Assembly: GCA_023150835.1 (NCBI GenBank)
Contig: JAKLKB010000019.1
Location: 3,260-67,259, forward strand
Source of the DNA: Myxococcota bacterium
Lineage (GTDB): Bacteria > Myxococcota_C > UBA6777
DNA length: 64,000 bases
Reading direction: 5' to 3'
Shown here: one piece after another, positions 1 through 64,000 of the stretch
Position numbering within the stretch: position 1 is the first letter of the stretch
How the letters are laid out: every line of letters begins with the position of its first letter
Position numbers and translations under genes: made by a program
Notes under the pieces: model-generated
The model's input: only the letters and a program-made list of their open reading frames with translations
Database searches by the model: none
Told to the model about the DNA's origin: nothing

Positions 1-588
1 CCGAAGGTGTTGCATCCTCAAGTGATCTTTGCAGGTTTGCACGAAGCGTTGGGAGAGATGCTCGACGAGCCGTTTGTGTTGTTTGGGAACTCGATGGGCG
101 GGGCGATGGCGCTGCGTTATGGGTTGGAGCATCCTGAGCGATTGAGGGGGTTGATCTTGTCGTCACCAGCGGGGGCGTACATGAGCGAGGAAGAGATGCG
201 CTCGTTTTTAACGCAATTTTCGATGGAGAAGAAAGAAGCGGCCAAGGCATTTGTCGAAAAGCTGTATCACCAAGTGCCGTGGTACGGGCCATTGTTGGTG
301 GCTGCGCTACGCCAACAGTTTTTGCGGCCACAGATCCAACAATTTTTTCATGCAGCTTCGCCCGATCAGTTGTTTAAGCCCGAAGAACTGGCCTCTTTGA
401 AACCTCCGACGATGCTGTTGTGGGGGGCTTCGGAGCGTTTGATGCGCCCCGAACATCTTGCGTACTTTGAGGCGCATCTGCCCGAGAGTGTGCGGTTTGA
501 GAGACCCGAACGGGTCGGCCACTGCCCCCATCTTGAGCGGCCCAAGGAGCTTGCTCGGATGATCGCGAGCTTCGTTTCTTCTTTGTGA
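1..588 (+). CDS. alpha/beta hydrolase, 5' truncated by window edge
   Basis: The reading frame is open to the first base of the window, so the true start lies upstream; about 195 residues are visible. The nucleophile elbow GNSMGG sits near visible residue 28, followed by a helical cap-like region and a C-terminal strand LLWGASERL in the position where this superfamily places its catalytic acid. That acid is usually Asp; here the aligned residue seems to be Glu. The catalytic His is in GHCPHLERP. Members are hydrolases of esters, C-C bonds or similar; the substrate cannot be told from this fragment. The next gene starts about 180 bases downstream, so no tight operon is evident. Confidence 0.85.
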   Translation, partial: PKVLHPQVIFAGLHEALGEMLDEPFVLFGNSMGGAMALRYGLEHPERLRGLILSSPAGAYMSEEEMRSFLTQFSMEKKEAAKAFVEKLYHQVPWYGPLLVAALRQQFLRPQIQQFFHAASPDQLFKPEELASLKPPTMLLWGASERLMRPEHLAYFEAHLPESVRFERPERVGHCPHLERPKELARMIASFVSSL

Positions 589-608
589 AGGGAATTCTGC
601 GGTTGGAG

Positions 609-690
609 GGTGTTGTGGGGTGCTGTCGCGTATGCCATCCAAGAACCGCGTCCCCTTGACCTCGTATCGTGCAAGGACAGAAGCTTGCTT
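609..690 (+). repeat. possible degenerate copy of dispersed repeat family 2
   Basis: This stretch shares GTGGGGTGCT and CCCCTTGACC-CGTAT, in the same order and similar spacing, with the clearer copies near 28390 and 60402. It lies between the hydrolase and the cysteine-rich lipoprotein. The match is partial and could be coincidental. Confidence 0.3.
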
Positions 691-766
691 GTGTTTTGGG
701 AGAGATCTCGGGTACGATGCGCGGATAACGAGCATCGCATCTTGATGGATAGAAAGAGAGGCCCGT

Positions 767-3013
767 ATGCAGAGAAGAATTGTGTTGTGTGTGTGGTTTC
801 GGCGAGTATCGGGAGTGTTGGCTTTGGGGATGTGGCTGTTGTTGTGGGGAGGGGTGACGAGCGGATGCCAAAAGTCCCAAAGCTGCCAAGCAGACGAAGA
901 ATGCCCTGTGGGGCAGTTTTGTAAATCGGGTGCTTGCGGCTCTTCTTGCAAGGACGACGGTGAGTGCGACAAAGCCAAAAAGGAGATCTGCAACTTGACG
1001 CGAGGAAAGTGTCAAGAAAAGAGCCAACAAACCTGCACACCTCAGGCTTCGCGCCAATGTACGGGCGGCCATGTGTATTGGTTTGATAGCTGCGGTTATC
1101 AGCAAGAAAAAGCCCAAGATTGTGCGGCAAAAGGATGCGAGAACGGCCAATGCAAAGAAGGCGATACATGCGGGAACGGCGCTTGTGAGCCGGGCAAAGA
1201 AGATTGCACGACTTGCCCCCAAGATTGCGGCTGCAAGAGCGATGAAAAGTGCAGCAATGGTGTTTGTGAGAAGTTAAATACTTGTGGAAACGGTGCTTGC
1301 GAAAAGGACAAGGGCGAAGACTGTGCGAAATGCCCGGGAGATTGTGCTTGTCCGAGCGGTATGTTGTGCGATAGCGGCCAGTGTCAAAAGCAAGAATCTT
1401 GCGGCAACGGCAAGTGCGAGAGCGATCAAAAAGAAAACTGTTTGAGTTGTCCGAGCGATTGCCCTTGTGGTGCGGGTGAGATCTGTGATCCAAGCCTTGC
1501 CCGATGCCGTCAGTCTTGTGGGGACAACGTCTGCGATACCAAGGCGGGTGAAGATTGCACCAATTGTCCGAGTGATTGTGCTTGTGCGACAGGCCAACGT
1601 TGCAGTCAAGGCCGTTGTGAGCGGACGTGTGGGAATGGCCGTTGTGAGACCTCTTATGGGGAGGATTGCACGTCTTGTCCGCAAGATTGTCTGTGCCAAG
1701 CGGATCAAGCTTGCAAAGACGGAAAGTGCGGTGGAGACTGTGGGAACGGCACTTGCCAAGCCGACAAAGGTGAGAACTGTTCGACGTGTGCAGCGGATTG
1801 CGCGTGTGGTTCGGACAAATACTGCGAAAGCGGCCAATGCCTCGATTGGTGCGGAAACCGTGTGTGTGATGCGAGCCGCAGCGAAAACTGTGACAACTGC
1901 CCCAAAGACTGTGCTTGTTCGAGTGGATCGGTTTGCAAAAGTGGCCAATGCACAGCGCTTTGCGGTGATGGAACGTGCGATGCTGCGGCAGGCGAAAATT
2001 GTGGGACGTGCCCGAAAGACTGTGCTTGCCAAAACAACGAAAGCTGCATCAGCGGAAAGTGTACTTGCGTCCCAAACTGCAAAGACAAAGATTGCGGAAG
2101 TGACGGATGTGGAGGCTCTTGTGGCTCTTGTCTGGGCACAAAAAATATCTGTGACAACGGAAAGTGCAAGTGCAACGACACCTGTCAAGTGGACCAAAAA
2201 CAATGCGTCGGGGCGAACAACTACGAAAGCTGCCAGCAAGACGCCAGCGGTTGTTTGCAATGGAAGCGCTTTGAATGTCCGCCCAATCGGGTTTGTCAGA
2301 ATGGCTCTTGTTGCGAGGCATCCTGCGGAAACCGCAAGTGCGGTCCCGATGGCTGCGGAGGCGAGTGTGGGCAATGTTCGACGCGCTCGACGTGCAACAA
2401 CGGAAACTGCGATTGTAAACACGAATGCCCCACCAAAGGCGTCGGTGCGTGCGATGGGACGGGGGCTTACAAAGAATGCTTGGAAGATTTTAGTGGCTGC
2501 CGCTATTGGTCGCCTGTGCGAAACTGCGCGCAAGGACAAGTGTGTGCAAGCGGCGCGTGTTGCTCACCGAACTGTACCAACAAAGAATGTGGAACAGACG
2601 GATGCACCGGCAACTGCGGAAACTGCGGTGGTGGCTGTATTGGGAACTTGTGTGCGCGAACGCTGCAAGTGACGGTGGTCGATATCAATTCGGACAACTG
2701 CAACGACGATTTTTGGCCTGTTTCTGGAAAACCCGATCCCTATATCGTGTTGATCTTGGGAAGCGGCAAAGAGTACAAAAGCTCCGAAAAAAGCGACAGC
2801 AAGGGAACCGTCACGTTCAATTGGACGGTGACGAACTTGGATCCGCTGGAATTAAAGAACGCAAAGCTGGAGGCGTGGGATTCCGATGGTGGTTTGCGTG
2901 GGGACGATGATCTGTGCGGTCGTTGGACAGCGGATCTATCGAGTCCGGGCACACGCACGCTGACGGATTCGGGCAATCGCAATGTCAAGATCACAGTGAT
3001 CATCACGAAGTAA
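767..3013 (+). CDS. cysteine-rich CGNG-repeat lipoprotein with C-terminal C2-like domain
   Basis: 748 residues starting at an ATG behind GAGAGG. A hydrophobic N-terminal segment ends in TSGC (Cys34), a degenerate lipobox, so an exported lipoprotein is likely. Residues about 120-430 carry eight units of the form CGNGxC-(6-8)-GEDCxxCPxDCxC followed by a CxxGxC element; residues about 435-620 carry three CGxDGCGGxCGxC units. The final 120 residues are cysteine-poor and resemble a C2-type beta sandwich (LQVTVVDI, KPDPYIVL, AWDSD), which in C2 domains often binds calcium. Such repeats are common in exported Myxococcota proteins, but no function is known. It lies 13 bases upstream of a membrane metallopeptidase gene and may be cotranscribed with it. 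Confidence 0.85.
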   Translation: MQRRIVLCVWFRRVSGVLALGMWLLLWGGVTSGCQKSQSCQADEECPVGQFCKSGACGSSCKDDGECDKAKKEICNLTRGKCQEKSQQTCTPQASRQCTGGHVYWFDSCGYQQEKAQDCAAKGCENGQCKEGDTCGNGACEPGKEDCTTCPQDCGCKSDEKCSNGVCEKLNTCGNGACEKDKGEDCAKCPGDCACPSGMLCDSGQCQKQESCGNGKCESDQKENCLSCPSDCPCGAGEICDPSLARCRQSCGDNVCDTKAGEDCTNCPSDCACATGQRCSQGRCERTCGNGRCETSYGEDCTSCPQDCLCQADQACKDGKCGGDCGNGTCQADKGENCSTCAADCACGSDKYCESGQCLDWCGNRVCDASRSENCDNCPKDCACSSGSVCKSGQCTALCGDGTCDAAAGENCGTCPKDCACQNNESCISGKCTCVPNCKDKDCGSDGCGGSCGSCLGTKNICDNGKCKCNDTCQVDQKQCVGANNYESCQQDASGCLQWKRFECPPNRVCQNGSCCEASCGNRKCGPDGCGGECGQCSTRSTCNNGNCDCKHECPTKGVGACDGTGAYKECLEDFSGCRYWSPVRNCAQGQVCASGACCSPNCTNKECGTDGCTGNCGNCGGGCIGNLCARTLQVTVVDINSDNCNDDFWPVSGKPDPYIVLILGSGKEYKSSEKSDSKGTVTFNWTVTNLDPLELKNAKLEAWDSDGGLRGDDDLCGRWTADLSSPGTRTLTDSGNRNVKITVIITK

Positions 3014-3026
3014 GAAAGGGCCGAAG

Positions 3027-3680
3027 ATGACGGGTTGGTGGTGGTTGTTATGGGTGCTTGGTTACGGTGTGGTGATCTTCTTTTTGTGGCACACCCCTGT
3101 GCTGTACCCGTTCAAGCTGATTACGATCTACGTTCATGAGGCTGCGCATGCGTTGGCGGGATGGCTAACGGGCGCAACGGTCGATGGGATCGAGGTGAAC
3201 GCCGACCAAGGCGGAGTGACGCACCTACGGGGAGGATCGATGTGGTTGATCTTGCCTGCGGGTTATTTGGGATCATCGTTTTTTGGTGCGGCGTTGATCT
3301 TGATGGGGAGCCAACCTGCGCTGGCCAAGATCACGTCGGTGTTGTTGGGGGCGACGATGTTGATCTTGTTGTATTGGTCGAGCAATTGGCTGACACGGGG
3401 GTTGACGTTGTTGTTTGTGGGCTTGATCGGCGTGCTGTGGTGGCTGCAAGAGGGAGCTTTTCTACCCCATTTTGTGTTGTTTGTGGGGACGATGAGCGCG
3501 TTGTATGCGGTGTATGATATCTTTGACGACACGATCCGCCGAACCGTCAAGCAGTCGGATGCTTACAAGATGTCGGAGATGACGGGGATTCCATCGATCG
3601 TGTGGGGCGTGTTGTGGATGTTGTTTTCGATGGCTCTGTTGGCGGGCGTTTTGTATCTTGGGATACGGCTGCGCGGTTGA
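3027..3680 (+). CDS. M50-type (M50B-like) membrane zinc metallopeptidase
   Basis: 217 residues, ATG start behind GAAAGGG, 13 bases after the preceding lipoprotein stop. HEAAH (residues 37-41) lies in a transmembrane segment, followed by LPAGYLGSSFFGAAL; this is the pattern of the M50B-like family, which are predicted intramembrane metalloproteases. Several further hydrophobic segments are present. The usual second-domain LDG/NPDG zinc ligand is not obvious, as is normal for this subfamily. The substrate is unknown; the adjacent cysteine-rich lipoprotein is only a positional candidate. Confidence 0.8.
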   Translation: MTGWWWLLWVLGYGVVIFFLWHTPVLYPFKLITIYVHEAAHALAGWLTGATVDGIEVNADQGGVTHLRGGSMWLILPAGYLGSSFFGAALILMGSQPALAKITSVLLGATMLILLYWSSNWLTRGLTLLFVGLIGVLWWLQEGAFLPHFVLFVGTMSALYAVYDIFDDTIRRTVKQSDAYKMSEMTGIPSIVWGVLWMLFSMALLAGVLYLGIRLRG

Positions 3681-3871
3681 GAAGACGAACACGAACAGAG
3701 AGCGACAAGCTGTGAGGGGAGGCGAAATGCTCGGTTGTGCGGCGGAGAGAACGAAAACGAACAACCGAAGCGAAGGCGAGAGAAGGCTTGCGTGCGGGAA
3801 GGATTTCTTTATAATGCGGCGATGTGATGTTGCACCGTGTATAGAGCCGATCGGCTTGCGGGAGGAATAGG

Positions 3872-5080
3872 ATGCCAGTTTTTGCATGGGAAGGTCGTGG
3901 CCCCTCGGGGGATATCAAACGCGGCGAGATGGAAGCCAAGGCCCTCAACGATGTCCAAGCGCGTTTGCGCGTCATGGGGATCAGCAGCCCAAAGATCAAG
4001 AAGAAAGGCATCAGCATTGAGATCAAGATGCCGGAGATCTTTTCGAGCGTGTCGATCAAGGAACTGGTGATCTTTACGCGTCAGTTTGCAACGATGATCG
4101 ATGCGGGTCTTCCGTTGGTTCAGTGCATGGATATCCTCTCCTCTCAAAATACCAACCCGTTTTTCAAACGGGTGTTGCTGCAAATCAAAGGGGATATCGA
4201 GAGCGGCTCGACGTTTGCGGACTCGCTCAAAAAGCACCCGAAGGTGTTCGATGCGTTGTTTGTAAACCTCGTAGCTGCGGGCGAGATCGGGGGTGTGTTG
4301 GATACGATCTTGAACCGATTGGCGGTGTTCATCGAAAAGAACATGAAGGTGATCAAGAAAGTCAAAGGAGCGATGGTGTATCCTTTGGCGATCATCGGGG
4401 TCATGATCTTGTCTGTGACGGTCATGATGATCTGGGTTATTCCGACGTTCAAAAGTATGTTCGCGAGTATGGGCGGGCAGCTACCGTGGATGACCCAACA
4501 AGTGATCTATTTGAGTGAATTTTTTCAAAAATACATCATTCATATCATCGCGGTGTTTGCGGGGTTGGTGTGGTTGTTTCGGTGGTTTTACAACTCTGAT
4601 TGGGGCCGCAACCTATGGGACCGAAGTTTGCTGTGGATGCCGTTGATCGGGCCGGTGGTGCGAAAGTCTGCCGTTGCGCGTTTTACGCGAACCTTGAGCA
4701 CCATGATATCTTCGGGGGTTCCGCTGTTGGATGCGTTGGATATCGTCGCGAAAGCCTCGGGGAACCGCAAGATCGAGTCGTCGATTTATTACGTTCGCGA
4801 CAAGATCTCCGAAGGTCAAAACATGGTCGGTCCTCTGGATGACACCAAAGTCTTTCCGTCGATGGTGGTACAAATGATCGGCGTTGGCGAAGCAACGGGG
4901 GCTTTGGACGTCATGCTTGCCAAGATCGCGGACTTTTACGAAGAAGAAGTGGACGATGCTGTCGGTGCGATGACGCAGATGATGGAACCGTTGATGTTGG
5001 TGTTTGTTGCGGTGATCTTGGGGGGGATGTTGATCGCGATGTATATGCCGATCTTTTCGCTTGCTGGCAACATCAAGTGA
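3872..5080 (+). CDS. pilC: type IV pilus inner-membrane platform protein PilC
   Basis: 402 residues, ATG start behind GGGAGGAAT. It begins with the MPVFAWEG pattern typical of PilC/GspF proteins and has two GspF (T2SSF) domains, at about residues 65-190 and 268-392, separated by transmembrane segments, with a last membrane segment near residue 380. PilC is the inner-membrane core on which the extension and retraction ATPases act. In Myxococcus the order is pilB-pilT-pilC-pilS-pilR-pilA; here pilC begins the block and neither ATPase gene is directly upstream, so pilB and pilT must be elsewhere. It is followed by pilS after 32 bases, consistent with an operon. Confidence 0.95.
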   Translation: MPVFAWEGRGPSGDIKRGEMEAKALNDVQARLRVMGISSPKIKKKGISIEIKMPEIFSSVSIKELVIFTRQFATMIDAGLPLVQCMDILSSQNTNPFFKRVLLQIKGDIESGSTFADSLKKHPKVFDALFVNLVAAGEIGGVLDTILNRLAVFIEKNMKVIKKVKGAMVYPLAIIGVMILSVTVMMIWVIPTFKSMFASMGGQLPWMTQQVIYLSEFFQKYIIHIIAVFAGLVWLFRWFYNSDWGRNLWDRSLLWMPLIGPVVRKSAVARFTRTLSTMISSGVPLLDALDIVAKASGNRKIESSIYYVRDKISEGQNMVGPLDDTKVFPSMVVQMIGVGEATGALDVMLAKIADFYEEEVDDAVGAMTQMMEPLMLVFVAVILGGMLIAMYMPIFSLAGNIK

Positions 5081-5112
5081 ACCGTTGGCCGACGCAGAAA
5101 GGTGGCTGAGCG

Positions 5113-6939
5113 TTGCGTTCTCCGTCTTCTCCGAGCATACCTTTTCTTCCTGCTGTGGTCCAACGGACTTCTTCTTCGCAGATCCTTGGTTTTGAAAAAC
5201 GTCTTTTGTGGGCGATGGGGACACGGTTGGCGATGGGGACCCTTTTGATGGGCGCGACCGTAGCGTACCAACTCCGCCGCAATGTGCATGAAGCCTATCC
5301 TGCGGAAAACGCCGTTTTTTGGTTGGTGGGTGCCATCTATGTGCTGACGTTGCTGTATAGTTTTTTGTTGCCGCGTTTATCGGAGTTTCGACATCTGCAT
5401 GGGTTTGCGTGGATTCAAAGCGCGGTGGATGTGCTGCTGGTTACGTTGTTGGTGTTGGCAACGGGATACCAAGAGTCGCTGTTTTTGTTTGCGTATTTGT
5501 TGATCATCATCGAAGCAGCGGCGCTGTTGTCTCGGCGGTATGCTTTTTTGTTTGCTGCGATCTGCCAAGTCACGTTATTGGGTTTGTTGAGCGCGAGTTT
5601 ACTTGGGTGGACGCGGTGGTTGGGTTTTTTACGGCAACCAGCATCTCTGGAACTTTATGATTTTTTGTATGTTTTTTTGGTTTATGGCTCTGCTTTTTTT
5701 TTGGTTGCGTTGTTATCGAGCCATTTGGCGGAGCTTTTGCGATCGAGCGGCGAGCTGATTCAAGAAAAGCAAAGCCATATCGAGGCATTGTTGACGCAGC
5801 ATGACGATCTACGGACGTTGCATCGTGATATCGTGATGAGCCTGAGTTCGGGGTTGGTGACGACGGATGATTTGGGCCGAGTGCAGTTTTTAAACCCTGT
5901 GGCATGGGATATCTTGGGTTTGCAGGCCGAACGGACGGGTCCGATCCAGATCGAAGAGTTGTTGTCGGGTTTGCCTTGGCGCGCCATTCAGTCCAACGAA
6001 CACCAAGGTTCGCGTTTGGAGATATTGTACGATCGAGAAGACGGCCAACAACGCGTGTTGGGGGTATCATGTTCTCCGTTGCGTGATCGCGAAGAGCGTC
6101 GCGTAGGTTGGCTGATCTTGTTTCAGGATTTGACGCCGATTAAAAAGATGGAAGAAAGCGCTCGGCGCAACGAGAGGTTGGCGGCGATCGGTGAATTAGC
6201 AGCGGGTTTGGCCCACGAGATCCGCAACCCGCTCGCATCGCTTTCGGGGGCGGTTCAAATGCTGCAAGAGGCTGTCGATACCCAGCCCGAAGATCGGTTG
6301 CTTATGGAGATTGCTGTGCGTGAAACCGAACGACTCAACCATCTATTAAGTGACTTTTTGTCGTACGCACGCCCAAAAGAAGCGCAGATCGGCCAACACG
6401 AGCTTGGCGGGTTGTTGCAAGGGATGGTGTACTTATTCAAGCAAGACGAGCGGTTCCAAGATGTGCGTGTTGTCCTTGACTGCCCCGAGAACTGTTCGAT
6501 CGCGTTCGATCCACAGCTTTTTGAACAAGCGATGTGGAATCTTTTGATCAACGCGGCTCAAGCAACTCTCCACAAAAAAGGTGTCGTGTCGATCCATGTT
6601 TCCCCTGATCCCACAGGCGTGCAGATCGACGTTGTGGACAATGGGGTGGGGATCGCTCCTGAGATCCAAAAACGCTTGTTCGATCCGTTTTTTTCGACAA
6701 AAGCGGGCGGGACAGGTTTGGGCTTGGCGGTTGTTCAGCGCATCGTTGCTGCGCATCATGGGCGCATTGAGGTGTTTTGCCCCAACGAAGGAGGAGCGTG
6801 TTTTCGGCTGTTTTTTCCGTTTCATCAGCCCCGCAACGTTGCCAACGAACGGACTCGCCTTGCCTCGCCTCAGGCAGAAAACGACAGCCGACACAAGGAG
6901 ACACTTCCGTACCGAACACCTCGGGAGGGATCCGCATGA
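5113..6939 (+). CDS. pilS: sensor histidine kinase PilS
   Basis: 608 residues. The best start is TTG at 5113 behind AAAGGTGG. The N-terminal ~200 residues contain about six hydrophobic segments, as in PilS, where they sense the pilin pool in the membrane. A PAS domain lies at about 235-335, a HisKA domain with AHEIRNPLASL (phospho-acceptor His368) at about 355-425, and a HATPase domain at about 465-570 with the N box, DNGVGI and GTGLGL. The C-terminal tail of about 35 residues is basic and low in hydrophobicity. It phosphorylates PilR; its stop overlaps the pilR start as ATGA, so the two are translationally coupled. Confidence 0.93.
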   Translation: MRSPSSPSIPFLPAVVQRTSSSQILGFEKRLLWAMGTRLAMGTLLMGATVAYQLRRNVHEAYPAENAVFWLVGAIYVLTLLYSFLLPRLSEFRHLHGFAWIQSAVDVLLVTLLVLATGYQESLFLFAYLLIIIEAAALLSRRYAFLFAAICQVTLLGLLSASLLGWTRWLGFLRQPASLELYDFLYVFLVYGSAFFLVALLSSHLAELLRSSGELIQEKQSHIEALLTQHDDLRTLHRDIVMSLSSGLVTTDDLGRVQFLNPVAWDILGLQAERTGPIQIEELLSGLPWRAIQSNEHQGSRLEILYDREDGQQRVLGVSCSPLRDREERRVGWLILFQDLTPIKKMEESARRNERLAAIGELAAGLAHEIRNPLASLSGAVQMLQEAVDTQPEDRLLMEIAVRETERLNHLLSDFLSYARPKEAQIGQHELGGLLQGMVYLFKQDERFQDVRVVLDCPENCSIAFDPQLFEQAMWNLLINAAQATLHKKGVVSIHVSPDPTGVQIDVVDNGVGIAPEIQKRLFDPFFSTKAGGTGLGLAVVQRIVAAHHGRIEVFCPNEGGACFRLFFPFHQPRNVANERTRLASPQAENDSRHKETLPYRTPREGSA

Positions 6940-8336
6940 AGCGTGTATTGGTGGTCGATGATGAACCCTCGATGCGAGAGGTTCTCTCGTTGTTGATGCG
7001 TCGAGCGGGATGTTCTGTTGAGGCGGCTTCGGATGGAGCCGAAGCCATCGCGTGGTTGGAACGAGAAGAATTTGATGTGGTGTTTACTGATCTGAAAATG
7101 CCCGGACAAATCGATGGCATCGGTGTTTTGCGGCATGTTCGTTCGGTTTCTACGTCCACCCAAGTGATCGTCTTGACGGCCTTTGCTACCGCCGAAACGG
7201 CCATCGAAGCCATGCGCCTCGGAGCGTACGACTACGTTCAAAAACCTTTTAAAAATAAAGAGATCGAAGCCGTCTTAGAAAAGTCCTTGGAGAAGCGAGC
7301 GTTGCTCCAAGAGAATCGCCTTTTGCGCTACGAACTGCACGAGCGCTATCAGTTTGGAAACCTTGTCGGCAAAAGTTTGCCCATGCAGTCGGTCTTTGAG
7401 ATGATGCGCAAGGTGATCGACACCAAAGTTAACGTCTTGATCTTGGGGGAGTCTGGGACAGGAAAAGAGCTTGTGGCGCGTGCGCTTCACTACAACAGCC
7501 AACGCAAAGAACGCCCTTTTGTTGCGATCAACTGCGGTGCGATCCCTGAAAATTTGCTTGAAAGCGAGTTGTTTGGCCATGCCAAAGGAGCTTTTACGGG
7601 CGCAGATCGCGACAAGATCGGTCTTTTTCAGTTGGCCGATGGTGGTACGTTGTTTCTTGATGAGATCGGCGAGATGCCGCTGTCCCTCCAAGTTAAACTG
7701 CTGCGGGTTCTCCAAGATCGTTGTTTGCGCCCGCTTGGAGGCCAAAAAGATATCTCCTTGGATGTGCGCTTGATCGCCGCCACCAACCGTCCGCTCAAAG
7801 AAGAAGTTCGTCAAGGACGTTTTCGTGAGGACTTGTTTTTCCGACTCAATGTGGTGTCTATTCAGATGCCCGCATTGCGCGATCGTACGGACGATATCCC
7901 TTTGCTTGCGACTGCTTTCTTGAATCGAGCGGCGCAAGAGTTGCAGCGGCCTGTTCGCTCCATTTCTCGTGAGGCGATGGAGATCCTGCTTCGTTATGCG
8001 TATCCCGGCAACGTGCGCGAGCTTCAGAACATCATCGAACGTGCGGTCTTGCTTGCCAACGCGACAGAGGTCTTGCCCGAAGACTTGATCCATTTGTCCG
8101 AACATCCTAAACCCCAACACAAGGCAACACCCCTTATCGTCTCAAAGTTGCCAACAGAGGGATTGGAGGTGTACCTTGCTTCGGTTGAGCGAGATATCTT
8201 GCTCGAAGCGTTGCGCCAAGCGGGTGGTGTGCGAACAGATGCCGCGAAATTGTTACAGATTTCCTTTCGCTCCTTGCGTTATCGCCTGAGCAAGTTGGAC
8301 ATTGAAGGCGACGCAGAAGAAAACAAGACGGTCTGA
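6936..8336 (+). CDS. pilR: sigma-54-dependent response regulator PilR
   Basis: 466 residues. The ATG at 6936 overlaps the pilS stop (ATGA) and has GGGAGGG upstream; an in-frame extension to 6777 lies inside pilS and lacks any REC homology. Receiver domain at 1-120 with Asp52 as phosphorylation site, AAA+ sigma-54 interaction domain at about 140-380 with Walker A GESGTGKE and the GAFTGA loop, and a Fis-type helix-turn-helix at the C terminus (DAAKLLQISFRSLRYRL). The GAFTGA loop shows that it activates sigma-54 promoters. The matching -24/-12 promoter is found upstream of the pilin gene at 11100-11756. Confidence 0.95.
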   Translation: MKRVLVVDDEPSMREVLSLLMRRAGCSVEAASDGAEAIAWLEREEFDVVFTDLKMPGQIDGIGVLRHVRSVSTSTQVIVLTAFATAETAIEAMRLGAYDYVQKPFKNKEIEAVLEKSLEKRALLQENRLLRYELHERYQFGNLVGKSLPMQSVFEMMRKVIDTKVNVLILGESGTGKELVARALHYNSQRKERPFVAINCGAIPENLLESELFGHAKGAFTGADRDKIGLFQLADGGTLFLDEIGEMPLSLQVKLLRVLQDRCLRPLGGQKDISLDVRLIAATNRPLKEEVRQGRFREDLFFRLNVVSIQMPALRDRTDDIPLLATAFLNRAAQELQRPVRSISREAMEILLRYAYPGNVRELQNIIERAVLLANATEVLPEDLIHLSEHPKPQHKATPLIVSKLPTEGLEVYLASVERDILLEALRQAGGVRTDAAKLLQISFRSLRYRLSKLDIEGDAEENKTV

Positions 8337-8364
8337 GAGACCACACGAAAAAGGAGAGTTCGTC

Positions 8365-8994
8365 GTGAAAAAACAACCCCACCCCCGATCTGGCGGGTTT
8401 ACGCTGGTCGAAGTGATGATAGTCGTGGTGATCGTTGGTATTTTGGCGGCAGTCGCCGTTCCGTCTTATCGAAAATATGTCTTGTGGTCCCGCGCCCAAG
8501 AGCCCATCACTTTGCTCCCCCAGATCCGCTTGAAAGAAGAGATGTACTTCCAAGACAACAACCGATTCTTGTCGGCAGCAGCTTATCCTCGCGGGACAGG
8601 CGTTGTCTTCCAAGGCGACCCACAGCCGTGGGTTGATCCAAGCACACACACAAGCCAAGGCGTTCGCAACTGGTCTGTTCTTCAGTTTCAACCCGCCACG
8701 CGTTCCGTCTATTTTCGTTATTGGGTCAAGCGTGTGCGTGTCGCTCCCGGAGGCCCTATCACCGCAGAGGTCGAACCCAGCGGAACCACGATCCAGCCAA
8801 CGGGGGGCGATGGAAGCACATGCGGGGGGATGATCCGCGAAACTTTTTTTGATGTGACTGCCGAAACCTTCGTTGCCTGCGCGGATGGTTCGCTCAAAAC
8901 AGGCGTTTGTACCCCCACAGGGGCGTCTTGCAAGATGCGTTTTGGGATATCGGGCGTTATCGGCCAAGGAAAGGTCCACTATTCTTTGGATTGA
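8365..8994 (+). CDS. type IV pilin-like protein (PilA-type)
   Basis: 209 residues. A GTG at 8365 with AAGGAG upstream gives an 11-residue leader ending SGG before FTLVEVMI, the classic prepilin peptidase site with Glu at mature position 5; a longer in-frame start at 8302 lies inside pilR and would spoil the leader. The hydrophobic N-terminal helix is followed by a divergent head domain with several cysteines near the C terminus. It follows pilR by 28 bases, the place of pilA in the Myxococcus cluster, but its head domain is unlike the two pilins at 10109-11756. It may be a major pilin, a minor pilin or a specialised paralogue. Confidence 0.88.
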   Translation: MKKQPHPRSGGFTLVEVMIVVVIVGILAAVAVPSYRKYVLWSRAQEPITLLPQIRLKEEMYFQDNNRFLSAAAYPRGTGVVFQGDPQPWVDPSTHTSQGVRNWSVLQFQPATRSVYFRYWVKRVRVAPGGPITAEVEPSGTTIQPTGGDGSTCGGMIRETFFDVTAETFVACADGSLKTGVCTPTGASCKMRFGISGVIGQGKVHYSLD

Positions 8995-9067
8995 GGGGGG
9001 CTTGGTCTTTGTTTCTGCCGACGAGATGGATCGCGTACAAACGCCGTCATGCGAGGTTGCGGAATGC

Positions 9068-10063
9068 TTAGCGTGGGGGGGATATGCAGGAGTCGGGGGA
9101 GGGTTGTGTGAGTAAAAACGGTTGTTTTTCTCGTAGCGACGGGTCAAGGGAGACGTGCCCAAACAATGCCCTCGGCATATAGGGCGCTTGTGTTTGCCAC
9201 CGCTTTGTAAAGCGTTGTTCTTGGCAAAGGGCGATTTGGGTTCGTTGACTGGCGCAATATCGGTGTAATCGTTCGCGGATATGTTGGAGGCTTTCAGGGT
9301 TGTTGGAGCGCCACAAGATATCCGTCAGATAATTGCAGATCAGGCGGGGGTCTCCTTGGTTTTGGCGCAGTAGTCCTGCGGCTTGGCTTCCGATGTAGGG
9401 CGGAGCGTTGGGCTTTGCTGCCGCTTCCATCAAATAGCGCGCTCCAATGCGTTTCATGCAGACACGCGTTTTTCGGACGAGCGTATCGCGTGGCCATCTC
9501 TCAGGCGCAGCGCGTTGACAATGGTCGAGGTGATCTTGATGCAGTTGTGCTTTGCTTTGGCGTCCCAAGTCGATCTCAAAGATGTAGGCCATCGCGATGG
9601 CGTTGGGAAAATAGTAATCGTCAGGAAATTGCTCGCGCCCTTTTTGGAGGATATACAAACTTTCCATCATCTCTCGACGGGTGTGTTGGTGGCGGTTATA
9701 AACGTTGAGCGTAGCCGCCCATTCGTAGGCGAAACGATACTTGGGGTCAAGGGCATAGATGGCCTCGAAATATTGTGTAACCCAACGGATGCTGCTTCTT
9801 TTGTCGCTAAAGTGTTCCCCTGCGTAAAGCAACGCACGTATCCATACAAGATCACTCAAGAAAGCGCGATACCCTACGGAAAGTCGCTTGAGGGTTGGGG
9901 GCGATGGAAGGTAATACAGATCGCTGCTTTTTTGCCCCAACATCGCGTGCTGGAGGCGCATTTCTTGTCGAAAAGCCAACACGCCACCCAACGCCGCCAA
10001 AAAGACGAACCCTGTAACGGATCTCCTCAAAAAACAGCGATTCCAGATCGAGAAACGAGGCAT
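9068..10063 (-). CDS. membrane-anchored TPR-like protein of pilus locus
   Basis: 331 residues from an ATG at 10063 that has GGGAAG upstream; a TTG 12 bases earlier is a weaker choice. One hydrophobic segment near residues 12-30 anchors the protein, followed by the conserved-looking stretch LSVGYRAFLSDLVWIRALLYAGEHF and helical repeats resembling TPRs (YEAIYALDP, FPDDYYFPN). TPR proteins of this kind are often encoded beside pilA in Myxococcota; a role in pilus assembly or in handling a pilin-linked component is a guess from context. It lies 45 bases downstream of the pilin gene at 10109-10741 on the same strand. Confidence 0.7.
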   Translation of the reverse strand: MPRFSIWNRCFLRRSVTGFVFLAALGGVLAFRQEMRLQHAMLGQKSSDLYYLPSPPTLKRLSVGYRAFLSDLVWIRALLYAGEHFSDKRSSIRWVTQYFEAIYALDPKYRFAYEWAATLNVYNRHQHTRREMMESLYILQKGREQFPDDYYFPNAIAMAYIFEIDLGRQSKAQLHQDHLDHCQRAAPERWPRDTLVRKTRVCMKRIGARYLMEAAAKPNAPPYIGSQAAGLLRQNQGDPRLICNYLTDILWRSNNPESLQHIRERLHRYCASQRTQIALCQEQRFTKRWQTQAPYMPRALFGHVSLDPSLREKQPFLLTQPSPDSCISPPR

Positions 10064-10108
10064 CGTTCTTCCCAAAAGCCGTTCGGCTTTTTGTGTGTTG
10101 AGGCGCGA

Positions 10109-10741
10109 CTACTCAAGTGGATCGCGCTTGACGATATTGGACTGCTCGATCTCTCCGTTGAGCGGGCTGATGTTCCCTCGAAATCGGTAATCCGAGAAGC
10201 TTTGATCGCAATCGAGGTCGGCTCGTGCGGCAACCATGAAGCTCGACACAGTACCCATCCCTGACGATGCGTACGCGTACTGGAAATAATGCGCTTTGTC
10301 AATGTTGTACTGGAGGCGCACCCAAAGCGGGCCCAGCCACCTTGATGTATCACGGATGTAGAGCGACATTCCGTTCGTACAAGGAGGATCCGTGGGCTGT
10401 GATGCGTGAAAGTTGCCTGCTTGCCCCCACTTTACGACGGCGTTGAGCTGTGTGTCCTCGCCTGTGCTATTGGTCAAGATGTCGCCTACGTTCGCAAGGT
10501 TGTTTGGAAAATGGTGGGGGATGGGGTTTCCATCGATCGTGTTGGTGTGTTCTTCGTTGTACCAGATCGTCGAACCTCGGCTGATGACACTAAAGCCAAT
10601 GCCCACTTCGGACGTTTTGGACTGTCGAGTAAATCGTAGGTAGCTTGGAATGGCTACCACCGCAAGAATTCCAATGATCGCAACAACGATCATCAATTCG
10701 ACCAGTGTAAACCCTTGTTGTTTTTTTGACAGGCGTCGCAT
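10109..10741 (-). CDS. pilA: type IV major pilin paralogue
   Basis: 210 residues. ATG start with AGGAG upstream; 10-residue leader MRRLSKKQQG followed by FTLVELMIVVAIIGILAVVA, the prepilin signature with Glu5 of the mature form. The head domain is closely related to that of the pilin gene at 11100-11756: both have FDKAHYFQY-like, ARADxDCD and SDYRxRGN stretches and the identical last ten residues SNIVKRDPLE. The gene pair is therefore a tandem duplication. No convincing -24/-12 element was found directly upstream of this copy, so it may have a different promoter. Confidence 0.9.
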   Translation of the reverse strand: MRRLSKKQQGFTLVELMIVVAIIGILAVVAIPSYLRFTRQSKTSEVGIGFSVISRGSTIWYNEEHTNTIDGNPIPHHFPNNLANVGDILTNSTGEDTQLNAVVKWGQAGNFHASQPTDPPCTNGMSLYIRDTSRWLGPLWVRLQYNIDKAHYFQYAYASSGMGTVSSFMVAARADLDCDQSFSDYRFRGNISPLNGEIEQSNIVKRDPLE

Positions 10742-11099
10742 CGTACGCTCCTTCGTCTCTCGTAAAATAGGCCAAAAAACATGACTAAGTATATTCGTCT
10801 CTTCTTTATGATCGGGGTTGTATTCGTCTTTTCCTTGGACGGGCCGACGTTCGAGGCTGATCTTGCTCTTGTTCTATTTGACTCGAAAGTCTTTTGCTCT
10901 CCCCATGCTAGAACGGCTCACCGAACATGACACGCTTCTTTTGATGTTTCAAGATTTGTACTCGATGTCTGTTTTCGTGTAAGAAGGACTGCACGCGGGC
11001 AAGGGAGGGCGGGAGGGGGAGGCAATGAAACAGGCAGAAAAACAAAACCCCCTCATGTTTTCACATAGGGGGTTTTAAGAAACCTTGGGATTGGCTTGG
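10742..11099. other. intergenic region between the two pilA genes
   Basis: About 360 bases without a credible gene. Its right end holds the pilA terminator at 11036-11078. The left part is AT-richer and would carry the promoter of the 10109-10741 pilin; a spacing-correct sigma-54 element was looked for by eye and not found. Confidence 0.6.
11036..11078 (-). terminator. rho-independent terminator of the distal pilA
   Basis: On the minus strand a perfect 10-bp stem AAAACCCCCT / AGGGGGTTTT (plus-strand positions 11044-11053 and 11067-11076) is followed by a T-rich run. It lies 22 bases past the pilin stop at 11100. It would stop transcription before the second pilin, suggesting that the two are separate transcription units. 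Confidence 0.85.
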
Positions 11100-11756
11100 T
11101 TATTCGAGGGGGTCACGCTTGACGATGTTGGAGCGTTCCACTTCGCCTGTCACGGTGTTGACGTTTCCTCGGAGGCGATAGTCCGAGTAGGTAGCGTCGC
11201 AGTCGATGTCTGCACGTGCAACAACCATGTAAAGAGCTCCGGTTCCGACGCCGCTGGTGCCGTAGTAGTATTGGAAGTAGTGTGCTTTGTCGATACCAAA
11301 CTGAACGCGTTTCCAGATCAAACCTTCCCAGTTGTTGGTGTTTTTCGTATAAAGAGATTGACCAACGTTGGGTGCCGTGCAAGGGGCGTTTGCGGGACTC
11401 GAAGCGCTACCTGCGTTGTCAGGTGTGGTACCCCACGTGCTGACGGTATCTCCAAGCTCGACGGAACCGGGGGCCGGAATACCGCTGCTCATGTCGTTTT
11501 GGGCGCTGCTGGTGGGGAAGTGGCGGACGACAGGGTTACCGCTTGCGGTGTCCGTGTGTTCGTCGTTGTACCAACCCGTTGCACCTTTGCTGACGGCTGC
11601 CAAGTTGACGGTGACTTCAGAGGTTTTGGCTTGGCGGGTAAAGCGGAGATAGGTGGGGATGGCGACGACAGCGAGGATACCGATGATCGCGACAACGATC
11701 ATCAATTCCACGAGGGTGAAACCTTGTTGGGACTTTTTGCGGAATTTGCTCAGCAT
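11100..11756 (-). CDS. pilA: type IV major pilin with sigma-54 promoter
   Basis: 218 residues. The ATG at 11756 has AAGGAG eight bases upstream and gives a 12-residue leader ending SQQG before FTLVELMI; upstream in-frame codons extend into the promoter region and were rejected. Mature Glu5 is present. The head domain contains two probable disulfide cysteines (PCTAP and IDCDATYSDY) and ends SNIVKRDPLE, identical to the neighbouring pilin. A -24/-12 promoter lies about 100 bases upstream and candidate activator repeats further upstream, so regulation by PilS-PilR is expected. Of the three pilin genes here this has the best evidence for being the main pilin. Confidence 0.93.
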   Translation of the reverse strand: MLSKFRKKSQQGFTLVELMIVVAIIGILAVVAIPTYLRFTRQAKTSEVTVNLAAVSKGATGWYNDEHTDTASGNPVVRHFPTSSAQNDMSSGIPAPGSVELGDTVSTWGTTPDNAGSASSPANAPCTAPNVGQSLYTKNTNNWEGLIWKRVQFGIDKAHYFQYYYGTSGVGTGALYMVVARADIDCDATYSDYRLRGNVNTVTGEVERSNIVKRDPLE

Positions 11757-11858
11757 GGGAAGCTCCTTGCTTGGTGGATGGTGCGCAGGGGTTTTGCGCG
11801 GGGTGTGGTTCTGCTCAATCAAGAACAACCACAAACGGTTGATGTTTTTTTTCTCTAA

Positions 11859-11872
11859 GCATAACGTGTGCC
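11859..11872 (-). promoter_or_regulatory. sigma-54 (-24/-12) promoter of pilA
   Basis: On the minus strand the sequence is GGCACACGTTATGC, with GG at 11872-11871 and GC at 11860-11859. The GG-to-GC spacing is exactly that of the consensus GGCAC-N7-TGC core. Transcription should start about 12 bases downstream, leaving a leader of about 90 bases before the pilA ATG. PilR, encoded nearby, is the obvious activator. Confidence 0.75.
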
Positions 11873-11967
11873 TTCTCCTTGATGTGGTGTAAACAACAAA
11901 CAATAGCCCGATGTTGTGCTTTTTGGTGGGAGAAGGGCTACAGGCCAATCGGGGCGGCAGAGCTCGC

Positions 11968-12018
11968 CAGTGACAAATCCCGTCAGTGACAAATCCCGTC
12001 AGTGACAAAATTGGTCAC
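11968..12018 (-). promoter_or_regulatory. tandem repeats, candidate PilR-binding region
   Basis: The 16-base unit CAGTGACAAATCCCGT occurs twice (11968-11983 and 11984-11999) and starts a third time at 12000. On the pilA strand each unit reads as TGAC...TTTGTCA, an imperfect inverted repeat, and contains TGTC, the core described for PilR sites in Pseudomonas. The array lies about 100-150 bases upstream of the -24 element, a usual distance for a sigma-54 activator site. The gene on its right ends at 12015. Confidence 0.45.
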
Positions 12019-13241
12019 TTGGGAGGGCTTTCTTTGTTGCTGGGGGGAGCTTGTTGGGATGGAAAGTCGTCTTTGTTGTTGTGAAGCGCTTCCAAAGCGC
12101 GACGAAGTTCTGGATAGGAAAGCGAAGCGTTGGAGGGAGGAAGTGCCGAGAGGAGATCGCTCGGTGGATCTTCTGGGGAGGGATCGTCGTGCATCTGGGC
12201 GATCTGTTGCTTTCGCAGGGCTTTTTGGCGGAGGTAGAAGAAGGGGAGAAGGAGGCTAAAAAGCGTGAGCCACAGCGTTTCGTGGGCCAACAGAGCGATC
12301 CAATGGTAATGGCTGCGCAGGTGTTGTTGCCAAGCAGGGAGCAGCCGAGCGTGAGGTTGTCCAAGGACGTTTGTGAGAGCGTGATCAAAGGACTGACCTG
12401 CGCGCAGAAGTTCGAGGACGCGGGGCAGAAGATCTGGGGCGTGGCTGCGCAAAAATTGGAGGTGCGCAAAGCTGGTAGCGTAGGCGAGCGTGGCGGAGGA
12501 GCCATCTGTGGGAAAGCGCCGTGAGAGCGAGGGGATCGGAGGAATACGACCGCTGATCTGGGCGGTTGCGAGGGTAAGGAAGCGGTCAAATGCGGTGTTG
12601 TCGTTGGATTGTTGCATCGCGACGGCTTCGACAAACCAAAGAGGCATCGGTTCAAATCGGGCTGCGCGGAAAAGTATCAAGTGGCTGAGTTCGTGAACGA
12701 AGGTTTGATAGATCTGAGGGAAGCCTTGGCCGGGTTGTTGGCGCAATGTCATCAGCCCTTGGCGTGGGTATGCGAGGCCGGCGATCCATGCGTGCGGTGT
12801 CCATGCGTGCGGCTGGATCGCGGCATAGTCGCGATCCACGCGGGCCATACGGATCTCGAAGTGGGCGTGTTCTTTGTAGCCGAGTTCTTCGGCGATACGC
12901 AGATAATCTTGTTCCATCCGTTCGGCGATGCGCCGGGCAAGCCAAGCCAGATCGGTCGGATAGCGCAGCGTAAAGTGCTTGGTGCGCAGCGTGTGTGGGA
13001 GTTGCTTGGGAACGGTGGGGGCTGCTTGGTTCGACGGATTTTGCGATGGTTGCGTCTTGTGTTGCGAGGCTTGTTGTTTGGGGGCCGCATACGGAGGCTT
13101 GTTTGCGGGGCGAAGTGGCCTTGTAAGAGGTGAAGGCTGCGGATCGAAAGGCGGTTGCGTCTCTCCCTTTTGGGGAGAACCTACCCAAAGCAGACCCACA
13201 AAAACCAGCCAACGAAAGCGATTGAAAAGATGGTCACGCAT
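12015..13241 (-). CDS. exported peptidase MA-like family protein
   Basis: 408 residues from an ATG at 13241, which overlaps the end of yggS by eight bases. An N-terminal hydrophobic segment is followed by a Pro/Gln-rich linker (about residues 30-90). A gluzincin-type site lies near residue 183: FVHELSHLILF with a downstream WFVEAVAM Glu, matching the peptidase MA-like family. A second transmembrane segment (LLAHETLWLTLFSLLLPFFYL) near residue 325 precedes a charged cytoplasmic tail. The protein is thus probably a membrane-anchored periplasmic metallopeptidase; its substrate is unknown. Extending the start upstream would only add PPKTPI repeats that come from the yggS minisatellite read in another frame. 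Confidence 0.75.
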   Translation of the reverse strand: MRDHLFNRFRWLVFVGLLWVGSPQKGETQPPFDPQPSPLTRPLRPANKPPYAAPKQQASQHKTQPSQNPSNQAAPTVPKQLPHTLRTKHFTLRYPTDLAWLARRIAERMEQDYLRIAEELGYKEHAHFEIRMARVDRDYAAIQPHAWTPHAWIAGLAYPRQGLMTLRQQPGQGFPQIYQTFVHELSHLILFRAARFEPMPLWFVEAVAMQQSNDNTAFDRFLTLATAQISGRIPPIPSLSRRFPTDGSSATLAYATSFAHLQFLRSHAPDLLPRVLELLRAGQSFDHALTNVLGQPHARLLPAWQQHLRSHYHWIALLAHETLWLTLFSLLLPFFYLRQKALRKQQIAQMHDDPSPEDPPSDLLSALPPSNASLSYPELRRALEALHNNKDDFPSQQAPPSNKESPPK

Positions 13242-14019
13242 GGGAGTCTTCGGAGGGATGGGAGTCTTCGGAGGGATGGGAGTCTTCGGAGGGATGGGAG
13301 TCTTCGGAGGGATGGGAGTCTTCGGGGGAGGGGCGCTCGCCAAACAGGGCTGTACCGACGCGGATAAAGGTTGCGCCTTCTTGGATGGCGACGGCAAAGT
13401 CGTGGCTCATACCCATTGAGAGGTGCGGGAGAGGGTGGCCTGTTTGTTCTTGGAGTTGGTCCCGCCAACGCCGTAACGCTTGGAAGAACGGGCGTGTGGC
13501 TTCTGGATCTTCGTAGAGCGGAGGGATCACCATCAGGCCTTGGATGACGATGTGGGCGGGGGCTTGTTGGAGGATCTCGCGGGCCTCTTCGAGGCGATTG
13601 ATCCCTGATTTTTGAGATTCGTGGGCGACATTGCATTGAAGGAGCGCATGGAGCGGGAGATCGGGTGGTTGGCGTTTGGCGAGTTCTTGGAGAAGCGCGA
13701 CGCTATCGAGGGTGTGGAGCCATGCTGTGCGTCCCACGATATACTTGCATTTGTTGCGTTGCAGCGGTCCGATCAGATGCCAGCGCAGCGCAGGGCAAGT
13801 TGCGGTGAGGTCGTCGGCTTTTTGACGCCATTCTTGGATGTAATTTTCGCCAAAGTCGCGCAGCCCCGCATCGTAGGCTTCTTGGAGGGCGGTGCTGGGG
13901 TGCATTTTGGACACGCCCACCAATGTCACTTCGTTGCGAGCGCGGCCTGCTTGGTCACAAGCGGCTTGGATCGCTTGTTCGATGGCGTTGAGGCGTTGTG
14001 AAAAGGATGTGGCGTTCAA
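13234..14019 (-). CDS. yggS: YggS-family PLP-homeostasis protein
   Basis: 261 residues. The best start is TTG at 14019, five bases after AGGAG. VTLVGVSKMHP holds the PLP-binding Lys38; the family signatures FGENYIQE, WHLIGPLQRNK and MGMSHDF are all present. YggS proteins bind pyridoxal phosphate and tune its pool; they are alanine-racemase-fold proteins without known racemase activity. The C terminus is unusual: after LFGERPSPE come five EDSHPS hexapeptides encoded by an 18-bp minisatellite, absent from typical family members. The stop overlaps the start of the downstream peptidase gene. Confidence 0.92.
   Translation of the reverse strand: MNATSFSQRLNAIEQAIQAACDQAGRARNEVTLVGVSKMHPSTALQEAYDAGLRDFGENYIQEWRQKADDLTATCPALRWHLIGPLQRNKCKYIVGRTAWLHTLDSVALLQELAKRQPPDLPLHALLQCNVAHESQKSGINRLEEAREILQQAPAHIVIQGLMVIPPLYEDPEATRPFFQALRRWRDQLQEQTGHPLPHLSMGMSHDFAVAIQEGATFIRVGTALFGERPSPEDSHPSEDSHPSEDSHPSEDSHPSEDSHA
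13240..13326 (-). repeat. 18-bp minisatellite in the yggS 3' end
   Basis: Nearly five copies of the 18-base unit ATGGGAGTCTTCGGAGGG (plus strand) run without interruption. Being a multiple of three, each copy adds EDSHPS to the YggS tail, so changes in copy number keep the frame. The array ends directly at the start codon of the next gene. Confidence 0.95.
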
Positions 14020-14110
14020 AAGTAAGCTCCTGCTTGAAGCGATCCGAGGCGTGAAAAGGGTGCGGCGTTCAAAAGTAAGCTCCTGCTTGAAGCGATTCGA
14101 GGCGTGAAAA
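14011..14110 (-). repeat. 53-bp tandem duplication at the maf-yggS junction
   Basis: About 48 bases starting GGCGTTCAAAAGTAAGCTCC at 14011 recur at 14064 with one mismatch in the aligned core (period 53). Each copy contains, on the minus strand, an AGGAG and the TTTTGA in which a maf stop and a yggS TTG start overlap. The duplication has separated the two genes by about 50 bases. Confidence 0.92.
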
Positions 14111-14662
14111 GAGGTGGTGCAACGGCAGTCCCACGACGTTGAAGTAGCAACCTTCGATGCGTTGAACAAACCAAGCGCCTTTCCCTTGGATGCCATAAGC
14201 CCCTGCTTTGTCCATCGGTTCGAGGGTTTGGACGTAGTGCTGTATCTGTTCTTCGGAGGCTTGGCGAAATTGGACGCGGGTGGAGACTTGGCTTCGGTCG
14301 CGGATGCCTTGGTTTCCGTGAAAGATCGCGATCCCTGTGATCACTTGGTGTTCGTGTCCCACCAGCTTTTTGAGCATCCGCAGCGCGTCTTCTTTGTGGG
14401 CAGGTTTTCCGAGGATGTGTTTGTCTTGCACGACCACCGTATCGGCTGCGATGATCCACGCTTCGGGGTCTTGGAGTGCTTCTAACACGCAGGCGGCTTT
14501 GTGTTCTGCTGCGCGCATCGCGTATTCAGCGGGGTCTTCGTTGGATTTGGGCGATGGTTCGGGATGATTCGCGGGATACACCTCGAAGGTCAGCCCCATC
14601 TGCTTGAGAAGCTCGATGCGTCGGGGAGAAGAAGACGCCAAGATCAAACGACCGAGAGCCAT
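14069..14662 (-). CDS. maf: Maf-like nucleotide pyrophosphatase
   Basis: 197 residues from the ATG at 14662, which gives the expected LILASSSPRR start; an in-frame ATG 36 bases upstream is possible but adds residues that Maf proteins lack. AADTVVV and KPAHKEDALRML are family signatures, and GAYGIQGKGAWFV near residue 160 completes the active-site region. Maf proteins hydrolyse dTTP, UTP or modified nucleotides to monophosphates. The last residues SLQAGAYF are encoded in the junction duplication and may be a recent addition. Probably cotranscribed with yggS. Confidence 0.92.
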   Translation of the reverse strand: MALGRLILASSSPRRIELLKQMGLTFEVYPANHPEPSPKSNEDPAEYAMRAAEHKAACVLEALQDPEAWIIAADTVVVQDKHILGKPAHKEDALRMLKKLVGHEHQVITGIAIFHGNQGIRDRSQVSTRVQFRQASEEQIQHYVQTLEPMDKAGAYGIQGKGAWFVQRIEGCYFNVVGLPLHHLFSRLESLQAGAYF

Positions 14663-14940
14663 GATGTCGATGCCTTTCGCGAAAAAGAAGCGGCGCAAAA
14701 GCGGAAATCGCCGCAGGATACCGATGCAAAAGCAAAATACGCCCTAGAAAGTTGGCGCACAAGTTAATGCGGATCGCTGGGTTGTCAAACGTCTGGTTTT
14801 TGTGGCGGGAGGCTCATTTTTTTGATGGGGTGGACGACGGAAGATGCTTTGGGGATCTTGTTTTGGTCAGAGGGGGCGGGTATCTTGCGGGCGTTGTTTT
14901 TTGGAACAACAACGTCCAACACCCAAAGCAAGGAGAAAAA

Positions 14941-15726
14941 ATGAGCGAATCCCGCAACGTCTCGCAAGAAACAGGTCAATACACTCGCCACAGCATCCTG
15001 CGCTACGAAAAGATCTTCGGCCAAGACTTTGTGAGTACGGGCGGCCTTGCCGTTGTCAAAGAGCTTTGCGCCATGCTCGATCTGCGCAAGGGGATGCGGG
15101 TTTTGGATATCGGTAGCGGCTTGGGAGGCGCAGCCTTTTATATGGCCAAGACTTATGGCGTCGAAGTGTTGGGCGTCGATCTCTCCCAAGTGATGGTCGA
15201 TATCGCTTTGGAACGTGTTCAACAGCGCGAAGCAGCGGGTGTGCGCTTTGTGCTGGATGATGTGTGTACGATGCCCCTTGAGGAAGCTTCTTTTGATGTG
15301 ATCTGGAGCCGCGATTGTTTTCTGCATATCCCCGACAAAGCAGCGTTGTTGAAAAAGCTGTATCGCCTGACGCGACCCGGTGGACAGATCTTGGTGACAG
15401 ATTATGCACGTCGCGCAGGCCACGTCTCGGAAGCTTTTGAAAAGTACTTTACCAAGTCAGGCTACCATCTGTTGGATCCCGAGGCTTACGGCGCGCACTT
15501 CACCAACGCAGGCTATCTCAACGTCGAATCCAGCAATCAAACTTCCCGATTTGTCGAGCTGCTGCACCAAGAGATGGAGATGTTGCAAGTCGACCGAGAC
15601 AAGTTTTTGGCCGATTTTACAAGCGAAGATCTCGATTACCTCTTGCGTCGGTGGGCTGACAAACTGGGCTATTGTGCCGAAGGGAGCATGGTCTTTGCTC
15701 GCCTCCACGGACGGCGGGCGGCCTAG
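14941..15726 (+). CDS. phosphoethanolamine N-methyltransferase-like enzyme
   Basis: 261 residues, ATG at 14941 with AAGGAG seven bases upstream; an in-frame opening to 14752 lacks homology. The class I SAM motif VLDIGSGLGGAA is at about residue 55. QYTRHSILRYEKIFGQDFVSTGGL at the N terminus, IWSRDCFLHI and ILVTDYARR match the phosphoethanolamine methyltransferases known from Plasmodium, nematodes and plants, which convert phosphoethanolamine to phosphocholine in three steps. The length agrees with the single-domain Plasmodium type. Product assignment rests on remembered motif similarity and is not proven. The membrane protein gene 22 bases downstream is probably cotranscribed. Confidence 0.75.
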   Translation: MSESRNVSQETGQYTRHSILRYEKIFGQDFVSTGGLAVVKELCAMLDLRKGMRVLDIGSGLGGAAFYMAKTYGVEVLGVDLSQVMVDIALERVQQREAAGVRFVLDDVCTMPLEEASFDVIWSRDCFLHIPDKAALLKKLYRLTRPGGQILVTDYARRAGHVSEAFEKYFTKSGYHLLDPEAYGAHFTNAGYLNVESSNQTSRFVELLHQEMEMLQVDRDKFLADFTSEDLDYLLRRWADKLGYCAEGSMVFARLHGRRAA

Positions 15727-15748
15727 TTCTTTTTGGAAAGAGCAAGAG

Positions 15749-17344
15749 ATGTGGCATCGGTTTTTGTGGGGTTGGTTGGCGTGTTGGGGGTTGCTGGCAT
15801 GGCCTTTTGTGAGCGTGATCTTTGCGCCGATCGTCGATCTCCCGCAGCAAGTCGCGCAACTACGATTGTGGTGGGGGCTGTCTGATTCTGCCCAACAGTC
15901 CTTGTATGTCAGCCACGCATGGTTCCCAAATCATCTTGCGTATGTGTTTTTGGGCGCGGGATGGGGCATCGGGGGAGCCTTGGGCGCGGGACGCTGGGGG
16001 ATGTGGCTGATCGGCGGCGTTTGGTTGGGGGGGCTGTTTGCTCTGGCTTGGCGTTTGAAACGTCCGATCTGGATGGCGGCGTTGTTGGGGATGTCTTTCT
16101 TTCATTTTGCGATGTATTGGGGGTTTTATAGTTTTTTGTTGGGGCAAGCTGTGTTTTTTGGAGGGCTTGCGTGGTGGCTACGCGAGCCTGAGACCCGAAC
16201 CATGCACGCGGAGATCGTGGGAAGCGGCTGTTTGGGGATCTTGTTGTATGGAGGGCATGTGCTGTGGTGGGGCGTGGCGTTGGCCTTGGTGGGATTGGGT
16301 GGGCTACGTCATGGGTGGCGCTGGCGTTGGCGGCTAATTGGGCTGCTCCCTTCGTGCGTGTTGGTAGGGAGCTGGTGGGCCCAATGGAGCCATCTCGAAC
16401 AAACTCGCCGCATCTTGTGGGGATGGCCTTGGACAGCGCGGTTGTCGCCCTCGTACATGGCGCACTTTTCGATGGGATCGGTGCAAGGATGGCTAGAACC
16501 GCTGTACCTCTGGAGCGTGGTGGCCCTTGTGGTCTTCGGGATCGTGCAGTCGTGGCTACACAAAAACGAACCCCGCAAACCCAACGAGATCAGCAAGCCC
16601 AGCAAACCCAGCGGATCTATCGAAGCGATCGGAGCCAGCGGAGCCAGCGGAGCCAGCGAACCCAGCGGATCTTCGGAGGAGTCTTGGTTCAACGGGCGCT
16701 TGTTGCTGTGTGCTGCGGCCTTGTGGTGTCTGGTTCTTACCTTGCCTTCCACTTACCAACGGACCGCTTTTTTGGGCGAACGGTGGATGCCTTCGGTGTT
16801 TGTTCTGTTTGCCCTCTCTTGGCGTAGTCCACGCCTGACCGCCTCCCTGCGATGGGCTTTGCCAAGCCTTGCGTGGCTTGTGTGCGTTGGCTTTGTCGGA
16901 TGGACCGCATGGATCTGGCAACACGTCGAACGCTCCGAGTATGACGGAATGCACTCCGTCTTGCGCACGATCCCCCCACAACCTACCGTCCTCGGGATCG
17001 ACCTTGGCCGACGCAGCGTATGGCTCAAGATCCATCGACCCTTTCTTCAAGGCTTCGCCTACACCCAAGTCGTCCACGGCGGGCGACTCAATGACTCCTT
17101 CGCTGGAATCCCCTCCAGCCTTGTGTTGTTTCGCCCCTCCGTCAAAAAGCCTTGGACCGAAGGACTCGGCTGGTATCCCCAACGCCTCCAATCCCACGAC
17201 CTCGATCACTTCTCCCACATCGTTGTTTTTGGCTCACAAACCCAACAACACCAATTCGCCCTGCGCTGGCAACTCCTCCCCCTCACTCACCAAGGGCGTT
17301 GGCGCTTGTACCTCCCGCCTCGTTCTCACCTTCGTTCCCCCTAA
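15749..17344 (+). CDS. polytopic membrane protein, GT-C-like topology, function unknown
   Basis: 531 residues from an ATG with AGCAAGAG upstream. About ten hydrophobic segments. The first is followed by FAPIVDLPQQVAQLRLW, an early extracytoplasmic loop with an Asp as seen in GT-C glycosyltransferases, and the C-terminal ~170 residues are soluble. A Ser/Gly/Pro-rich linker (about residues 275-310, with repeated GAS and SKPS) sits between membrane segments. I do not recognise the family with certainty; a lipid-linked sugar transferase is one possibility. The closeness to the methyltransferase gene (22 bases) suggests a shared envelope role. Confidence 0.6.
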   Translation: MWHRFLWGWLACWGLLAWPFVSVIFAPIVDLPQQVAQLRLWWGLSDSAQQSLYVSHAWFPNHLAYVFLGAGWGIGGALGAGRWGMWLIGGVWLGGLFALAWRLKRPIWMAALLGMSFFHFAMYWGFYSFLLGQAVFFGGLAWWLREPETRTMHAEIVGSGCLGILLYGGHVLWWGVALALVGLGGLRHGWRWRWRLIGLLPSCVLVGSWWAQWSHLEQTRRILWGWPWTARLSPSYMAHFSMGSVQGWLEPLYLWSVVALVVFGIVQSWLHKNEPRKPNEISKPSKPSGSIEAIGASGASGASEPSGSSEESWFNGRLLLCAAALWCLVLTLPSTYQRTAFLGERWMPSVFVLFALSWRSPRLTASLRWALPSLAWLVCVGFVGWTAWIWQHVERSEYDGMHSVLRTIPPQPTVLGIDLGRRSVWLKIHRPFLQGFAYTQVVHGGRLNDSFAGIPSSLVLFRPSVKKPWTEGLGWYPQRLQSHDLDHFSHIVVFGSQTQQHQFALRWQLLPLTHQGRWRLYLPPRSHLRSP

Positions 17345-17401
17345 ACCAACCACCACCACGACTCACGCAGTGGTTTTGGTCTTGACAGCCCGAGTGCCTG
17401 T
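17345..17401. other. short spacer before the hairpin array
   Basis: This gap between convergent genes continues to 17878 (534 bases). It holds the hairpin array (17402-17711), a MITE-like element (17721-17834) and about 44 bases of unremarkable sequence before the rsmB-like stop. No gene is supported in it. Confidence 0.6.
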
Positions 17402-17711
17402 TCGAAACCAGAATAAGCTCTTTGGTTTTCCAGACAGCTCATCCGAAACCAGAATAAGCTGTTTGATTTTCCAGACAGCTCATCCGAAACCAGAATAAGC
17501 TGTTTGACTTTCCAGACAGCTCGTCCGAAACCAGAATAAGCTGTTTGACTTTCCAGACAGCTCATCCGAAACCAGAATAAGCTGTTTGACTTTCCAGACA
17601 GCTCATCCGAAACCAGAATAAGCTGTTTGACTTTCCAGACAGCTCATCCGAAACCAGAATAAGCTGTTTGACTTTCCAGATAGCTCATCCGAAACCAGAA
17701 TAAGCTGTTTG
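17402..17711. repeat. tandem array of a 41-bp hairpin-forming repeat (7.5 copies)
   Basis: Copies begin at 17402, 17443, 17484, 17525, 17566, 17607, 17648 and (partial) 17689. The unit runs CCGAAACCAGAATAAGCTGT and then TTGACTTTCCAGACAGCTCAT. Inner copies are identical or differ by single bases (for example GATTTT or GATAG variants). AGCTGTTTG pairs with CCAGACAGCT in each unit, giving a row of short hairpins. There are no variable spacers and no cas genes, so it is not a CRISPR. It lies between convergent genes and could act as a multi-hairpin terminator or RNA-end buffer. Confidence 0.95.
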
Positions 17712-17720
17712 GACTGCGCA

Positions 17721-17834
17721 ATACGGTATCCGAGAGATCTGTGATCGAAGAAGAGCGCCCAGACGCCCTGTGCTTGGGCAGCCACAGGGGGCTGCCCCTA
17801 CTTTTTTACGATCACACAATGGGCGGATTTCGTG
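17721..17834 (+). mobile_element. MITE-like palindromic element, copy A
   Basis: Begins ATACGGTATCCG and ends CGGATTTCGTGG, the family's imperfect terminal inverted repeat. Inside are AGACGCCCTGTGCTTGGGCA and GGGGGCTGCCCCTAC, nested inverted repeats that would fold into a long hairpin. No coding capacity. It abuts the last unit of the hairpin array. Confidence 0.85.
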
Positions 17835-17878
17835 GAACTCCTAACCAGAATGAGATCTTTGCCCAAAAAGCAAAGATC

Positions 17879-18775
17879 TCAAGATTTTTGGAGAGCGGCG
17901 AGGAAGATGGGTCCGTGTGGAGAGCGATCGGGGAGGATGTGGTAGCCGTGTTGGGTGGTTTCGGCGTAGGGTGGGAGATCGAGAGGGAGGAAGACGAAGG
18001 CGGAGGGTTTTTTGTGGAGCAAGCGGGCGAGGACGAGATCGTTTTCAAGGGGAGAGATGGAGCAAGTGCTGTAGAGGAGGCGTCCTTGGGGTTGGAGGAC
18101 TTGGAGGGCGGAGGCGAGCATGGTGTATTGGCGTTGTGCGAGTTGTTTGGAGCGAGCGGGGGTCCAATCAAGAAGGAGAGAGGGTTGATGGAGGAGGTGG
18201 CGTTCGGAAGAGCAAGGGGCATCGAGAAGGATGTGGGTATAGGCGTTGGTTTGGTGGAGGCACCAGCGTTCGGCGTCGTGTCCCGTGATAGAGAACTGGC
18301 TGTGGAGGCTGGTTGGGAAGTAAGAATGGAGGACTTGGCGAAGGCGTTGTCGGCGTTGTGCGGAGCGGTCGTTGGCGGTGAGGTGGCCGTGAGGTCCGAG
18401 CATGGAGGCGAGGATGGCGGACTTTCCGCCGGGCGCAGCGCAGAGGTCGAGGATCTTGGCGTGGGGGGGAGGGTTTAAGGCCAAGGCCACCCAGACAGAG
18501 GCCGCATCGAGCAGATAAGCGCAGGGGATCCCTTGTGGATCGAGGGCGGGTGGAGGGAAGGTTGCGGCGGAATAGCAGCCGTTGGGGGCGTCGTGCGTGG
18601 TGGCGTCGGGTGGGAGCCAAGCAAGCGGGTCAAGAGAGGTGTGTGGATTCCACCAAGCGACGTGGTGCGAAGGAGCACACAAGGCTTCGCGCAAGAGCGG
18701 CCAGCGTTCGCCCCATTGTTGTTGATACCACGCATCAAACGCGGAAGGGCCTTTGGTGGTGTGTTGTTTTGGCAT
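17879..18775 (-). CDS. RsmB/NSUN-family RNA m5C methyltransferase
   Basis: 298 residues from the ATG at 18775. Motif I ILDLCAAPGGKS at about residue 118, motif IV DAPCSSERH with one catalytic cysteine, and motif VI LLYSTCSISPLEND with the second cysteine of the 5-methylcytosine RNA methyltransferases. The N-terminal ~110 residues lack the NusB-like domain of RsmB, so the protein is closer in architecture to RsmF-type or mitochondrial NSUN3/4 enzymes. The target (rRNA or tRNA) is not clear. It starts eight bases after the kynA stop and is almost surely cotranscribed with it, although the two functions are unrelated. Confidence 0.85.
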   Translation of the reverse strand: MPKQHTTKGPSAFDAWYQQQWGERWPLLREALCAPSHHVAWWNPHTSLDPLAWLPPDATTHDAPNGCYSAATFPPPALDPQGIPCAYLLDAASVWVALALNPPPHAKILDLCAAPGGKSAILASMLGPHGHLTANDRSAQRRQRLRQVLHSYFPTSLHSQFSITGHDAERWCLHQTNAYTHILLDAPCSSERHLLHQPSLLLDWTPARSKQLAQRQYTMLASALQVLQPQGRLLYSTCSISPLENDLVLARLLHKKPSAFVFLPLDLPPYAETTQHGYHILPDRSPHGPIFLAALQKS

Positions 18776-18783
18776 GGTGGAGA

Positions 18784-19689
18784 TCAGGGGGTGCTGGGGT
18801 GGAGACTGAGATGGGTTCGGACTTCCCAAAGGAGAGGGAAGCATTGCTTGTGGGTGGTGCGTTCGAGGTAGTCGACGCCGCTGGAGCCGCCCGTTCCGGG
18901 TTTGAGTCCGATAATGCGGGAGACGACACGGACGTGATGTTCGCGCCAGAGGGCGATTTGGGTATCGAGGTCGATCATGGATTCGGTGAGGAGATAGAGC
19001 GGCATTTGATCGAGGGGGTTGCGGTAGATTTGCAAGAGAACGCGGAGGACACGTTCTTTGTTGTCGGGATGTTCGGCGAGGTGCTTGAGGTCGGTGTGTG
19101 GGGGGATATCCATTCCAAGGTCTCGGAGCATGGTGTAATAGATCTCGCGCAGATCGGGTTCTTGGAGACGCTGTTCGAGACGGGACTTGAGATCGGGGCG
19201 GTCGTCAAAGAAGCGGAGATAGGCGGGGTTTTTGAGTCCCGCAAAGAATTCAAGTTCGCGGAACTGGATGGATTGAAAGCCGCTTGCGGGTTTGAGATGA
19301 TCGCGGAAGCGCAAGAAGTCGACAGGGCGCATGGTTTCGAGGATATGGATCTGCTGGACAAGGACGCGCATGATCTGAACGCAGCGATCGAGGAAATGAC
19401 GGGCTTGAAGGATATGCAGTTGGCGCATTTTTTCGGCGCAATTGGTGAGTTCTTGGAGGATTAGCTTGAACCAAAGCTCGTAGGTTTGGTGGATGATGAT
19501 GAACAACATCTCGTCATGTTCGGGCGGATCGGATTGGGGAAATTGAAGTTGCAAAAGTTCTGGGACTTTTAGGTAGTCGTTGTAGGTCATCTCTGCGCGA
19601 GTGTAGCTGCGTAGCTGTTGGAGTTCGCTTTCTTCGGTGCGCGTGGTAGGATGGGTGGGCGGTGTCAGCGAATCGTGCGATCCAGTCAT
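18784..19689 (-). CDS. kynA: tryptophan 2,3-dioxygenase
   Basis: 301 residues, ATG with GGGAG upstream. Family signatures are clear: TYNDYLKVPELL, FIIIHQTYELWFK with the distal His67, SGFQSIQFRELE, the proximal heme ligand region WREHHVRVV, and GTGGSSGVDYLERTT near the C terminus. The enzyme is a cytosolic heme tetramer that opens the indole ring of tryptophan to N-formylkynurenine, the first step of the kynurenine pathway. No other kynurenine-pathway gene is in the window; the next gene in the operon is an RNA methyltransferase. Confidence 0.97.
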   Translation of the reverse strand: MTGSHDSLTPPTHPTTRTEESELQQLRSYTRAEMTYNDYLKVPELLQLQFPQSDPPEHDEMLFIIIHQTYELWFKLILQELTNCAEKMRQLHILQARHFLDRCVQIMRVLVQQIHILETMRPVDFLRFRDHLKPASGFQSIQFRELEFFAGLKNPAYLRFFDDRPDLKSRLEQRLQEPDLREIYYTMLRDLGMDIPPHTDLKHLAEHPDNKERVLRVLLQIYRNPLDQMPLYLLTESMIDLDTQIALWREHHVRVVSRIIGLKPGTGGSSGVDYLERTTHKQCFPLLWEVRTHLSLHPSTP

Positions 19690-19814
19690 GTTCGTTCGGC
19701 TCCCTTGGACGTGGGTGGGTTTCGAGGCCGCCCATACCTAGCATGGATTGGATTTGAGTGGCAACGTGGATGGTTGGGAGATTGGAGCGCACGGAGCGCG
19801 CAAGGAGTGGATGG

Positions 19815-22439
19815 ATGTGTCGACGTGGTTTGGGTGGTTGGGTGGTTTTGTTGTGCTTGGGTTGTCTGGGCTGGTTAGGGGGGGTGGCTTGTGAGCCGCC
19901 CGCGTGTCCGCAGCCTTGCGTGTCAGGCCAGACCTGTGTCGCAGGGAAGTGTGTGGGAGGCGAGACGGCGGTCGAAGAAACAGGCGATGGCTCGACCAAG
20001 GAAGACACGCCGAAGGAAGATACGGAAGGGATCCCCGAAACCAACGCGGATGGTGTGCCGCCGACGCTGTATCGCTGGAAAAAGGCAGAAAGCGGCGTGA
20101 CGGTGGATCTGTGGGGGGCGTCGATGGTGGACAAAGATCACGCATGGGTGGTGGGTGATCAAGGGACGATCTTGCATACGAAAAACGGCGGAGCGACGTG
20201 GGAGCGCCAAGGCTCGGGCGTTCAATCAGGGCTGCGCAGCGTGGCGTTTCTCAACACGAAACAGGGTTGGATCGTGGGGATGGCGGGGGTGATCTTGGCG
20301 ACACAAGACGGCGGAGTGACGTGGAAAGCGATGGCATCGCCGGTCAAAGACAACTTGTATCGGCTCTTTTTTCCCAAAGGGGATCAAGATTACGGTTTTG
20401 CGGTGGGAGCGAAGTTTGCGATCTTGCAGACGACGGATGGTGGGAAGAGTTGGCAGTCAGCGGCCAAGACGCTGGATACAGATATGAACGGGGTGTTCTT
20501 TTTTGATCGGCAGATCGGGATCTTTGGTGGGGACAATGGTTTGATCTTGACGACGATCGACGGTGCAAAGAACTTCACGACGGCGTCGACGAGTACCAAC
20601 GAGTATATCAACAGCATCTTTTTTCCGAGTACAGCGAAAGGTTGGGCGGTGGGGACAGGAGGGTTGTTTTTGGAAGGAGCGGAGCGTGGTTCGGGTTGGA
20701 GCAAGCGCGATCTGAAGACGACCAAAGAACTGTTTGACCTGTGCTTTTTGAGTCCGACACGAGGATGGATGGTGGGTGCGGATGGTTTGTTGTGGGGGAC
20801 ACGCGACGGGGCGCAAACATGGCTGCCCGAGACGACCGAGTCTGTACCGACCTTGCACTCGATTAGTGCGATCTCCGAGCAAGCAGGGGTGATCGTTGGG
20901 AAGCGTGGAACGATTATCGCGTTTTTGCCTGTTCAAGCGGAATGTACGCCGGGGGGGGAGCGCGATTGTTATTCAGGCCCCGAAGGGACGAAAGGTGTGG
21001 GGATCTGTAAGAGTGGCAAACAAACGTGCGAGAGCAACGGACAGTGGTCGGCTTGTAAAGGTGAGGTGACTCCCGCAGGAAAAGAAGTTTGTTTTAACAA
21101 CGTAGACGACAACTGCAACGGAAAGCCCGATGAACAGGACGGATGCCCCGTTTGTCAGGACAACAGCAAACAGGTTTGCTATACCGATGAAAACAACAAG
21201 CCCGGCCCAGAGAACACGCAAAACATCGGTCTTTGCTTGACGGGAGAACAAGTTTGCATCAACGGAAAATGGGGAGAGTGCGTGGGAGCGGTATTTCCAG
21301 CGCAAGAAGAGTGCAACGGAGAAGATGACGATTGCGACGGGCAAGTGGATGAAGCCAGCGATCTGACGTCACCGCCTGCTTGCGAAAAGAGTTTGGGCGT
21401 GTGCGCTGGGGCCAAACGGATCTGTGAAAAAGGCCAATGGAAAGCGTGCGAAGCGGCGCAGTATGGGGCGGAGTATCAAGAGAAAGAAGACAAGTGCGAC
21501 GGCAAAGACAACGATTGTGACGGGATTATTGATGCGGGTTGCCCGTGTACAACGGAAGGCGAAAAGCGAGCGTGTTATGGAGGGGACACAGCCACCAAAG
21601 GGGTTGGAGAGTGCAAAGACGGCGCGCAAACGTGTACGGGTGGGAAATGGAGTAGCTGTGCAGGCCAAGTGTTGCCGAAGATGGAGCAGTGCGAGACGCA
21701 AAAAGACGAAAACTGCAACGGTCAAGTCGACGAGCGCAGCCAAGCAGCGTTGGTGTGCGGAAGCCAGCGTTATGTGCAAGTGGCGGCATCGGCAGATTTT
21801 GCGATGGAAAAGGCGTTGACGATCGAGGGCTGGTTTTTGTTTTCTTCGCTCGGGCGGCGCGATCCAACGCAGACGTTGATCTCGCGTTCGGAACAAGGGG
21901 GATATTCGCTGTCGATCGCTTCGATGACGCGGCAGATCACATTTCGGATCTATCCGAAGGGAGGGACGGATTATATCACGCTGCCAGTGTCGTATTCGGG
22001 GCGGATCAGCTTGAACCGCTGGCACCATCTCGCCGCAACCTACGAGGGAACGGTGATGCGGCTGTGGATCGATGGCAAGAAAGCAGGGGAGAAAGCGGTG
22101 ACGACGGATATCGGTTATGGGCCATCGGTGCCGTTGTTGATCTGCGCGGAATCAGGGCCGAACGGTCCAGAGATGCGTGCGCCATCGTATCTGGTCGGCC
22201 AAGTTGCGCAGGTGCGGATCTCGAACCAAGCCGCGTACAGCGCGAACTTTACGCCGCCTTGCAATATGACCAAAGAGGCTTCGACGGTGGCGCTGTGGTT
22301 GTTTGATGAGGGGACAGGCGACGTGTGCAAGGATGAAGTGGGAAAGAACAATGCGACACGACGGGCCGCGTATTGGCGAGAGGCGGTGCGTTGTTCGGGG
22401 TTTGTGGCGGGTGGGTGTTTTCCGTCGGTGGCTCCGTAG
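19815..22439 (+). CDS. modular lipoprotein: YCF48-type propeller, MopE repeats, LamG domain
   Basis: 874 residues from the ATG at 19815, seven bases after AAGGAG; a longer opening to 19758 lacks a signal. The signal peptide ends in GVAC (Cys26). Residues about 75-375 hold seven YCF48/BNR-like repeats (for example HAWVVGDQGTILHTKNGGATW). Residues about 375-650 hold putative metal-binding MopE-type units (NGEDDDCDGQVDE, DGKDNDCDGIID, KDENCNGQVDE). Residues about 665-860 form a LamG/concanavalin-like domain (LTIEGWFLFSS, RWHHLAATYEG). All point to a surface or outer-membrane protein; ligand and function are unknown. It is divergent from kynA. Confidence 0.85.
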   Translation: MCRRGLGGWVVLLCLGCLGWLGGVACEPPACPQPCVSGQTCVAGKCVGGETAVEETGDGSTKEDTPKEDTEGIPETNADGVPPTLYRWKKAESGVTVDLWGASMVDKDHAWVVGDQGTILHTKNGGATWERQGSGVQSGLRSVAFLNTKQGWIVGMAGVILATQDGGVTWKAMASPVKDNLYRLFFPKGDQDYGFAVGAKFAILQTTDGGKSWQSAAKTLDTDMNGVFFFDRQIGIFGGDNGLILTTIDGAKNFTTASTSTNEYINSIFFPSTAKGWAVGTGGLFLEGAERGSGWSKRDLKTTKELFDLCFLSPTRGWMVGADGLLWGTRDGAQTWLPETTESVPTLHSISAISEQAGVIVGKRGTIIAFLPVQAECTPGGERDCYSGPEGTKGVGICKSGKQTCESNGQWSACKGEVTPAGKEVCFNNVDDNCNGKPDEQDGCPVCQDNSKQVCYTDENNKPGPENTQNIGLCLTGEQVCINGKWGECVGAVFPAQEECNGEDDDCDGQVDEASDLTSPPACEKSLGVCAGAKRICEKGQWKACEAAQYGAEYQEKEDKCDGKDNDCDGIIDAGCPCTTEGEKRACYGGDTATKGVGECKDGAQTCTGGKWSSCAGQVLPKMEQCETQKDENCNGQVDERSQAALVCGSQRYVQVAASADFAMEKALTIEGWFLFSSLGRRDPTQTLISRSEQGGYSLSIASMTRQITFRIYPKGGTDYITLPVSYSGRISLNRWHHLAATYEGTVMRLWIDGKKAGEKAVTTDIGYGPSVPLLICAESGPNGPEMRAPSYLVGQVAQVRISNQAAYSANFTPPCNMTKEASTVALWLFDEGTGDVCKDEVGKNNATRRAAYWREAVRCSGFVAGGCFPSVAP

Positions 22440-22664
22440 GGGTGTCGTGGGTGGGAGAAGATTTTGTGAGATCGTACTTGCGAAACGCATTTGGATGTGG
22501 TAGATAACCCGCCCAATGTTGAGGAGGCTCTCAACAAAAACACACACGTTCTTGCTGACTTGGAGGGGTGTTTGAGTGGCGATGCTCAGATTTCCAAGAA
22601 GCATGAGAGGACGTGGAGGCATAACCCGAAGATCCGAAGAGATCGATTGAAGGAGAAAGATCGC
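22440..22664 (+). promoter_or_regulatory. rpsB upstream region with short hairpin
   Basis: 225 bases ahead of the ribosomal protein operon. A weak -35/-10 pair is possible (TTGCGA at 22478, 17-base gap, TAGATA at 22501). A small inverted repeat GTTGAG-gaggct-CTCAAC at 22518-22535 lies in the presumed leader. Autoregulatory leaders are known for rpsB in other bacteria, but I cannot match this one to a known motif. Confidence 0.3.
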
Positions 22665-23474
22665 ATGGCGATTACGATTCGCGAATTGTTGGAAGCAGGC
22701 GTCCACTTTGGTCACAAGACAAGTCGTTGGAACCCAAAGATGCGTCCGTATATTTTTGGTGCGCGCAACGGCGTTCACATCGTGGACTTGCAGAAATCGG
22801 TTCGCATGTTCCGCCAAGCTTACGCGGTGGTGCGAGACGTTGTGGCGAATGGTCATGACGTGTTGTTTGTGGGGACGAAGAAGCAAGCACAAGACGTGGT
22901 GCGCGAAGAGGCCGAGCGTTCGGGCCAATACTTTGTGCAAAACCGTTGGTTGGGTGGTACGTTGACCAACTTTGTGACGTTGAAGACGCGAGTGGAACAT
23001 TTGAATAAGCTGGAGCAGATGTTCGAAGACGGGTCGGTGGTGAACTTGCCGAAGAAAGAGCAGCTGCTGCGCGACAAAGAGTCGGTGAAATTGAAGCGGA
23101 ACTTGGGTGGGATTCAGCAGATGAAGAAACTGCCGGGCGCGATCTTTTTGGTGGATCCCGGCAAAGATCGGCTTGCGGTGACGGAAGCGAACAAACTGGG
23201 GATTCCCGTGATCGCGATCGTGGATACCAACGCGGATCCGACGATGATCGATTATCCGATCCCGGGCAACGATGATGCGATCCGTTCGATCCGATTGATC
23301 ACGTCGACGATCGCCGAAGCGTGCATCGAAGGCCGTTCGTTGCGCAAAGAGCGTCCAGCCCAACCCGAGAAAGAAAAGAAAGCACGTCCCGCCCGTGCAG
23401 AACAAACCGAAGATGGACCGTCCGTGGACGTGCGTCCGATGCACCGCTACGGCGAAGAATATGAAGATGCCTAA
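22665..23474 (+). CDS. rpsB: 30S ribosomal protein S2
   Basis: 269 residues, ATG with AAGGAG upstream. [33 protein letters not shown] and [14 protein letters not shown] are hallmark S2 sequences. The C terminus after residue 225 is extended by a charged Arg/Lys/Glu/Pro-rich tail, a lineage-variable region of S2. First gene of the rpsB-tsf pair; tsf follows after 15 bases. Confidence 0.98.
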
Positions 23475-23489
23475 GAAAGGATAACGCAG

Positions 23490-24149
23490 ATGGCCGCTGT
23501 AACAGCAGGAATGGTGAAGGAACTGCGCGAGCGAACAGGCGCAGGGATGATGGATTGCAAGAAAGCCCTTGATGAGACGGCTGGTGATGTGGAAAAGGCC
23601 GTCGATTATCTTCGCAAAAAGGGCCTTGCTTCGGCACAAAAGAAGGCAGGGCGTATTGCGAGCGAAGGTGCGGTGGGTTCGTATGTGCATATGGGCGGAA
23701 AGATCGGCGTGTTGGTCGAAGTGAACTCGGAGACCGACTTTGTGGCGCGTTCGGAAGCATTTCAAGAGTTGGTGAAAGATCTGGCGATGCACATCGCGGC
23801 CTCTGCACCCGAGTATGTGCGCCCCGAAGATGTGCCGGCAGACGTGGTGGCACGTGAGCGCGATGTGTTGATGGGGCAACCCGACTTGCAAAGCAAGCCA
23901 CAAAACATCCGCGAAAAGATGGTCGAAGGTCGGATGGAGAAGTTTTATAGCCAGATCTGCTTGATGAACCAGATCTTTGTCAAAGACGACAAGAAAAAAG
24001 TCAGCGACGTGGTGACGGAAGCGGTGGCCAAGCTTGGGGAAAACATCCAAGTGCGGCGTTTTGCGCGGTTTGTGTTGGGTGAAGGGCTTGAGAAACGCGA
24101 AGACAACTTTGCGGAAGAAGTGGCGCGTCAAGCCGCATCACAACAGTAA
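23490..24149 (+). CDS. tsf: translation elongation factor Ts
   Basis: 219 residues, ATG with AAAGGA upstream. Contains the N-terminal UBA-like domain and the signature RTGAGMMDCKKAL, and SETDFVAR near residue 80. It exchanges GDP for GTP on EF-Tu. Shorter than the E. coli protein (283 residues) because the second core subdomain is reduced, as in other short-form EF-Ts proteins. A terminator follows at 24240. Confidence 0.97.
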   Translation: MAAVTAGMVKELRERTGAGMMDCKKALDETAGDVEKAVDYLRKKGLASAQKKAGRIASEGAVGSYVHMGGKIGVLVEVNSETDFVARSEAFQELVKDLAMHIAASAPEYVRPEDVPADVVARERDVLMGQPDLQSKPQNIREKMVEGRMEKFYSQICLMNQIFVKDDKKKVSDVVTEAVAKLGENIQVRRFARFVLGEGLEKREDNFAEEVARQAASQQ

Positions 24150-24239
24150 TCGAGCATCGAGTTTTTCATGGACGTATGCTGCGCCGAACCCACCCGCTAC
24201 GAAGTGGGCAGGTTGTCGACGAAAGCATCGAAGAGATGG

Positions 24240-24280
24240 AAAAGGGCAGAGTTTGCAGAGGCAGACCTGCCCTTTTTTTG
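24240..24280 (+). terminator. rho-independent terminator after tsf
   Basis: AAAAGGGCAG (24240-24249) pairs with CTGCCCTTTT (24267-24276) and is followed by a T run. It lies about 90 bases past tsf and about 65 before the pyrH start, so it separates or attenuates transcription between rpsB-tsf and pyrH-frr. Confidence 0.85.
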
Positions 24281-24343
24281 TGTGTGGTGCGAACCTGCGG
24301 TGATTGTGGGTTTGAGGAAGGCACAGAGGAAAAGGAGCGGCTC

Positions 24344-25084
24344 GTGAGCGCGTTGCGGTATCCGGTGGTCCTGTTGAAGTTGAGCGGAGAAGCCTTGAAG
24401 GGCCAAGAAGAGGGGGCCTTTTCGTCGGGAGTGATGGAGTTTTTGGCCGAACAGATCCGTGAAGTACATGAGATGGGAGTGCGGTTGGGGATCGTGGTGG
24501 GGGGAGGGAACTTTTTTCGAGGAGGGAAGGGTCAGAGAGCGTGGTTGGTGCGTGAGGTGGCGGACTCGATCGGGATGATGGCAACGATGATGAATGGTCT
24601 TGCATTGCAAGCGTTGTTGCGCCATCATCGTGTGCCTTGTGCGCTGTTTTCGGCGTTGTCGATGCCGGGGGTGATCCCGGGGTTTGATGGGTTGGCGATG
24701 CGAGACGCGCTCGACGAAGGGAAGGTGATCGTGTTTGCGGGAGGAACAGGGCATCCGTATGTATCGACGGATACAGCGGCGGCGTTTCGAGCGCAACAGA
24801 TCGGAGCTTCGTTGTTGCTGAAAGCGACGCAAGTGGATGGTGTGTACAGCGCAGATCCGAAGGTGGATCCAAGCGCGAAACGGATGGCGCGGATCTCGTA
24901 TTTGGATGTGTTGTCGCGTGATCTTCGCGTGATGGACGCGACAAGCATCTCTTTTTGTCGGGAGTATCACTTGCCCGTCCTTGTGTGTGATGTATCACAG
25001 CGCGGCGTATTGGCGCGTGCAGTGCGCGGCGAGGACGTGGGAACATTGATTGAAGGCTCTGTTGGATTGGAGAACGAACGATGA
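24344..25084 (+). CDS. pyrH: UMP kinase
   Basis: 246 residues from a GTG at 24344 with AAAGGAG upstream; the frame is open earlier, across the terminator, but shows no homology there. LLKLSGEAL, VVGGGNFFRG, GGTGHPYVSTDTAAAFRA and KATQVDGVYSADP are bacterial UMP kinase motifs. It phosphorylates UMP to UDP in the cytosol. The stop overlaps the frr start as ATGA. Confidence 0.97.
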   Translation: MSALRYPVVLLKLSGEALKGQEEGAFSSGVMEFLAEQIREVHEMGVRLGIVVGGGNFFRGGKGQRAWLVREVADSIGMMATMMNGLALQALLRHHRVPCALFSALSMPGVIPGFDGLAMRDALDEGKVIVFAGGTGHPYVSTDTAAAFRAQQIGASLLLKATQVDGVYSADPKVDPSAKRMARISYLDVLSRDLRVMDATSISFCREYHLPVLVCDVSQRGVLARAVRGEDVGTLIEGSVGLENER

Positions 25085-25638
25085 TCAACGATGTTGTGAA
25101 CGAACTGAAAAACAAATGCAAAAGCTCGCTGGATGTGTTTAGCAAAGAACTCAGCCGGATTCGAACAGGTCGTGCGACGCCGACGCTGCTGGATGGGATC
25201 CGCGTGAGCTATTACGGGACGCTGACACCGCTCAACCAAGTGGCAAACATCGCGGTGGCGGAAGCGCGTTTGATCACGGTGTCTCCGTGGGAAAAAAGCC
25301 TGCTTGGAGATATCGAGAAGGCGATCCAAGCGTCGGATCTGGGCCTGACGCCAAGCAACGACGGGAAGATTATTCGGGTGCCGATCCCAGCGTTGACAGG
25401 AGAGCGGCGAAAAGATCTGGTGAAGCAGGTGAAGAAACTGGCCGAAGAATACAAAGTGACCGTGCGCGGCCATCGGCGGGACTGCAACGACGAGTTGAAG
25501 CTGTACAAAGACGAGAAGACGATCTCGGAAGATGAGTACCATCGGGGCCTCAAGCGTGTGCAAGATGAAACAGATGTGTTCATCAAAAAAGTGGACGATG
25601 TGGGCGCTGAAAAAGAAAAAGAGATCATGGATTTCTGA
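25081..25638 (+). CDS. frr: ribosome recycling factor
   Basis: 185 residues, the family's usual size. The ATG overlaps the pyrH stop, giving translational coupling. ELSRIRTGRATPTLLDGIRV near the N terminus and IRVPIPALTGERRKDLVKQ are diagnostic. It splits post-termination ribosomes together with EF-G. Confidence 0.98.
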   Translation: MINDVVNELKNKCKSSLDVFSKELSRIRTGRATPTLLDGIRVSYYGTLTPLNQVANIAVAEARLITVSPWEKSLLGDIEKAIQASDLGLTPSNDGKIIRVPIPALTGERRKDLVKQVKKLAEEYKVTVRGHRRDCNDELKLYKDEKTISEDEYHRGLKRVQDETDVFIKKVDDVGAEKEKEIMDF

Positions 25639-25786
25639 ACGGTGAGAGGGTGCGCGGAGGGTGCAGACAGGGGAGGGTGGGTACGGTGAGGGGGACGCAG
25701 CAAGGTTGTGTTGAGCGGGCTGTTTCGGTTATGATCGTGCGCGGCATGTCTGTGGAGGACGCTGATCTGGAGATGGAGGCGTGGCG

Positions 25787-26656
25787 ATGTCATCTGGCCT
25801 TGGAGCGCGAGTGTTGACCGCGTTGGTGTTGGTGCCGTTTGTGATAGCTTTGTTGGGATGGGGACCGTGGTGGGGATTTCCTGCGCTGGTGGTGGTGGGG
25901 GTTGCGTTGTCGACGCAAGAACTCTTGAACATCCTGTTGGTGGAGGAAACGCGGAAACTACGATGGTTTGGGGTGTTTTGTGCGGTTGGGGTGGTGGTGG
26001 GATGCTTGGGTTTATGGTCGCCGCCTGCGCGTTATGGGTTTCCGTGGATGCCGGCGGGGCTGGTGGTGGTGGTGTTGTTGATCCAGTTGGCGACCGCGTG
26101 GTTTTTGTTTTCGAGGGGTGGTGCAGCAAATCAAGCGGTGGTTCCGAGCTATTTGGCGTTGTTTTGTTTTGGAGTGTTGTACACAAGCCTTTTGGGTTCG
26201 CATATCGCGCTGCTGTCTTATTTGCCTGAGGGGAGGGCGATCTCGACCAACGCGTGGGTGTTTTTGTTGATGACGACGACGTTTTTGGGGGACACGATGG
26301 CGTATTTTTTTGGTCGAAGCATCGGGGGTCCAAAGGTGTTTGTGGCGGTGTCACCGAATAAGACGTGGGCGGGAGTGTTTGGATGTGCGGTGGGCGGGGT
26401 GGTGGGGGCATTTGCGATCTCGTGGGTGTTGTTGCCGCAGTTGCGGTGGTGGGATTGTGTGGTGATCGGTGTGTGTACATCGATACTCGGGCAGATCGGA
26501 GATTTTAGTGAGTCGCTGATGAAGCGTGCGCACAAGGTCAAGGACTCAGGTTCTCTGTTGCCGGGTCATGGGGGATTGTTGGATCGAATCGATGCGTTGC
26601 TGTTTAATGGGCCATTCATCTTTTACTACGCAACGTGGGTGATCTTGGCGCGCTGA
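25787..26656 (+). CDS. cdsA: phosphatidate cytidylyltransferase
   Basis: 289 residues. ATG at 25787 lies seven bases after GGAGG; the GTG two codons earlier is possible but too near. About eight membrane segments and the CdsA signature KDSGSLLPGHGGLLDRID near the C terminus. It makes CDP-diacylglycerol for phospholipid synthesis. In most bacteria uppS lies between frr and cdsA and dxr between cdsA and rseP; both are missing here, with 148 bases between frr and cdsA. Confidence 0.95.
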   Translation: MSSGLGARVLTALVLVPFVIALLGWGPWWGFPALVVVGVALSTQELLNILLVEETRKLRWFGVFCAVGVVVGCLGLWSPPARYGFPWMPAGLVVVVLLIQLATAWFLFSRGGAANQAVVPSYLALFCFGVLYTSLLGSHIALLSYLPEGRAISTNAWVFLLMTTTFLGDTMAYFFGRSIGGPKVFVAVSPNKTWAGVFGCAVGGVVGAFAISWVLLPQLRWWDCVVIGVCTSILGQIGDFSESLMKRAHKVKDSGSLLPGHGGLLDRIDALLFNGPFIFYYATWVILAR

Positions 26657-26708
26657 GACGGAAGAAGTCAGTCGTCCACCCCGCAAGGTCTTGGCGTTAG
26701 AGGCGGAT

Positions 26709-28367
26709 ATGTCGGTACTGTTGAGTCTTTTTGGTTTTGTGTTGATGCTGGGTGTGCTGATCTTTGTTCACGAGTTGGGGCATTTTTTGGCGGCCAAGTG
26801 GTTTGGCGTGCGGGTGGAAGTGTTTTCGTTGGGGTTTGGGGCGCATCTGTTGCGGTTTCGTTGGGGCGAAACGCTGTACCAAGTGTGTTGGTTGCCGCTT
26901 GGGGGTTATGTGCGGATGTTTGGGGAACATGAGCCGATGAAAGGCCCGAAAGAGATCATCGCCCGTTCGTTTTCAAACAAGCCGTTGTATCAGCGGGCTT
27001 TGATCGTGTTGGCGGGTCCGTTTGCGAACCTTGTGGTGTTGCCGTTGGCGGCGTTTGGTGTGCTGTACGGGGTTCAAAAGAACGAGATGGCGACGGTGAT
27101 CGGTACGGTGGTTCCGGGGAGTCCAGCAGAGAGAGCAGGTCTGCGTGCGGGGGATCGGATCGTGGGTGTGGATGGACAGACGACGCGGTATTTTCGGCAT
27201 CTGTTGAGTACGATCGGCCAATCTCCCGAACGCAAGGTGCGTTTGGAGATCGAACGGGAAGGAAAAAAGGTGGGGGTGGCCTTGACCCCGCAAAGGCACG
27301 TATACCGCGACGCGTTGGGGATCGAAAAAGTACGCGGACTGATCGGGATCACGGCGGATTATCGGTTGCCAGAGGTGGGGATCGCAGATCCAGAATCCTC
27401 GGCATATCGGGCAGGGCTGCGCACAGGCGATTTGATCGTCGAGGTGAACGGAGTGTCCGTCAAACGCTGGGATGATCTGGTGCGCGAAGTGCGAAAGACC
27501 CCGTTGGGGCCGCATCGCTACGCTTACAAGCGACCCCTTCGCTACGAAGGGATCGAGGTGCGCTTTCAAGGTTATCTGCCGATCCGCGAAGTGGTGGTGT
27601 TGCCGAGGGTTCGGAAGCTGCAAGGAAAGAGTGTGGTTGAAGACGGCATCCACTCGTCCGAACTGTTTTTGCGGGATGTGTTGGCGGGTTCTCCGTTGGC
27701 GGCTGCGGGATTAAAAGCGGGAGATCGGTTGATCGCGATCGCAGGCAAGACGCTGAAAGTGCAGTCGGATCTTGCGATGCTGCCGCGCCCCAAAGAATCG
27801 GGGCAAGACGAAGTGGTGTTTGAACGCGCAGGACAGATCGTGCGGCGAAAGTTTACGCTGTTTGCGATGACATGGACCGATCCGCTCAAACAAAAGCACA
27901 AACGGATGATCCTTGGGCATCTGCTCCATCAGCCGTATGCAGCGGGCGAAGAGATCGCGATCGATTCTCGTTGGCGCTACGCAGTAAGTCGTGCGTGGGA
28001 GGACACATGGGAAGTTGCAGGTTTGTTGGTGGGGGTGTTACAAAAGATGTTTGCCCGCGAGATATCGACCGATACGATCGGTGGCCCGATCTTGATCTTT
28101 CAAATCGCCCAAGATGCCGTCAAAAGCGGATGGGAAGTGTTTTTGCGGCACATGGCGCTGATCAGCATCAATCTCGGTGTGTTGAATCTTTTGCCGATCC
28201 CGATCTTGGATGGCGGTCACTTGTTCTTTTTCGGTATCGAAGCCATCATCCGTCGTCCTATCCCCGCACGGATCAGAGAGTTTGCGCTGCTTGTCGGGTT
28301 GGTTCTGTTGATGCTCTTGATGTTTTTGGGCTTTCGCAACGATATCTTGCGCACGTTTTTTTCATGA
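26709..28367 (+). CDS. rseP: RseP-type site-2 protease with three PDZ domains
   Basis: 552 residues from the ATG at 26709; a TTG six codons earlier is a weaker start. HELGH (residues 21-25) in the first transmembrane helix and LDGGH (about 500-504) in a later one are the zinc site of S2P proteases. Between them are three PDZ-like domains, at about 130-200, 220-270 and 318-375, each with the GSPAxxAGLxxGDRI-type core. RseP family members usually have one or two. It should cleave transmembrane anti-sigma factors or remnant signal peptides in the inner membrane. Confidence 0.95.
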   Translation: MSVLLSLFGFVLMLGVLIFVHELGHFLAAKWFGVRVEVFSLGFGAHLLRFRWGETLYQVCWLPLGGYVRMFGEHEPMKGPKEIIARSFSNKPLYQRALIVLAGPFANLVVLPLAAFGVLYGVQKNEMATVIGTVVPGSPAERAGLRAGDRIVGVDGQTTRYFRHLLSTIGQSPERKVRLEIEREGKKVGVALTPQRHVYRDALGIEKVRGLIGITADYRLPEVGIADPESSAYRAGLRTGDLIVEVNGVSVKRWDDLVREVRKTPLGPHRYAYKRPLRYEGIEVRFQGYLPIREVVVLPRVRKLQGKSVVEDGIHSSELFLRDVLAGSPLAAAGLKAGDRLIAIAGKTLKVQSDLAMLPRPKESGQDEVVFERAGQIVRRKFTLFAMTWTDPLKQKHKRMILGHLLHQPYAAGEEIAIDSRWRYAVSRAWEDTWEVAGLLVGVLQKMFAREISTDTIGGPILIFQIAQDAVKSGWEVFLRHMALISINLGVLNLLPIPILDGGHLFFFGIEAIIRRPIPARIREFALLVGLVLLMLLMFLGFRNDILRTFFS

Positions 28368-28384
28368 TAGGAAAAACGCGGTTG

Positions 28385-28513
28385 GGTTTGTGGGGTGCTA
28401 CCCCATACGCGCAAGGGACCGGTGGCCCCTTGACCCCGTATCGGCGAGACGAACAGGGCTTTTCAGACCAACGGCTCTGTCGCTTGAAGTGGCGCGAACA
28501 CGGGGGGAGGAAA
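28385..28513 (+). repeat. dispersed repeat family 2, copy 1
   Basis: Starts with the small hairpin TGGGGTgctACCCCA, then CCCCTTGACCCCGTATCGGC, and ends with CTCTGTCGCTTGAAGTGGCG and CGAACACGG. The order and much of the sequence recur at 60402-60520, and in reverse at about 29765-29925. The hairpin lies just after rseP and might end its transcript. It occupies most of the 380-base gap between rseP and tsaB; the rest holds nothing I recognise. Confidence 0.7.
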
Positions 28514-28747
28514 GCCGCGTAGATGCGGAGAGAGTTTCTCAAACGGTTGAGACTGTCCAACCAAGACTCCAGTTGCATATCTATCCCCCGCTCGGACGGA
28601 GCATCAACGGAGAGCGAATTACCCCTCGTCGATCAGAAATGATCAACGTGAAAGGAACAGTGGGAAGATGTAGATAGGGTGGTTTTGAAGACCGCGTAGG
28701 TGCGGTGGGAGAAGGAAGATGCGGGCAGAGCAGACAAGGAGCGGAGA

Positions 28748-29686
28748 TTGTTGGAGAACAGCACACCGTTAGCGCGAGAGGGGCTTGCGGAGAAAAGCCT
28801 GAAACGACCGAAGCGTTGGTTGGCGTTGGATACCTCGACGCCGGATGTGGTCATGGCTTTGGTCGAAAACGAACAAGTGATGTTCGAGCAGGTGTTTTGG
28901 TCGGGTACGGGGCATAGCGAGCAGATATTGGGACAGATCGATGCGGCTTTGTCGTTGGTGTCGTGGCGTGTCGAGGATCTCGAAGCGATGGTGGTGGGGC
29001 AAGGCCCGGGTTCTTTTACAGGGTTGCGCGTTGGTGTGGCGACGGCGCAAGGACTGTCGTGGGCGTTAGGGATTCCGTTGTTTGGGGTGTCTTCGTTGGA
29101 TGCGTGGGCGTGGAGCGCTCCGATGGCGGCGACGTCGTGGGTTGTTGCGTGTGTGGATGCGCGAAAAGATCAGGTGTACGCAGGCTTTTATCGGATCGAG
29201 GAAGGCGAGATCGAGATCGGGCATTCTGAGCCTTCGGAGGGACGGGGGATGGTGAACAGCCCAGAAGCCACAGATCCCAAGCGGTGCGTTGCGGTGAGTG
29301 CGCGGTGCGTTGCGGTGTCTTCGCCGCTGTTGGTCTCGCCGTGGCGTCTGCACGAAGCGATCAAGCAGATGCCATCGGCTTTGTTGGTGGGTACGGGTGT
29401 GTCTGTGATGAGTCGAGTGTGGCGAGAACAAGGCGCGGTGAGTGCGCGTTGTTCTGCTGTGCCGGTCAAGTTGCGCGGGAGTGCTTTGGTGGCTTTGGCG
29501 CAGCAAGACCAAGCAAAAGGCCGATTATCCGAGGCTTCGTGGTCTGTTTTGCCCGTGTATGTGCGCGCCGCCGATGCAGAGCTTCAAGTCACAAGGCAAG
29601 AGGATGAAGTGTGGTTTGCTGAAGAGGTTGGTTTTTTGCGCGAGGTGTTGTTTCCCTCGGTATCTTCGGCATCTTCGGCAAGATGA
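28748..29686 (+). CDS. tsaB: tRNA threonylcarbamoyladenosine biosynthesis protein TsaB
   Basis: 312 residues from a TTG at 28748, six bases after AAGGAG; TTG at 28751 and a GTG at 28700 are alternatives. RWLALDTSTPDVVMAL, HSEQILGQID and GQGPGSFTGLRVGVATAQGL are TsaB signatures of the ASKHA fold. It partners TsaD in forming t6A37 in tRNA. It is longer than E. coli TsaB (231 residues) owing to an insertion around residues 170-205 with a repeated RCVAVS, and an extended C terminus. Confidence 0.92.
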   Translation: MLENSTPLAREGLAEKSLKRPKRWLALDTSTPDVVMALVENEQVMFEQVFWSGTGHSEQILGQIDAALSLVSWRVEDLEAMVVGQGPGSFTGLRVGVATAQGLSWALGIPLFGVSSLDAWAWSAPMAATSWVVACVDARKDQVYAGFYRIEEGEIEIGHSEPSEGRGMVNSPEATDPKRCVAVSARCVAVSSPLLVSPWRLHEAIKQMPSALLVGTGVSVMSRVWREQGAVSARCSAVPVKLRGSALVALAQQDQAKGRLSEASWSVLPVYVRAADAELQVTRQEDEVWFAEEVGFLREVLFPSVSSASSAR

Positions 29687-29764
29687 GGGCATCATCGGGT
29701 GAAAAAAATCGAGAGGAAAGCGAATCGTTTTGGTCTAGGCAGTCATCCAAAGCGCGACTTTCCG

Positions 29765-29925
29765 TGTGTGCGAAATAGGTGTTTTGAGAGGACGGCTGGG
29801 GTGGGCAAAAACCCCCGTGTTCGCGGCATTTCAAACAACACGGCTGGTTGCTTGAAAAACAACGGAACTCCCCGTCAATGTGGGGCCAAGGGGACAATGT
29901 TCCCTTGAGGGGTGTGGGGCAAAGC
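29765..29925 (-). repeat. dispersed repeat family 2, copy 2 (inverted)
   Basis: Read on the minus strand this contains CCCCTTGGCCCCACATTGAC and GCCGTGTTGTTTGAAATGCC followed by CGCGAACACGGGGG, the same order as copy 1. Similarity is partial and the limits are approximate. It fills the gap between tsaB and the Nudix gene. Confidence 0.55.
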
Positions 29926-29981
29926 CCCAAAAAACACAGCCCACAGTGAAATTTCTATCGTCGAAAAGAAAGGATGCGTCG

Positions 29982-30458
29982 ATGGCAAATCATCCGCGTA
30001 ACCCCTATCTGGCGGTCGATGTGATCGTCGAGATCGGTTCCCAGATCGTGTTGATTGAGCGAAAGAACCCGCCGCATGGTTGGGCGATCCCGGGTGGATT
30101 TGTTGATTATGGCGAGCCTGTCGAAGCCGCAGCAGTGCGTGAGATCAAAGAAGAGACCGGTTTGGAAGTGGTCTTGGATACGATGCTGTATGTGTATTCG
30201 GACCCCCAACGCGATCCGCGCCAACATGTCACTTCTGTGGTGTTTATCGGCCAAGCACAAGGTGTCCCCAAAGCTGCGGATGATGCGAAGAATGCTCGGT
30301 TGTTTTCTCCCGTCACACCGCCTTCTCCGCTCAGTTTCGATCATGCGCAGATCTTGCGCGACTATATGGCCTATCGTCAAAGCGGCAAGCCGCCCTCTCC
30401 CCGCCGTCGGTTGGCCGATTATGTCGAACGCATCGAAGAAACCAAAAAAAGTGAGTGA
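29982..30458 (+). CDS. Nudix hydrolase
   Basis: 158 residues, ATG with AAAGGA upstream. The complete Nudix box runs from Gly38 ([14 protein letters not shown], then [10 protein letters not shown] to residue 61) with the metal-binding REIKEE core. [31 protein letters not shown] is typical of ADP-ribose pyrophosphatase-like or 8-oxo-dGTPase-like members; substrate is not determinable by eye. It converges on the lipoprotein gene at 30469 with only ten bases between the stops. Confidence 0.93.
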
Positions 30459-30468
30459 ACGAGGGGGA

Positions 30469-31245
30469 TTAAAAGAGTAGGGGTGGCATAAAGCGGGAGC
30501 GTTGGATGCGCAGCGCGATGATGCGCAAGATGCTGTATTCGATGGTGCGGTTGGAGGGGACGGGTTGAGAGGGGGTTTTGGGGTCGAGCGTGTAGAAAGG
30601 GCGTTGAAGTTTGTGAGCGCGGATCGTGGCGTCGATGTGGAGGAGGGTGCGCTGTGTGGATTGGCGCAGGCGGCAGCCTTGCCATGTCTTGGCGAGTGCG
30701 ACGCCTTGCTGCATCGTGGTGGTGAGGGTATCGAGGTGCTGAAAGTAGTGTTGTTGGGCGGTCGCAAAGGCTTGTTCGTTGGGGTAATTGTTGCGCTCTG
30801 GGGGAGGTGGCGGTTTGGGCGGGGAGCCATCCAAGGCCCACGCAGGGAGTCCCTTGAGGTCGATCGGTCCCGTGCTATGGCGTATTTGAAAGCGAAGCGT
30901 CACCAGATGCCCGTACTCTTGCCAGCGAGCCCCGTATCGTTCGAAGGCGACAGGCTTGGTGTGGTAGGTGTGTTGTTGGGCATCTTGTTGTTGGAGAGGG
31001 AAGTTTTGCTGTTTGAGAAAGCCCTCAAGTGCAGCGATGACCGCTTGTTTTGGGACTTCAAAGCAGTAGTGCGCGCTGTAGTAAGAGGCAGGGCGGGGGC
31101 TGCGATAAAAGGCGCTCGGAGTGCTGCACCCGCAAATCGCGCACAATCCGAAGGCAAAAAACAGGCGGTGGAAGGCCGCGCAGGAAGGGCGTTTACGAGG
31201 AAAGATGCAGCCAAAACAGCGGTAGAACGGGCAAGTGGTACGCAT
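30469..31245 (-). CDS. putative lipoprotein, function unknown
   Basis: 258 residues from the ATG at 31245; no strong ribosome site is visible, so the start is uncertain. A hydrophobic stretch LFFAFGLCAICGC ends at Cys40, a plausible lipobox. A mixed alpha/beta region (about 50-150) is followed by a PPPPP linker and a helical C-terminal half. No family recognised. An in-frame extension into the upstream MITE was rejected because its peptide (MAAQAQG...) recurs antisense to another MITE copy. Confidence 0.6.
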   Translation of the reverse strand: MRTTCPFYRCFGCIFPRKRPSCAAFHRLFFAFGLCAICGCSTPSAFYRSPRPASYYSAHYCFEVPKQAVIAALEGFLKQQNFPLQQQDAQQHTYHTKPVAFERYGARWQEYGHLVTLRFQIRHSTGPIDLKGLPAWALDGSPPKPPPPPERNNYPNEQAFATAQQHYFQHLDTLTTTMQQGVALAKTWQGCRLRQSTQRTLLHIDATIRAHKLQRPFYTLDPKTPSQPVPSNRTIEYSILRIIALRIQRSRFMPPLLF

Positions 31246-31339
31246 GGTTTTTGTTGTGCCGATGGGGCTGGGGTTTGGGGTCGAAGATCGGGTTTGGGAA
31301 TCGGAGACTGGGATGCAAGATCGGGGGAGTTTGGGGTTG

Positions 31340-31454
31340 ATACGAGATCCGAGAGATGTGTACGCAAAAGATCGTGCGTAGACGCCCTGTGCTTGGGCAG
31401 CCACACCTGTCTGCCCCTACATTTTTACGATCACGCAACGGGCGGATATCGTAT
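31340..31454 (+). mobile_element. MITE-like palindromic element, copy B
   Basis: Begins ATACGAGATCCG and ends CGGATATCGTAT, nearly exact inverted repeats. Internal GTAGACGCCCTGTGCTTGGG and TCTGCCCCTACATTTTTACG are shared with copies A, D and E. Its right end reaches into the stop codon of the secreted-protein gene at 31454. Confidence 0.9.
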
Positions 31455-32080
31455 TAGGGTTTGAGATGGGTGATGGGGTTTTTGGTGAATTCGACACTCA
31501 CGTCGACACGATTTTCAACGGTGTCACCGCCTTTGTCGATAGGTCCGACGGCGACGAGGGAGGCTTGGCCTTTTTCGGTCGTGACGATGATGGGCTTTTG
31601 AGCGCGGATGTTCTTGTACTTTTTCATGTAAGTGAAGACGCCACAGCCGTATCCTTCGATGACAAAAGAGGCCATTACGCGGTGTCGTCCGGCGGGAACT
31701 TCTTGGTCAAAGACGATCTGGCGGCCTGAGATGGCGGGTTGTTTCTTGATATCGTGGGAGAAGATCGACTTGCCGTTGAGGGATATCTGGACGGTGTTGA
31801 CGCGGAAAGTGCAGCCGATTCGATCTTCGTAGACGATGCGCAAGCGAGGGGCACCAAAGGAAAAATTCTTTTTGAAGATCTTTTCGCTGAGGCGTTCGGA
31901 GCGATTGGAGAGGGCGCGTAGCCGTGCTTCGATGGCGGTGATGCGCGTACTTAGGCTGCTCAGGCGACGCTGTTGGCTACCGCTGAGGCCGTCGTTGTCT
32001 TGTGCGGTTGCAGGAAACGCCGCAAAAAGCAGCAGCAGAGCGCTAAAAAAAGCCAAGCATCGGTGGTTTGGTGTGCGCAT
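31454..32080 (-). CDS. secreted protein with coiled coil, function unknown
   Basis: 208 residues, ATG eight bases after AAGGAG. A clear signal peptide ends FPATAQ at about residue 27. A short coiled coil (SLSTRITAIEARLRALSNRSERL) at about 40-62 is followed by a beta-rich domain with two conserved-looking cysteines (RIGCTFRVN, GYGCGVFTY). Probably periplasmic. No family recognised with confidence. The stop codon TAA overlaps the terminal base of MITE copy B, so insertion may have replaced the original 3' end. Confidence 0.75.
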   Translation of the reverse strand: MRTPNHRCLAFFSALLLLFAAFPATAQDNDGLSGSQQRRLSSLSTRITAIEARLRALSNRSERLSEKIFKKNFSFGAPRLRIVYEDRIGCTFRVNTVQISLNGKSIFSHDIKKQPAISGRQIVFDQEVPAGRHRVMASFVIEGYGCGVFTYMKKYKNIRAQKPIIVTTEKGQASLVAVGPIDKGGDTVENRVDVSVEFTKNPITHLKP

Positions 32081-32372
32081 CGGTTCTCCTTGTGTTGTTC
32101 GATCCGCGTCTGTGATCTTGACATCAGGGCGTTTTGTGCTTTATACGCTCGAATCTGCATTTTTTGCACGGTCCCAAAGCTTAGCAAGAACAAAGAGGCG
32201 CAAGATGTCGTGCCGTTTATACACGAGAGACAGCCTAGGATTCAAGCGACGTGACACTTCTTTTTTTGGATCGTGCTTTGTTGTGTCGGTTTGGGTGCAA
32301 CGAACCGCGAGGCCGTTTTCGCCTTGGTGGGTATCAAGGCAGAGTATCTTTTCTTTTTTGGAGGCTTTTTCG

Positions 32373-32753
32373 ATGATGCGATGGTTCAAGTTCTCTGTGT
32401 TGCTCCTGTCTGTGTTGTGTGTGGGAGCGCTCCCCGCTGGATGCTCGGTCAACCCGCAAGATTGTGTACCCGTGACGATGTTACCCACCGTTGTTCGGGC
32501 CAAAGTCAACCAGATCGTGACGGTCACCACGACATTCAGCAAGTCCTGTGGCGTGGAGACGACTGCGACCTTTAGTTTTGGGGACAGCAATTCCATTCGT
32601 CCTGCAAGCCAAAAACCCGAGAAGATCGTGGTTCCCGCTGGTCAAGACACCATCAAATTTGATATCCAAGGAGTCGCTGTAGGCGAGACGTTTTTGTTCA
32701 TCACCATGAACAACATCACCCAAAAAGTCCCAGTGTCCGTCACAGCGCAGTAA
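32373..32753 (+). CDS. small lipoprotein, function unknown
   Basis: 126 residues. ATG eight bases after GGAGG; the longer opening to 31836 runs antisense to the upstream gene. Lipobox LPAGC (Cys24). The rest is a single Ig-like beta domain (VNQIVTVTTTFSKSC, TFSFGDSN, FLFITMNNI). Probably an outer-membrane lipoprotein. It is divergent from the secreted protein at 31454. Confidence 0.75.
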   Translation: MMRWFKFSVLLLSVLCVGALPAGCSVNPQDCVPVTMLPTVVRAKVNQIVTVTTTFSKSCGVETTATFSFGDSNSIRPASQKPEKIVVPAGQDTIKFDIQGVAVGETFLFITMNNITQKVPVSVTAQ

Positions 32754-32788
32754 ACGCAAGGGGAATGGGGGGAACATCGCGATACACT

Positions 32789-32872
32789 ACGACAAAACAC
32801 CGAGATAAGGCGACTTACGCTTTGGGCAAGACGACAAAACACCGAGATAAGGCGACTTACGCTTTGGGCAAG
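32789..32872 (+). repeat. perfect 42-bp tandem duplication
   Basis: Positions 32789-32830 (starting ACGACAAAACACCGAGATAA, ending GCTTTGGGCAAG) are repeated exactly at 32831-32872. The pair lies 75-160 bases upstream of the double cyclic-nucleotide-binding protein gene, where promoter or leader sequences are expected. Confidence 0.97.
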
Positions 32873-32946
32873 ACACGCATTGGACGCGTACGGTCAAGGA
32901 CAATCATTGCGGCGGGGCCTCCGCCTTTTTGCAGGATGGAACGGCT

Positions 32947-34671
32947 GTGCAAGACGGAAGAAAGCTGATCGCTTGGCTAGAACAGCAAGGCTATTTTGAA
33001 GACGCGCTCAAGGAGTGCGATATCTTGATTGCAAAAGATCCTGATGACACGGATCTTCGGGCTTTTCGAGCATCCTTGCTTGTGCGCTGTGGTCGCCCCG
33101 AGGAAGCGATCGCGTTGTACGGCGAGGTCGCGATGGAGTGGTCTGAAAAAGGACAGTATTTGCGGGCGATTAGCTGCTCGAAAGCGGTGGCGTTGTTGGA
33201 CTTTTCGGCTTATGAAAAACTGTCGCGTCGGTTGGCGACTTTTTACAACAAGCGCTACGCAACCCCCGGGGCAACCAATCAACCCTTGCCCTTCAGCGAG
33301 ATTACAGCCTCGATCCCTGTCTCTGTTCTCGGCTCCGAAGCACTGCTTGGCGATCAAGACAGCAGCGGTGAGATGCCGATTACATGGGTCGAACCGCCGC
33401 GTCCGTCCACATCGCAAGTGGATATGGACGCCCCCTCAAGCGACGCGCTCACCGCCCCTCCAAGCAGCGGTGAGGAACCGACCTTGTATTCGACCGTTCC
33501 AGAGCATTCCTCAGGGCCTCCAATCTCCTCGCCCTTTGAACCGATGAATAAACCTCCAAGCGCAGCCGCTGCTTCTTCGCATCCAACCCAAAAGAAGCGG
33601 CGAACAGGCGAGAACGAAAAGCAGCGAACAGGCGAGAACGAAAAACAGCGAACAGGCGAGAACGAAAAACAGCGAACAGGTGAGAACGAAAAACAGCGAA
33701 CAGGCGAGAACGAAAAACAGCGAACGGGTGGCTTTGAGAAACAGCGAACGGGTGGCTTTGAGAAACAGCGAACGGGTGGCTTTGAGAAACAGCAAACAGG
33801 CGAAGCGGATTCTTGGACAACGGACGCGGTGCGTCAAAAAGAAGCCTCGCGCAAAGAATCGCAAAAACTGCCCAGTCTGTTTAGCCGCCTTGATGCCGAT
33901 AGTACGGCGGCTTTGATGGATTATTTGTTTCCGGTCGAGGCCCCCAAAGGAAAAGTGCTGATGCAGCAAGGAGAATACGGAAACGAATTCTTCTTGATCA
34001 GCGAAGGGCGGGTGGTGCTGACGCGGCGTGTGGATGGCGAAGAAGAAGTCCTTGTGGAACTCGGACCCGGCCAATTCTTCGGTGAGATCGCGCTGCTTAC
34101 ACCGTTGCGACGTACCGCGACAGTCACTTGTCTCGAAGACTGCCAACTGTTGCGCTTGACCCGTGAAGATCTGCGCAATGTGGTTCAGTCCCATCCCAAT
34201 GTCGACACCGAACTACGGCGCTTTGTGTACCAACGGCTGATTCAAAACCTGTTGTTGACATCGCTACTGTTTTTTGCTCTTTCGACCGAGGATAGGGTGT
34301 CTTTTGTCGAATTCTTTTCTGTTCTCGAAGGCAAAGCAGGCGTTGTTTTGGTGCGCGAAGAGCAACCTTCTGATGCGCTGTATTTGATTGCGGGCGGAAC
34401 AGCGGAGCTTTTGAAACGCAAAGGATCGGAAGGAGAGGTCAGCGTTCAACACCTCGGGGTGGGGGACTTTTTTGGAGAGAGCGCGATCTTGGGCCGAGAC
34501 AGCGCGCTGTACAGCGCCCGTCTTGCTGAAGATTGCATCTTGCTCAAGCTGCGAGCAGACGGTGCAGCAAAGGTCCGTCCACGCTTCCCCAAAGCGATCG
34601 AGATCGTGCGCAATATCTCCGAACAACGGCGTCGAGAGATCCACGCCTTGTCTTCGATGTGGGCCATCTAG
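32947..34671 (+). CDS. TPR and tandem cyclic-nucleotide-binding domain protein
   Basis: 574 residues from a GTG at 32947; TTG at 32929 in the same frame is also possible, neither with a strong ribosome site. Residues 1-95 form TPR-like helices (DALKECDILIAKDPDD, EEAIALYGEVA). A Ser/Pro-rich region follows, then eight octapeptides (RTGENEKQ five times, RTGGFEKQ three times) at about 219-283. Two CNB-type beta barrels follow, at about 320-430 (QQGEYGNEFFLISEGRV, GPGQFFGEIALL) and 455-560 (EEQPSDALYLIAGGTAEL, GVGDFFGESAILG). No helix-turn-helix or catalytic domain is visible, so it is probably a scaffold or signalling protein, not a CRP-type regulator. Confidence 0.85.
   Translation: MQDGRKLIAWLEQQGYFEDALKECDILIAKDPDDTDLRAFRASLLVRCGRPEEAIALYGEVAMEWSEKGQYLRAISCSKAVALLDFSAYEKLSRRLATFYNKRYATPGATNQPLPFSEITASIPVSVLGSEALLGDQDSSGEMPITWVEPPRPSTSQVDMDAPSSDALTAPPSSGEEPTLYSTVPEHSSGPPISSPFEPMNKPPSAAAASSHPTQKKRRTGENEKQRTGENEKQRTGENEKQRTGENEKQRTGENEKQRTGGFEKQRTGGFEKQRTGGFEKQQTGEADSWTTDAVRQKEASRKESQKLPSLFSRLDADSTAALMDYLFPVEAPKGKVLMQQGEYGNEFFLISEGRVVLTRRVDGEEEVLVELGPGQFFGEIALLTPLRRTATVTCLEDCQLLRLTREDLRNVVQSHPNVDTELRRFVYQRLIQNLLLTSLLFFALSTEDRVSFVEFFSVLEGKAGVVLVREEQPSDALYLIAGGTAELLKRKGSEGEVSVQHLGVGDFFGESAILGRDSALYSARLAEDCILLKLRADGAAKVRPRFPKAIEIVRNISEQRRREIHALSSMWAI
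33601..33792 (+). repeat. 24-bp coding repeats (eight copies)
   Basis: Units of 24 bases starting CGAACAGGCGAGAACGAAAA give five RTGENEKQ octapeptides and, in a variant form starting CGAACGGGTGGCTTTGAGAA, three RTGGFEKQ octapeptides. Two repeat types with near-identical DNA within each type indicate recent expansion by slippage. Confidence 0.97.
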
Positions 34672-34728
34672 GCCGAGCACTTCGTTGCGAGGTGCGGTGC
34701 GTTGTGGTGCGGTTTTGTAGGAGCAAGG

Positions 34729-36036
34729 ATGAAGCGGCGTATGGTGTTTTGGTCTTGGTGGCTGGGATGGCTGGTCGGTCTCGTGGTGATGAGTTGCAAC
34801 GCCCCGGCACCCGTGAGCGTAGCAGCCATCCGCCCTGCAAGTGCCTCGAACCAACAAGACGCGACGTTGACGATCTTGGGTGAAGGTTTTGACAGCAGCG
34901 CGAAAGCGTGGTTGATCGGCAAAGATGGGCAGAAGATCGCGTTGGTGGCGTTGCGGATCTTGACGCCACAAAAAGCCGAAGTCTTGCTTGCAAAAGGCGG
35001 ACAGGCGGGGATATACGATCTGCTGTGGGAGCAAGGCGGTATAGAGAAGCGGTTGGGGGGAGCGTTTGAGATCTTGGCGGGGGCGCTGACGATCGATGTG
35101 GTCGATGTGGGACAAGGCGATGCGTTGTTGATCCGCGTATCGAGCGGAAAGAGCGTCTTGATTGATGCAGGGCGCGAAGAAGATGTCGACGCGTTGATCA
35201 GCTTTTTGCGTGCCGAAGGCGTGACGCGCTTTGATTATGTGATCGCTACACATTACGACACCGATCATGTCGGTGGATTCGCCAAGTTGGTGTATGGTCC
35301 AGATGGTCGCCCCAATACCGAAGACGATCGTCGAGCCACCGAAGGTTGGTGGGATCGTGGTGGTTTTAGCAAAAGCACCTCGTACGCTTCTGTGCGCGAT
35401 CTATTTCCCTCTATCCGAAAGATTCTTGACGGTAGCGATGCATCTTCTTTTCCGAGCATCGATCTCGGCGCAGGAGTCAAGCTCCAAGTCGTCACCGCCA
35501 ACGGAGCCGTCCTTCAAAAAGATGGCAGCATCCAACGCATCAACTGCCTTGATGATGAAAACTGCCGTAGCATCGGAACCATGATCTCTCTTGGGAAGTT
35601 CCGGTTTTGGACGGCAGGCGATCTCACAGGAGGAGGCATCGAAACCCCCGATGTCGAATCCACCCTAGCTCGGATCATCGATCCTGTCGACGTTTACCGC
35701 GCTCACCATCACGGCAGCCGCACCAGTTCAACGCAAACATTGCTGGATGCTTTAAAGCCCCAAGCCATCGTGATCAGTGCAGGCCGTCAGAATAGCTATT
35801 GTCATCCAAGCGATGAAGTCCTCAAACGCTTGATCCCCATTCCCGCGATCGCTCTTTTTGTCACCACCTCCGGCATGATCGACGCCGAAAAGTGTGGCTT
35901 TGCCACCAACGAACTGGTCTTTGGCATGGGAGACCGCGCCCTCTTAAATGCCGGGAATATCCGCATTCAGGCTGGTGAAGATCGCTATACCATCCGTTCT
36001 GCCGCTGGTGAGGTCCGCAGCTACACGACCCGTTAG
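34729..36036 (+). CDS. lipoprotein with IPT/TIG and ComEC-like metallo-beta-lactamase domains
   Basis: 435 residues, ATG with TAGGAG upstream. Lipobox VVMSC (Cys23). Residues about 38-110 form an IPT/TIG-like domain. From residue 120 runs a metallo-beta-lactamase fold: VDVGQGDALLIR, THYDTDHVGGF (from Thr174) with the metal ligands, WTAGDL, and HHHGSRTSS at about 325. This order is that of the ComEC C-terminal domain and related predicted nucleases or phosphodiesterases. Unlike ComEC there are no membrane channel segments; the enzyme is tethered by lipid outside the cytoplasm. Function could be DNA degradation in the envelope; this is inference. Confidence 0.88.
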   Translation: MKRRMVFWSWWLGWLVGLVVMSCNAPAPVSVAAIRPASASNQQDATLTILGEGFDSSAKAWLIGKDGQKIALVALRILTPQKAEVLLAKGGQAGIYDLLWEQGGIEKRLGGAFEILAGALTIDVVDVGQGDALLIRVSSGKSVLIDAGREEDVDALISFLRAEGVTRFDYVIATHYDTDHVGGFAKLVYGPDGRPNTEDDRRATEGWWDRGGFSKSTSYASVRDLFPSIRKILDGSDASSFPSIDLGAGVKLQVVTANGAVLQKDGSIQRINCLDDENCRSIGTMISLGKFRFWTAGDLTGGGIETPDVESTLARIIDPVDVYRAHHHGSRTSSTQTLLDALKPQAIVISAGRQNSYCHPSDEVLKRLIPIPAIALFVTTSGMIDAEKCGFATNELVFGMGDRALLNAGNIRIQAGEDRYTIRSAAGEVRSYTTR

Positions 36037-36135
36037 TCGGACCAAGAAGAGTCCACAGAAGGCACGGAAAACACGGGAGGAAGACGACCAAAGGGAGTCT
36101 CGCGCATTGGAGAGAAAGTATGGAAGGGGGTTTTC

Positions 36136-36942
36136 GTGAGTGGGTTGGTTGAATTTGGGATTCGCTGTCCGAGTTGCCGACAAGGTTTGTTGGAGCGATC
36201 AGAGCAGGGCGATGCGAGATGTGGTGCGTGTGGTGCGGGTTATTCGATCGAATCGGGTGTGGTTTGTTTGCTTGCGCCGGGTCGGGAGCCTCGGACACTT
36301 GCTCAAGCCGCGATGGAGTGGCCGCCGTTGATTCGTATCTACGAAAGCCGATTGTGGCGACGCAATCCTCTTTTTGCGATGGTGACGGGGATCTCGTTCG
36401 AGCAAGAGTATGCGTTGATCAACGAGGCGTTGGGGCTTCGAGAGGGAGATCGTCTGCTCGATCTTGCTTGTGGTCCGGGTATTTATGCGCGGCGTTTTGC
36501 GCGTGTGGTTTCGCAAGGCGTTGTTGTGGGGTTGGATCTGTCCGTTCCGATGTTACGGTATGCTCAACAAAAAGCCACGGCACAGGGACTGCGGAATCTG
36601 TTGTTTGTTCGGGGCGATGCGATGGCGCTTCCGTTTGGAGAAGGGTATTTCGATGCGGTGAATTGTTGTGGGGCGCTGCATCTTTTTCCCTCCGTCACAC
36701 AAGCATTGAGCGAGATCGCTCGTGTGTTGCGCCCAAAGGGGCGATTTTCTGCCGCAGTGTTTCGTCGATCGGAGGGCGAACGTGCAGCCCAAGGCACTGC
36801 TCGACAACGCGCCGTATCGGGTGTCGACGCCTATTCTCTCACGCAGATAGGTGCGTTGTTTGAAGAGGCAGGGCTGTGTGACGTCACGTTTTTGCACAAA
36901 GGTTCGCGTTGGCTTGTTGTGAGCGCTCAGAAAGCAGGATAA
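36136..36942 (+). CDS. SAM-dependent methyltransferase with N-terminal zinc ribbon
   Basis: 268 residues from a GTG with GGAAGGGGG upstream. Cys11, Cys14, Cys29 and Cys32 form a Trm112/RlmA-like zinc ribbon. The class I SAM motif LLDLACGPGIYARRF is at about residue 108, with AVNCCGALHLFP and LRPKGRF further on, as in UbiE/type 11 methyltransferases. The substrate is unknown; zinc-ribbon fusions occur in both RNA and small-molecule methyltransferases. Confidence 0.88.
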   Translation: MSGLVEFGIRCPSCRQGLLERSEQGDARCGACGAGYSIESGVVCLLAPGREPRTLAQAAMEWPPLIRIYESRLWRRNPLFAMVTGISFEQEYALINEALGLREGDRLLDLACGPGIYARRFARVVSQGVVVGLDLSVPMLRYAQQKATAQGLRNLLFVRGDAMALPFGEGYFDAVNCCGALHLFPSVTQALSEIARVLRPKGRFSAAVFRRSEGERAAQGTARQRAVSGVDAYSLTQIGALFEEAGLCDVTFLHKGSRWLVVSAQKAG

Positions 36943-36947
36943 GGGGG

Positions 36948-37043
36948 AGATACGACGGCGGCGAGGGCGGACACGCCAGAGATCGTCAAGCCGTCCAAGC
37001 AGAAAACAGGAGGATGTCAGATACGACGGCGGCGAGGGCGGAC
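36948..37043. repeat. 25-bp direct repeat pair
   Basis: AGATACGACGGCGGCGAGGG followed by CGGAC occurs at 36948-36972 and again at 37019-37043. The second copy encodes part of the Arg-rich end of the MYXO-CTERM tail on the minus strand. It may record a small duplication between the two genes. Confidence 0.9.
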
Positions 37044-40000
37044 GAGGAAGAAGAGCAAAGCAAAGAAGAAGAACAAGGCTGGTTCTGTGGGTGAGAGAGA
37101 AGTGCAGCTACACCCGGGGGATTGGTAGCGGGATTCTGCGGTGGGATCGTCGTTTTGGTTGCCTGTTTGTTTGTTGTCGTCTTCTTTGGCGACGGTGTCG
37201 GATGCTTGGGGGGTGTCTTGGGTGGGGTTGTCTTGGGCGGTGGGATCGTCGTTGTGGGAAGGGCCGTCTTGTTGGGGGTCGTTGTCTTGGGGCGAGGCGT
37301 CTGCGTTTGTTTCGGTGGAGATCTCGGTGGTTGCGCCATCTTGTGTGGACTCGTTGTTGTTTTCGTCCGAAGGCTCGGCGCTGGGTTCTTGTCCGTTGGG
37401 GAGGCAGACGGTTTTGTCGCCTTGGAGGATACAATGGCTGCCATCGGGGCAGGTGACAAGGAAACAAGCATCGACGCAAGTTCCGGCGACACAGCGTTTT
37501 CCTGTTGCGCAATTCGTGTTTTTGCAAGCGTCACCGATACAGACGCCATTTTCGCAGGTGAGTCCGGCGGGACATTCACCGCCGCTGCACTTGCGGCGGC
37601 ACTCTCCCGCGTTGCACACCAAACTCGGCGGGCAGAGGGGGTTTCCGTTGGTTTCGTTGTCGATCTGGCCGTCGCAGTTGTTGTCTTTGCCGTCGCAGAT
37701 CTCGTTGTTGGGTTTGGGGGCGTCGCAGTTTGTCCATTGGCCGTTGGTACAGGTCTCTTTGCCTTCGCCGCAGGCCGAGCTACAGGTGCGAGCGAGTCCG
37801 TTGTCGATCACGCCGTCGCAGTCGTCGTCTTTGCCGTTGCAGGTCTCGGATTCGGGAGAAGGGCCAGAGCAACCGCCCCATTTTCCGCCTTGACAGGTGG
37901 CGGTGCCTTGACCACAAGGGCCTTGGCAAGGGCGTGGTGTGAGTCCGTTGTCGATCTGGCCGTCGCAATCGTCGTCTTTGCCGTTGCAGTCTTCGGCTTG
38001 TGGTTTGGGGGCATCACAAAAGGCCCATTGACCGGCGATACAGCGTTCTTTTCCACTTCCGCAAGTGGTGGAACAAGCGCGTTCAGGGACGTTGTTGTCG
38101 ACGAGGCCGTCGCAATCGTCATCGGTGTTGTTGCATTGTTCGGGGGCGGGCTGACGGGCGCTACAGCTTTCCCACTTGCCAGCTTTGCAGATCTCAAAGC
38201 CCGTCCCACAAGCGTTGCTGCAAGATTGGGTGAGGTTTTCGTCGATCAATCCGTTGCAATCGTTGTCGATCCCATCGCAGATCTCGGGTGTAGGGGCTTT
38301 TCCAGCGACGGAACATTCAACGCCCGTTCCGTCGGACTTGCATACAAACGTCCCTGTTTCTTTGCAAGCGCCCATGCCCACAGAACAGGGCTGGCCCTTG
38401 GTTGGGAAGTCTTCGTCGACTTTGCCGTCGCAATCGTCGTCTTGTCCGTTGCAGATATCTTTGTCGCGGGGTGGGATATTGGCGGTGTGAAAGTTGTTGG
38501 TTTTGTCGCATTCGTTGCGGGTTTGTTTGCCGGAGCCGTCGTCGTCGGCGGCGGCGTAAGCGCGGTTGGGGAGTGTGGGGAGAGGGGTCACGGAGACGGT
38601 GAGGAAGATGCCTTGGCCGGGTTCGATGTCGCGGGTGGTGAGGACGGTGGCGAGTTTTTGTTTAAGGCCCGTGGGATCGCCTTGATAGATCGTGACGGGG
38701 AGTTGGGCGGGGATCTTTTTTGCACCTTGATTGAAGATCCAGACGCCCGCAAGGAGTTTGTTGGGAGCGCTATCGCAAGCGAACCGTAGATCTTTGAGGA
38801 TGAGATCTGCGGCTTGGAAAAGTCCCGATCCTTGGACGTTTTGGCGAAAGTTGTTCAGGCTCGGTAGCTTCCAGTTTTCAATTGGTTTTTTAGGAGGCTG
38901 TCCAAAACGGTGGCCGGGCGGGCAAAACGGATCGGTCGGGCCTGTGCAGATGTTGGTGACGTTGTAAGCGTGTTGGTTCCAGACGTTGCGGGTGTCGACC
39001 CAGTTGTCGAGGGTGTCACGAAAGACCCGCAGCCGTCGCATGGAGCCGTTGTTCGAACTAAAGACGATCTCGGCGCGACCATCGTTGTTGACGTCTACGA
39101 TCACGGGATATTCGAGCGTGGTGGCCGAGCTATTGGCGGTGGAATAAAGAACACTGCCTGTCGTGCCGTTGAAAACGCGCATATAGACTTCGTCGTTGTA
39201 GACGACTTCGGCCTTGCCATCGCCTTCAAAGTCAAAGACAGAAGAGCCTGTTTGGGCGGAAGAGTGGTCTTGGGTTTTGAAGGACCACAACAGCGTGAGT
39301 TTTTTGTTGGGGATATCGACGGAATAAACGACGTAGTAGTCACGCCCAGCCGAAGCGATATCGGGGTTTTTATCACCGTTAAAGTCGGCGACTGTCGGCG
39401 GACCACCGCCACCGCCCGGGATGGCGATACTGGCGATCAATGCGCCTGTTTGGCCATGATGAACGCGGATGGCTCCTCCGCTAACGACCACGACTTCGGG
39501 CTTTCCGTCTTTGTCAAAGTCTGCGACCGCAGGATATCCGTCCGAAGCACCGTTGCTCCACATCGTGCTGCAATCTTTACGAAAAGCCCGTGAACCCGTC
39601 ACGATCTCTTGGATGCCATCCCCATCAAGATCGGCGATCACCGAAACAGGCCGAACATCGGGAGAGCCGTTGCCCCCCGTTCCTTGGCAAAGAACCAAGC
39701 CATCGCTTCCGCGTACGACGGCGCTTCCGACGATCACTTCGACGTTTCCGTCCCCATCGAGATCGGCGATTGCAGGCCCCCCCCAACTCACCGTAAGAGG
39801 GACGACTTGGCCGTTGGCGTCATGGCTTACCCACTTGAATTTGCCCGTGTTGTCGAAGGCCAAGAGGCCACTATTCCACACACTTTTTCCAGCGTAGCGG
39901 GGGGCGACGATATCAGGTTTGCCGTCGTTGTCGATATCGCCGACCGCGATCGCGCCCAAACCGTTGACGCGGTAGGCTGGATCGCTGACGGTAAAGATCT

Positions 40001-40586
40001 CTTGGCCGTTGTCACCGCGCAGCGCACGAACCACGCCTTCTTCAGCGTAAGAACCGCCGCTGACGTAGCTGGTAAAGATCACAGAGGGCATATCTTTTTC
40101 GTCGATCTTTCCGTCGTTGTTGGAGTCTTGGAGCGCCATGACGACAGGCGTCATCATCACGTTTGCAAAGGTCGGAAGGATCGAGCTTCCCGCCCACTCC
40201 CAAAGCGGAGAGGGGGAAAATTGGCCGATGGGTGGGCGATAGGTGCATTGTGCGTTGGTGGGGATCTGGGGAAAGCATCGTTTGAGTTCGAGGTTGCAGT
40301 AATTTCCCGCTGCGCAGTCGGCCTGTTGTTGGCAAGCAGGGCCTTGGTTGGTGCAAGCCCCTTGGTAGCAGAACTGTTGGTTTGCACAACAAGAAGTCCC
40401 GCATTGTTGGGCGATGAGGCATTGTGCGGTGGCAGAGCTTGGGAGAAGCCACAAGCCCCACACCACACAGACCGCGAAGCCAAGGGAGGCGGCGTGGGAG
40501 CGGTGGAATAGAGCGGAAAGAAGCGGCTTGAAGAGGCCGTCCCTCAGCAAAGGAGAAGCACAAGAGCAAGAGTGTTTTTGAGCCAT
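37017..40586 (-). CDS. giant MYXO-CTERM surface protein: FG-GAP propeller plus MopE repeats
   Basis: 1189 residues from the ATG at 40586 with AGGTGG upstream. An N-terminal signal-anchor-like region ends near SSATAQ. After a Cys-rich segment, residues about 120-520 form an FG-GAP/VCBS propeller with calcium-loop motifs (DSNNDGKIDE, DIDNDGKPDI, DLDGDGNVEV, DVNNDGRAEI). A CARDB-like stretch at about 580-690 precedes MopE-type units (NGKDDDCDGQIDN, DGKDNNCDGQIDN) at about 700-960 and EGF-like cysteines. A Asn/Asp/Gln/Thr-rich linker leads to the C-terminal GCSC, a hydrophobic helix and RPRRRR, a MYXO-CTERM sorting tail. Such tails are processed by an intramembrane myxosortase and lead to lipid-type surface anchoring. 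Confidence 0.88.
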   Translation of the reverse strand: MAQKHSCSCASPLLRDGLFKPLLSALFHRSHAASLGFAVCVVWGLWLLPSSATAQCLIAQQCGTSCCANQQFCYQGACTNQGPACQQQADCAAGNYCNLELKRCFPQIPTNAQCTYRPPIGQFSPSPLWEWAGSSILPTFANVMMTPVVMALQDSNNDGKIDEKDMPSVIFTSYVSGGSYAEEGVVRALRGDNGQEIFTVSDPAYRVNGLGAIAVGDIDNDGKPDIVAPRYAGKSVWNSGLLAFDNTGKFKWVSHDANGQVVPLTVSWGGPAIADLDGDGNVEVIVGSAVVRGSDGLVLCQGTGGNGSPDVRPVSVIADLDGDGIQEIVTGSRAFRKDCSTMWSNGASDGYPAVADFDKDGKPEVVVVSGGAIRVHHGQTGALIASIAIPGGGGGPPTVADFNGDKNPDIASAGRDYYVVYSVDIPNKKLTLLWSFKTQDHSSAQTGSSVFDFEGDGKAEVVYNDEVYMRVFNGTTGSVLYSTANSSATTLEYPVIVDVNNDGRAEIVFSSNNGSMRRLRVFRDTLDNWVDTRNVWNQHAYNVTNICTGPTDPFCPPGHRFGQPPKKPIENWKLPSLNNFRQNVQGSGLFQAADLILKDLRFACDSAPNKLLAGVWIFNQGAKKIPAQLPVTIYQGDPTGLKQKLATVLTTRDIEPGQGIFLTVSVTPLPTLPNRAYAAADDDGSGKQTRNECDKTNNFHTANIPPRDKDICNGQDDDCDGKVDEDFPTKGQPCSVGMGACKETGTFVCKSDGTGVECSVAGKAPTPEICDGIDNDCNGLIDENLTQSCSNACGTGFEICKAGKWESCSARQPAPEQCNNTDDDCDGLVDNNVPERACSTTCGSGKERCIAGQWAFCDAPKPQAEDCNGKDDDCDGQIDNGLTPRPCQGPCGQGTATCQGGKWGGCSGPSPESETCNGKDDDCDGVIDNGLARTCSSACGEGKETCTNGQWTNCDAPKPNNEICDGKDNNCDGQIDNETNGNPLCPPSLVCNAGECRRKCSGGECPAGLTCENGVCIGDACKNTNCATGKRCVAGTCVDACFLVTCPDGSHCILQGDKTVCLPNGQEPSAEPSDENNNESTQDGATTEISTETNADASPQDNDPQQDGPSHNDDPTAQDNPTQDTPQASDTVAKEDDNKQTGNQNDDPTAESRYQSPGCSCTSLSPTEPALFFFFALLFFLVRPRRRRI

Positions 40587-40867
40587 GATGCCACCTAAAA
40601 GCAATTAAGGGGGAGTGGTACGATACCCAAGTGATGTACACATAAAGAAGAGTGCGTATGCGCCCGACTATAGGGCAGCCACAGGGATCTGCCCCTACCT
40701 CTTTATGATCACACAACGGGCGGATTTCGTACCACACCAAACAACAGGAAGATCTGCGCACTTCGCACATCAAGTATCGAGAGGATCGAGCGTTTGGTTG
40801 TGAGCGGGGGAAACGTCGAACAAGCAGAGATGGTGGAGAGATGGAGAGGTTTGGAGAAGACGGGGGG
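40587..40867. other. intergenic region between the two MYXO-CTERM genes
   Basis: About 280 bases containing MITE copy C (40615-40735) and otherwise no recognised gene or structure. Confidence 0.6.
40615..40735 (+). mobile_element. MITE-like palindromic element, copy C
   Basis: Begins GTGGTACGA and ends TCGTACCAC, an exact 9-bp terminal inverted repeat that extends imperfectly inward. The interior TAGGGCAGCCACAGGGATCT and GCCCCTACCTC matches the family; the left arm has diverged from the other copies. Confidence 0.85.
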
Positions 40868-43800
40868 TTAGGCGACGGGGCGACGGCGGCGTGCAAAAGC
40901 GATGAGCAAGAGGAAAAGACCGAAGAGAAGGGCTGCTTCGCTGGATGCGACGCTTGTACAAGCACAGCCCGGGCTTTGGTACCGCCCACCTGTGTTGTCT
41001 TGGTCTTTTGTATTTCCTGTTTGGGTGCCGCCTGTTTCTTTTTGTCCGCCGTCTGTGGTGTTGTCCTGCTCGGTGTTGGTGTTGTTCTCGGTGTTGGTCG
41101 GAAATTCGGTGTTGTTTTCGGCGTTTGTGTTTTCGGCGTTTGTGTTTTCGGTGTTTGTGTTTTCGGTGTTTGTGTTTTCTGTGCTGGGATTTTCGGGTGT
41201 GGTGGCTTTGTGGCACTGTGCGTTTCCATCAAGGACGACGCAGGAAGCGCCTGAGGGGCATTGGATGCCGTGACAAGGGTCGTGGTCACAGACGCCCCCG
41301 TAGCAAGTGCGTCCTGTGGGGCATTGGACACCCACACAGGGATCACCGACACATTTTCCAGCGATACATGTTTGGCCTTGGCTGCATTGGACGCCATCGC
41401 AGGGGCCTGTTTGTTTGGGATCGTCTTCGCACTTGCCGTCAACGCAGCGTTGTTTGGCGGAGCATTGGACATCCGTGCAACTGTCGACGCACTTTCCTTC
41501 GCGACAGAATTGGCTTGTGCTGCATTTGACGCCGCTGCATGGGTCGGAGACGCATTGCTTGTTGACGCAGCGCTGTCCGTTTGGACAGCCTTGGGTATAA
41601 CAGCTTTGTTCTTCGCACTTTCCGGCTTTACAGAGGGAGCCGTCGGGGCAGGTGACAAAGAAGCAAGCATCGATACATTTTCCAGCGACGCAGCGTTTGT
41701 CGGGATCACAGGTCATGCTTTTGCAGGGATCGCCGATGCAGATACCATTTTCGCAGGTAAGTCCGGCGGGGCATTCGCCCTTGTTGCACTTTTGGCGGCA
41801 TTGTCCGTCGCTACAGACCAACCCAGAGGGGCAGAGGGGGTTTCCGCTGGTTTCGTTGTCGATCTGACCATCGCAGTTGTTGTCCTTGCCGTCGCAGATC
41901 TCGTTGCTGGGTTTGGGGGCGCTGCAATTTTCCCATTGGCCGTTTTTGCAGATCTCTTTGCCTTCGCCGCAGGCCGAGCTACAGGTGCGGGTGATGCCGT
42001 TGTCGATCACACCGTCGCAATCGTCGTCTTTGCCGTTGCAGATCTCGGTTTCGGGAGAAGGGCCAGAGCAACCGCCCCATTTTCCGCCTTGACAGGTAGC
42101 GGTGCCTTTTCCACAAGGGCCTTGGCAGGGGCGTGGTGTGAGTCCGTTGTCGATCTGGCCGTCGCAGTCGTCGTCTTTGCCGTTGCAGTCTTCGGCTTGT
42201 GGTTTGGGGGCATCACAAAAGGCCCATTGACCGGCAACACAGCGTTCTTTTCCACTGCCGCAAGCGGTGGAACAAGCGCGTTCGGGGACGTTGTTGTCGA
42301 CTTGACCATCGCAGTTGTCGTCGATGTTGTTGCATTGTTCGGGAGAAGGTTGGCGGGCGCTACAGCTTTCCCACTTGCCATTTTTGCAAACTTCAAAGCC
42401 TGCGCCACAAGCGCTACTACAAGCTTGGGTGAGGTTTTCGTCGATCAATCCGTTGCAATCGTTGTCGATCCCGTCGCAGATCTCGGGTGTTGGGGGCTTG
42501 GCGGCTGCGGCACATTGGGTTCCGTTACCATCGGCCTGACAGACCCACGTTCCTGTGTTTTTACAAGCGCCAGCACCGACTTCGCACGATTGTCCGAGGG
42601 TAAGGAAGAAGTCTGCGTAGCTGAGTGTTGCTGTTTGAAGGACTGGACTATCGCGACTGTCCGAAGTTTCGAGTAAGAATTCGATCTCGACAAAGCGGTT
42701 GGGAGTGATGCCGAGGGGCTGTCCTTTTCCGGTGTAAAGCCCCCATGCAGCGGTCGCAAGAGCAGCTTGGGTCAGCGCACTACGCGCACGCACTTTGATG
42801 GTTTTTTGGGGGCTGGTATTTGAATCGGTCCACGTCACGGAGTTGAAGTGAGACTTGCATTGCGAGTCAAAGACTTGGCGGATGGTACCCGAAGAAGGAG
42901 CCACGATCGCAAACAGCGTAAAGCCCGTCATATCCGAGTAAGTGTAGGGGTTGGATTGTACTGGAGAAGAGCAAGCACAAGCACACGCACCCGGGACGAA
43001 ACAAAAGCAAGGCTTGGTTCCACCAACGTCGCAGATCGGATAGGCCCCGACTTTGGCACCGTTTGAGGTGTTGAGTTTGTAGGCGAGACCTTCGCTGTAA
43101 GAGTTGGCCCATGTAAAACCTTTGGAGTCGACGGCGATCCCGATGGTATGGAGTCCAACGTCTGTGTAGTTGGTGGTCGTGCCAGCAGCGGCGTTGATAA
43201 ACGAGACGAGGCGGGTATTGGCACCGGCAGCATCGTTTGAACAAGCTACCCACACGTTGCCGTTTCCGTCGATGGCGACGCCACGTCCCATTCCGCCGAT
43301 CGGGTAATCTTGGCGAGCGCCTGTTTGTGCGTTGAATTTGTACAAGACGCGATTGCCGTAAGAAGCGGCCCAGACGTTGCCGTTTCTGTCGGCGGCGATG
43401 CCATAAACACTCGGAGCGGAGTATTCGCCCGTCACGGTGCCGGTCGTCGAGTCGATCCGAACCACAGTTCCACGGCATCGCGCAGACACCCAGATATTGT
43501 TGAAGGAGTCTGTGGCGAGTCCGTAGGTACAGATGCGTGGGTCAAGGACGCGTCGTTTGATCTGATAGCTGGTTCCATCGATCTGTACGACAGAATAGTT
43601 GCTTCCGCTGTAGGCTCCCCAACCCCCCGCCCAGATATCGCCGTTCTTGTCGACGGTCACACCCCGAGGACCGGGAGCGACGTTGTGCGAGACGATAAAC
43701 TTTCCTTCGGCGGTGACCGCTGCTACATAGTTGGACGATCGCAAGCCGACCCACACATTTCCGCGTGAGTCGACCGTTGTCCGCGAAGGGCTTCCACCGA

Positions 43801-44122
43801 TGTTGTTTTGTTTGAAGTCATAAGTCCAAAGGATGGCACCTGTGCGCGTGTCCATCTTGACGATGGTGTTGAGTCCTGAGTTGGGCAGGTAGATAAAAGG
43901 GGTTTCGTTGTACTGTTGTTTGGCTGGATCGTAAAAGATCTGCGCAGCCCCGGGGGTTTTGTTGGTGTCGACGTTGGTTGCAGAACCGGCCTTCCAATCG
44001 GCTTGTGTGTTCCATGTCTTGGTTTTGGGGTTGGTTTGTTGCGCGAACGCTTCAGACCATGACCAAAGCGCACACGCGATCATCCCTAACAATAGGGATC
44101 GATGGATGCTTTGGATGTTCAT
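40868..44122 (-). CDS. giant MYXO-CTERM surface protein: NHL/Vgb-like propeller plus MopE repeats
   Basis: 1084 residues, ATG six bases after AGGAGG. Signal peptide ends SEAFAQ. Residues about 60-370 form a beta propeller of the NHL/virginiamycin-lyase type (VDSRGNVWVGL, VDKNGDIWAGG, ADRNGNVWAAS, IDGNGNVWVAC). Residues about 520-790 are MopE-type units nearly identical to those of the neighbour at 37017-40586, followed by six or more EGF-like CxxGQxCxxGKC units. A long TENTN/AENTN linker leads to GCAC, a hydrophobic helix and ARRRR, the MYXO-CTERM tail. Probably surface-anchored; ligand unknown. Confidence 0.88.
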   Translation of the reverse strand: MNIQSIHRSLLLGMIACALWSWSEAFAQQTNPKTKTWNTQADWKAGSATNVDTNKTPGAAQIFYDPAKQQYNETPFIYLPNSGLNTIVKMDTRTGAILWTYDFKQNNIGGSPSRTTVDSRGNVWVGLRSSNYVAAVTAEGKFIVSHNVAPGPRGVTVDKNGDIWAGGWGAYSGSNYSVVQIDGTSYQIKRRVLDPRICTYGLATDSFNNIWVSARCRGTVVRIDSTTGTVTGEYSAPSVYGIAADRNGNVWAASYGNRVLYKFNAQTGARQDYPIGGMGRGVAIDGNGNVWVACSNDAAGANTRLVSFINAAAGTTTNYTDVGLHTIGIAVDSKGFTWANSYSEGLAYKLNTSNGAKVGAYPICDVGGTKPCFCFVPGACACACSSPVQSNPYTYSDMTGFTLFAIVAPSSGTIRQVFDSQCKSHFNSVTWTDSNTSPQKTIKVRARSALTQAALATAAWGLYTGKGQPLGITPNRFVEIEFLLETSDSRDSPVLQTATLSYADFFLTLGQSCEVGAGACKNTGTWVCQADGNGTQCAAAAKPPTPEICDGIDNDCNGLIDENLTQACSSACGAGFEVCKNGKWESCSARQPSPEQCNNIDDNCDGQVDNNVPERACSTACGSGKERCVAGQWAFCDAPKPQAEDCNGKDDDCDGQIDNGLTPRPCQGPCGKGTATCQGGKWGGCSGPSPETEICNGKDDDCDGVIDNGITRTCSSACGEGKEICKNGQWENCSAPKPSNEICDGKDNNCDGQIDNETSGNPLCPSGLVCSDGQCRQKCNKGECPAGLTCENGICIGDPCKSMTCDPDKRCVAGKCIDACFFVTCPDGSLCKAGKCEEQSCYTQGCPNGQRCVNKQCVSDPCSGVKCSTSQFCREGKCVDSCTDVQCSAKQRCVDGKCEDDPKQTGPCDGVQCSQGQTCIAGKCVGDPCVGVQCPTGRTCYGGVCDHDPCHGIQCPSGASCVVLDGNAQCHKATTPENPSTENTNTENTNTENTNAENTNAENNTEFPTNTENNTNTEQDNTTDGGQKETGGTQTGNTKDQDNTGGRYQSPGCACTSVASSEAALLFGLFLLLIAFARRRRPVA

Positions 44123-44769
44123 TTTTTATCCTCCTGCGCTGTGTTGACCATGTGCCGAGTAAGATAGCGAAGATCGTTTGGATTCTATCGTGGATCGTCT
44201 CAGTTTGCCAAGATTTGATATCTTTCTGAGGAGTCGTTGTTTGCGAACAATGCGGCCTTTGCGTGAGCCTTTTGTGGGCTGACCCCGATGTTTCGGGGAT
44301 GTTGGTTCTGCTTGCATCCTGCCTGCTCTGGCTTGTTGCTTTGGAAGTGTTCGCAGCTCAACAAGGCTTGAGCCGATCCATCGTTTTCGGGTATGGCGCG
44401 CCATTTGTTGCGTTGGCGCTGTCGCGTTGGTTGCGTGGCGATTTGCAGTGTCCGCTGCTCTGCCGTATGCGCTCATACGAGAGCCGAGAGATGCGTGATC
44501 GAAGGGTCGATGCGAGCCGCTGTCGACGCCCTGTTGTTGGGCAGCACAGGGGGTCCCTACGTTTTTCGATCACGCCCCCTGCGGATTTCGCACTCATCAG
44601 CACAGACCCAAGAGGGGCTTGCTTTGGCTCATCTGTTTTTTTTTGAACCTTTGTTCTTGACTTTTTTTGAACTTTTGTTAAACCAAAAAGCCTTGTTGGG
44701 TTAAGCCGCGTGTAGAGATGGGTATTTTGGTTGATTTTGCGCGGGAGTAGGTGACGTGAGGGGTTTGAG
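44123..44769. other. long intergenic region with MITE copy D
   Basis: About 650 bases between divergent genes. It holds MITE copy D (44475-44593). Short open frames here run through the MITE or lack ribosome sites and were not accepted. A T-rich stretch near 44640-44680 with TTGACT could include the promoter of the lipoprotein gene at 44770; this is weak. Confidence 0.5.
44475..44593 (+). mobile_element. MITE-like palindromic element, copy D
   Basis: Begins ATACGAGAGCCG and ends CGGATTTCGCA. Shares GACGCCCTGTTGTTGGGCAG, GGTCCCTACGTTTTTCGATC and the terminal repeats with the family. No coding capacity. Confidence 0.85.
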
Positions 44770-46086
44770 ATGAAAAAGATACGAGGATGGTTGTGTGGTG
44801 TGAGTTTGTTGTTGGGTGTGGTCGTGGTGTTGGTGGCGTGTGATGGGAAAGCGCCGACAGGTGAGCAAACGACCGAGAACAGCGGTGTAGAGTCGGATCA
44901 AGAAAAAGCGGTGGTGGAGTTGGGGAGCGAAAACACGCCGGATGGATCTGTCGAAGCGGGTATTGAGTCGCAGCCCGAGGCGCAAGTCGAGCCGACGACT
45001 GAGCCGACGACTGAGCCGACGACTGAGCCGATGCAGCCCGAAGCAACGACCGAACAGGTCTCGCCCGAGCCGACGACCGAGTCCGTACAGCCCGAAGCAA
45101 CGGCTGAACAGATCTTGCCTGAACCAACCCCCGAGTCCGTGTTGCCCGAACCGCAGCCAGACGGTGTGCTGGGAGCAGATTACAGCAAAGACGGTCCGAT
45201 GAATGTGTCGAGTGTCCCTCGGCGTGATATCACGTTGCCGACGAGTACGGGCTGTGGGAAGTTTTGCAAGGTGTTTGTGGAAGTCAGTTATCCCGATGGC
45301 AGCGCGATCGCGGGGCCGTATCCGCTGGTGCTCTTCTCGAACGGATTTTTGCTCAAGTCATCGTATTATGCGAGCTATGCCAAACGCTTTGCTTCGTGGG
45401 GATATGTGGTGGTGCGTTGGGATACCGATGGCGAAGATCCAACACCGATCATCGGTAAGGGAGCGGTAGATCACGATGCGTTGGGCAAGATGATCGTCGA
45501 GCTGATCTCTTGGGCGGATGCCCAATCCAAAGATCCCGCTTCTGCGCTGCGTGGGAAGTTGGACGCATCCAAAACGTATGCGGTGGGCCATTCACGCGGT
45601 GGGAAGGCGAGTGCGCTTGCAGCAGGGCTTGATCCACGCATCAAGCTGTATTTTGGCATCGACCCTGTGAACTCCAATCCACCGCTGAGTTCAAAGCGCG
45701 TGGATGCGCTGCCTGAGTTGGCAAAAAGCGCAGCACCCGTTGGGGTCGTGGGTTCCGACAACAACACGGGAGGTTTCCAACCCTGCACGCCTGTCAACGA
45801 CAACTACACCAAGTTCTACGACGCAGTTTCGCGCAGCGCGTGGGAGATGCACGTTGTCAACAGCGGCCATATGCAATTTCTCGACAATACGACAAGTTGC
45901 GGCTTTACATGCTCGGCTTGTTCCGACGGTTCGACACCGAGTATGCGTGTGCGCGACCTCACGCAAACGATGATGATCGCGTGGGGAGAAAAGCACTTCC
46001 GAAGTGCCGATATCACGGTCTATTTGACGGGTGCGTGGTCACAACAAGCGACGCAGGCAGGACACGCGAAGTTTCGTCGTAAGTGA
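44770..46086 (+). CDS. lipoprotein, chlorophyllase-like alpha/beta hydrolase
   Basis: 438 residues. Lipobox LVAC (Cys24). Residues 25-140 are a Pro/Thr/Glu-rich linker with PTTE and PEA repeats. The hydrolase domain from about 150 has GHSRGGKASALAAG (nucleophile Ser275), FGIDPVNSNPP with the probable acid Asp, and a late His in NSGHMQFLD. GHSRGG followed by GIDPV is the chlorophyllase-type signature, also seen in PET-hydrolase-like enzymes. A Cys-rich loop SCGFTCSAC lies near the C terminus. Activity is probably on an ester substrate at the cell surface; real chlorophyll is unlikely in this organism. Confidence 0.85.
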   Translation: MKKIRGWLCGVSLLLGVVVVLVACDGKAPTGEQTTENSGVESDQEKAVVELGSENTPDGSVEAGIESQPEAQVEPTTEPTTEPTTEPMQPEATTEQVSPEPTTESVQPEATAEQILPEPTPESVLPEPQPDGVLGADYSKDGPMNVSSVPRRDITLPTSTGCGKFCKVFVEVSYPDGSAIAGPYPLVLFSNGFLLKSSYYASYAKRFASWGYVVVRWDTDGEDPTPIIGKGAVDHDALGKMIVELISWADAQSKDPASALRGKLDASKTYAVGHSRGGKASALAAGLDPRIKLYFGIDPVNSNPPLSSKRVDALPELAKSAAPVGVVGSDNNTGGFQPCTPVNDNYTKFYDAVSRSAWEMHVVNSGHMQFLDNTTSCGFTCSACSDGSTPSMRVRDLTQTMMIAWGEKHFRSADITVYLTGAWSQQATQAGHAKFRRK

Positions 46087-46344
46087 GCTTTTGTGTGTGC
46101 GCCGTAAGTGAGTTTTTTGGGGCGGGTGGTACAGGCTTTTTAGTGATAGAAAGGAACGGGCGAGGGGCAAGTCGCCATTTGTGAGTTTTTGTGGGGGGGT
46201 GTTGCAGGGAGGGGAGCGTGTGTTAGTGTTTTGGCCTTTCGTGTGCTGAAAAGCTGCGCGTGTTGTGGGTGAGGCTCTGGATCTTCGATCTGTTTTGGGG
46301 CGCGTTCAACAAGGCGCGCTGTCATCGGAAAGGTCGAGGGTGGA

Positions 46345-48171
46345 GTGATGTTGTGGTGTCGGGCAGTCGTGCGTGGGATCGGGATCGGATGGTGTGGTTG
46401 GTTGATGATGCTGTGGTCGTGCCAAGCGCCACAAGAACCGGGCTGTGGGGATGGAAAGACGCTGTGTTCAGCGCGATGCGTGGATCTTGCGAGTGATGTG
46501 GGCCATTGTGGGGCGTGTGGGAAAGCGTGCGGCGCAACCGAGCGTTGTGTAAAAAGCCGATGTGTCGGGCTTTGCGATGGAAAACAAGTGCGTTGTGGCG
46601 AGGCTTGTGTGGATGTGCAAGCGACACGTGCGCATTGTGGGGCGTGTGGGAAAGCGTGCGGTGCAACAGAAGCTTGTGTGGAAGGGCGTTGTGTGTCTTC
46701 GTGCGGGTCGTTGGGGAAAGTCGCGTGCAGTGAGACGTGTGCGGATCTACAGACGGATGTTGCGCATTGTGGTGTGTGTGGGAAGGCTTGTGATGTGACG
46801 GAACGATGCGTGTCTGGGGTGTGTTCGTGTGCTTCAGGAGAAGGCCGATGTGCGGGGCGTTGTGTCGATCTGCGAGCCTCACGAGAACATTGTGGGGCGT
46901 GCGGTGTGGCTTGTGCGGATGGTCAGTCCTGTGCGAGCGGAGTGTGCGTTGCAGTATGCCCTGAAGCGACGCCGTTGTTGTGTTTGGGCGGATGTATCGA
47001 TGTCACGCGAGATTCCCGTCATTGCGGGGGATGTGGGAAGGCGTGTGCGCTGGATCAAGAATGTGTCGGGGGTCAGTGCCTTTGTGCAGAGGGGCTGATG
47101 CGTTGTGGGGATCGTTGTGTGGATGTGATGGCGAATGGTGCGCATTGTGGGGCGTGTGGTTTGGCCTGCGAAGGGGGGCAGGTTTGTTCGGCGGGGGCGT
47201 GTGTGGCTTCGTGTCCTGCGGCGACAGCGACGGTTTGTTTGGGAGGTTGTGCGGATACGCAAAACAACTCATTGCATTGCGGTGCGTGTGGGAAAGGGTG
47301 TACGTGGGGGCAGTATTGTGAAAAGGGAGCGTGTCGTTGTCCCGAAGGACAGGGCTTTTGCGATGGGGCGTGTGTGGATCTGAAGGTGGATCGGCTGCAT
47401 TGTGGGGCGTGCGGGAAGGCTTGCGCGGGGGGGCAGCTTTGCGATGAGGGCGCGTGCGTTGCGAACTGTGCGGCCTCCAAAAAGGCGTGTTATGGGGGTT
47501 GTGTGGACGTATCAAACAATCCGCGTCATTGCGGGGGATGTGGTGTGGTTTGTCGCGCAGGGACGGGCTGTGTCAAAGGGCAGTGTCAGTGCGCGGCAGG
47601 TCAAGTGCGTTGTGGTCGGTCATGTGTGGAAGTGGCGGCAGATCCGTTGAATTGTGGGCGTTGTGGTCTGGCTTGTGGGATGGGCGAGCGTTGCGTGGAG
47701 GGGCGTTGTGAAGTGGGTTGCAGTCCTTCGTATCCAGATCGCTGCGGAGATCGTTGTGTGGATCGCAAGCGCGATAACGCGCATTGTGGGGCGTGTGGCG
47801 TGGCCTGCCCGCAAGGGCAGCTTTGCGTGGAAGGCAAGTGCGCGTTGAACTGCCCTGCTGGACAGAGTCCGTGTGATGGGATCTGTGCGGATCTGCAAAC
47901 AGACACGCTGCATTGTGGTGTGTGTGGGAAGGCTTGTGCCTCGTACGAGCGTTGTGTCGCGGGAGTGTGTGCTTGCGAAGAAGGCGTGGGACGGGCGTGT
48001 TATACGGGTCCAGCGGGGACGGAAGGAAGAGGCGTCTGCAAGGGCGGCGTCTCGCATTGCAAACAAGGCCAGTGGTCGGCGTGTGTGGGCGAAGTGTTGC
48101 CCTCTGCGGAGATCCCGCAAGATCGGTTGGACAATAACTGCGATGGCCAAGTCGACGAAGTCGTGCCGTAA
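46345..48171 (+). CDS. Stig1-repeat lipoprotein with MopE-type tail
   Basis: 608 residues from the GTG at 46345 (ATG at 46348 equally possible). The signal ends LWSC, a lipobox. Twelve units of the form CxxxCVDLxxDxxHCGACGxxCxxGxxCxxGxC fill residues about 30-545; this is the pattern of the plant stigma protein Stig1 repeat, common in Myxococcota exported proteins. The last 60 residues contain a single MopE-type unit (DRLDNNCDGQVDE). The same architecture opens the next gene. Presumably a rigid disulfide-rich surface stalk; no enzyme domain is present. Confidence 0.85.
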   Translation: MMLWCRAVVRGIGIGWCGWLMMLWSCQAPQEPGCGDGKTLCSARCVDLASDVGHCGACGKACGATERCVKSRCVGLCDGKQVRCGEACVDVQATRAHCGACGKACGATEACVEGRCVSSCGSLGKVACSETCADLQTDVAHCGVCGKACDVTERCVSGVCSCASGEGRCAGRCVDLRASREHCGACGVACADGQSCASGVCVAVCPEATPLLCLGGCIDVTRDSRHCGGCGKACALDQECVGGQCLCAEGLMRCGDRCVDVMANGAHCGACGLACEGGQVCSAGACVASCPAATATVCLGGCADTQNNSLHCGACGKGCTWGQYCEKGACRCPEGQGFCDGACVDLKVDRLHCGACGKACAGGQLCDEGACVANCAASKKACYGGCVDVSNNPRHCGGCGVVCRAGTGCVKGQCQCAAGQVRCGRSCVEVAADPLNCGRCGLACGMGERCVEGRCEVGCSPSYPDRCGDRCVDRKRDNAHCGACGVACPQGQLCVEGKCALNCPAGQSPCDGICADLQTDTLHCGVCGKACASYERCVAGVCACEEGVGRACYTGPAGTEGRGVCKGGVSHCKQGQWSACVGEVLPSAEIPQDRLDNNCDGQVDEVVP

Positions 48172-48209
48172 GAAGGGGGAGTCGTGATGAGTCGGATATT
48201 TGGAAAGAA

Positions 48210-48280
48210 GCGAGTGTTTGGGATATTCGGAGATAGGCGAGCGTTTGGGATATTCGGAGATAGGCGAGCGTCTGGGATGG
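48210..48280. repeat. 27-bp tandem repeat, about 2.6 copies
   Basis: The unit GCGAGYGTTTGGGATATTCG followed by GAGATAG occurs at 48210 and 48237, with a partial third from 48264. Noncoding. Confidence 0.9.
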
Positions 48281-48327
48281 TGGGGATGCGACATCGCAAC
48301 TCCATCTTGTCCGATGGACGGGTGCGG

Positions 48328-48438
48328 GTCGATACGCGAGGCCATGAGAGCGTCGATCAGGTATTTGTGAAAGAGCGGGCAAGGCAACCGGTCGATACGC
48401 GAGGCCATGAGAGCGTCGATACGCGAGGCCATGAGATG
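48328..48438. repeat. 24-bp repeat, three copies
   Basis: GTCGATACGCGAGGCCATGA followed by GAGC occurs at 48328, 48391 and 48415; the last two are adjacent. A 39-base stretch separates the first from the second. Confidence 0.93.
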
Positions 48439-48528
48439 TTTGGGATGCGAGCCGATGGGGGCGAAAGCGTTTGGAATGAGCTTTCGTGTCGAGCCATCGC
48501 CAAAAGACAGCAGGCAAAGGGTCAAAAG

Positions 48529-51500
48529 ATGCAGCAGCGAATCGGTGTATGGGGCTTTTGGCGTGGCGTGATGGTGTTGTTGTGGGGGATGTGGGGAGTG
48601 GCCTGTCAGCCTCCCCAGCCCTCTTTGTTGTGTGAAACGGGAAAAGCCCGTTGTGGCGAGGCTTGTGTAGACGTCACGCAAGATCCGAAGCATTGTGGGG
48701 TGTGTGGGGCGGTGTGCCGTTCGGAGGAGCGCTGTGACAAGGGCTTGTGTGTGTTGCGTTGCGCGGCTGGGACGCAAGATTGCGCAGGGAATTGTGTGGA
48801 TATCTTGGCAAGCGAAAAGCATTGTGGCGCGTGCGCAAAAGCCTGTGCAACGGGCGAGCGTTGTTTTTTGGGTCGATGTGTTTCAGCTTGTCCGCCCAAT
48901 CTCCCCGATCTTTGCGAGGGGACGTGCGTGGACAAACGATCGGACCGCAAGCATTGTGGGGCGTGTGGTGAGATCTGTGCGGTGGGCCGAGTCTGCCAAG
49001 AAGGCGGATGCCGCTGTCCTATCGGGCAGTTCTTGTGTGGGAGTACTTGTGTCGATCCGATGACCAGTACGCAACACTGCGGAGATTGCAAGCGCCCTTG
49101 TGCAGAGGGCCAGATCTGTGCAAGCGGAACGTGCGTTCCTTCGTGTCCATCGGCAACACCGACGACGTGCTTTGGGGGATGTGTTGATACGCAAAGCCAC
49201 CGCTTGCATTGTGGGGGATGCGGTCGGGTTTGTTTGGCTGGACAAAGCTGCTCTGCGGGGAAGTGTTTGTGCGCCGAAGATATCACGGAGTGCGGAGATC
49301 GTTGTGTCGATCTGACCTCGGATTATGCGCACTGTGGGGCGTGTGGGGCGGCTTGTGCGGGAGGTCAGTTGTGTGCTTTCGGCGGTTGTGTGACGTCATG
49401 TCCTGCGGCAACACCCACCGCTTGTTTCGGCGGATGCGTCGACACACAAAGCAATCGATTGCATTGCGGAGCCTGCGGTACAGCCTGCGGAGCAGGGCAA
49501 TCTTGTATCCAAGGCAAGTGTGTGTGCCCTCCCAATCAAAAGCTTTGTGATGGTGTTTGCGTCGATCCTCGCGCCAACTTCCAACATTGCGGGACGTGTA
49601 TGCAGATCTGCGCGATGGGTGAGGTGTGTGGTGACGCGAAGTGCCAGATCCAATGCCCTGCGGCGACGGCGACGATCTGCTTTGGTGGTTGTGTCGATCT
49701 GCAAAGTGATACGTTGCATTGTGGCGGATGTGGCAAGCGTTGCGGCTTTGGAACGGCGTGTGAAAAAGGCCAGTGCGTTTGTGCTGTGGGGTTTGCGCTG
49801 TGTGGAGGGCGTTGTCAAGACCTTCAAAACGCACGTGCGCACTGTGGGGCGTGTGGCAAGGCGTGTGGGCCAACCGAGTCTTGCGTCAAAGGGGCGTGTG
49901 AGCCTGTGTGTTTGCGTGAAGCCCCGACGCGCTGTGGTGCGTTGTGCGTCGACACAAAGCAAGATGCCCGTCATTGCGGAAGCTGCGACAAAGCCTGTGC
50001 GCAAGGCGAGCGTTGCCGAGATGGTCAGTGCGTTCCCGAATGCCCTGTGGGGCAGACTCTTTGCGCGGGACAATGCTTCGATCTGCAACGTTCTTTGCAG
50101 CACTGCGGGACGTGCGGAAATGCTTGCGCGGCAGGGTCGGTGTGTAAAGCGGGGCGGTGCGATTGTGTGGATGGCGCTGTGCGCTCTTGCTATGAGGCTC
50201 CCGCCGCCACCAAGGGCGTGGGGCCTTGTGTCGCAGGTGAACAACGCTGTACAGCGGGTGTTTGGGGCCCTTGCACAGGGCAGGTATTGCCGAGTATCGA
50301 GATCAAGGACGGTGTGGACAATGATTGCGATGGGATGGTCGATGAGTCCGTACAAGTTCAACTTTTTGCGGGAAATTCGCTGCTGAAAAATGGTGGATTG
50401 CTGGAGGCGCGCTTTCATCAACCCGCACAGATCGTCTCGGATAGTGCGGGAAATCTGTATCTTGCAGATACCGCCAACCACATGATCCGAAAGATCGATC
50501 CACAAGGCAACGTGACAACCTTCGCAGGGACGGGTGTTCCAGCATTCAAAGACGGGACCGCTCTCCAAGCCACCTTCCAGCACCCCGAAGATCTCGCCTT
50601 TGACAGCAAAGGAAACTTGTACATCGCAGACACAGGCAACCACGCCATCCGCATGATCGATCTACAAGGCAACGTCAAGACGATCGCAGGTGCCGGAAAG
50701 TCGGGATTTCAAGATGGATCTGGTGGACAAGCGCTGTTCTTTTCTCCGCGTGGGATCGCGTTCGATAAAAATGGGACGCTTTTTGTTGCAGATACGGGCA
50801 ACCACGCGATCCGCAAAGTCGATCCACAAGGCCAAGTTAGCCTGATCGCAGGAAATGGCGTCGCTGGATTTAGTGATGGTACGGGCAAGATGGCTCAATT
50901 CGACGAACCCACCGATCTGGTCATCGACTCCGCAAACAACCTGTACGTCGCCGATTCGCAGAACCATCGCATCCGAAAGGTCGATGACAAGGGCGTCGTC
51001 ACCACCTTTGCAGGGGCGGGCCTTGCAGACTTTCTTGATGGAAAAGCTCAACAAGCGCGCTTTAAGGCTCCGCGTGGTCTGCTCTTGGACGGGGCTGGAA
51101 ACCTGTACGTCGCCGATGCCTTTAACCATCGTATCCGCAAGATCGACGCTCAAGGCAACGTCTCCACTCTTGCAGGGACGGGAAATGCAGGGTTTAAGGA
51201 CGACACAGGCTTGAATGCGCAGCTCTATCGGCCTTCTGGACTGGCGCTCGATAACAAAGGCGACTTGATGATCGTCGACACAGAAAACAAGCGTGTTCGC
51301 AAACTGTCGCTGAATACGGGGATTGTCACCACGTTGACGGGCGATGATCCGCGTGGTTTTGTCGATGGTTCGGTCGGGCAAGCCAAGTTCAATCGCGTTT
51401 CCGCTGTCACCACCGATCTCACCAACGGAGATGTGTTTGTGGCCGACAGCGAGAATCATCGCATCCGAAATGTCGATCCCAAGGGCCTGACCACCACGCT

Positions 51501-52290
51501 GTCTGGAACGGGCCAAGCGGGTTATTTGGACGGTGATGCGGCGACGGCTCGTTTTCAATCGCCGCGTGGCTTGGTGTTTTCGCACTCTTCTCGGATGCTT
51601 TACGTTGCCGACACGCGAAACCATCGCATCCGCATCGTCGATCTCCAAGGAAAGGTGACGACCCTCGCAGGAGACGGAACAGCGGGCTTGCGTGATGGTG
51701 CGGCGATGCAAGCCAACTTTCGTGAGCCTCAAGGTCTTGCCCTCGATGAAGCCGCCAACCTCTTGTACGTAGCAGACACAGGCAACCACGTGATCCGCTT
51801 GATTGATCTCGCGGCAGGGCAAGTCAAAACCTACGCAGGAGACGGCACGTTGGGCTTTGTCGATGCAGACGCAACCAAGGCGCGTTTTGCCGCTCCTCAA
51901 GGTATCGCGTGGCAACAAGGGGTGGGGTTGCTTGTGGCGGATACGCAGAATGTGCGGATTCGGCTGGTGGATACCAAGCAGCAAGTTCGAACTGTCGCAG
52001 GAGCCGGCAAAGTCGCACGCACAGACGGCGAGGCGTTACGAGCCAACTTTCTCGAACCGATCGGCTTGTTGGTGGGGCGCGACAAACGCCTGTATATCAC
52101 CGATCAAACAAGCATCCGATGGTTGGAAAAGGGGCGCGTTCAAACCTTTGTGGGGGCGAGCTATGCAAGCTATCTCGACGGCGATATCTCTGTGGCTTCG
52201 TTTGGACAGATCTGGGGTCTGGTGCAACGCTACGACGGTGCCTTGGTTGCGGCAGATCAGGGATACCACCATCTGCGCTTGATCCAGTGA
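48529..52290 (+). CDS. Stig1-repeat lipoprotein with twelve NHL repeats
   Basis: 1253 residues from the ATG at 48529 with AAAGGG upstream; this start gives a proper signal peptide ending GVAC, while a start at 48184 would not. Twelve Stig1-type units (HCGACGxxC) at about 35-540, then one MopE-type unit (DGVDNDCDGMVDE) at about 590-603, then twelve NHL-type blades from about 605 to the end (GNLYVADAFNHRIRKIDAQG and variants). The first half parallels the whole preceding protein. NHL propellers bind proteins, glycans or nucleic acids; the partner is unknown. Probably a surface adhesin or sensor. Confidence 0.88.
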   Translation: MQQRIGVWGFWRGVMVLLWGMWGVACQPPQPSLLCETGKARCGEACVDVTQDPKHCGVCGAVCRSEERCDKGLCVLRCAAGTQDCAGNCVDILASEKHCGACAKACATGERCFLGRCVSACPPNLPDLCEGTCVDKRSDRKHCGACGEICAVGRVCQEGGCRCPIGQFLCGSTCVDPMTSTQHCGDCKRPCAEGQICASGTCVPSCPSATPTTCFGGCVDTQSHRLHCGGCGRVCLAGQSCSAGKCLCAEDITECGDRCVDLTSDYAHCGACGAACAGGQLCAFGGCVTSCPAATPTACFGGCVDTQSNRLHCGACGTACGAGQSCIQGKCVCPPNQKLCDGVCVDPRANFQHCGTCMQICAMGEVCGDAKCQIQCPAATATICFGGCVDLQSDTLHCGGCGKRCGFGTACEKGQCVCAVGFALCGGRCQDLQNARAHCGACGKACGPTESCVKGACEPVCLREAPTRCGALCVDTKQDARHCGSCDKACAQGERCRDGQCVPECPVGQTLCAGQCFDLQRSLQHCGTCGNACAAGSVCKAGRCDCVDGAVRSCYEAPAATKGVGPCVAGEQRCTAGVWGPCTGQVLPSIEIKDGVDNDCDGMVDESVQVQLFAGNSLLKNGGLLEARFHQPAQIVSDSAGNLYLADTANHMIRKIDPQGNVTTFAGTGVPAFKDGTALQATFQHPEDLAFDSKGNLYIADTGNHAIRMIDLQGNVKTIAGAGKSGFQDGSGGQALFFSPRGIAFDKNGTLFVADTGNHAIRKVDPQGQVSLIAGNGVAGFSDGTGKMAQFDEPTDLVIDSANNLYVADSQNHRIRKVDDKGVVTTFAGAGLADFLDGKAQQARFKAPRGLLLDGAGNLYVADAFNHRIRKIDAQGNVSTLAGTGNAGFKDDTGLNAQLYRPSGLALDNKGDLMIVDTENKRVRKLSLNTGIVTTLTGDDPRGFVDGSVGQAKFNRVSAVTTDLTNGDVFVADSENHRIRNVDPKGLTTTLSGTGQAGYLDGDAATARFQSPRGLVFSHSSRMLYVADTRNHRIRIVDLQGKVTTLAGDGTAGLRDGAAMQANFREPQGLALDEAANLLYVADTGNHVIRLIDLAAGQVKTYAGDGTLGFVDADATKARFAAPQGIAWQQGVGLLVADTQNVRIRLVDTKQQVRTVAGAGKVARTDGEALRANFLEPIGLLVGRDKRLYITDQTSIRWLEKGRVQTFVGASYASYLDGDISVASFGQIWGLVQRYDGALVAADQGYHHLRLIQ

Positions 52291-52297
52291 AGACAAA

Positions 52298-52319
52298 GAA
52301 AGGCACACAGTAGCCTTTC
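52298..52319. terminator. weak hairpin after the NHL lipoprotein gene
   Basis: GAAAGGC (52298-52304) pairs with GCCTTTC (52313-52319). There is no T run, so it may be only a 3' stabilising hairpin. Confidence 0.35.
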
Positions 52320-52344
52320 GCCGAAAAGAAATGGAGGTTGGTTC

Positions 52345-53118
52345 GTGGATATCTTGGTGATCTCTGTGGTTGCTTTTTTGGCGTCGGGGCTGACTCTTTT
52401 TTCTGGGTTTGGTTTGGGTACGCTCTTGATGCCGGTTGTTGCGCTTTTTTTCTCGGTTGACGTGGCGATCGCGATGACTGCGATGGTTCACTTGGCGAAC
52501 AACCTTTTTAAGGTTGTTTTGCTTGGCAAAGATGCGAACCGAGCGGTTCTTTGGAGGTTTGGGACGTCGGCTGTTCTGTTTGCTTTTCTTGGGGCGTTGG
52601 TGTTGGGGTGGCTGTCGGGGGCTGCTCCTGTTTTTGCGTATACGGTGTTTGGTCGATTGTTTCAGGTTTTTCCGATCAAGCTTGTTGTGGGTGTGTTGGT
52701 GCTGATGTTTGTTCTTTTGGAGTTATCGTCGTGGTTTGCATCTTTGGAGCTTGACAGAAAGTATCTTCCTCTTGGAGGGATGGTGAGCGGATTTTTTGGC
52801 GGGCTTTCAGGACATCAGGGGGCATTTCGCAGTATGTTTTTGTTGAAGGCGGGTTTGAGCAAAGAAGAATTTGTTGCGACAGGCGTGGTGTTGGCTGTTT
52901 TGGTCGACACGTCGAGGATGTTCGTTTACGGGTGGGGGATGATCGGCCAACAGCACGGCATCCGATGGACATTGATCATCGTGGCGTCTCTTTCGGCTTT
53001 TCTTGGGGCTTATTTGGGCGCGAAGTGGCTTCAAAAGGTGACGATCCGTTCGATTCAACTCGCTGTTTCGGCGCTTCTTATCTTGCTTGCTTTGGGGATG
53101 ATCGCGGGTGTGTTGTGA
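52345..53118 (+). CDS. TauE/SafE-family membrane permease
   Basis: 257 residues from a GTG seven bases after GGAGG. About eight hydrophobic segments and the TauE/SafE pattern of two related halves (GFGLGTLLMPVVALFF in the first, GLSGHQGAFRSMFLL in the second). The family exports sulfite, sulfonates or related organosulfur compounds; the substrate cannot be told here. It converges on the minus-strand gene ending at 53145. Confidence 0.88.
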   Translation: MDILVISVVAFLASGLTLFSGFGLGTLLMPVVALFFSVDVAIAMTAMVHLANNLFKVVLLGKDANRAVLWRFGTSAVLFAFLGALVLGWLSGAAPVFAYTVFGRLFQVFPIKLVVGVLVLMFVLLELSSWFASLELDRKYLPLGGMVSGFFGGLSGHQGAFRSMFLLKAGLSKEEFVATGVVLAVLVDTSRMFVYGWGMIGQQHGIRWTLIIVASLSAFLGAYLGAKWLQKVTIRSIQLAVSALLILLALGMIAGVL

Positions 53119-53144
53119 TCGTGGGAGGCGGATGGAGGGCTGTG

Positions 53145-54224
53145 TTAGGGGGTGGCTTGGCGGAGGGTGCCGTTTTCGAGGTCGCGGATGGGGGTTCCGT
53201 CGGCGGTATTGCTGAATTGGATGCCACCGCCGCGTTCAGCGGCAGTGGTTAGGCTTGGGGACATCTCAAAGCCCCATGCCTTGAGCAAGGCGATCGGGTC
53301 GATGAATTGTTGTTCGCCTTGGGCAGCGAGGCGACTCAGGCGGCCCGACATCTCGACATTTTGGACGACACCGCCGCGAACATCGAGGTGGCCCATGTAG
53401 AGGACGCGCTTTCCGCGTGCGAGAGCAGGGTTGGTGAGGATCACACGGCCTTCTTCGTCTCGGCGCGCCGCAGGGAGGGCGTGGATCGAACCATCCGAAA
53501 GGATGGCGAAGTTGTTGGCCCACTTTTGTCCTGAGCTACCGCGTGCGTAGATATCTTCGTGCATTCCTTCGTCGTAGTGTGCTGCGATATCACCTGTACC
53601 CCCCGCACGACGGTCATAATCGATGCGCGTCATGCGTTGTCCACCCGGGCCCAGTTCGCTGCGCGGTGTGATCACGTTGTATTCGCTTGGATCGTTTTTA
53701 TCGTCTTGGAGGGCTTTGGGCGTGATCTCGGTGTAGTCAAAGCGCATATTGCCGGAGGGTTTGGACATGGAGGGATAATCGCTGTAGACGCCTTTGACTT
53801 CGCCGCTGCTGCTGCGTTTGGTGTCGTTGACATCAAAGGGTTCGAGTCCACTTGCGTAGGCTTTGGAGAGGAGTTCTTTGACGGCTGCGGGGATCGGGGT
53901 TCCACCGAAACTGGTGTCGCGGATGGTCTTGGCTTCTTCGAGAGATTCGGGTCGGATCAACTCACCTGCAAGCATGGGGAAGCGGACGCCTGCTTGTTGG
54001 GCTTCGTTGAAGGCTTCGAGGGTGGTGCGGTAGCCTGAGCGGTCAAAGCTGTTGCCTTGGACGTTGATGTTTTTGGCTTGCAAGACGGCATCGCGGATCG
54101 CGTTCATCTCGCCGGCATCGACGGACTTTCCAGCCGAGGCCACAGCTTTTTGGATATCTTGGGCGTCGAGCATCCCATCGCGGGTAAGCTGGCGCAGGGT
54201 GTCTTTGACTTGGCGAACAGACAT
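53145..54224 (-). CDS. unknown protein with N-terminal helical module
   Basis: 359 residues, ATG with AGGAG upstream, no signal peptide. The first 45 residues (LTRDGMLDAQDIQKAVASAG ... VDAGEMNAIRDAVLQ) form a helical pair also seen at the N terminus of the protein at 57277-58275. The rest is polar; GKRVLYMGHLDVRGGVVQNV and the following SGRL resemble a short C-terminal domain found in some secreted toxin-like proteins, but the match is only by eye. No family recognised. Positioned with two other leaderless proteins on the same strand. Confidence 0.65.
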   Translation of the reverse strand: MSVRQVKDTLRQLTRDGMLDAQDIQKAVASAGKSVDAGEMNAIRDAVLQAKNINVQGNSFDRSGYRTTLEAFNEAQQAGVRFPMLAGELIRPESLEEAKTIRDTSFGGTPIPAAVKELLSKAYASGLEPFDVNDTKRSSSGEVKGVYSDYPSMSKPSGNMRFDYTEITPKALQDDKNDPSEYNVITPRSELGPGGQRMTRIDYDRRAGGTGDIAAHYDEGMHEDIYARGSSGQKWANNFAILSDGSIHALPAARRDEEGRVILTNPALARGKRVLYMGHLDVRGGVVQNVEMSGRLSRLAAQGEQQFIDPIALLKAWGFEMSPSLTTAAERGGGIQFSNTADGTPIRDLENGTLRQATP

Positions 54225-54244
54225 CTTTGGCTCCTGTAGGTGTC

Positions 54245-54434
54245 ATACGAGATCCGAGAGAAGTGTGTTTGAAGGGTAGGTGCGATCCGCTGTAGACGCC
54301 CTGTTGTTGGGCAGCCACATACGCTTGGTGGGGGGATCGGTACCGCGCCAACGAGCGATCCGCTATAGACGCCCTGTTGTTGGGCAGGGGGCTGCCCCTA
54401 CGTGTTTTAATCGCACACCTTGGTGGATTTCGTG
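54245..54434 (+). mobile_element. MITE-like palindromic element, copy E (internally duplicated)
   Basis: Begins ATACGAGATCCG and ends GGATTTCGTGTCAC. It is about 75 bases longer than the other copies because GCGATCCGCTRTAGACGCCC and following bases occur twice (from 54282 and from 54355, period 73). It separates two genes of the leaderless-protein cluster. Confidence 0.85.
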
Positions 54435-54453
54435 TCACTTGTTGGTTTGGTGG

Positions 54454-57117
54454 TTAGGGGCGTCCGTCGCGCAACAGCGTCAGCGCGAGATCACCTTTGC
54501 TCATCTCGGAGTTGACCCATTTGGTGGAGAAGCCTGCACGGTCGGCTTCACGGGTCACGCGATTGCCGCGTAGGTCGGCGATAAACTCTTGGGCGCGGCG
54601 GAATTCACCCCACACAAACTCGGTCATACGCTGATCTTCGAGCAGTTGTGTGTGCTTGCCACCGTCTTGGTTGAGGTTGGAAGCAGAGAAGGCCGTCTCA
54701 CCGAGGGGTTGGCTGGTGTTTGCATCAAAGGTCAGCGCGGAGCCTCGGGCTTTGGCAAAGTCGTTGAGGGCCGAGAAGAAAGCGTCTTGTTCGGACTTTG
54801 GTTTGGCCAAGGTCTCGCGCAGAAGGTTGTGGAATGTTGCGGGTGCATCGGTGTTTTTGGCGAGGCCGCGTTCGACGGCGTAATCCATAAACAGGCCGCC
54901 GCGTGCGTTTTGTACGGCTGCTTGGGCTTTTTCGATGGCTTCCACGAAAGGCTTTTCATAACCGAGTTCGATCTGCACTTCGTTGACGACGGTGGCATGG
55001 AACATCTTGTCGGGTGATACGGGCTTGGCACCCGAACGCTCTTCGGGGGTGAGGTTTTTCCACGTTTCGGGGGTGTAGTATTCGCTGACATCAAAGGTGT
55101 CGATCAAGAAGTTCCAGTTGGTGCGGTCGTTTCCAGCGTAGGCTTTGCGCATATTGTCGAAGGAGAGCGTACAGGCCGAAGTGCCAGAGGCTTCGATTTG
55201 GCGGTGGAGGATATCGAGGTGTTCGTTGACGAGGTGGGTGCGCAGACCGCGCATGGCGGCGTCTTTGTCGGTGGCGTTTTGGAGGGCGTTTTTGCCGTTG
55301 TCGTTGGCGTATTTGGAGAGATCTTGGATGAAGGCGTCTTTGTCGGGGCCTGCGAGGATCTGATCGAATTTTTGCAAGAAGGGTCCGACGGTTTGGATCT
55401 TTTTGAGTTCGGGATAACGCTCGCGCATAAAGGACAAGGTTTCTGCAGGGAAATTCATCCCACGAGATTCGGGGCCACGAGCGCCTGCGATATCGCGGCG
55501 GCTGTTGTCCATCAGGGCGGAGAATTCGTCGTAGGCGCTTTGGATCTCGTTTGCGACGACATCGCGCTTGGCGGCTTCGAGTTTGTTGGCAGTGACGGCG
55601 TTATCGGGCCAAAGTTGTTTGAGGGTGTCGAGGGTGACGCCGCTTTGAGCGAGCGAGGGATCGAGGGCGATCAGTTTGTCTTTGCAACGTTCGACAAAAG
55701 CGCTGCGATCAAGCAGGCTGGTTCCAAGTTGACGGATCTTGTCGGCCTCGGGGCCGGAGAATCCGCCTTTTTGCAAGAGGTCAAGGGTTTCGCGGATCTT
55801 GGGTTCGCCTGTGTTGCGAAAGAGGTCGACGGTCGAACTGCGCGAGGTTTCGTTGAGGTGGAAGCGGCTACGGGTTGAACGTACATGGGCTTTGTCTTCG
55901 AGCAAGAGCACATCTTTGTGCTCGCCGATATCGGGAAGTGCGCCTTTTTCGTTGAGAGCGTTGTAGACGATGCCCATCGCTTCGATGGGTTTGGGGGTTC
56001 CGCCCCATTCCCATGTGGACATCCCGCTGCGGATGGTTTCGTCAAGGCCGTTGACATCGGCTTCGGAAGGGTTGTCTTTGCGGACGTCGGCTTTGTCGGC
56101 GGCTTTCATCCCGCTTTCATCGACGTTGGAGCCGACTTTGGATTGGATCAGCACGCGCCGAACACCGCTTGGTTCGGGGGTTGGTTCATCGCGGCGGATG
56201 CGTGCGCGAACGGACATATCGTTGTTGAGCAGAGAAAAATCTTTGGTGTCGTAATAAGTGTCTTCGTTGTAGTCGGTCCCAAGGGAGACTTCGTGCTGTC
56301 CGCTGCGTTCGTCGAGTTCCATTCGGCCTGATTCGACGGTGAGCGAGATGTGAGGATTGGCTTCGCGGACGCGGTGTGCATCGCTGTCCCAACGCATCTC
56401 ATCGAGGCTCATTCCGTTGTAGCCGATGGTAAAGGCTTCGGCATCTTTGGCTTTTTGCATACGATCAAGGGCGCTTCTGCCGCTGCGGTCGGTGCGCAAA
56501 AGCTCGACAAGCTGGTCTTTGTTGAGACCATCAAGGCGGCGGACGGATTCGAACTCTTGACCATTTCGACCGACTTGTGGGCGCATCCCTGCGAAGGTGG
56601 TGGCGCTCATAAACGGCACACCTTCGAGCGGATCAGCTTGTACGGGATCACGAGACAGCAAAAGGCCGAGTACACTGGTGGAACCTTCGGTGCGTGTGGC
56701 TTTTCCGAAGGGTGTGTAACCAGAGGCATAGCGATGTTCGGTTCGATCGAGTCCAAGGGCTTTTCCGAGCTCGCTCGAAGCGCGCAGATCGACGGCGGTT
56801 CCAGCTTTGACTTTGGAGGTATCTTTGACGATATCATCGAGGGCTTGCATCAGGTCGCTGAAATAGGAGCGGATATCTTTTCCGGCGGGGAGTCCGACTT
56901 CTTGGGCGACTTGTGCGGGGTTGGAACGGTATCGATCAAAGAAAGCGTTGAGTTGATCGCTGTTTTTGATCTCTTGGGCGTGGGAGCCTTCGCCGACTTT
57001 GATGGAAACGCCCTTTTTTTCGAGTTCTTGGCCGACGGCTTTGAGCCATGCGTCGCGGTTTTGTCCGATCAGGTCTTTGCGGAACTCGTAGCCGTATTTG
57101 GTGTGGATCGTGGACAT
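54454..57117 (-). CDS. large leaderless protein, possible CYTH-like domain, function unknown
   Basis: 887 residues from the ATG at 57117, six bases after AAAGGC. No signal peptide or membrane segment. Mostly helical and charged. Around residues 280-340 TYYDTKDFSLLNNDMSVRAR followed by IRRDE and VLIQSKVG resembles the YYDTxDxxL...LRxRxR...K pattern of CYTH/triphosphate-tunnel proteins; this is suggestive only. I recognise no other domain. The size, lack of a leader and its neighbours make a secreted effector or a cytoplasmic scaffold possible. Confidence 0.65.
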   Translation of the reverse strand: MSTIHTKYGYEFRKDLIGQNRDAWLKAVGQELEKKGVSIKVGEGSHAQEIKNSDQLNAFFDRYRSNPAQVAQEVGLPAGKDIRSYFSDLMQALDDIVKDTSKVKAGTAVDLRASSELGKALGLDRTEHRYASGYTPFGKATRTEGSTSVLGLLLSRDPVQADPLEGVPFMSATTFAGMRPQVGRNGQEFESVRRLDGLNKDQLVELLRTDRSGRSALDRMQKAKDAEAFTIGYNGMSLDEMRWDSDAHRVREANPHISLTVESGRMELDERSGQHEVSLGTDYNEDTYYDTKDFSLLNNDMSVRARIRRDEPTPEPSGVRRVLIQSKVGSNVDESGMKAADKADVRKDNPSEADVNGLDETIRSGMSTWEWGGTPKPIEAMGIVYNALNEKGALPDIGEHKDVLLLEDKAHVRSTRSRFHLNETSRSSTVDLFRNTGEPKIRETLDLLQKGGFSGPEADKIRQLGTSLLDRSAFVERCKDKLIALDPSLAQSGVTLDTLKQLWPDNAVTANKLEAAKRDVVANEIQSAYDEFSALMDNSRRDIAGARGPESRGMNFPAETLSFMRERYPELKKIQTVGPFLQKFDQILAGPDKDAFIQDLSKYANDNGKNALQNATDKDAAMRGLRTHLVNEHLDILHRQIEASGTSACTLSFDNMRKAYAGNDRTNWNFLIDTFDVSEYYTPETWKNLTPEERSGAKPVSPDKMFHATVVNEVQIELGYEKPFVEAIEKAQAAVQNARGGLFMDYAVERGLAKNTDAPATFHNLLRETLAKPKSEQDAFFSALNDFAKARGSALTFDANTSQPLGETAFSASNLNQDGGKHTQLLEDQRMTEFVWGEFRRAQEFIADLRGNRVTREADRAGFSTKWVNSEMSKGDLALTLLRDGRP

Positions 57118-57276
57118 CGTGGGCCTTTCTTTTTGAAACAAGCGCCAACGCGCCCTTCCTTCGGGGAGAATGGGGCGGTATGGTGGTGGGTCGTGTGGGC
57201 GCTTTGTTTGGAGGTGTGTCGCGTTTGGGAAACTGTCTTGCGTTATCGGATCGAATTGGAAAAAGTTTCGGCGCTC

Positions 57277-58275
57277 TTAGCGTTGGACGTCGATCTTCCA
57301 CATCCGCTGATCTCCGTCAGAGACCATCCAAAGGGTGTTTTCTCCGTCAAAGGACAGCCCTTCTGGCTTGGCGTGTTTGGGCAGATCGAGCGTTGTATGC
57401 CCGAGGTATTCGAGTTCGACCTGTTCGAGCAGCGCGCCCGGGGCTGAGCGATGGCGAGATTGGATCGCCAACTCGGCGATGGTGCGGGACTCATCGCTGA
57501 GAAGGAAGAGGTGGCCGGTTTTGGGGCAGATGGCGATATCGCTGAGATCGGCGAGGTGTTCTTTGACTTCGTTGGGCAGTTTGAGCAGGTGGGCGGTGGT
57601 CAGGTCAGGGAGTGCAAAGATACCGATCTGGCGGGGTTCTCCTTCGTGGATGGCGACAATGTGTTGTTTGCCATCGGCGGAAAAGCGCGCAGGAAGGATA
57701 TCAAGACCTTCCCATCCTTTGTTGTGGGTGTCGCCGAGGGTCGGCAGGCGACCGAGCCGTTCGGCCTCTCCGAGCTTGGGGTGGCCTTTTTTGTCGAAGG
57801 AGAGGGGGACGGCGTACACAGCCCGCGAGTCTTCGGAGAGTGTGTAGGCGGTTTTGCCATCTTCGGACAAGCAAAGCCCTTCGATACCTTGGGCGGCTTT
57901 GTGTTTGGAGCCGATCTGTTTGGTGGTTTCGCCTTGGTGGGTTTGATAGAACAGGCCCTTGTCGTCGTCTGCGATCAGCCAACCTTTTTTGGTGCGGATG
58001 ACGCCGCTGGCTTCTTTGGAGCCGAGGGCGTGTTCTTCGGTGATGCGGAGTTGGGCGTGGGTTGGGAGGGGTCGCGAAAGGCTTTTGTAAAGTTGTCGGA
58101 TGTCTGTTTCTTCGAGTGCATCGCGATGTTGGCGTACAAAGTCATCGACGAGAGCGCGTTCTTTGGGGGATACGGTGGTTCCTGCGGCTTGGCGGAGCGC
58201 GCTAATCTCTTTTTGAGACAAGTGAGGCTTGGAACCCAAGGCGAGAAGCTGTTGTTGGAGGCGTTGAACAGACAT
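57277..58275 (-). CDS. SdiA-regulated-type beta-propeller protein with N-terminal helical module
   Basis: 332 residues, ATG with AAGGG upstream, no signal peptide. Residues 1-48 (LSQKEISALRQAAGTTVSPKE) form the helical pair shared with the protein at 53145-54224. The rest is a propeller of the SdiA-regulated/esterase-like-phytase type: GIEGLCLSEDGKTAYTLSED, KGWEGLDIL, GHLFLLSDESRTIAEL and KPEGLSFDGENTLWMVSD. Family function is unsettled; other members are exported, so the absence of a leader here is notable. Confidence 0.8.
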   Translation of the reverse strand: MSVQRLQQQLLALGSKPHLSQKEISALRQAAGTTVSPKERALVDDFVRQHRDALEETDIRQLYKSLSRPLPTHAQLRITEEHALGSKEASGVIRTKKGWLIADDDKGLFYQTHQGETTKQIGSKHKAAQGIEGLCLSEDGKTAYTLSEDSRAVYAVPLSFDKKGHPKLGEAERLGRLPTLGDTHNKGWEGLDILPARFSADGKQHIVAIHEGEPRQIGIFALPDLTTAHLLKLPNEVKEHLADLSDIAICPKTGHLFLLSDESRTIAELAIQSRHRSAPGALLEQVELEYLGHTTLDLPKHAKPEGLSFDGENTLWMVSDGDQRMWKIDVQR

Positions 58276-58490
58276 GTTGGATGCCCTTGTCGTGCAAAGT
58301 GGGGAGAGTGTTCGGTGGATTGGACGACAAGTCGATGTTTCATGTCAAGGATTTTTTGTCACGCGATTGTCACATGATTGCAGGCGAGATGTTTCACAAG
58401 CGGGGCGGGAAGAAGAGGGCGATGATCTCGATAGGAGTGACGCAGTATAATTCGCGGAAGGGTTGTTTTTGGGGTGGGTTGTCTCGGTGC

Positions 58491-59165
58491 TCAGGTGGCT
58501 TTTTGTGCGACGAGGCGGTATTCAAAGCGCAAAGCCCCGTTGAGAAGGACTTGTTTGAGTTGGCAGCCGCTGGACCATTGGATCTGGATGCGGCCTTCAA
58601 AGCGGTTGTTGAACTTGTTGCCTTGGAGTTGGCCGGTGCCGCTGATGTAGCTTTCTTCGACGCGGACACATTCGATGTTGGGGATGCCTTTGAGGCGCAT
58701 GGGTTCGCGGATACCGAGGGTGAATTGAAGGCGCGTGCCATCAATAAACCCTTCGAGTTTCACAGATTCACCGGCGGCGGAGGCTTCGACATCAAAGCGA
58801 TTGTTGGCGGTTTGGTTGAGTTGGGGCATGGTGATCGAGGCGGTGCCTGAGGTGGCTCTGAGAGGGCAGATCCTGTAATCGGTGCATAGGCAAAGTCGTT
58901 TGTTGGAAGCGGTGCATCCGTCGTTTCGGATGTCAACGGTGAGGGCGCCATCTTGGCTTTCAAAGACGCCTGTTTCTTTTTGGGGCAGTTCTGCGCCGCC
59001 AAGCAACAAACGAAGCTCGGAAAACTGGAGGTTGTAATTGCCGGGGATGGCTTTGGCGACTTCGGGATCGATGGGAGTGGGGATCGGGTTGAGGCCCACA
59101 CACCCGATGTATAGGGGAAGATAGAGAACGACAAAAAGCAAAGACACAAAGCGAAAGGTGTGCAT
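58491..59165 (-). CDS. putative lipoprotein, function unknown
   Basis: 224 residues from the ATG at 59165, five bases after GGAGG. Lipobox YIGC (Cys22). A beta-rich body has four to six cysteines (DGCTASNKRLCLCTDYRICP) and a tail ending FEYRLVAQKAT. No family recognised. A longer frame to 59405 lacks a signal and was rejected. Confidence 0.75.
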   Translation of the reverse strand: MHTFRFVSLLFVVLYLPLYIGCVGLNPIPTPIDPEVAKAIPGNYNLQFSELRLLLGGAELPQKETGVFESQDGALTVDIRNDGCTASNKRLCLCTDYRICPLRATSGTASITMPQLNQTANNRFDVEASAAGESVKLEGFIDGTRLQFTLGIREPMRLKGIPNIECVRVEESYISGTGQLQGNKFNNRFEGRIQIQWSSGCQLKQVLLNGALRFEYRLVAQKAT

Positions 59166-59325
59166 GAAGACCTCCTTGATCGGTTGGACAGCCACACAAC
59201 AACATAGGCGATCTTTTGTTGTGTGCCAAATCTTTGTGGACGCCTTCTGTTTGGGAAAAAGTTTCTTGTTGGATCTTGCGTGGTGGGCATTGACGCGGCG
59301 CTGGTTGAGGGAGGTCAACACCAAG

Positions 59326-60271
59326 ATGCTTTCAGGATACCCTGTAAAGCCGCGAAATACAAAAGAGAAAGCAACTTTAGAATTCAGCCTTTCAGCCAAA
59401 ACCAAATCTGCGGTTCGCTACGAAAGCACATACAACCCAAGGGACGAGGCGTGGGCAGGAAAAGCAGGGCGGCCTTGGAATCCCGGTCTGGTGATCTATG
59501 CCCATTCGGACGGCGGATTTTCTGTTTGGGATCCAGCGCGTAATTATTGGAAAAAGAAAGGGAACGTAGACGTCCAAGAGCGCCTTCCTGCATACGTTTT
59601 TACTGCATCGGAGGTGTGGGATGGTTTGTGGGTGGATGAAGACGGCCAACGGCGCACACCGATCTGTAACGGTTTGTTGTACGATTGGGCGAGTTGGATA
59701 CGAGAAAAAGGAAAAGAAGCGGACGCGATGCCAACAATGGCTGCAAGCGCACCCCGACGCGGCGAGGCCTCGCGATTATTGGTCTCCGTTTCGCTCGGCG
59801 TTGGCGGAGGGATTTCGAAATCTTTGCGCTTACGGTGCCATGTACGAACCTTCGGGCCAAGTCGATCATTTTGTGAGTTGGGACGAAGATCCGAGCCTTG
59901 CTTTTCGGTGGGAGAATTATCGCTACGCATCGGGTTGGTTGAATGCAAGCAAAAAAAACCTTCGATCTTCGGATCTGTTGGATCCTTTTATCGTGCAGGA
60001 TGGTTGGTTTGAGATATCTCTGCCTTCTCTTCAGTTGTTGGTTTCTGCCTCGATTCCTCCAACCATCAGGGCCAAAGCAGAGAATTTGTTGACACGCCTT
60101 CATTTGCGCGATGATGAGCGCGTGATTCGTCAACGTCGTGTGTGGCTTGATCTGTATGAAAAAGGAGATCTGAGTTTGTCAGGCTTGCGTGTGATGGCTC
60201 CGCTGGTTGCGGATGCGGTGGAAAAGCAGGCCAAAAATTGCGTCTCGAATAAGAGTGACGCAGTTCGATAG
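59326..60271 (+). pseudogene. HNH-like nuclease gene with a frameshift
   Basis: Two overlapping frames give one protein of about 314 residues if one A is removed from the AAAAA run at 59705-59709: the 5' part (from ATG 59326, behind GGGAGG) ends in WASWIREK and the 3' part continues WLQAHPDAARPRDYW. The joined product has CAYGAMYEPSGQVDHFVSWDED ... WENYRYASGWLNASK, which fits HNH-type nucleases (Cys, then DH, then a W-NY-N-K core), followed by DPF and GWFEI. The original N-terminal half has no known domain. It could be a true inactivating frameshift, a sequencing error in a homopolymer, or slippery translation. Confidence 0.7.
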
Positions 60272-60286
60272 CTTTTGTGGGGTGTC

Positions 60287-60401
60287 ATACGAAATCCGCA
60301 GGGCGCGTGATCGTAAAAACGTAGGGGCGTCCCCTCGTGGCTGCCCAATAATCGGGCGTTTACGTACGACCCTTCGTGTACACATCACTCGGATATCGTA
60401 T
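60287..60401 (-). mobile_element. MITE-like palindromic element, copy F (inverted)
   Basis: Begins ATACGAAATCCG and ends CGGATATCGTAT, 11 of 12 positions complementary. The interior carries GTGGCTGCCCAATAATCGGG and CGTAGGGGCGTCCCC, the family core in the opposite orientation to copies A-E. Confidence 0.9.
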
Positions 60402-60520
60402 CACCCCACACCCCACAAGGGAGCGCCGCCCCCTTGACCCCGTACGGGCGAAAAGATCACTGTTTTTCACACAGGCGACTCTGTCGCTTGAGGAAGCGCG
60501 AACGCGGCTTTTTTGGCAAC
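60402..60520 (+). repeat. dispersed repeat family 2, copy 3
   Basis: CCCCTTGACCCCGTACGGGC, ACTCTGTCGCTTGAGGAAGC and GCGAACGCGGC follow in the same order and spacing as in copy 1 near 28385. It directly joins MITE copy F. Confidence 0.7.
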
Positions 60521-60576
60521 TGCGTAAGTCCTATCGAATTCCGCTGAGTGAACGAAGCATCATCCCGAATCGTGTT

Positions 60577-61860
60577 TTAGCGGAGTTGTGCGGCCATGAT
60601 CTCGTCGTTGAGCGGGGAGAGGAGTTGGACGTCGAGGATCTGGTTGTAGAGATCGCGGGGGACGCGGGTTTGGACGCGGATGTAGTGGTCGGTGAGACCT
60701 TGCCAAAGTGTGCCGGAGTCATCTTGATCGAGAGATTGTTCCCAGAGGACAGGGGCGACGGAGCCGATCTGGTTTTGGTGGAAGCGTTGTCGTCCTTGGA
60801 GGGAGAGAGATTGTAAGATCTCGCTGCGTTGGGTTTTGGTGTCGTGGTCGATCTGATCGGGGAGTGTGGCGGCGCGGGTTTGGGGTCGGGGGGAATAGCG
60901 AAAGACGTGGAGGTGGCAAAAGTCGATCTCTTGGACAAATTCGGCGGTCTCGTTGAATTCGGCATCGGTTTCGCCCGGGAATCCGACGATCATATCGGAA
61001 CAGAGGGCAAGATCGCGGATGGAGGCGCGTGCTTCGGCGACGATCTCGCGAAATGTTTGTTTGCGGGTGCGGCGGAGCATGCGTTTGAGGGTTTGATCGC
61101 AGCCCGATTGAAGGGGAAGATGGAGGTAGCGGCAAAGGCGGGGATCTTGCCAGAGATCGAAGAATTGCGACGGAAGATCCCAAGGTTCGAGAGAAGAGAG
61201 GCGAAGGCGAGGGGTGGCCGTTTGATCGAGGATGGCTTGGAGAAGGTCTTTGAGATCGAGGTTGGCGTCGCGCTGATCGCGGCCATAAGCGCCGAGATGA
61301 ACGCCTGTCAAGACGATCTCTTTGTAGCCGAGTTTCAAAAATCCCCGAATCTCCGAGAGGATCTCAGTCAATGGGCGACTGCGCTCCTCGCCACGAGCGA
61401 TCTGTGTCACGCAAAACGCGCACTTGTTGTTGCATCCGTCTTGGACTTTGACGTAAGCGCGGGTGCGTCGGAGATCTCCGGGTTTGAGATCGCGGGCGAT
61501 CGGTTCTTCGTCGAAAGGTTCGGGTTCGACGCCCATCACAAGATAAGCGAGTTTTTCTTTGTCGAGGTTTCCGATAATGTGCCGAACACCGGGGATCTCT
61601 GCGACTTTTTGTTTTTCGATCTCGCTGTAGCAGCCTGTGACGATAATCCCCGCATGAGGGGCTTTTCGGTGGGCTTGGTGGATCATTTGGCGGGACTTGC
61701 GACCTGCTTCGTTGGTCACAGCACAAGTGTTGATCACGCACAGGTCGGCGTCTTCGGCTTCTTTGGTGAGGTCGTGTCCAATACGTCGGAATGTCCGACC
61801 GATCTGTTCGATCTCACTTTCGTTGAGTCGGCAGCCCAAGGTATCTAAGTATACTTTCAT
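60577..61860 (-). CDS. mtaB: tRNA t6A37 methylthiotransferase MtaB
   Basis: 427 residues from the ATG at 61860, giving the family start MKVYLDTLGCRLN; a TTG at 61878 overlaps the upstream stop (TTGA) and may be used by coupling. Cys10, Cys46 and Cys77 are the first iron-sulfur cluster ligands; Cys143, Cys147 and Cys150 (GCNNKCAFC) are the radical SAM cluster. A TRAM-like domain ends the protein. It adds methylthio to t6A37 of tRNA, so it works downstream of TsaB, encoded elsewhere in this window. Confidence 0.94.
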   Translation of the reverse strand: MKVYLDTLGCRLNESEIEQIGRTFRRIGHDLTKEAEDADLCVINTCAVTNEAGRKSRQMIHQAHRKAPHAGIIVTGCYSEIEKQKVAEIPGVRHIIGNLDKEKLAYLVMGVEPEPFDEEPIARDLKPGDLRRTRAYVKVQDGCNNKCAFCVTQIARGEERSRPLTEILSEIRGFLKLGYKEIVLTGVHLGAYGRDQRDANLDLKDLLQAILDQTATPRLRLSSLEPWDLPSQFFDLWQDPRLCRYLHLPLQSGCDQTLKRMLRRTRKQTFREIVAEARASIRDLALCSDMIVGFPGETDAEFNETAEFVQEIDFCHLHVFRYSPRPQTRAATLPDQIDHDTKTQRSEILQSLSLQGRQRFHQNQIGSVAPVLWEQSLDQDDSGTLWQGLTDHYIRVQTRVPRDLYNQILDVQLLSPLNDEIMAAQLR

Positions 61861-61874
61861 TACAAAAAATCCGG

Positions 61875-63014
61875 TCAATCGGGACGTTGGTAGCCATGAA
61901 AAGAAAGAACGAGTTCTGTGACGAGCGCATCGATCGCGTCGCGGGGTGGACTATGGGGCAGTCGTTTGTGGTTGGCAAGTTCAATGATCTTGCGTTCTTG
62001 TGTTTCGGCCCATTGCATCAAGGTTTCATAATCCCATGCCCCTGCTCGCACTTCGCGCAAGAGATCCGCTTGGGGATGTCGAACGCTGAGATCGCCCGTG
62101 GAGAGGAGTTCTTCGGCGGACAACAACAGACGCACAAGATGGCTACCGTGTTTGCAATCGTATCCAAAGCGGGCTTCGAGTTCAGCGCGGGCTTCGTTGC
62201 GGTGCTGTTTCCATTGTTCGTACTGTTTCCAATCGTGCAAAGCGTTCTTGTAGCGGCGTTCTGCGTCGATGCGTTGCCAGAGTTCTTCGTTGAGGCCGAT
62301 CTGTAGGGCGGCTTGTTCTTGTTCGTGATCGCCGTCGGGGTTGTAAGGGCGTCCGTGAACCATCTCAAAATAAGCGCGCATCGCATCGCGGATCTCTTCT
62401 TTCTGTTCTTCTTCCATGCTTTCGATCAGCGCGTCGAGATGCCAGATCTCGATCTGTTTTCGCATCAGCGCGCTGACCATGTCTTGCACATCTTTTGGAA
62501 CGAGCGACTCGTTTTCAGGCAGCCCAAAAGCCGAACGTGTAGGCTTTTCGGTGGTTGGTGAGAGCAGCCAACGGCGATGGGTTTGGATGCGTTTGAGTTG
62601 GCTCATCGCGTATCCTGTGTAGGTGTAACGCACGCGCATCGACAAGAAGAGATGGCGGTGTTCATACAGTCGTTCCCACGCAGGGGTGCTGTAAAGCCAA
62701 TCATCGGGGTGTGCAAAGAGGATATCGAGGATGTTGGGGTTGGCGTCGGCGGCAAGGCGGACAAACTTGGTCAGGTTAAAGACTTCGCAATCGGCGGGTT
62801 CGGTGGCGTGGGGCATCCGTTGTTGAAGTAGGGTTTGGGTAAACGGCGTGGATTCGCGCAATTGTTCCCACGTACGGGTTCCAAAGTACGTGGGCAGCGG
62901 GGCGATCGCGACACCTCGGATATCGATATCGGAGGTTGCGGTGGCGGTTCCATAGGCGTGGGAGCCGTGTAGCGTGAGAAAGATCAGGTGTTGTGGAAGT
63001 TGTTCGGGGTGCAT
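61875..63014 (-). CDS. RlaP-type nucleotidyltransferase
   Basis: 379 residues from the ATG at 63014 with AAAGGA upstream; the longer frame to 63749 is antisense to the neighbour. GSHAYGTATATSDIDIRGV (Gly17, Ser18, Asp29, Asp31) is the nucleotidyltransferase active site of the predicted-nucleotidyltransferase family (PF10127) to which RNA-ligase-associated RlaP belongs. LDILFAHPDDWLYST and helical C-terminal regions also fit. No RNA ligase gene is adjacent. It is 14 bases upstream of the mtaB ATG, so a link to RNA processing is plausible. Confidence 0.85.
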   Translation of the reverse strand: MHPEQLPQHLIFLTLHGSHAYGTATATSDIDIRGVAIAPLPTYFGTRTWEQLRESTPFTQTLLQQRMPHATEPADCEVFNLTKFVRLAADANPNILDILFAHPDDWLYSTPAWERLYEHRHLFLSMRVRYTYTGYAMSQLKRIQTHRRWLLSPTTEKPTRSAFGLPENESLVPKDVQDMVSALMRKQIEIWHLDALIESMEEEQKEEIRDAMRAYFEMVHGRPYNPDGDHEQEQAALQIGLNEELWQRIDAERRYKNALHDWKQYEQWKQHRNEARAELEARFGYDCKHGSHLVRLLLSAEELLSTGDLSVRHPQADLLREVRAGAWDYETLMQWAETQERKIIELANHKRLPHSPPRDAIDALVTELVLSFHGYQRPD

Positions 63015-63200
63015 CGCAAGGGTTCCTTTCAAAAGGCTCGTGTTGTAAAACACGTTGAAAGACGCGAGAACACGGCAAAGGTTTCGGTTGTGTTCGTCGT
63101 GAGGGGGAGAGCTACGCGAGGGGATTGGAAACCGCGTAGAGATTGTGTATGAGCGAACAGAGGCTGTGTTTGACGGACGTGCGTGCAAAGGAGGAGCAGG

Positions 63201-63914
63201 ATGAGCGATCAAGGCGGAAACAACGCGCAAGTCATCTCGATGTTGGAGCGGTTGTTGGATCGAGTGGAGCGTTTGGAGATCCGAGTGGATCAATTTTTGG
63301 GGATGGCGAACGAAGCCAAGCAAGTGGCGGCGATCGCGGCAGATACGATGGATGAAGCGGTGGCGCAGCTTGGCAAAGAAGGGGTGGATATCCAGCAGCG
63401 AGCGATGCAAGGGGCTGCTTTGTTGAAGACCATGACCGAAGAGAAGACCTTGCGCACGATCGAGCGGCTGGTCAAACACATCGGTGATCTGGAGCCTGCG
63501 GTGGAGATGCTGGGGCAACTTCCCGGGATGCTCGCGATGACAGGCGATATCTTTGATGAAACCGTTCAACATCTCGCCAAAAAAGGGATCGATGTGGAAA
63601 AGGTCGCACGCAACTTTGCTCACGGTATGCAAAAGACGGCTTCGCTGATGGGGACAGAGCCGTTTGAGATCTTGATGAATTCGGCGATCTTGGAGCCTTC
63701 GACCTTGCGTGTGATCGGCTTGATGGGTGAGTCGATGGGCAAAGCACAAAACAATCCGCAGCCTGTTGGTTTGTTCGGACTATTGGGGGCGCTCGGAGAT
63801 CCTGAGGTCAAGCGTGCCGTTGGGTTTCTGATCGAGATGGCGCGACATCTTGGAAAACATCTTCCTGATTCTTCGGTGATCAAGACACTCCAGCCAGCCT
63901 CCCATCCCCGTTAG
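63201..63914 (+). CDS. DUF1641-family protein
   Basis: 237 residues from the ATG at 63201 with AGGAGG upstream. N-terminal coiled coil (MLERLLDRVERLEIRVDQFL) then helices. The C-terminal PVGLFGLLGALGDPEVKRAV with GFLIEMARHLGK is the DUF1641 signature. Members are often encoded near FAD oxidoreductases; none is seen before the window ends. Function unknown. Confidence 0.8.
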   Translation: MSDQGGNNAQVISMLERLLDRVERLEIRVDQFLGMANEAKQVAAIAADTMDEAVAQLGKEGVDIQQRAMQGAALLKTMTEEKTLRTIERLVKHIGDLEPAVEMLGQLPGMLAMTGDIFDETVQHLAKKGIDVEKVARNFAHGMQKTASLMGTEPFEILMNSAILEPSTLRVIGLMGESMGKAQNNPQPVGLFGLLGALGDPEVKRAVGFLIEMARHLGKHLPDSSVIKTLQPASHPR

Positions 63915-63980
63915 TGTTTCCACAAAATTGCATGGTGGCACGGTGGGCAAAAGGCTGATGTTGTGGGACTTGCGCAGGAA

Positions 63981-64000
63981 GAGAGTACGTAGACGCCCTA
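63981..64000 (+). mobile_element. probable MITE-like element, copy G (cut by window end)
   Basis: GAGAGTACGTAGACGCCCTA matches the left interior of the family (GTAGACGCCCTG). Only 20 bases are visible, so the call is provisional. Confidence 0.45.

What the first reader, a model, noticed from the sequence alone, without database searches (positions are those of the whole stretch)
17721..60401. Dispersed ~115-bp MITE-like palindromic element in at least six copies
Copies at 17721, 31340, 40615, 44475, 54245 and 60287 (inverted), and probably 63981, all intergenic. They share terminal inverted repeats around ATACGAAATCCG / CGGATTTCGTAT and a nested palindromic core with GTAGACGCCCTG and GGGCAGCC...GGCTGCCCCTAC. 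There is no ORF, and one copy in about 9 kb is a high density. Such elements need a transposase in trans, or a REP-type tyrosine transposase, elsewhere in the genome.
Basis: partly seen in the sequence, partly recalled or inferred. Interest (0 to 1): 0.72.

Follow-up and report, generated by a model that had tools for sequence, protein, structure and literature searches.

The report
MITE family with REP-like core
The repeat is a real, gene-less mobile DNA element, present at roughly 900 sites in this Myxococcota-type bacterium and inserted by an unidentified enzyme that duplicates three bases (TNA) at each new site; its middle looks like a second known kind of bacterial repeat (REP), which makes it a good but not revolutionary example of miniature transposons.

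Summary
Confirmed and extended. The window has six copies of a 113-bp element (TACGANATCCG...CGGATNTCGTA) and a seventh, partial candidate at the contig end. The exact terminal motif occurs 827 times in this 7.56-Mb genome and 228 times in a congener (MAG KLAP109), but only near background in three other genomes of the family. About 119 loci/Mb were found in a 1.98-Mb sample (about 900 per genome, about 1.5% of DNA).

It is a mobile element. Copies carry a 3-bp TNA target-site duplication (71/156 against 22.5 in shuffles; 69 of 92 TNA/TNA pairs share the middle base), a weak symmetric target CGNNTNANNCG, empty sites in the congener, and 24 head-to-tail junctions sharing one TNA.

The core, however, is a GTAG-tagged hairpin pair of REP type. 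The genome's only substantial RAYT-like gene carries related hairpins and adjoins an array of the same core. Best reading: a DDE-mobilised MITE carrying a REP dimer. No autonomous copy was found (Pfam scans of whole genomes; direct terminal-repeat search of about 26%). Paired columns show no covariation, so no RNA-structure role is supported. Copies favour convergent gaps.

The parts
17722..17834 (+). MITE copy 1, 113 bp; flanks CAA/GAA (no intact TSD)
31341..31453 (+). MITE copy 2, 113 bp, both termini near-perfect; flanks TGA/TTA
40619..40731 (+). MITE copy 3, 113 bp; flanks TGG/CCA (no TSD)
44476..44592 (+). MITE copy 4, 117 bp with a 9-bp insert and small deletions; flanks TCA/CTC
54246..54434 (+). 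MITE copy 5, 189 bp with an internal duplication of the left core; flanks TCA/TCA (intact TSD). The same insertion is present without the duplication in G001 (KLAP109), where the left flank reads TCG
60288..60400 (-). MITE copy 6, 113 bp; flanks TCA/TCA (intact TSD)
63970..64000 (+). probable partial seventh copy (core left half, GTAGACGCCC at 63989), cut off by the contig end; left terminus not recognisable

Best explanation
The repeat is a non-autonomous miniature transposon (MITE). Shown: a 113-bp body with inverted termini TACGANATCCG/CGGATNTCGTA, a 3-bp TNA duplication at insertion, a weak palindromic target CGNNTNANNCG, lineage-specific insertions with empty sites, and expansion confined (in the genomes held) to one genus. 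Inferred: a DDE transposase acting in trans binds the termini and joins the element to 3-bp staggered cuts centred on TNA, as IS5/PIF-Harbinger-type enzymes do. Inferred: the CGTA tip plus its flanking TNA recreates half of the preferred target, so new copies can insert beside old ones and make head-to-tail chains that share one TNA. Inferred: the core is a captured head-to-head dimer of GTAG-type REP hairpins, a repeat class normally tied to a RAYT tyrosine transposase. Internal tandem amplification of the core happens in place, probably by slippage. Positions are filtered by selection away from promoters; no host function is needed to explain the data.
For: Terminal motif 827 copies against 5 in the control. 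3-bp TSD 71/156 against 22.5 in shuffles, no excess at 1, 2, 4 or 5 bp; same result in G001, 17/36 against 5.4. After removal of tandem copies 61 of 79 TNA/TNA flank pairs have the same middle base, p 3e-22; CG at -5,-4 of the target 28/122 against 7.9% background, p 2e-7. Empty site with one TGA at G000 C192:31378, near-clean ones at C16:2933 and C232:10119; shared insertions elsewhere. 24 head-to-tail junctions sharing TNA, none in the control, and 115-116-bp periods = 113 + 3. Near background in G002-G004. IS5/PIF-Harbinger-type elements use 3-bp TSDs of this kind (PMC4482050).
Against: No transposase with these termini was found: the DDE hits have other ends or are fragments, and 2.6 Mb of sequence held no terminal-repeat-bounded gene. 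About half of the full copies lack an intact TSD, as expected of old copies but not proved. Only one empty site is fully clean; the others carry nearby differences. The IS5-like label rests on the TSD alone.
Confidence: 0.88

Rival explanations
1. A REP/BIME family mobilised by a RAYT (REP-associated tyrosine transposase), with the outer palindrome only a conserved surround.
For: Core hairpins carry outward GTAG tags; a RAYT-like gene holds related GTAG hairpins in frame and adjoins five 43-bp core copies. REP dimers inside longer palindromes are on record (PMC3733652).
Against: The moving unit is the whole 113 bp with a 3-bp TSD and single-TNA empty sites; HUH tyrosine transposases make no TSD (established knowledge). 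The RAYT match is below the curated cut-off of NF047646.
Confidence: 0.05
2. A selected host element, for example a bidirectional transcription terminator or RNA hairpin placed between genes, rather than a selfish MITE.
For: Strong consensus fold; enrichment in convergent gaps, 50/129 against 20% of intergenic bases; terminator-like hits at two window copies.
Against: No covariation of paired columns across 119 copies; no orientation bias in tandem gaps, 27 against 33; no Rfam match; restricted to one genus. Convergent enrichment is also expected from selection against promoter damage.
Confidence: 0.04
3. Copies spread by segmental duplication or tandem amplification rather than by transposition.
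For: Tandem arrays occur at about 14% of loci, and the G001 RC500 copy is flanked by a direct repeat of about 70 bp.
Against: Copies share sharp ends, unrelated flanks and TSDs, and empty sites keep a single TNA.
Confidence: 0.02

Closest known systems
Bacterial MITEs (Nezha, NEMIS, RUP, ERIC, Bcr1; listed in PMC3733652)
   Same: 70-300 bp, no coding capacity, terminal inverted repeats, many intergenic copies, mobilised in trans
   Different: New termini and core; TNA duplication; chains sharing one TNA; GTAG hairpin pair inside; no autonomous partner identified
IS5 / PIF-Harbinger-type (PHIS) transposons and their MITEs (PMC4482050)
   Same: 3-bp target duplication of TNA type with a symmetric target preference
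   Different: Termini TACGANATCCG match no IS seen here; no IS5-type transposase with these ends found; an IS5-like remnant in the genome has other ends (GAGGGTGTTTGCG)
GTAG-tagged REPs / BIMEs moved by RAYTs (PMC3733652)
   Same: Core hairpins end in GTAG on the outside, as in head-to-head dimers; RAYT-like gene with related hairpins in the genome; REP dimers set inside longer palindromes are recorded for Anabaena variabilis and H. neapolitanus
   Different: The moving unit is the whole 113 bp with a TSD, not a 20-40 bp REP

Membership tests
MITE | Short, non-coding, with terminal inverted repeats | tested here: met
   113 bp, TACGANATCCG/CGGATNTCGTA
MITE | Target-site duplication at copies | tested here: met
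   3-bp TNA, 71/156 against 22.5; 61/79 after removing tandem copies
MITE | Empty sites in relatives | tested here: met
   One clean site and two near-clean sites in G001
MITE | High copy number, dispersed | tested here: met
   235 loci in 1.98 Mb; 827 exact termini
MITE | Autonomous relative with the same termini | tested here: inconclusive
   None found; termini search covers about 26% of the genome and 10% of G001; four Pfam families scanned, of which ISAzo13 rang in no control
IS5/PIF-Harbinger-type element | 3-bp TNA-type target duplication | tested here: met
IS5/PIF-Harbinger-type element | IS5-type DDE transposase with the same ends | tested here: inconclusive
   No such gene among hits of PF13359, PF01609, PF13586
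REP/BIME moved by RAYT | GTAG-tagged hairpin | tested here: met
   145 of 157 GTAGGGGCAG hairpins in the sample lie inside element hits
REP/BIME moved by RAYT | RAYT gene associated with the same repeats | tested here: inconclusive
   RAYT-like ORF at G000 C113 with related hairpins inside and a core array beside it; NF047646 57 bits, below the cut-off of 80
REP/BIME moved by RAYT | Unit moves as a 20-40 bp REP or dimer without TSD | tested here: not met
   The moving unit is 113 bp with a 3-bp TSD

The most novel reading that the evidence does not exclude
Two mobility systems are stacked in one 113-bp element. A DDE transposase moves the whole unit by its outer termini, while a RAYT recognises the GTAG hairpins in the core and drives their local tandem amplification. 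The element's CGTA tips imitate the target, so it preferentially chains onto itself.
Probability: 0.2. Interest if true: 0.6.

Novelty: new member of a known kind. Interest (0 to 1): 0.4.

Why it matters
It is a well-documented, recently active MITE family in a thinly sampled Myxococcota-type lineage: about 900 loci, with a clear insertion signature and empty sites. It suggests that a GTAG REP dimer can ride inside a DDE-mobilised element, a route by which REPs could spread without RAYT activity. The repeats may also contribute to assembly breaks in these MAGs.

Tried and rejected
RNA function through conserved structure: rejected for lack of covariation and no Rfam match. RAYT as the main mover: rejected because of the TSD. 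Autonomous partner among DDE_Tnp_1, DDE_Tnp_4, DDE_Tnp_1_2 and ISAzo13 hits: none has the right ends; the ISAzo13 search rang in no control, so it does not exclude that family. Larger terminal-repeat-bounded units (366-451 bp) turned out to be copies with a nested second repeat or an amplified core. Terminal motifs outside elements were mostly chance or degenerate. The first TSD counts included both-strand duplicates of palindromic hits and were replaced by de-duplicated counts. Plasmid, phage and viral collections: no match. One search was a mis-specified query.

Full report
WHAT WAS CHECKED. The seventh, at the window end, is a fragment at the end of contig C146. The repeat is not chance: the terminal motif TACGANATCCG occurs 414+413 times in the 7.56-Mb genome against 2+3 for the reversed control.

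ANATOMY. Aligned copies give a 113-bp consensus: TACGATATCCGAGTGATGTGTGATCGAAGGATAGTGCGTAGACGCCCTATTCTTGGGCAGCCACAGGTGGCTGCCCCTACATCTTTACGATCACACAACGGGCGGATTTCGTA. The outer 11 bp are near-perfect inverted repeats around one free base (N), which is not kept complementary. A second, weaker inverted pair (TGTGTGATCG / CGATCACAC) follows. The core holds two overlapping hairpins whose GTAG tags point outwards: GTAGACGCCC on one strand and GTAGGGGCAG...CTGCCC on the other. Consensus folding is strong (RNA z -6.3; DNA z -5.5). However, across 119 copies the observed pairing equals that expected from column composition. The palindrome is thus explained by the paired ends and hairpins, without evidence that the fold is selected.

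MOBILITY. In a 1.98-Mb sample of the genome (plus the window) de-duplicated hits form 235 loci, 119 per Mb, about 900 extrapolated to the genome and 1.5% of the DNA. Of 156 full copies, 71 have identical 3-bp flanks (shuffles: mean 22.5, maximum 34); there is no excess at 1, 2, 4 or 5 bp. The flank is TNA, with all four middle bases used about equally; after removal of tandem copies 61 of 79 TNA/TNA pairs agree at N. Outside the TNA there is a weak palindromic preference, CGNNTNANNCG. Part of the congener G001 (KLAP109, labelled Myxococcota) aligns to G000 at roughly 90-94% identity. There G000 C192:31378 has a clean empty site with one TGA; C16:2933 and C232:10119 have nearly clean ones. Other insertions, including window copy 54246, are shared. 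Insertion therefore happened both before and after the two species split. Some copies are 97-99% identical to their nearest relative.

CHAINS AND AMPLIFICATION. The genome has 24 junctions TCGTATNATACGA (0 in the control), i.e. elements end to end sharing one TNA; G001 has none. The element tip CGTA plus its TNA reproduces half of the preferred target, which can explain the chains (inference). About 14% of loci contain tandem arrays, either 115-116-bp whole units or smaller pieces, mostly of the core, with varying junctions. This looks like slippage or template switching; involvement of a RAYT is not shown.

DISTRIBUTION. G000 has 827 motifs, G001 228, and G002-G004 12-20 against controls of 5-9. 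Outside these five genomes (all that are held of the phylum) 36 genomes gave nothing. Plasmids, phages and viral contigs gave nothing. G002 has a 76-bp array related to the inner part (GATCGTARAAACATGTAGGGGCAGAC) without the termini, so the interior may be older than, or independent of, the expansion by the outer ends.

MOVER. A 3-bp TSD with a symmetric target is the habit of IS5/PIF-Harbinger enzymes (PMC4482050). HUH tyrosine transposases leave none (established knowledge). I did not find the enzyme. DDE hits in the genome have other ends or are fragments, and no terminal-repeat-bounded gene was seen in 2.6 Mb. A gene of a family not covered by the four Pfam models, lying in the unsampled part, would have been missed, and high-copy long elements tend to be lost from MAG assemblies.

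REP LINK. GTAG-tagged hairpins are the mark of REPs thought to be moved by RAYTs, and REP dimers inside longer palindromes are on record (PMC3733652). The genome has one substantial RAYT-like ORF, at about C113:53280-54080 minus. It matches NF047646 with E 1.9e-15 but below the curated cut-off. It carries two GTAGGGGCAGGCCCCTGTGCCTGCCC hairpins and IGQAQ-coding repeats in frame, and adjoins five 43-bp copies of the element's core followed by a degenerate element end. The matching ORF in G001 is shorter, 187 aa. This supports, but does not prove, that the core is a captured REP dimer.

CONTEXT. With a crude gene finder (84% coding), 129 of 152 copies are intergenic; most of the 23 overlaps are at called gene starts and may be start miscalls. 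Convergent gaps hold 50/129 copies against 20% of intergenic bases, divergent gaps 19/129 against 26%. There is no orientation bias in tandem gaps. Selection against hitting promoters is the simplest reason.

VERDICT. A real, large, recently active MITE family with a REP-like core; a new member of a known kind. The unusual points are the density, the chaining at shared TNA, and the probable REP cargo.

Noticed in passing
window 17362-17711: A 41-bp minisatellite directly beside MITE copy 1; a related array (about 91% identical) lies at G000 C12:25697-26020.
   Followed up: no
G000 C90:67048, C150:46961, C204:3367-3505, C1, C2:32455, C172:89, C192:181: A second GTAG-hairpin family without the MITE termini, in tail-to-tail form (TTGCCCCTAC - about 23 bp - GTAGGGGCAGGCCCCCGTGCCTGCCC), often close to contig ends.
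   Followed up: no
G000 C12:1-281, C4:30987-31265, C6:6853-7114, C104:71101-71371: A dispersed repeat of about 270 bp, often at contig ends and in places nested inside the MITE.
   Followed up: no
G000 C238, locus L169 about 1460-1900: An internally deleted IS5-like remnant with ends GAGGGTGTTTGCGAAAAA and TTA flanks, inserted exactly at a MITE end, in the TNA of that copy.
   Followed up: partly
G000 C113 about 53280-54080 (minus): A RAYT-like gene with GTAG hairpins and IGQAQ-coding repeats in frame, between its two conserved halves; the ORF is 310 aa against 187 aa in G001.
   Followed up: partly
window 46465-50150 and 37430-42500: Long arrays of apparently cysteine-rich coding-type repeats, and a duplicated segment of about 860 bp (88% identical) of repeat-protein type.
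   Followed up: no
window 60521 and G000 C132:79747-79988: Another inverted-repeat motif (GGACTTACGCA / TGCGTAAGTCC) that looks like the end of a different mobile element; at C132 it lies inside a MITE copy.
   Followed up: no
G001 RC500 15239-15350: A MITE copy flanked by a direct duplication of about 70 bp that spans a gene's 3' end; the congener G000 has a single copy and no MITE there.
   Followed up: no

Follow-up and report, generated by a model that had tools for sequence, protein, structure and literature searches.

Much of what is known about the shuffling of modular adhesins has been learned from pathogens and from variable heads. In Vibrio cholerae, the modular proteins Bap1 and RbmC possess a single propeller and differ in their environment-facing domains, and the Bap1-type propeller has been reported to bind matrix polysaccharide, not the cell surface (PMC10102183). 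In M. xanthus, the sorting enzyme MrtX cleaves MYXO-CTERM tails of proteins that are displayed on the cell surface (PMC11980579). MopE of Methylococcus capsulatus, which bears the short Asp/Asn/Cys motif that names Pfam family PF11617, has a copper site composed of two histidines and a kynurenine (PMC3423442). Finally, genes of outer-membrane proteins undergo short-term concerted evolution, in which gene conversion renders paralogs more similar to each other than to their orthologs (PMC6053082 and references there).

Modular adhesins, conversion between surface paralogs and anchoring by myxosortases are each known; what is new in the pair of genes described here, A and B, is their combination and the clean mosaic that they display. 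The pair is located in a stretch of 64,000 nucleotides from a Myxococcota bacterium (assembly GCA_023150835.1, contig JAKLKB010000019.1), called the window below, and was compared across five genomes of the phylum (G000, the window's own, to G004). As in concerted evolution, the co-genomic paralogs A and B are more alike than orthologs; the difference is that only the five-repeat core of a stalk has been homogenised, and this under non-homologous heads.

Anatomy of the two neighbouring proteins

Genes A (37017..40604, starting with TTG at 40604 or ATG at 40586) and B (40868..44122) are both found on the minus strand, B (44122-40868) followed by A (40604-37017) after a gap of 263 bp. They encode predicted surface proteins of 1195 and 1084 aa, respectively, for which the term 'giant', used in the earlier note, is generous. 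MopE repeats (PF11617) form six stretches in A and five in B (63.1 and 61.4 bits, gathering cut-off 27), while the remaining Pfam matches comprise FG-GAP repeats in A and the Vgb, Mal s 1 and SBBP propeller families in B. The observation that had drawn attention to the locus, neighbouring genes with a common MopE block and different propellers, is therefore borne out: the heads are non-homologous and the MopE block is common to both.

From its N-terminus, protein A comprises a putative export signal region with a basic start, a hydrophobic run and AQ/C (40422..40586), a propeller (38829..40223), a second head domain that is conserved in orthologs and is beta-rich in the model's secondary structure (38469..38822), an extra MopE unit with a junction (38292..38471), a core of five MopE units (aa 772-991, 37632..38291), a Cys-rich stalk part that retains an older likeness to B (37428..37631, 72% aa) and a C-terminal tail (37020..37118). 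The extra unit and junction lack an equivalent in B as far as aa 732 and are diverged from B beyond it, and their closest relatives are the stalks of other paralogs, not B. Protein B is composed of a propeller (43034..43885), a second head domain (42617..42961) that relatives match separately, at about aa 388-502, and that is conserved in B-type heads, a core of five MopE units (aa 545-764, 41831..42490), Cys-rich repeats past the MopE units (41213..41830) and a tail (40871..40975); the extra Cys-rich repeats span about 200 aa, and A has part of these only. All these features lie on the minus strand.

The head of A is an eight-bladed FG-GAP propeller (PF13517, 1e-28) of the same type as in Bap1, both by sequence (phmmer 7.6e-43 to Bap1 of V. 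cholerae, PDB 6mlt) and by predicted fold. Its AlphaFold2 model, based on 25 sequences, has a mean pLDDT of 90.9, superimposes on Bap1 with Z 45.9 (rmsd 2.2 over 426 residues, 30% identity; the next fold reaches Z 28.7), and matches Bap1-type propellers in Foldseek with 1.9e-26. Despite sharing this propeller, A is not classed as a Bap1/RbmC adhesin, because it lacks the inserted beta-prism, with 38 residues between the propeller halves compared to about 195 in Bap1; it further differs in the possession of a MopE stalk and a surface-anchor tail. Its head probably holds matrix polysaccharide. The Bap1-type head occurs widely and with many different partners: it has been found inside open frames of about 2800-3900 residues in Marinobacter and Motiliproteus, and with other C-terminal ends in Bacteroidales (L155, L158, L161, L164).

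The head of B matches designed Pizza6 propellers (phmmer 9.1e-17) and streptogramin B lyase (1.7e-07). It was also considered as a genuine Vgb (virginiamycin B) lyase, and this assignment was rejected, as the Vgb_lyase score of 31.5 bits falls below the curated cut-off of 50; it is a Vgb/NHL-type propeller instead, and B would likely present another ligand-binding propeller. A further propeller type accompanies MopE in the window, in the product of 19758-22436 (+), which combines a propeller of YCF48/BNR type with two MopE motifs and a laminin-G-like domain. Another gene of the window, 32929-34671 (+), has a cyclic-nucleotide-binding look and contains a run of near-identical short 'KQRTGENE' repeats.

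The stalk sequence has no match among solved structures, and AlphaFold2 modelling of the two stalks of the window (pLDDT 40.5, pTM 0.18) was too poor for conclusions, also as to a rod shape. As the stalk is rich in Cys and in acidic residues, it is probably metal-stabilised. Copper binding was discarded as its function, since it rested on the Pfam name MopE only, and the copper-site residues of MopE lie outside the PF11617 motif; the name is no evidence for copper in A or B.

The MYXO-CTERM tail proposed for both proteins holds fully for B, which possesses the Cys motif, a transmembrane stretch and an Arg-rich end and scores 26.3 bits against TIGR03901 (cut-off 20), whereas the tail of A stays below the cut-off at 18.1 bits and shows the same layout of Cys motif, hydrophobic stretch and Arg tail by eye. 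In G000, 30 MYXO-CTERM tails exceed the cut-off. MrtX, considered as the sorting enzyme, was found over its cut-off in none of the five genomes, and the myxosortase MrtP (NF040674) was found instead at G000:C16 (268 bits, cut-off 250). The MrtP gene (L239:2730-3836) lies directly upstream of 4246-7818, which encodes a protein of 1190 aa with many Cys-rich repeats and a MYXO-CTERM-like tail. The locus thus resembles the described MYXO-CTERM/myxosortase systems in the C-terminal Cys motif, hydrophobic segment and Arg tail and in the presence of MrtP, and differs from them in the sub-threshold tail of A and in its host, which belongs to a phylum-level group represented here by the five genomes compared. 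A and B are predicted to be exported and surface-anchored via a myxosortase.

Borders of the shared block

The blocks of A and B align over 933 nt without gaps and with 85.6% identity, and a comparison of the two genes revealed no long nucleotide similarity outside them; A aa 733-1059 is aligned to B without gaps. Borders were searched for in the third codon positions of A aa 733-1060, as the best central segment by LRT and shuffling. The change-point segment corresponds to 37632-38291 in A and 41831-42490 in B, exactly five MopE units, in almost exact agreement with the earlier placement at about 37600-38300 and 41790-42490. The blocks had been called nearly identical; they are strongly alike, but only at about 85% in nucleotides and 90% in amino acids of the core. 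Third-position identity amounts to 85% in the core and 48% in the adjoining shared sequence, a contrast equalled in 0 of 300 shuffles. The earlier note had named uniform divergence without sharp borders as the pattern opposed to its claim; what we found is a rise from 0.48 to 0.85 and a return (LRT 47.9), and the middle is indeed more alike than the flanks.

The same step is seen in codons that encode the same amino acid in A and B, which are identical in 169 of 194 cases in the core (87%), in 8 of 23 on its left (35%) and in 30 of 47 on its right (64%), with Fisher p 5.6e-8 for borders chosen from the same data. The sliding-window check, carried out codon-wise, revealed synonymous divergence that is low in the middle of the block (60-codon minimum pS 0.10, permutation p 0.002) and near saturation at its ends. 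For comparison, control pairs of orthologous stalks exhibit third-position identities over the whole cassette of 0.81-0.87 at the same-genus level and 0.43-0.51 at the family level, and a significant step is absent from four of five of them (2/3 same-genus, 2/2 family-level), with a weaker step (p 0.005) in the remaining same-genus pair. The whole-block dS between A and B is 0.54, compared to 0.21-0.34 for same-genus orthologous stalks, and by this measure the block as a whole somewhat predates the divergence between the window's species and the relative in its genus. Because the dS of the whole block exceeds that of the species split while a stretch of 60 codons has a pS of 0.10, at least two layers are probably present: a stalk that the genes have had in common for longer, and a core copied more recently. 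The break points adjoin conserved MopE motifs, where paralogs are most alike.

Two signs of ectopic gene conversion are found at this locus, namely sharp borders in synonymous divergence and a conflict between the trees of tract and flank (stalk tree against head tree, see below). The most serious rival is a single partial duplication, in which one copying event placed the entire stalk next to the other head and selection caused the uneven divergence later. It would account for the ungapped alignment of A aa 733-1059 to B and for the Cys-rich part of each being closest to that of the other; it predicts, however, uniform synonymous divergence, at odds with the codon identity of 87% in the core against 35% and 64% in the flanks, and two of the three same-genus and both family-level control pairs lack a significant step. 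We regard it as improbable, and a first copying event followed by later gene conversion fits better than one event.

Another pair of neighbours in the window, 46345-48171 (+) and 48172-52287 (+), served as a control. Their products have in common a Cys-rich block with 12 and 11 Stig1 (PF04885) stretches and a MopE motif, and only the second (48172-52287) carries an NHL propeller, at its C-terminus. As the two are 50% identical in amino acids, without long DNA identity, adjacency and a common repeat block alone do not yield the pattern of A and B.

Separate histories of heads and stalks

The core belongs to a larger conserved array, about 326 aa long, in which five MopE units with a spacing of 48/49 are joined to Cys-rich repeats. 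The search for further genes with this block brought the number that carry it, A and B included, to at least 17 in the five genomes. In 65 of 68 cases, a unit corresponds to the unit at the same position in other genes; the cassette has therefore been copied as a whole, and the idea that repeats are homogenised inside a single gene was rejected. The same or a closely related stalk is present under vWA heads in several genes and under an unassigned head in one. A and B share the insertions NVPERACST and NETxGNPL; among the other 15 cassettes, the former occurs in none and the latter is complete in none. Nearly 50 contigs of G000 contain PF11617 motifs, and MopE repeats are common in ten genomes reached via the head search, mostly labelled Myxococcota, in which only one match covers most of the core in register (47%, residues 42-289). 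Two contigs of G003, C163 and C194, score identically in the search, contain the same frame of 1550 codons and are likely a duplicate in the assembly. In G000, L141 (C70:52000-59135) is a partial open frame of 2378 residues with 12 MopE units, ASH/HYDIN-like Ig domains and, close to its start, a weak match to integrin-beta vWA.

The heads of A and B have been conserved independently of these stalks. The A head is 61% identical to its ortholog in G004 and 53% to that in G003, which carry two MopE units and none, respectively. A comparable C-terminal MopE stalk was found in 0 of 61 more distant relatives of the A head; one of these loci has four MopE motifs that lie on the N-terminal side of the head or in its initial portion, and another has a MopE motif after the head, at a contig end. 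The B head is 49-56% identical to the heads of G002, G003 and G004, all three with MopE stalks, and only 34-39% identical to its nearest paralog within G000; it is grouped with the G003 head in the head tree (support 97/95), and its union with the closest G000 paralog was rejected (p 1.2e-7).

In the stalk tree, by contrast with the head tree, A and B are sisters (100/100), joined next by C220 of the same genus (96/96). Forcing the B stalk together with the stalks of its head orthologs was rejected (AU p 0.0099). A wider clade of A, B, C220 and the B orthologs was not (AU p 0.177), and for this reason the stalk of B may be vertically inherited and only that of A foreign. The G003 protein of type B (C87, a contig-end fragment) has a stalk closest to that of the co-genomic vWA-type protein C59 (64%, as opposed to 57% and 55% to the stalks of its orthologs); as far as the sequence of such a fragment can tell, this is likely a second case of stalk replacement. 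Since conserved heads with orthologs across genera thus stand on stalks that are absent, short, long or replaced, it is the stalk that moves or is overwritten. The proposal of exchangeable heads is supported and can be extended: one stalk does occur under several heads, and what is exchanged is not only the heads, as the stalk itself moves.

The time of the event is not closely bracketed, as the comparison covered five genomes of the phylum and A and B were not found in the same-genus genome, which is 86% complete. In G001 the flanking-gene match (93%) stops at residue 152, so that the absence of A and B there may be real or apparent. In G003 and G004, the best matches of the flanking genes lie on other contigs than the orthologs of A and B, so no conserved neighbourhood was found and synteny gives no date for their adjacency.

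These trees bear on a second rival, the tandem duplication of a complete gene with subsequent replacement of one head. It could explain why A and B are adjacent, lie on the same strand and have the same order of parts, and why their linkers and tails are weakly alike (38%), but in other genera the two heads have orthologs of their own that lie on different contigs, the DNA likeness is confined to the MopE block, and the outer stalk predates the core; we consider this course of events very improbable. An assembly artefact that placed the reads of one stalk in both genes is scarcely credible even in a fragmented assembly of 239 contigs, in which repeats may cause assemblers to fail, for the collapse of a repeat would leave an identity close to 100%, while this block is at 85.6%, its longest exact run is 68 nt, the differences are scattered throughout and both ORFs are intact.

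Probable conversion of the stalk and its implications

The gene conversion or domain shuffling of a stalk suggested by the earlier note is supported by the step in identity, the tree conflict and the vWA domain as a third head type; the finding is real, and it can be made more precise in that conversion concerns the stalk. We consider it highly probable that A and B once shared a related stalk and that ectopic gene conversion later overwrote its five-unit core, more likely from B into A. According to this explanation, the five-unit MopE cassette would be an old module of surface proteins with different heads, A and B would have already possessed a related stalk in this lineage, and conversion between the neighbours would then have replaced the core. 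The direction from B into A is favoured by parsimony, because B-type heads carry MopE stalks wherever they are orthologous and A-type heads are mostly devoid of them; the two-unit protein of type A in G004 could also be a shortened full stalk.

Both proteins would be exported and anchored by a myxosortase, with a head, a MopE/Cys-rich stalk and a C-terminal anchor. The Bap1-type propeller of A would bind matrix polysaccharide and so hold the cell to it, and the disulphide-rich, probably metal-binding and presumably rigid stalk would keep the heads off the outer membrane. Conversion of the core between neighbours would leave the heads intact and keep the stalks interchangeable.

A bolder extension, which we offer tentatively and with a modest chance of being right, is that the MopE cassette serves as a common exchange adaptor, with conserved motifs as recurrent crossover points, by which the phylum reassorts propeller and vWA heads and stalks of different length. 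If this is true, these bacteria would have an open adhesin repertoire of dozens of anchored proteins, in which the stalk, not the head, undergoes concerted evolution.

In A, a propeller of the Bap1 type, whose known role is matrix binding, is placed on a stalk predicted to be anchored to the cell. In the pair as a whole, conserved heads stand on a stalk that has been overwritten between proteins without homology, and the borders of the tract can be located to the vicinity of single repeats. If such events are recurrent, repeat stalks would be a substrate for new surface proteins in bacteria with large genomes that have been little sampled.
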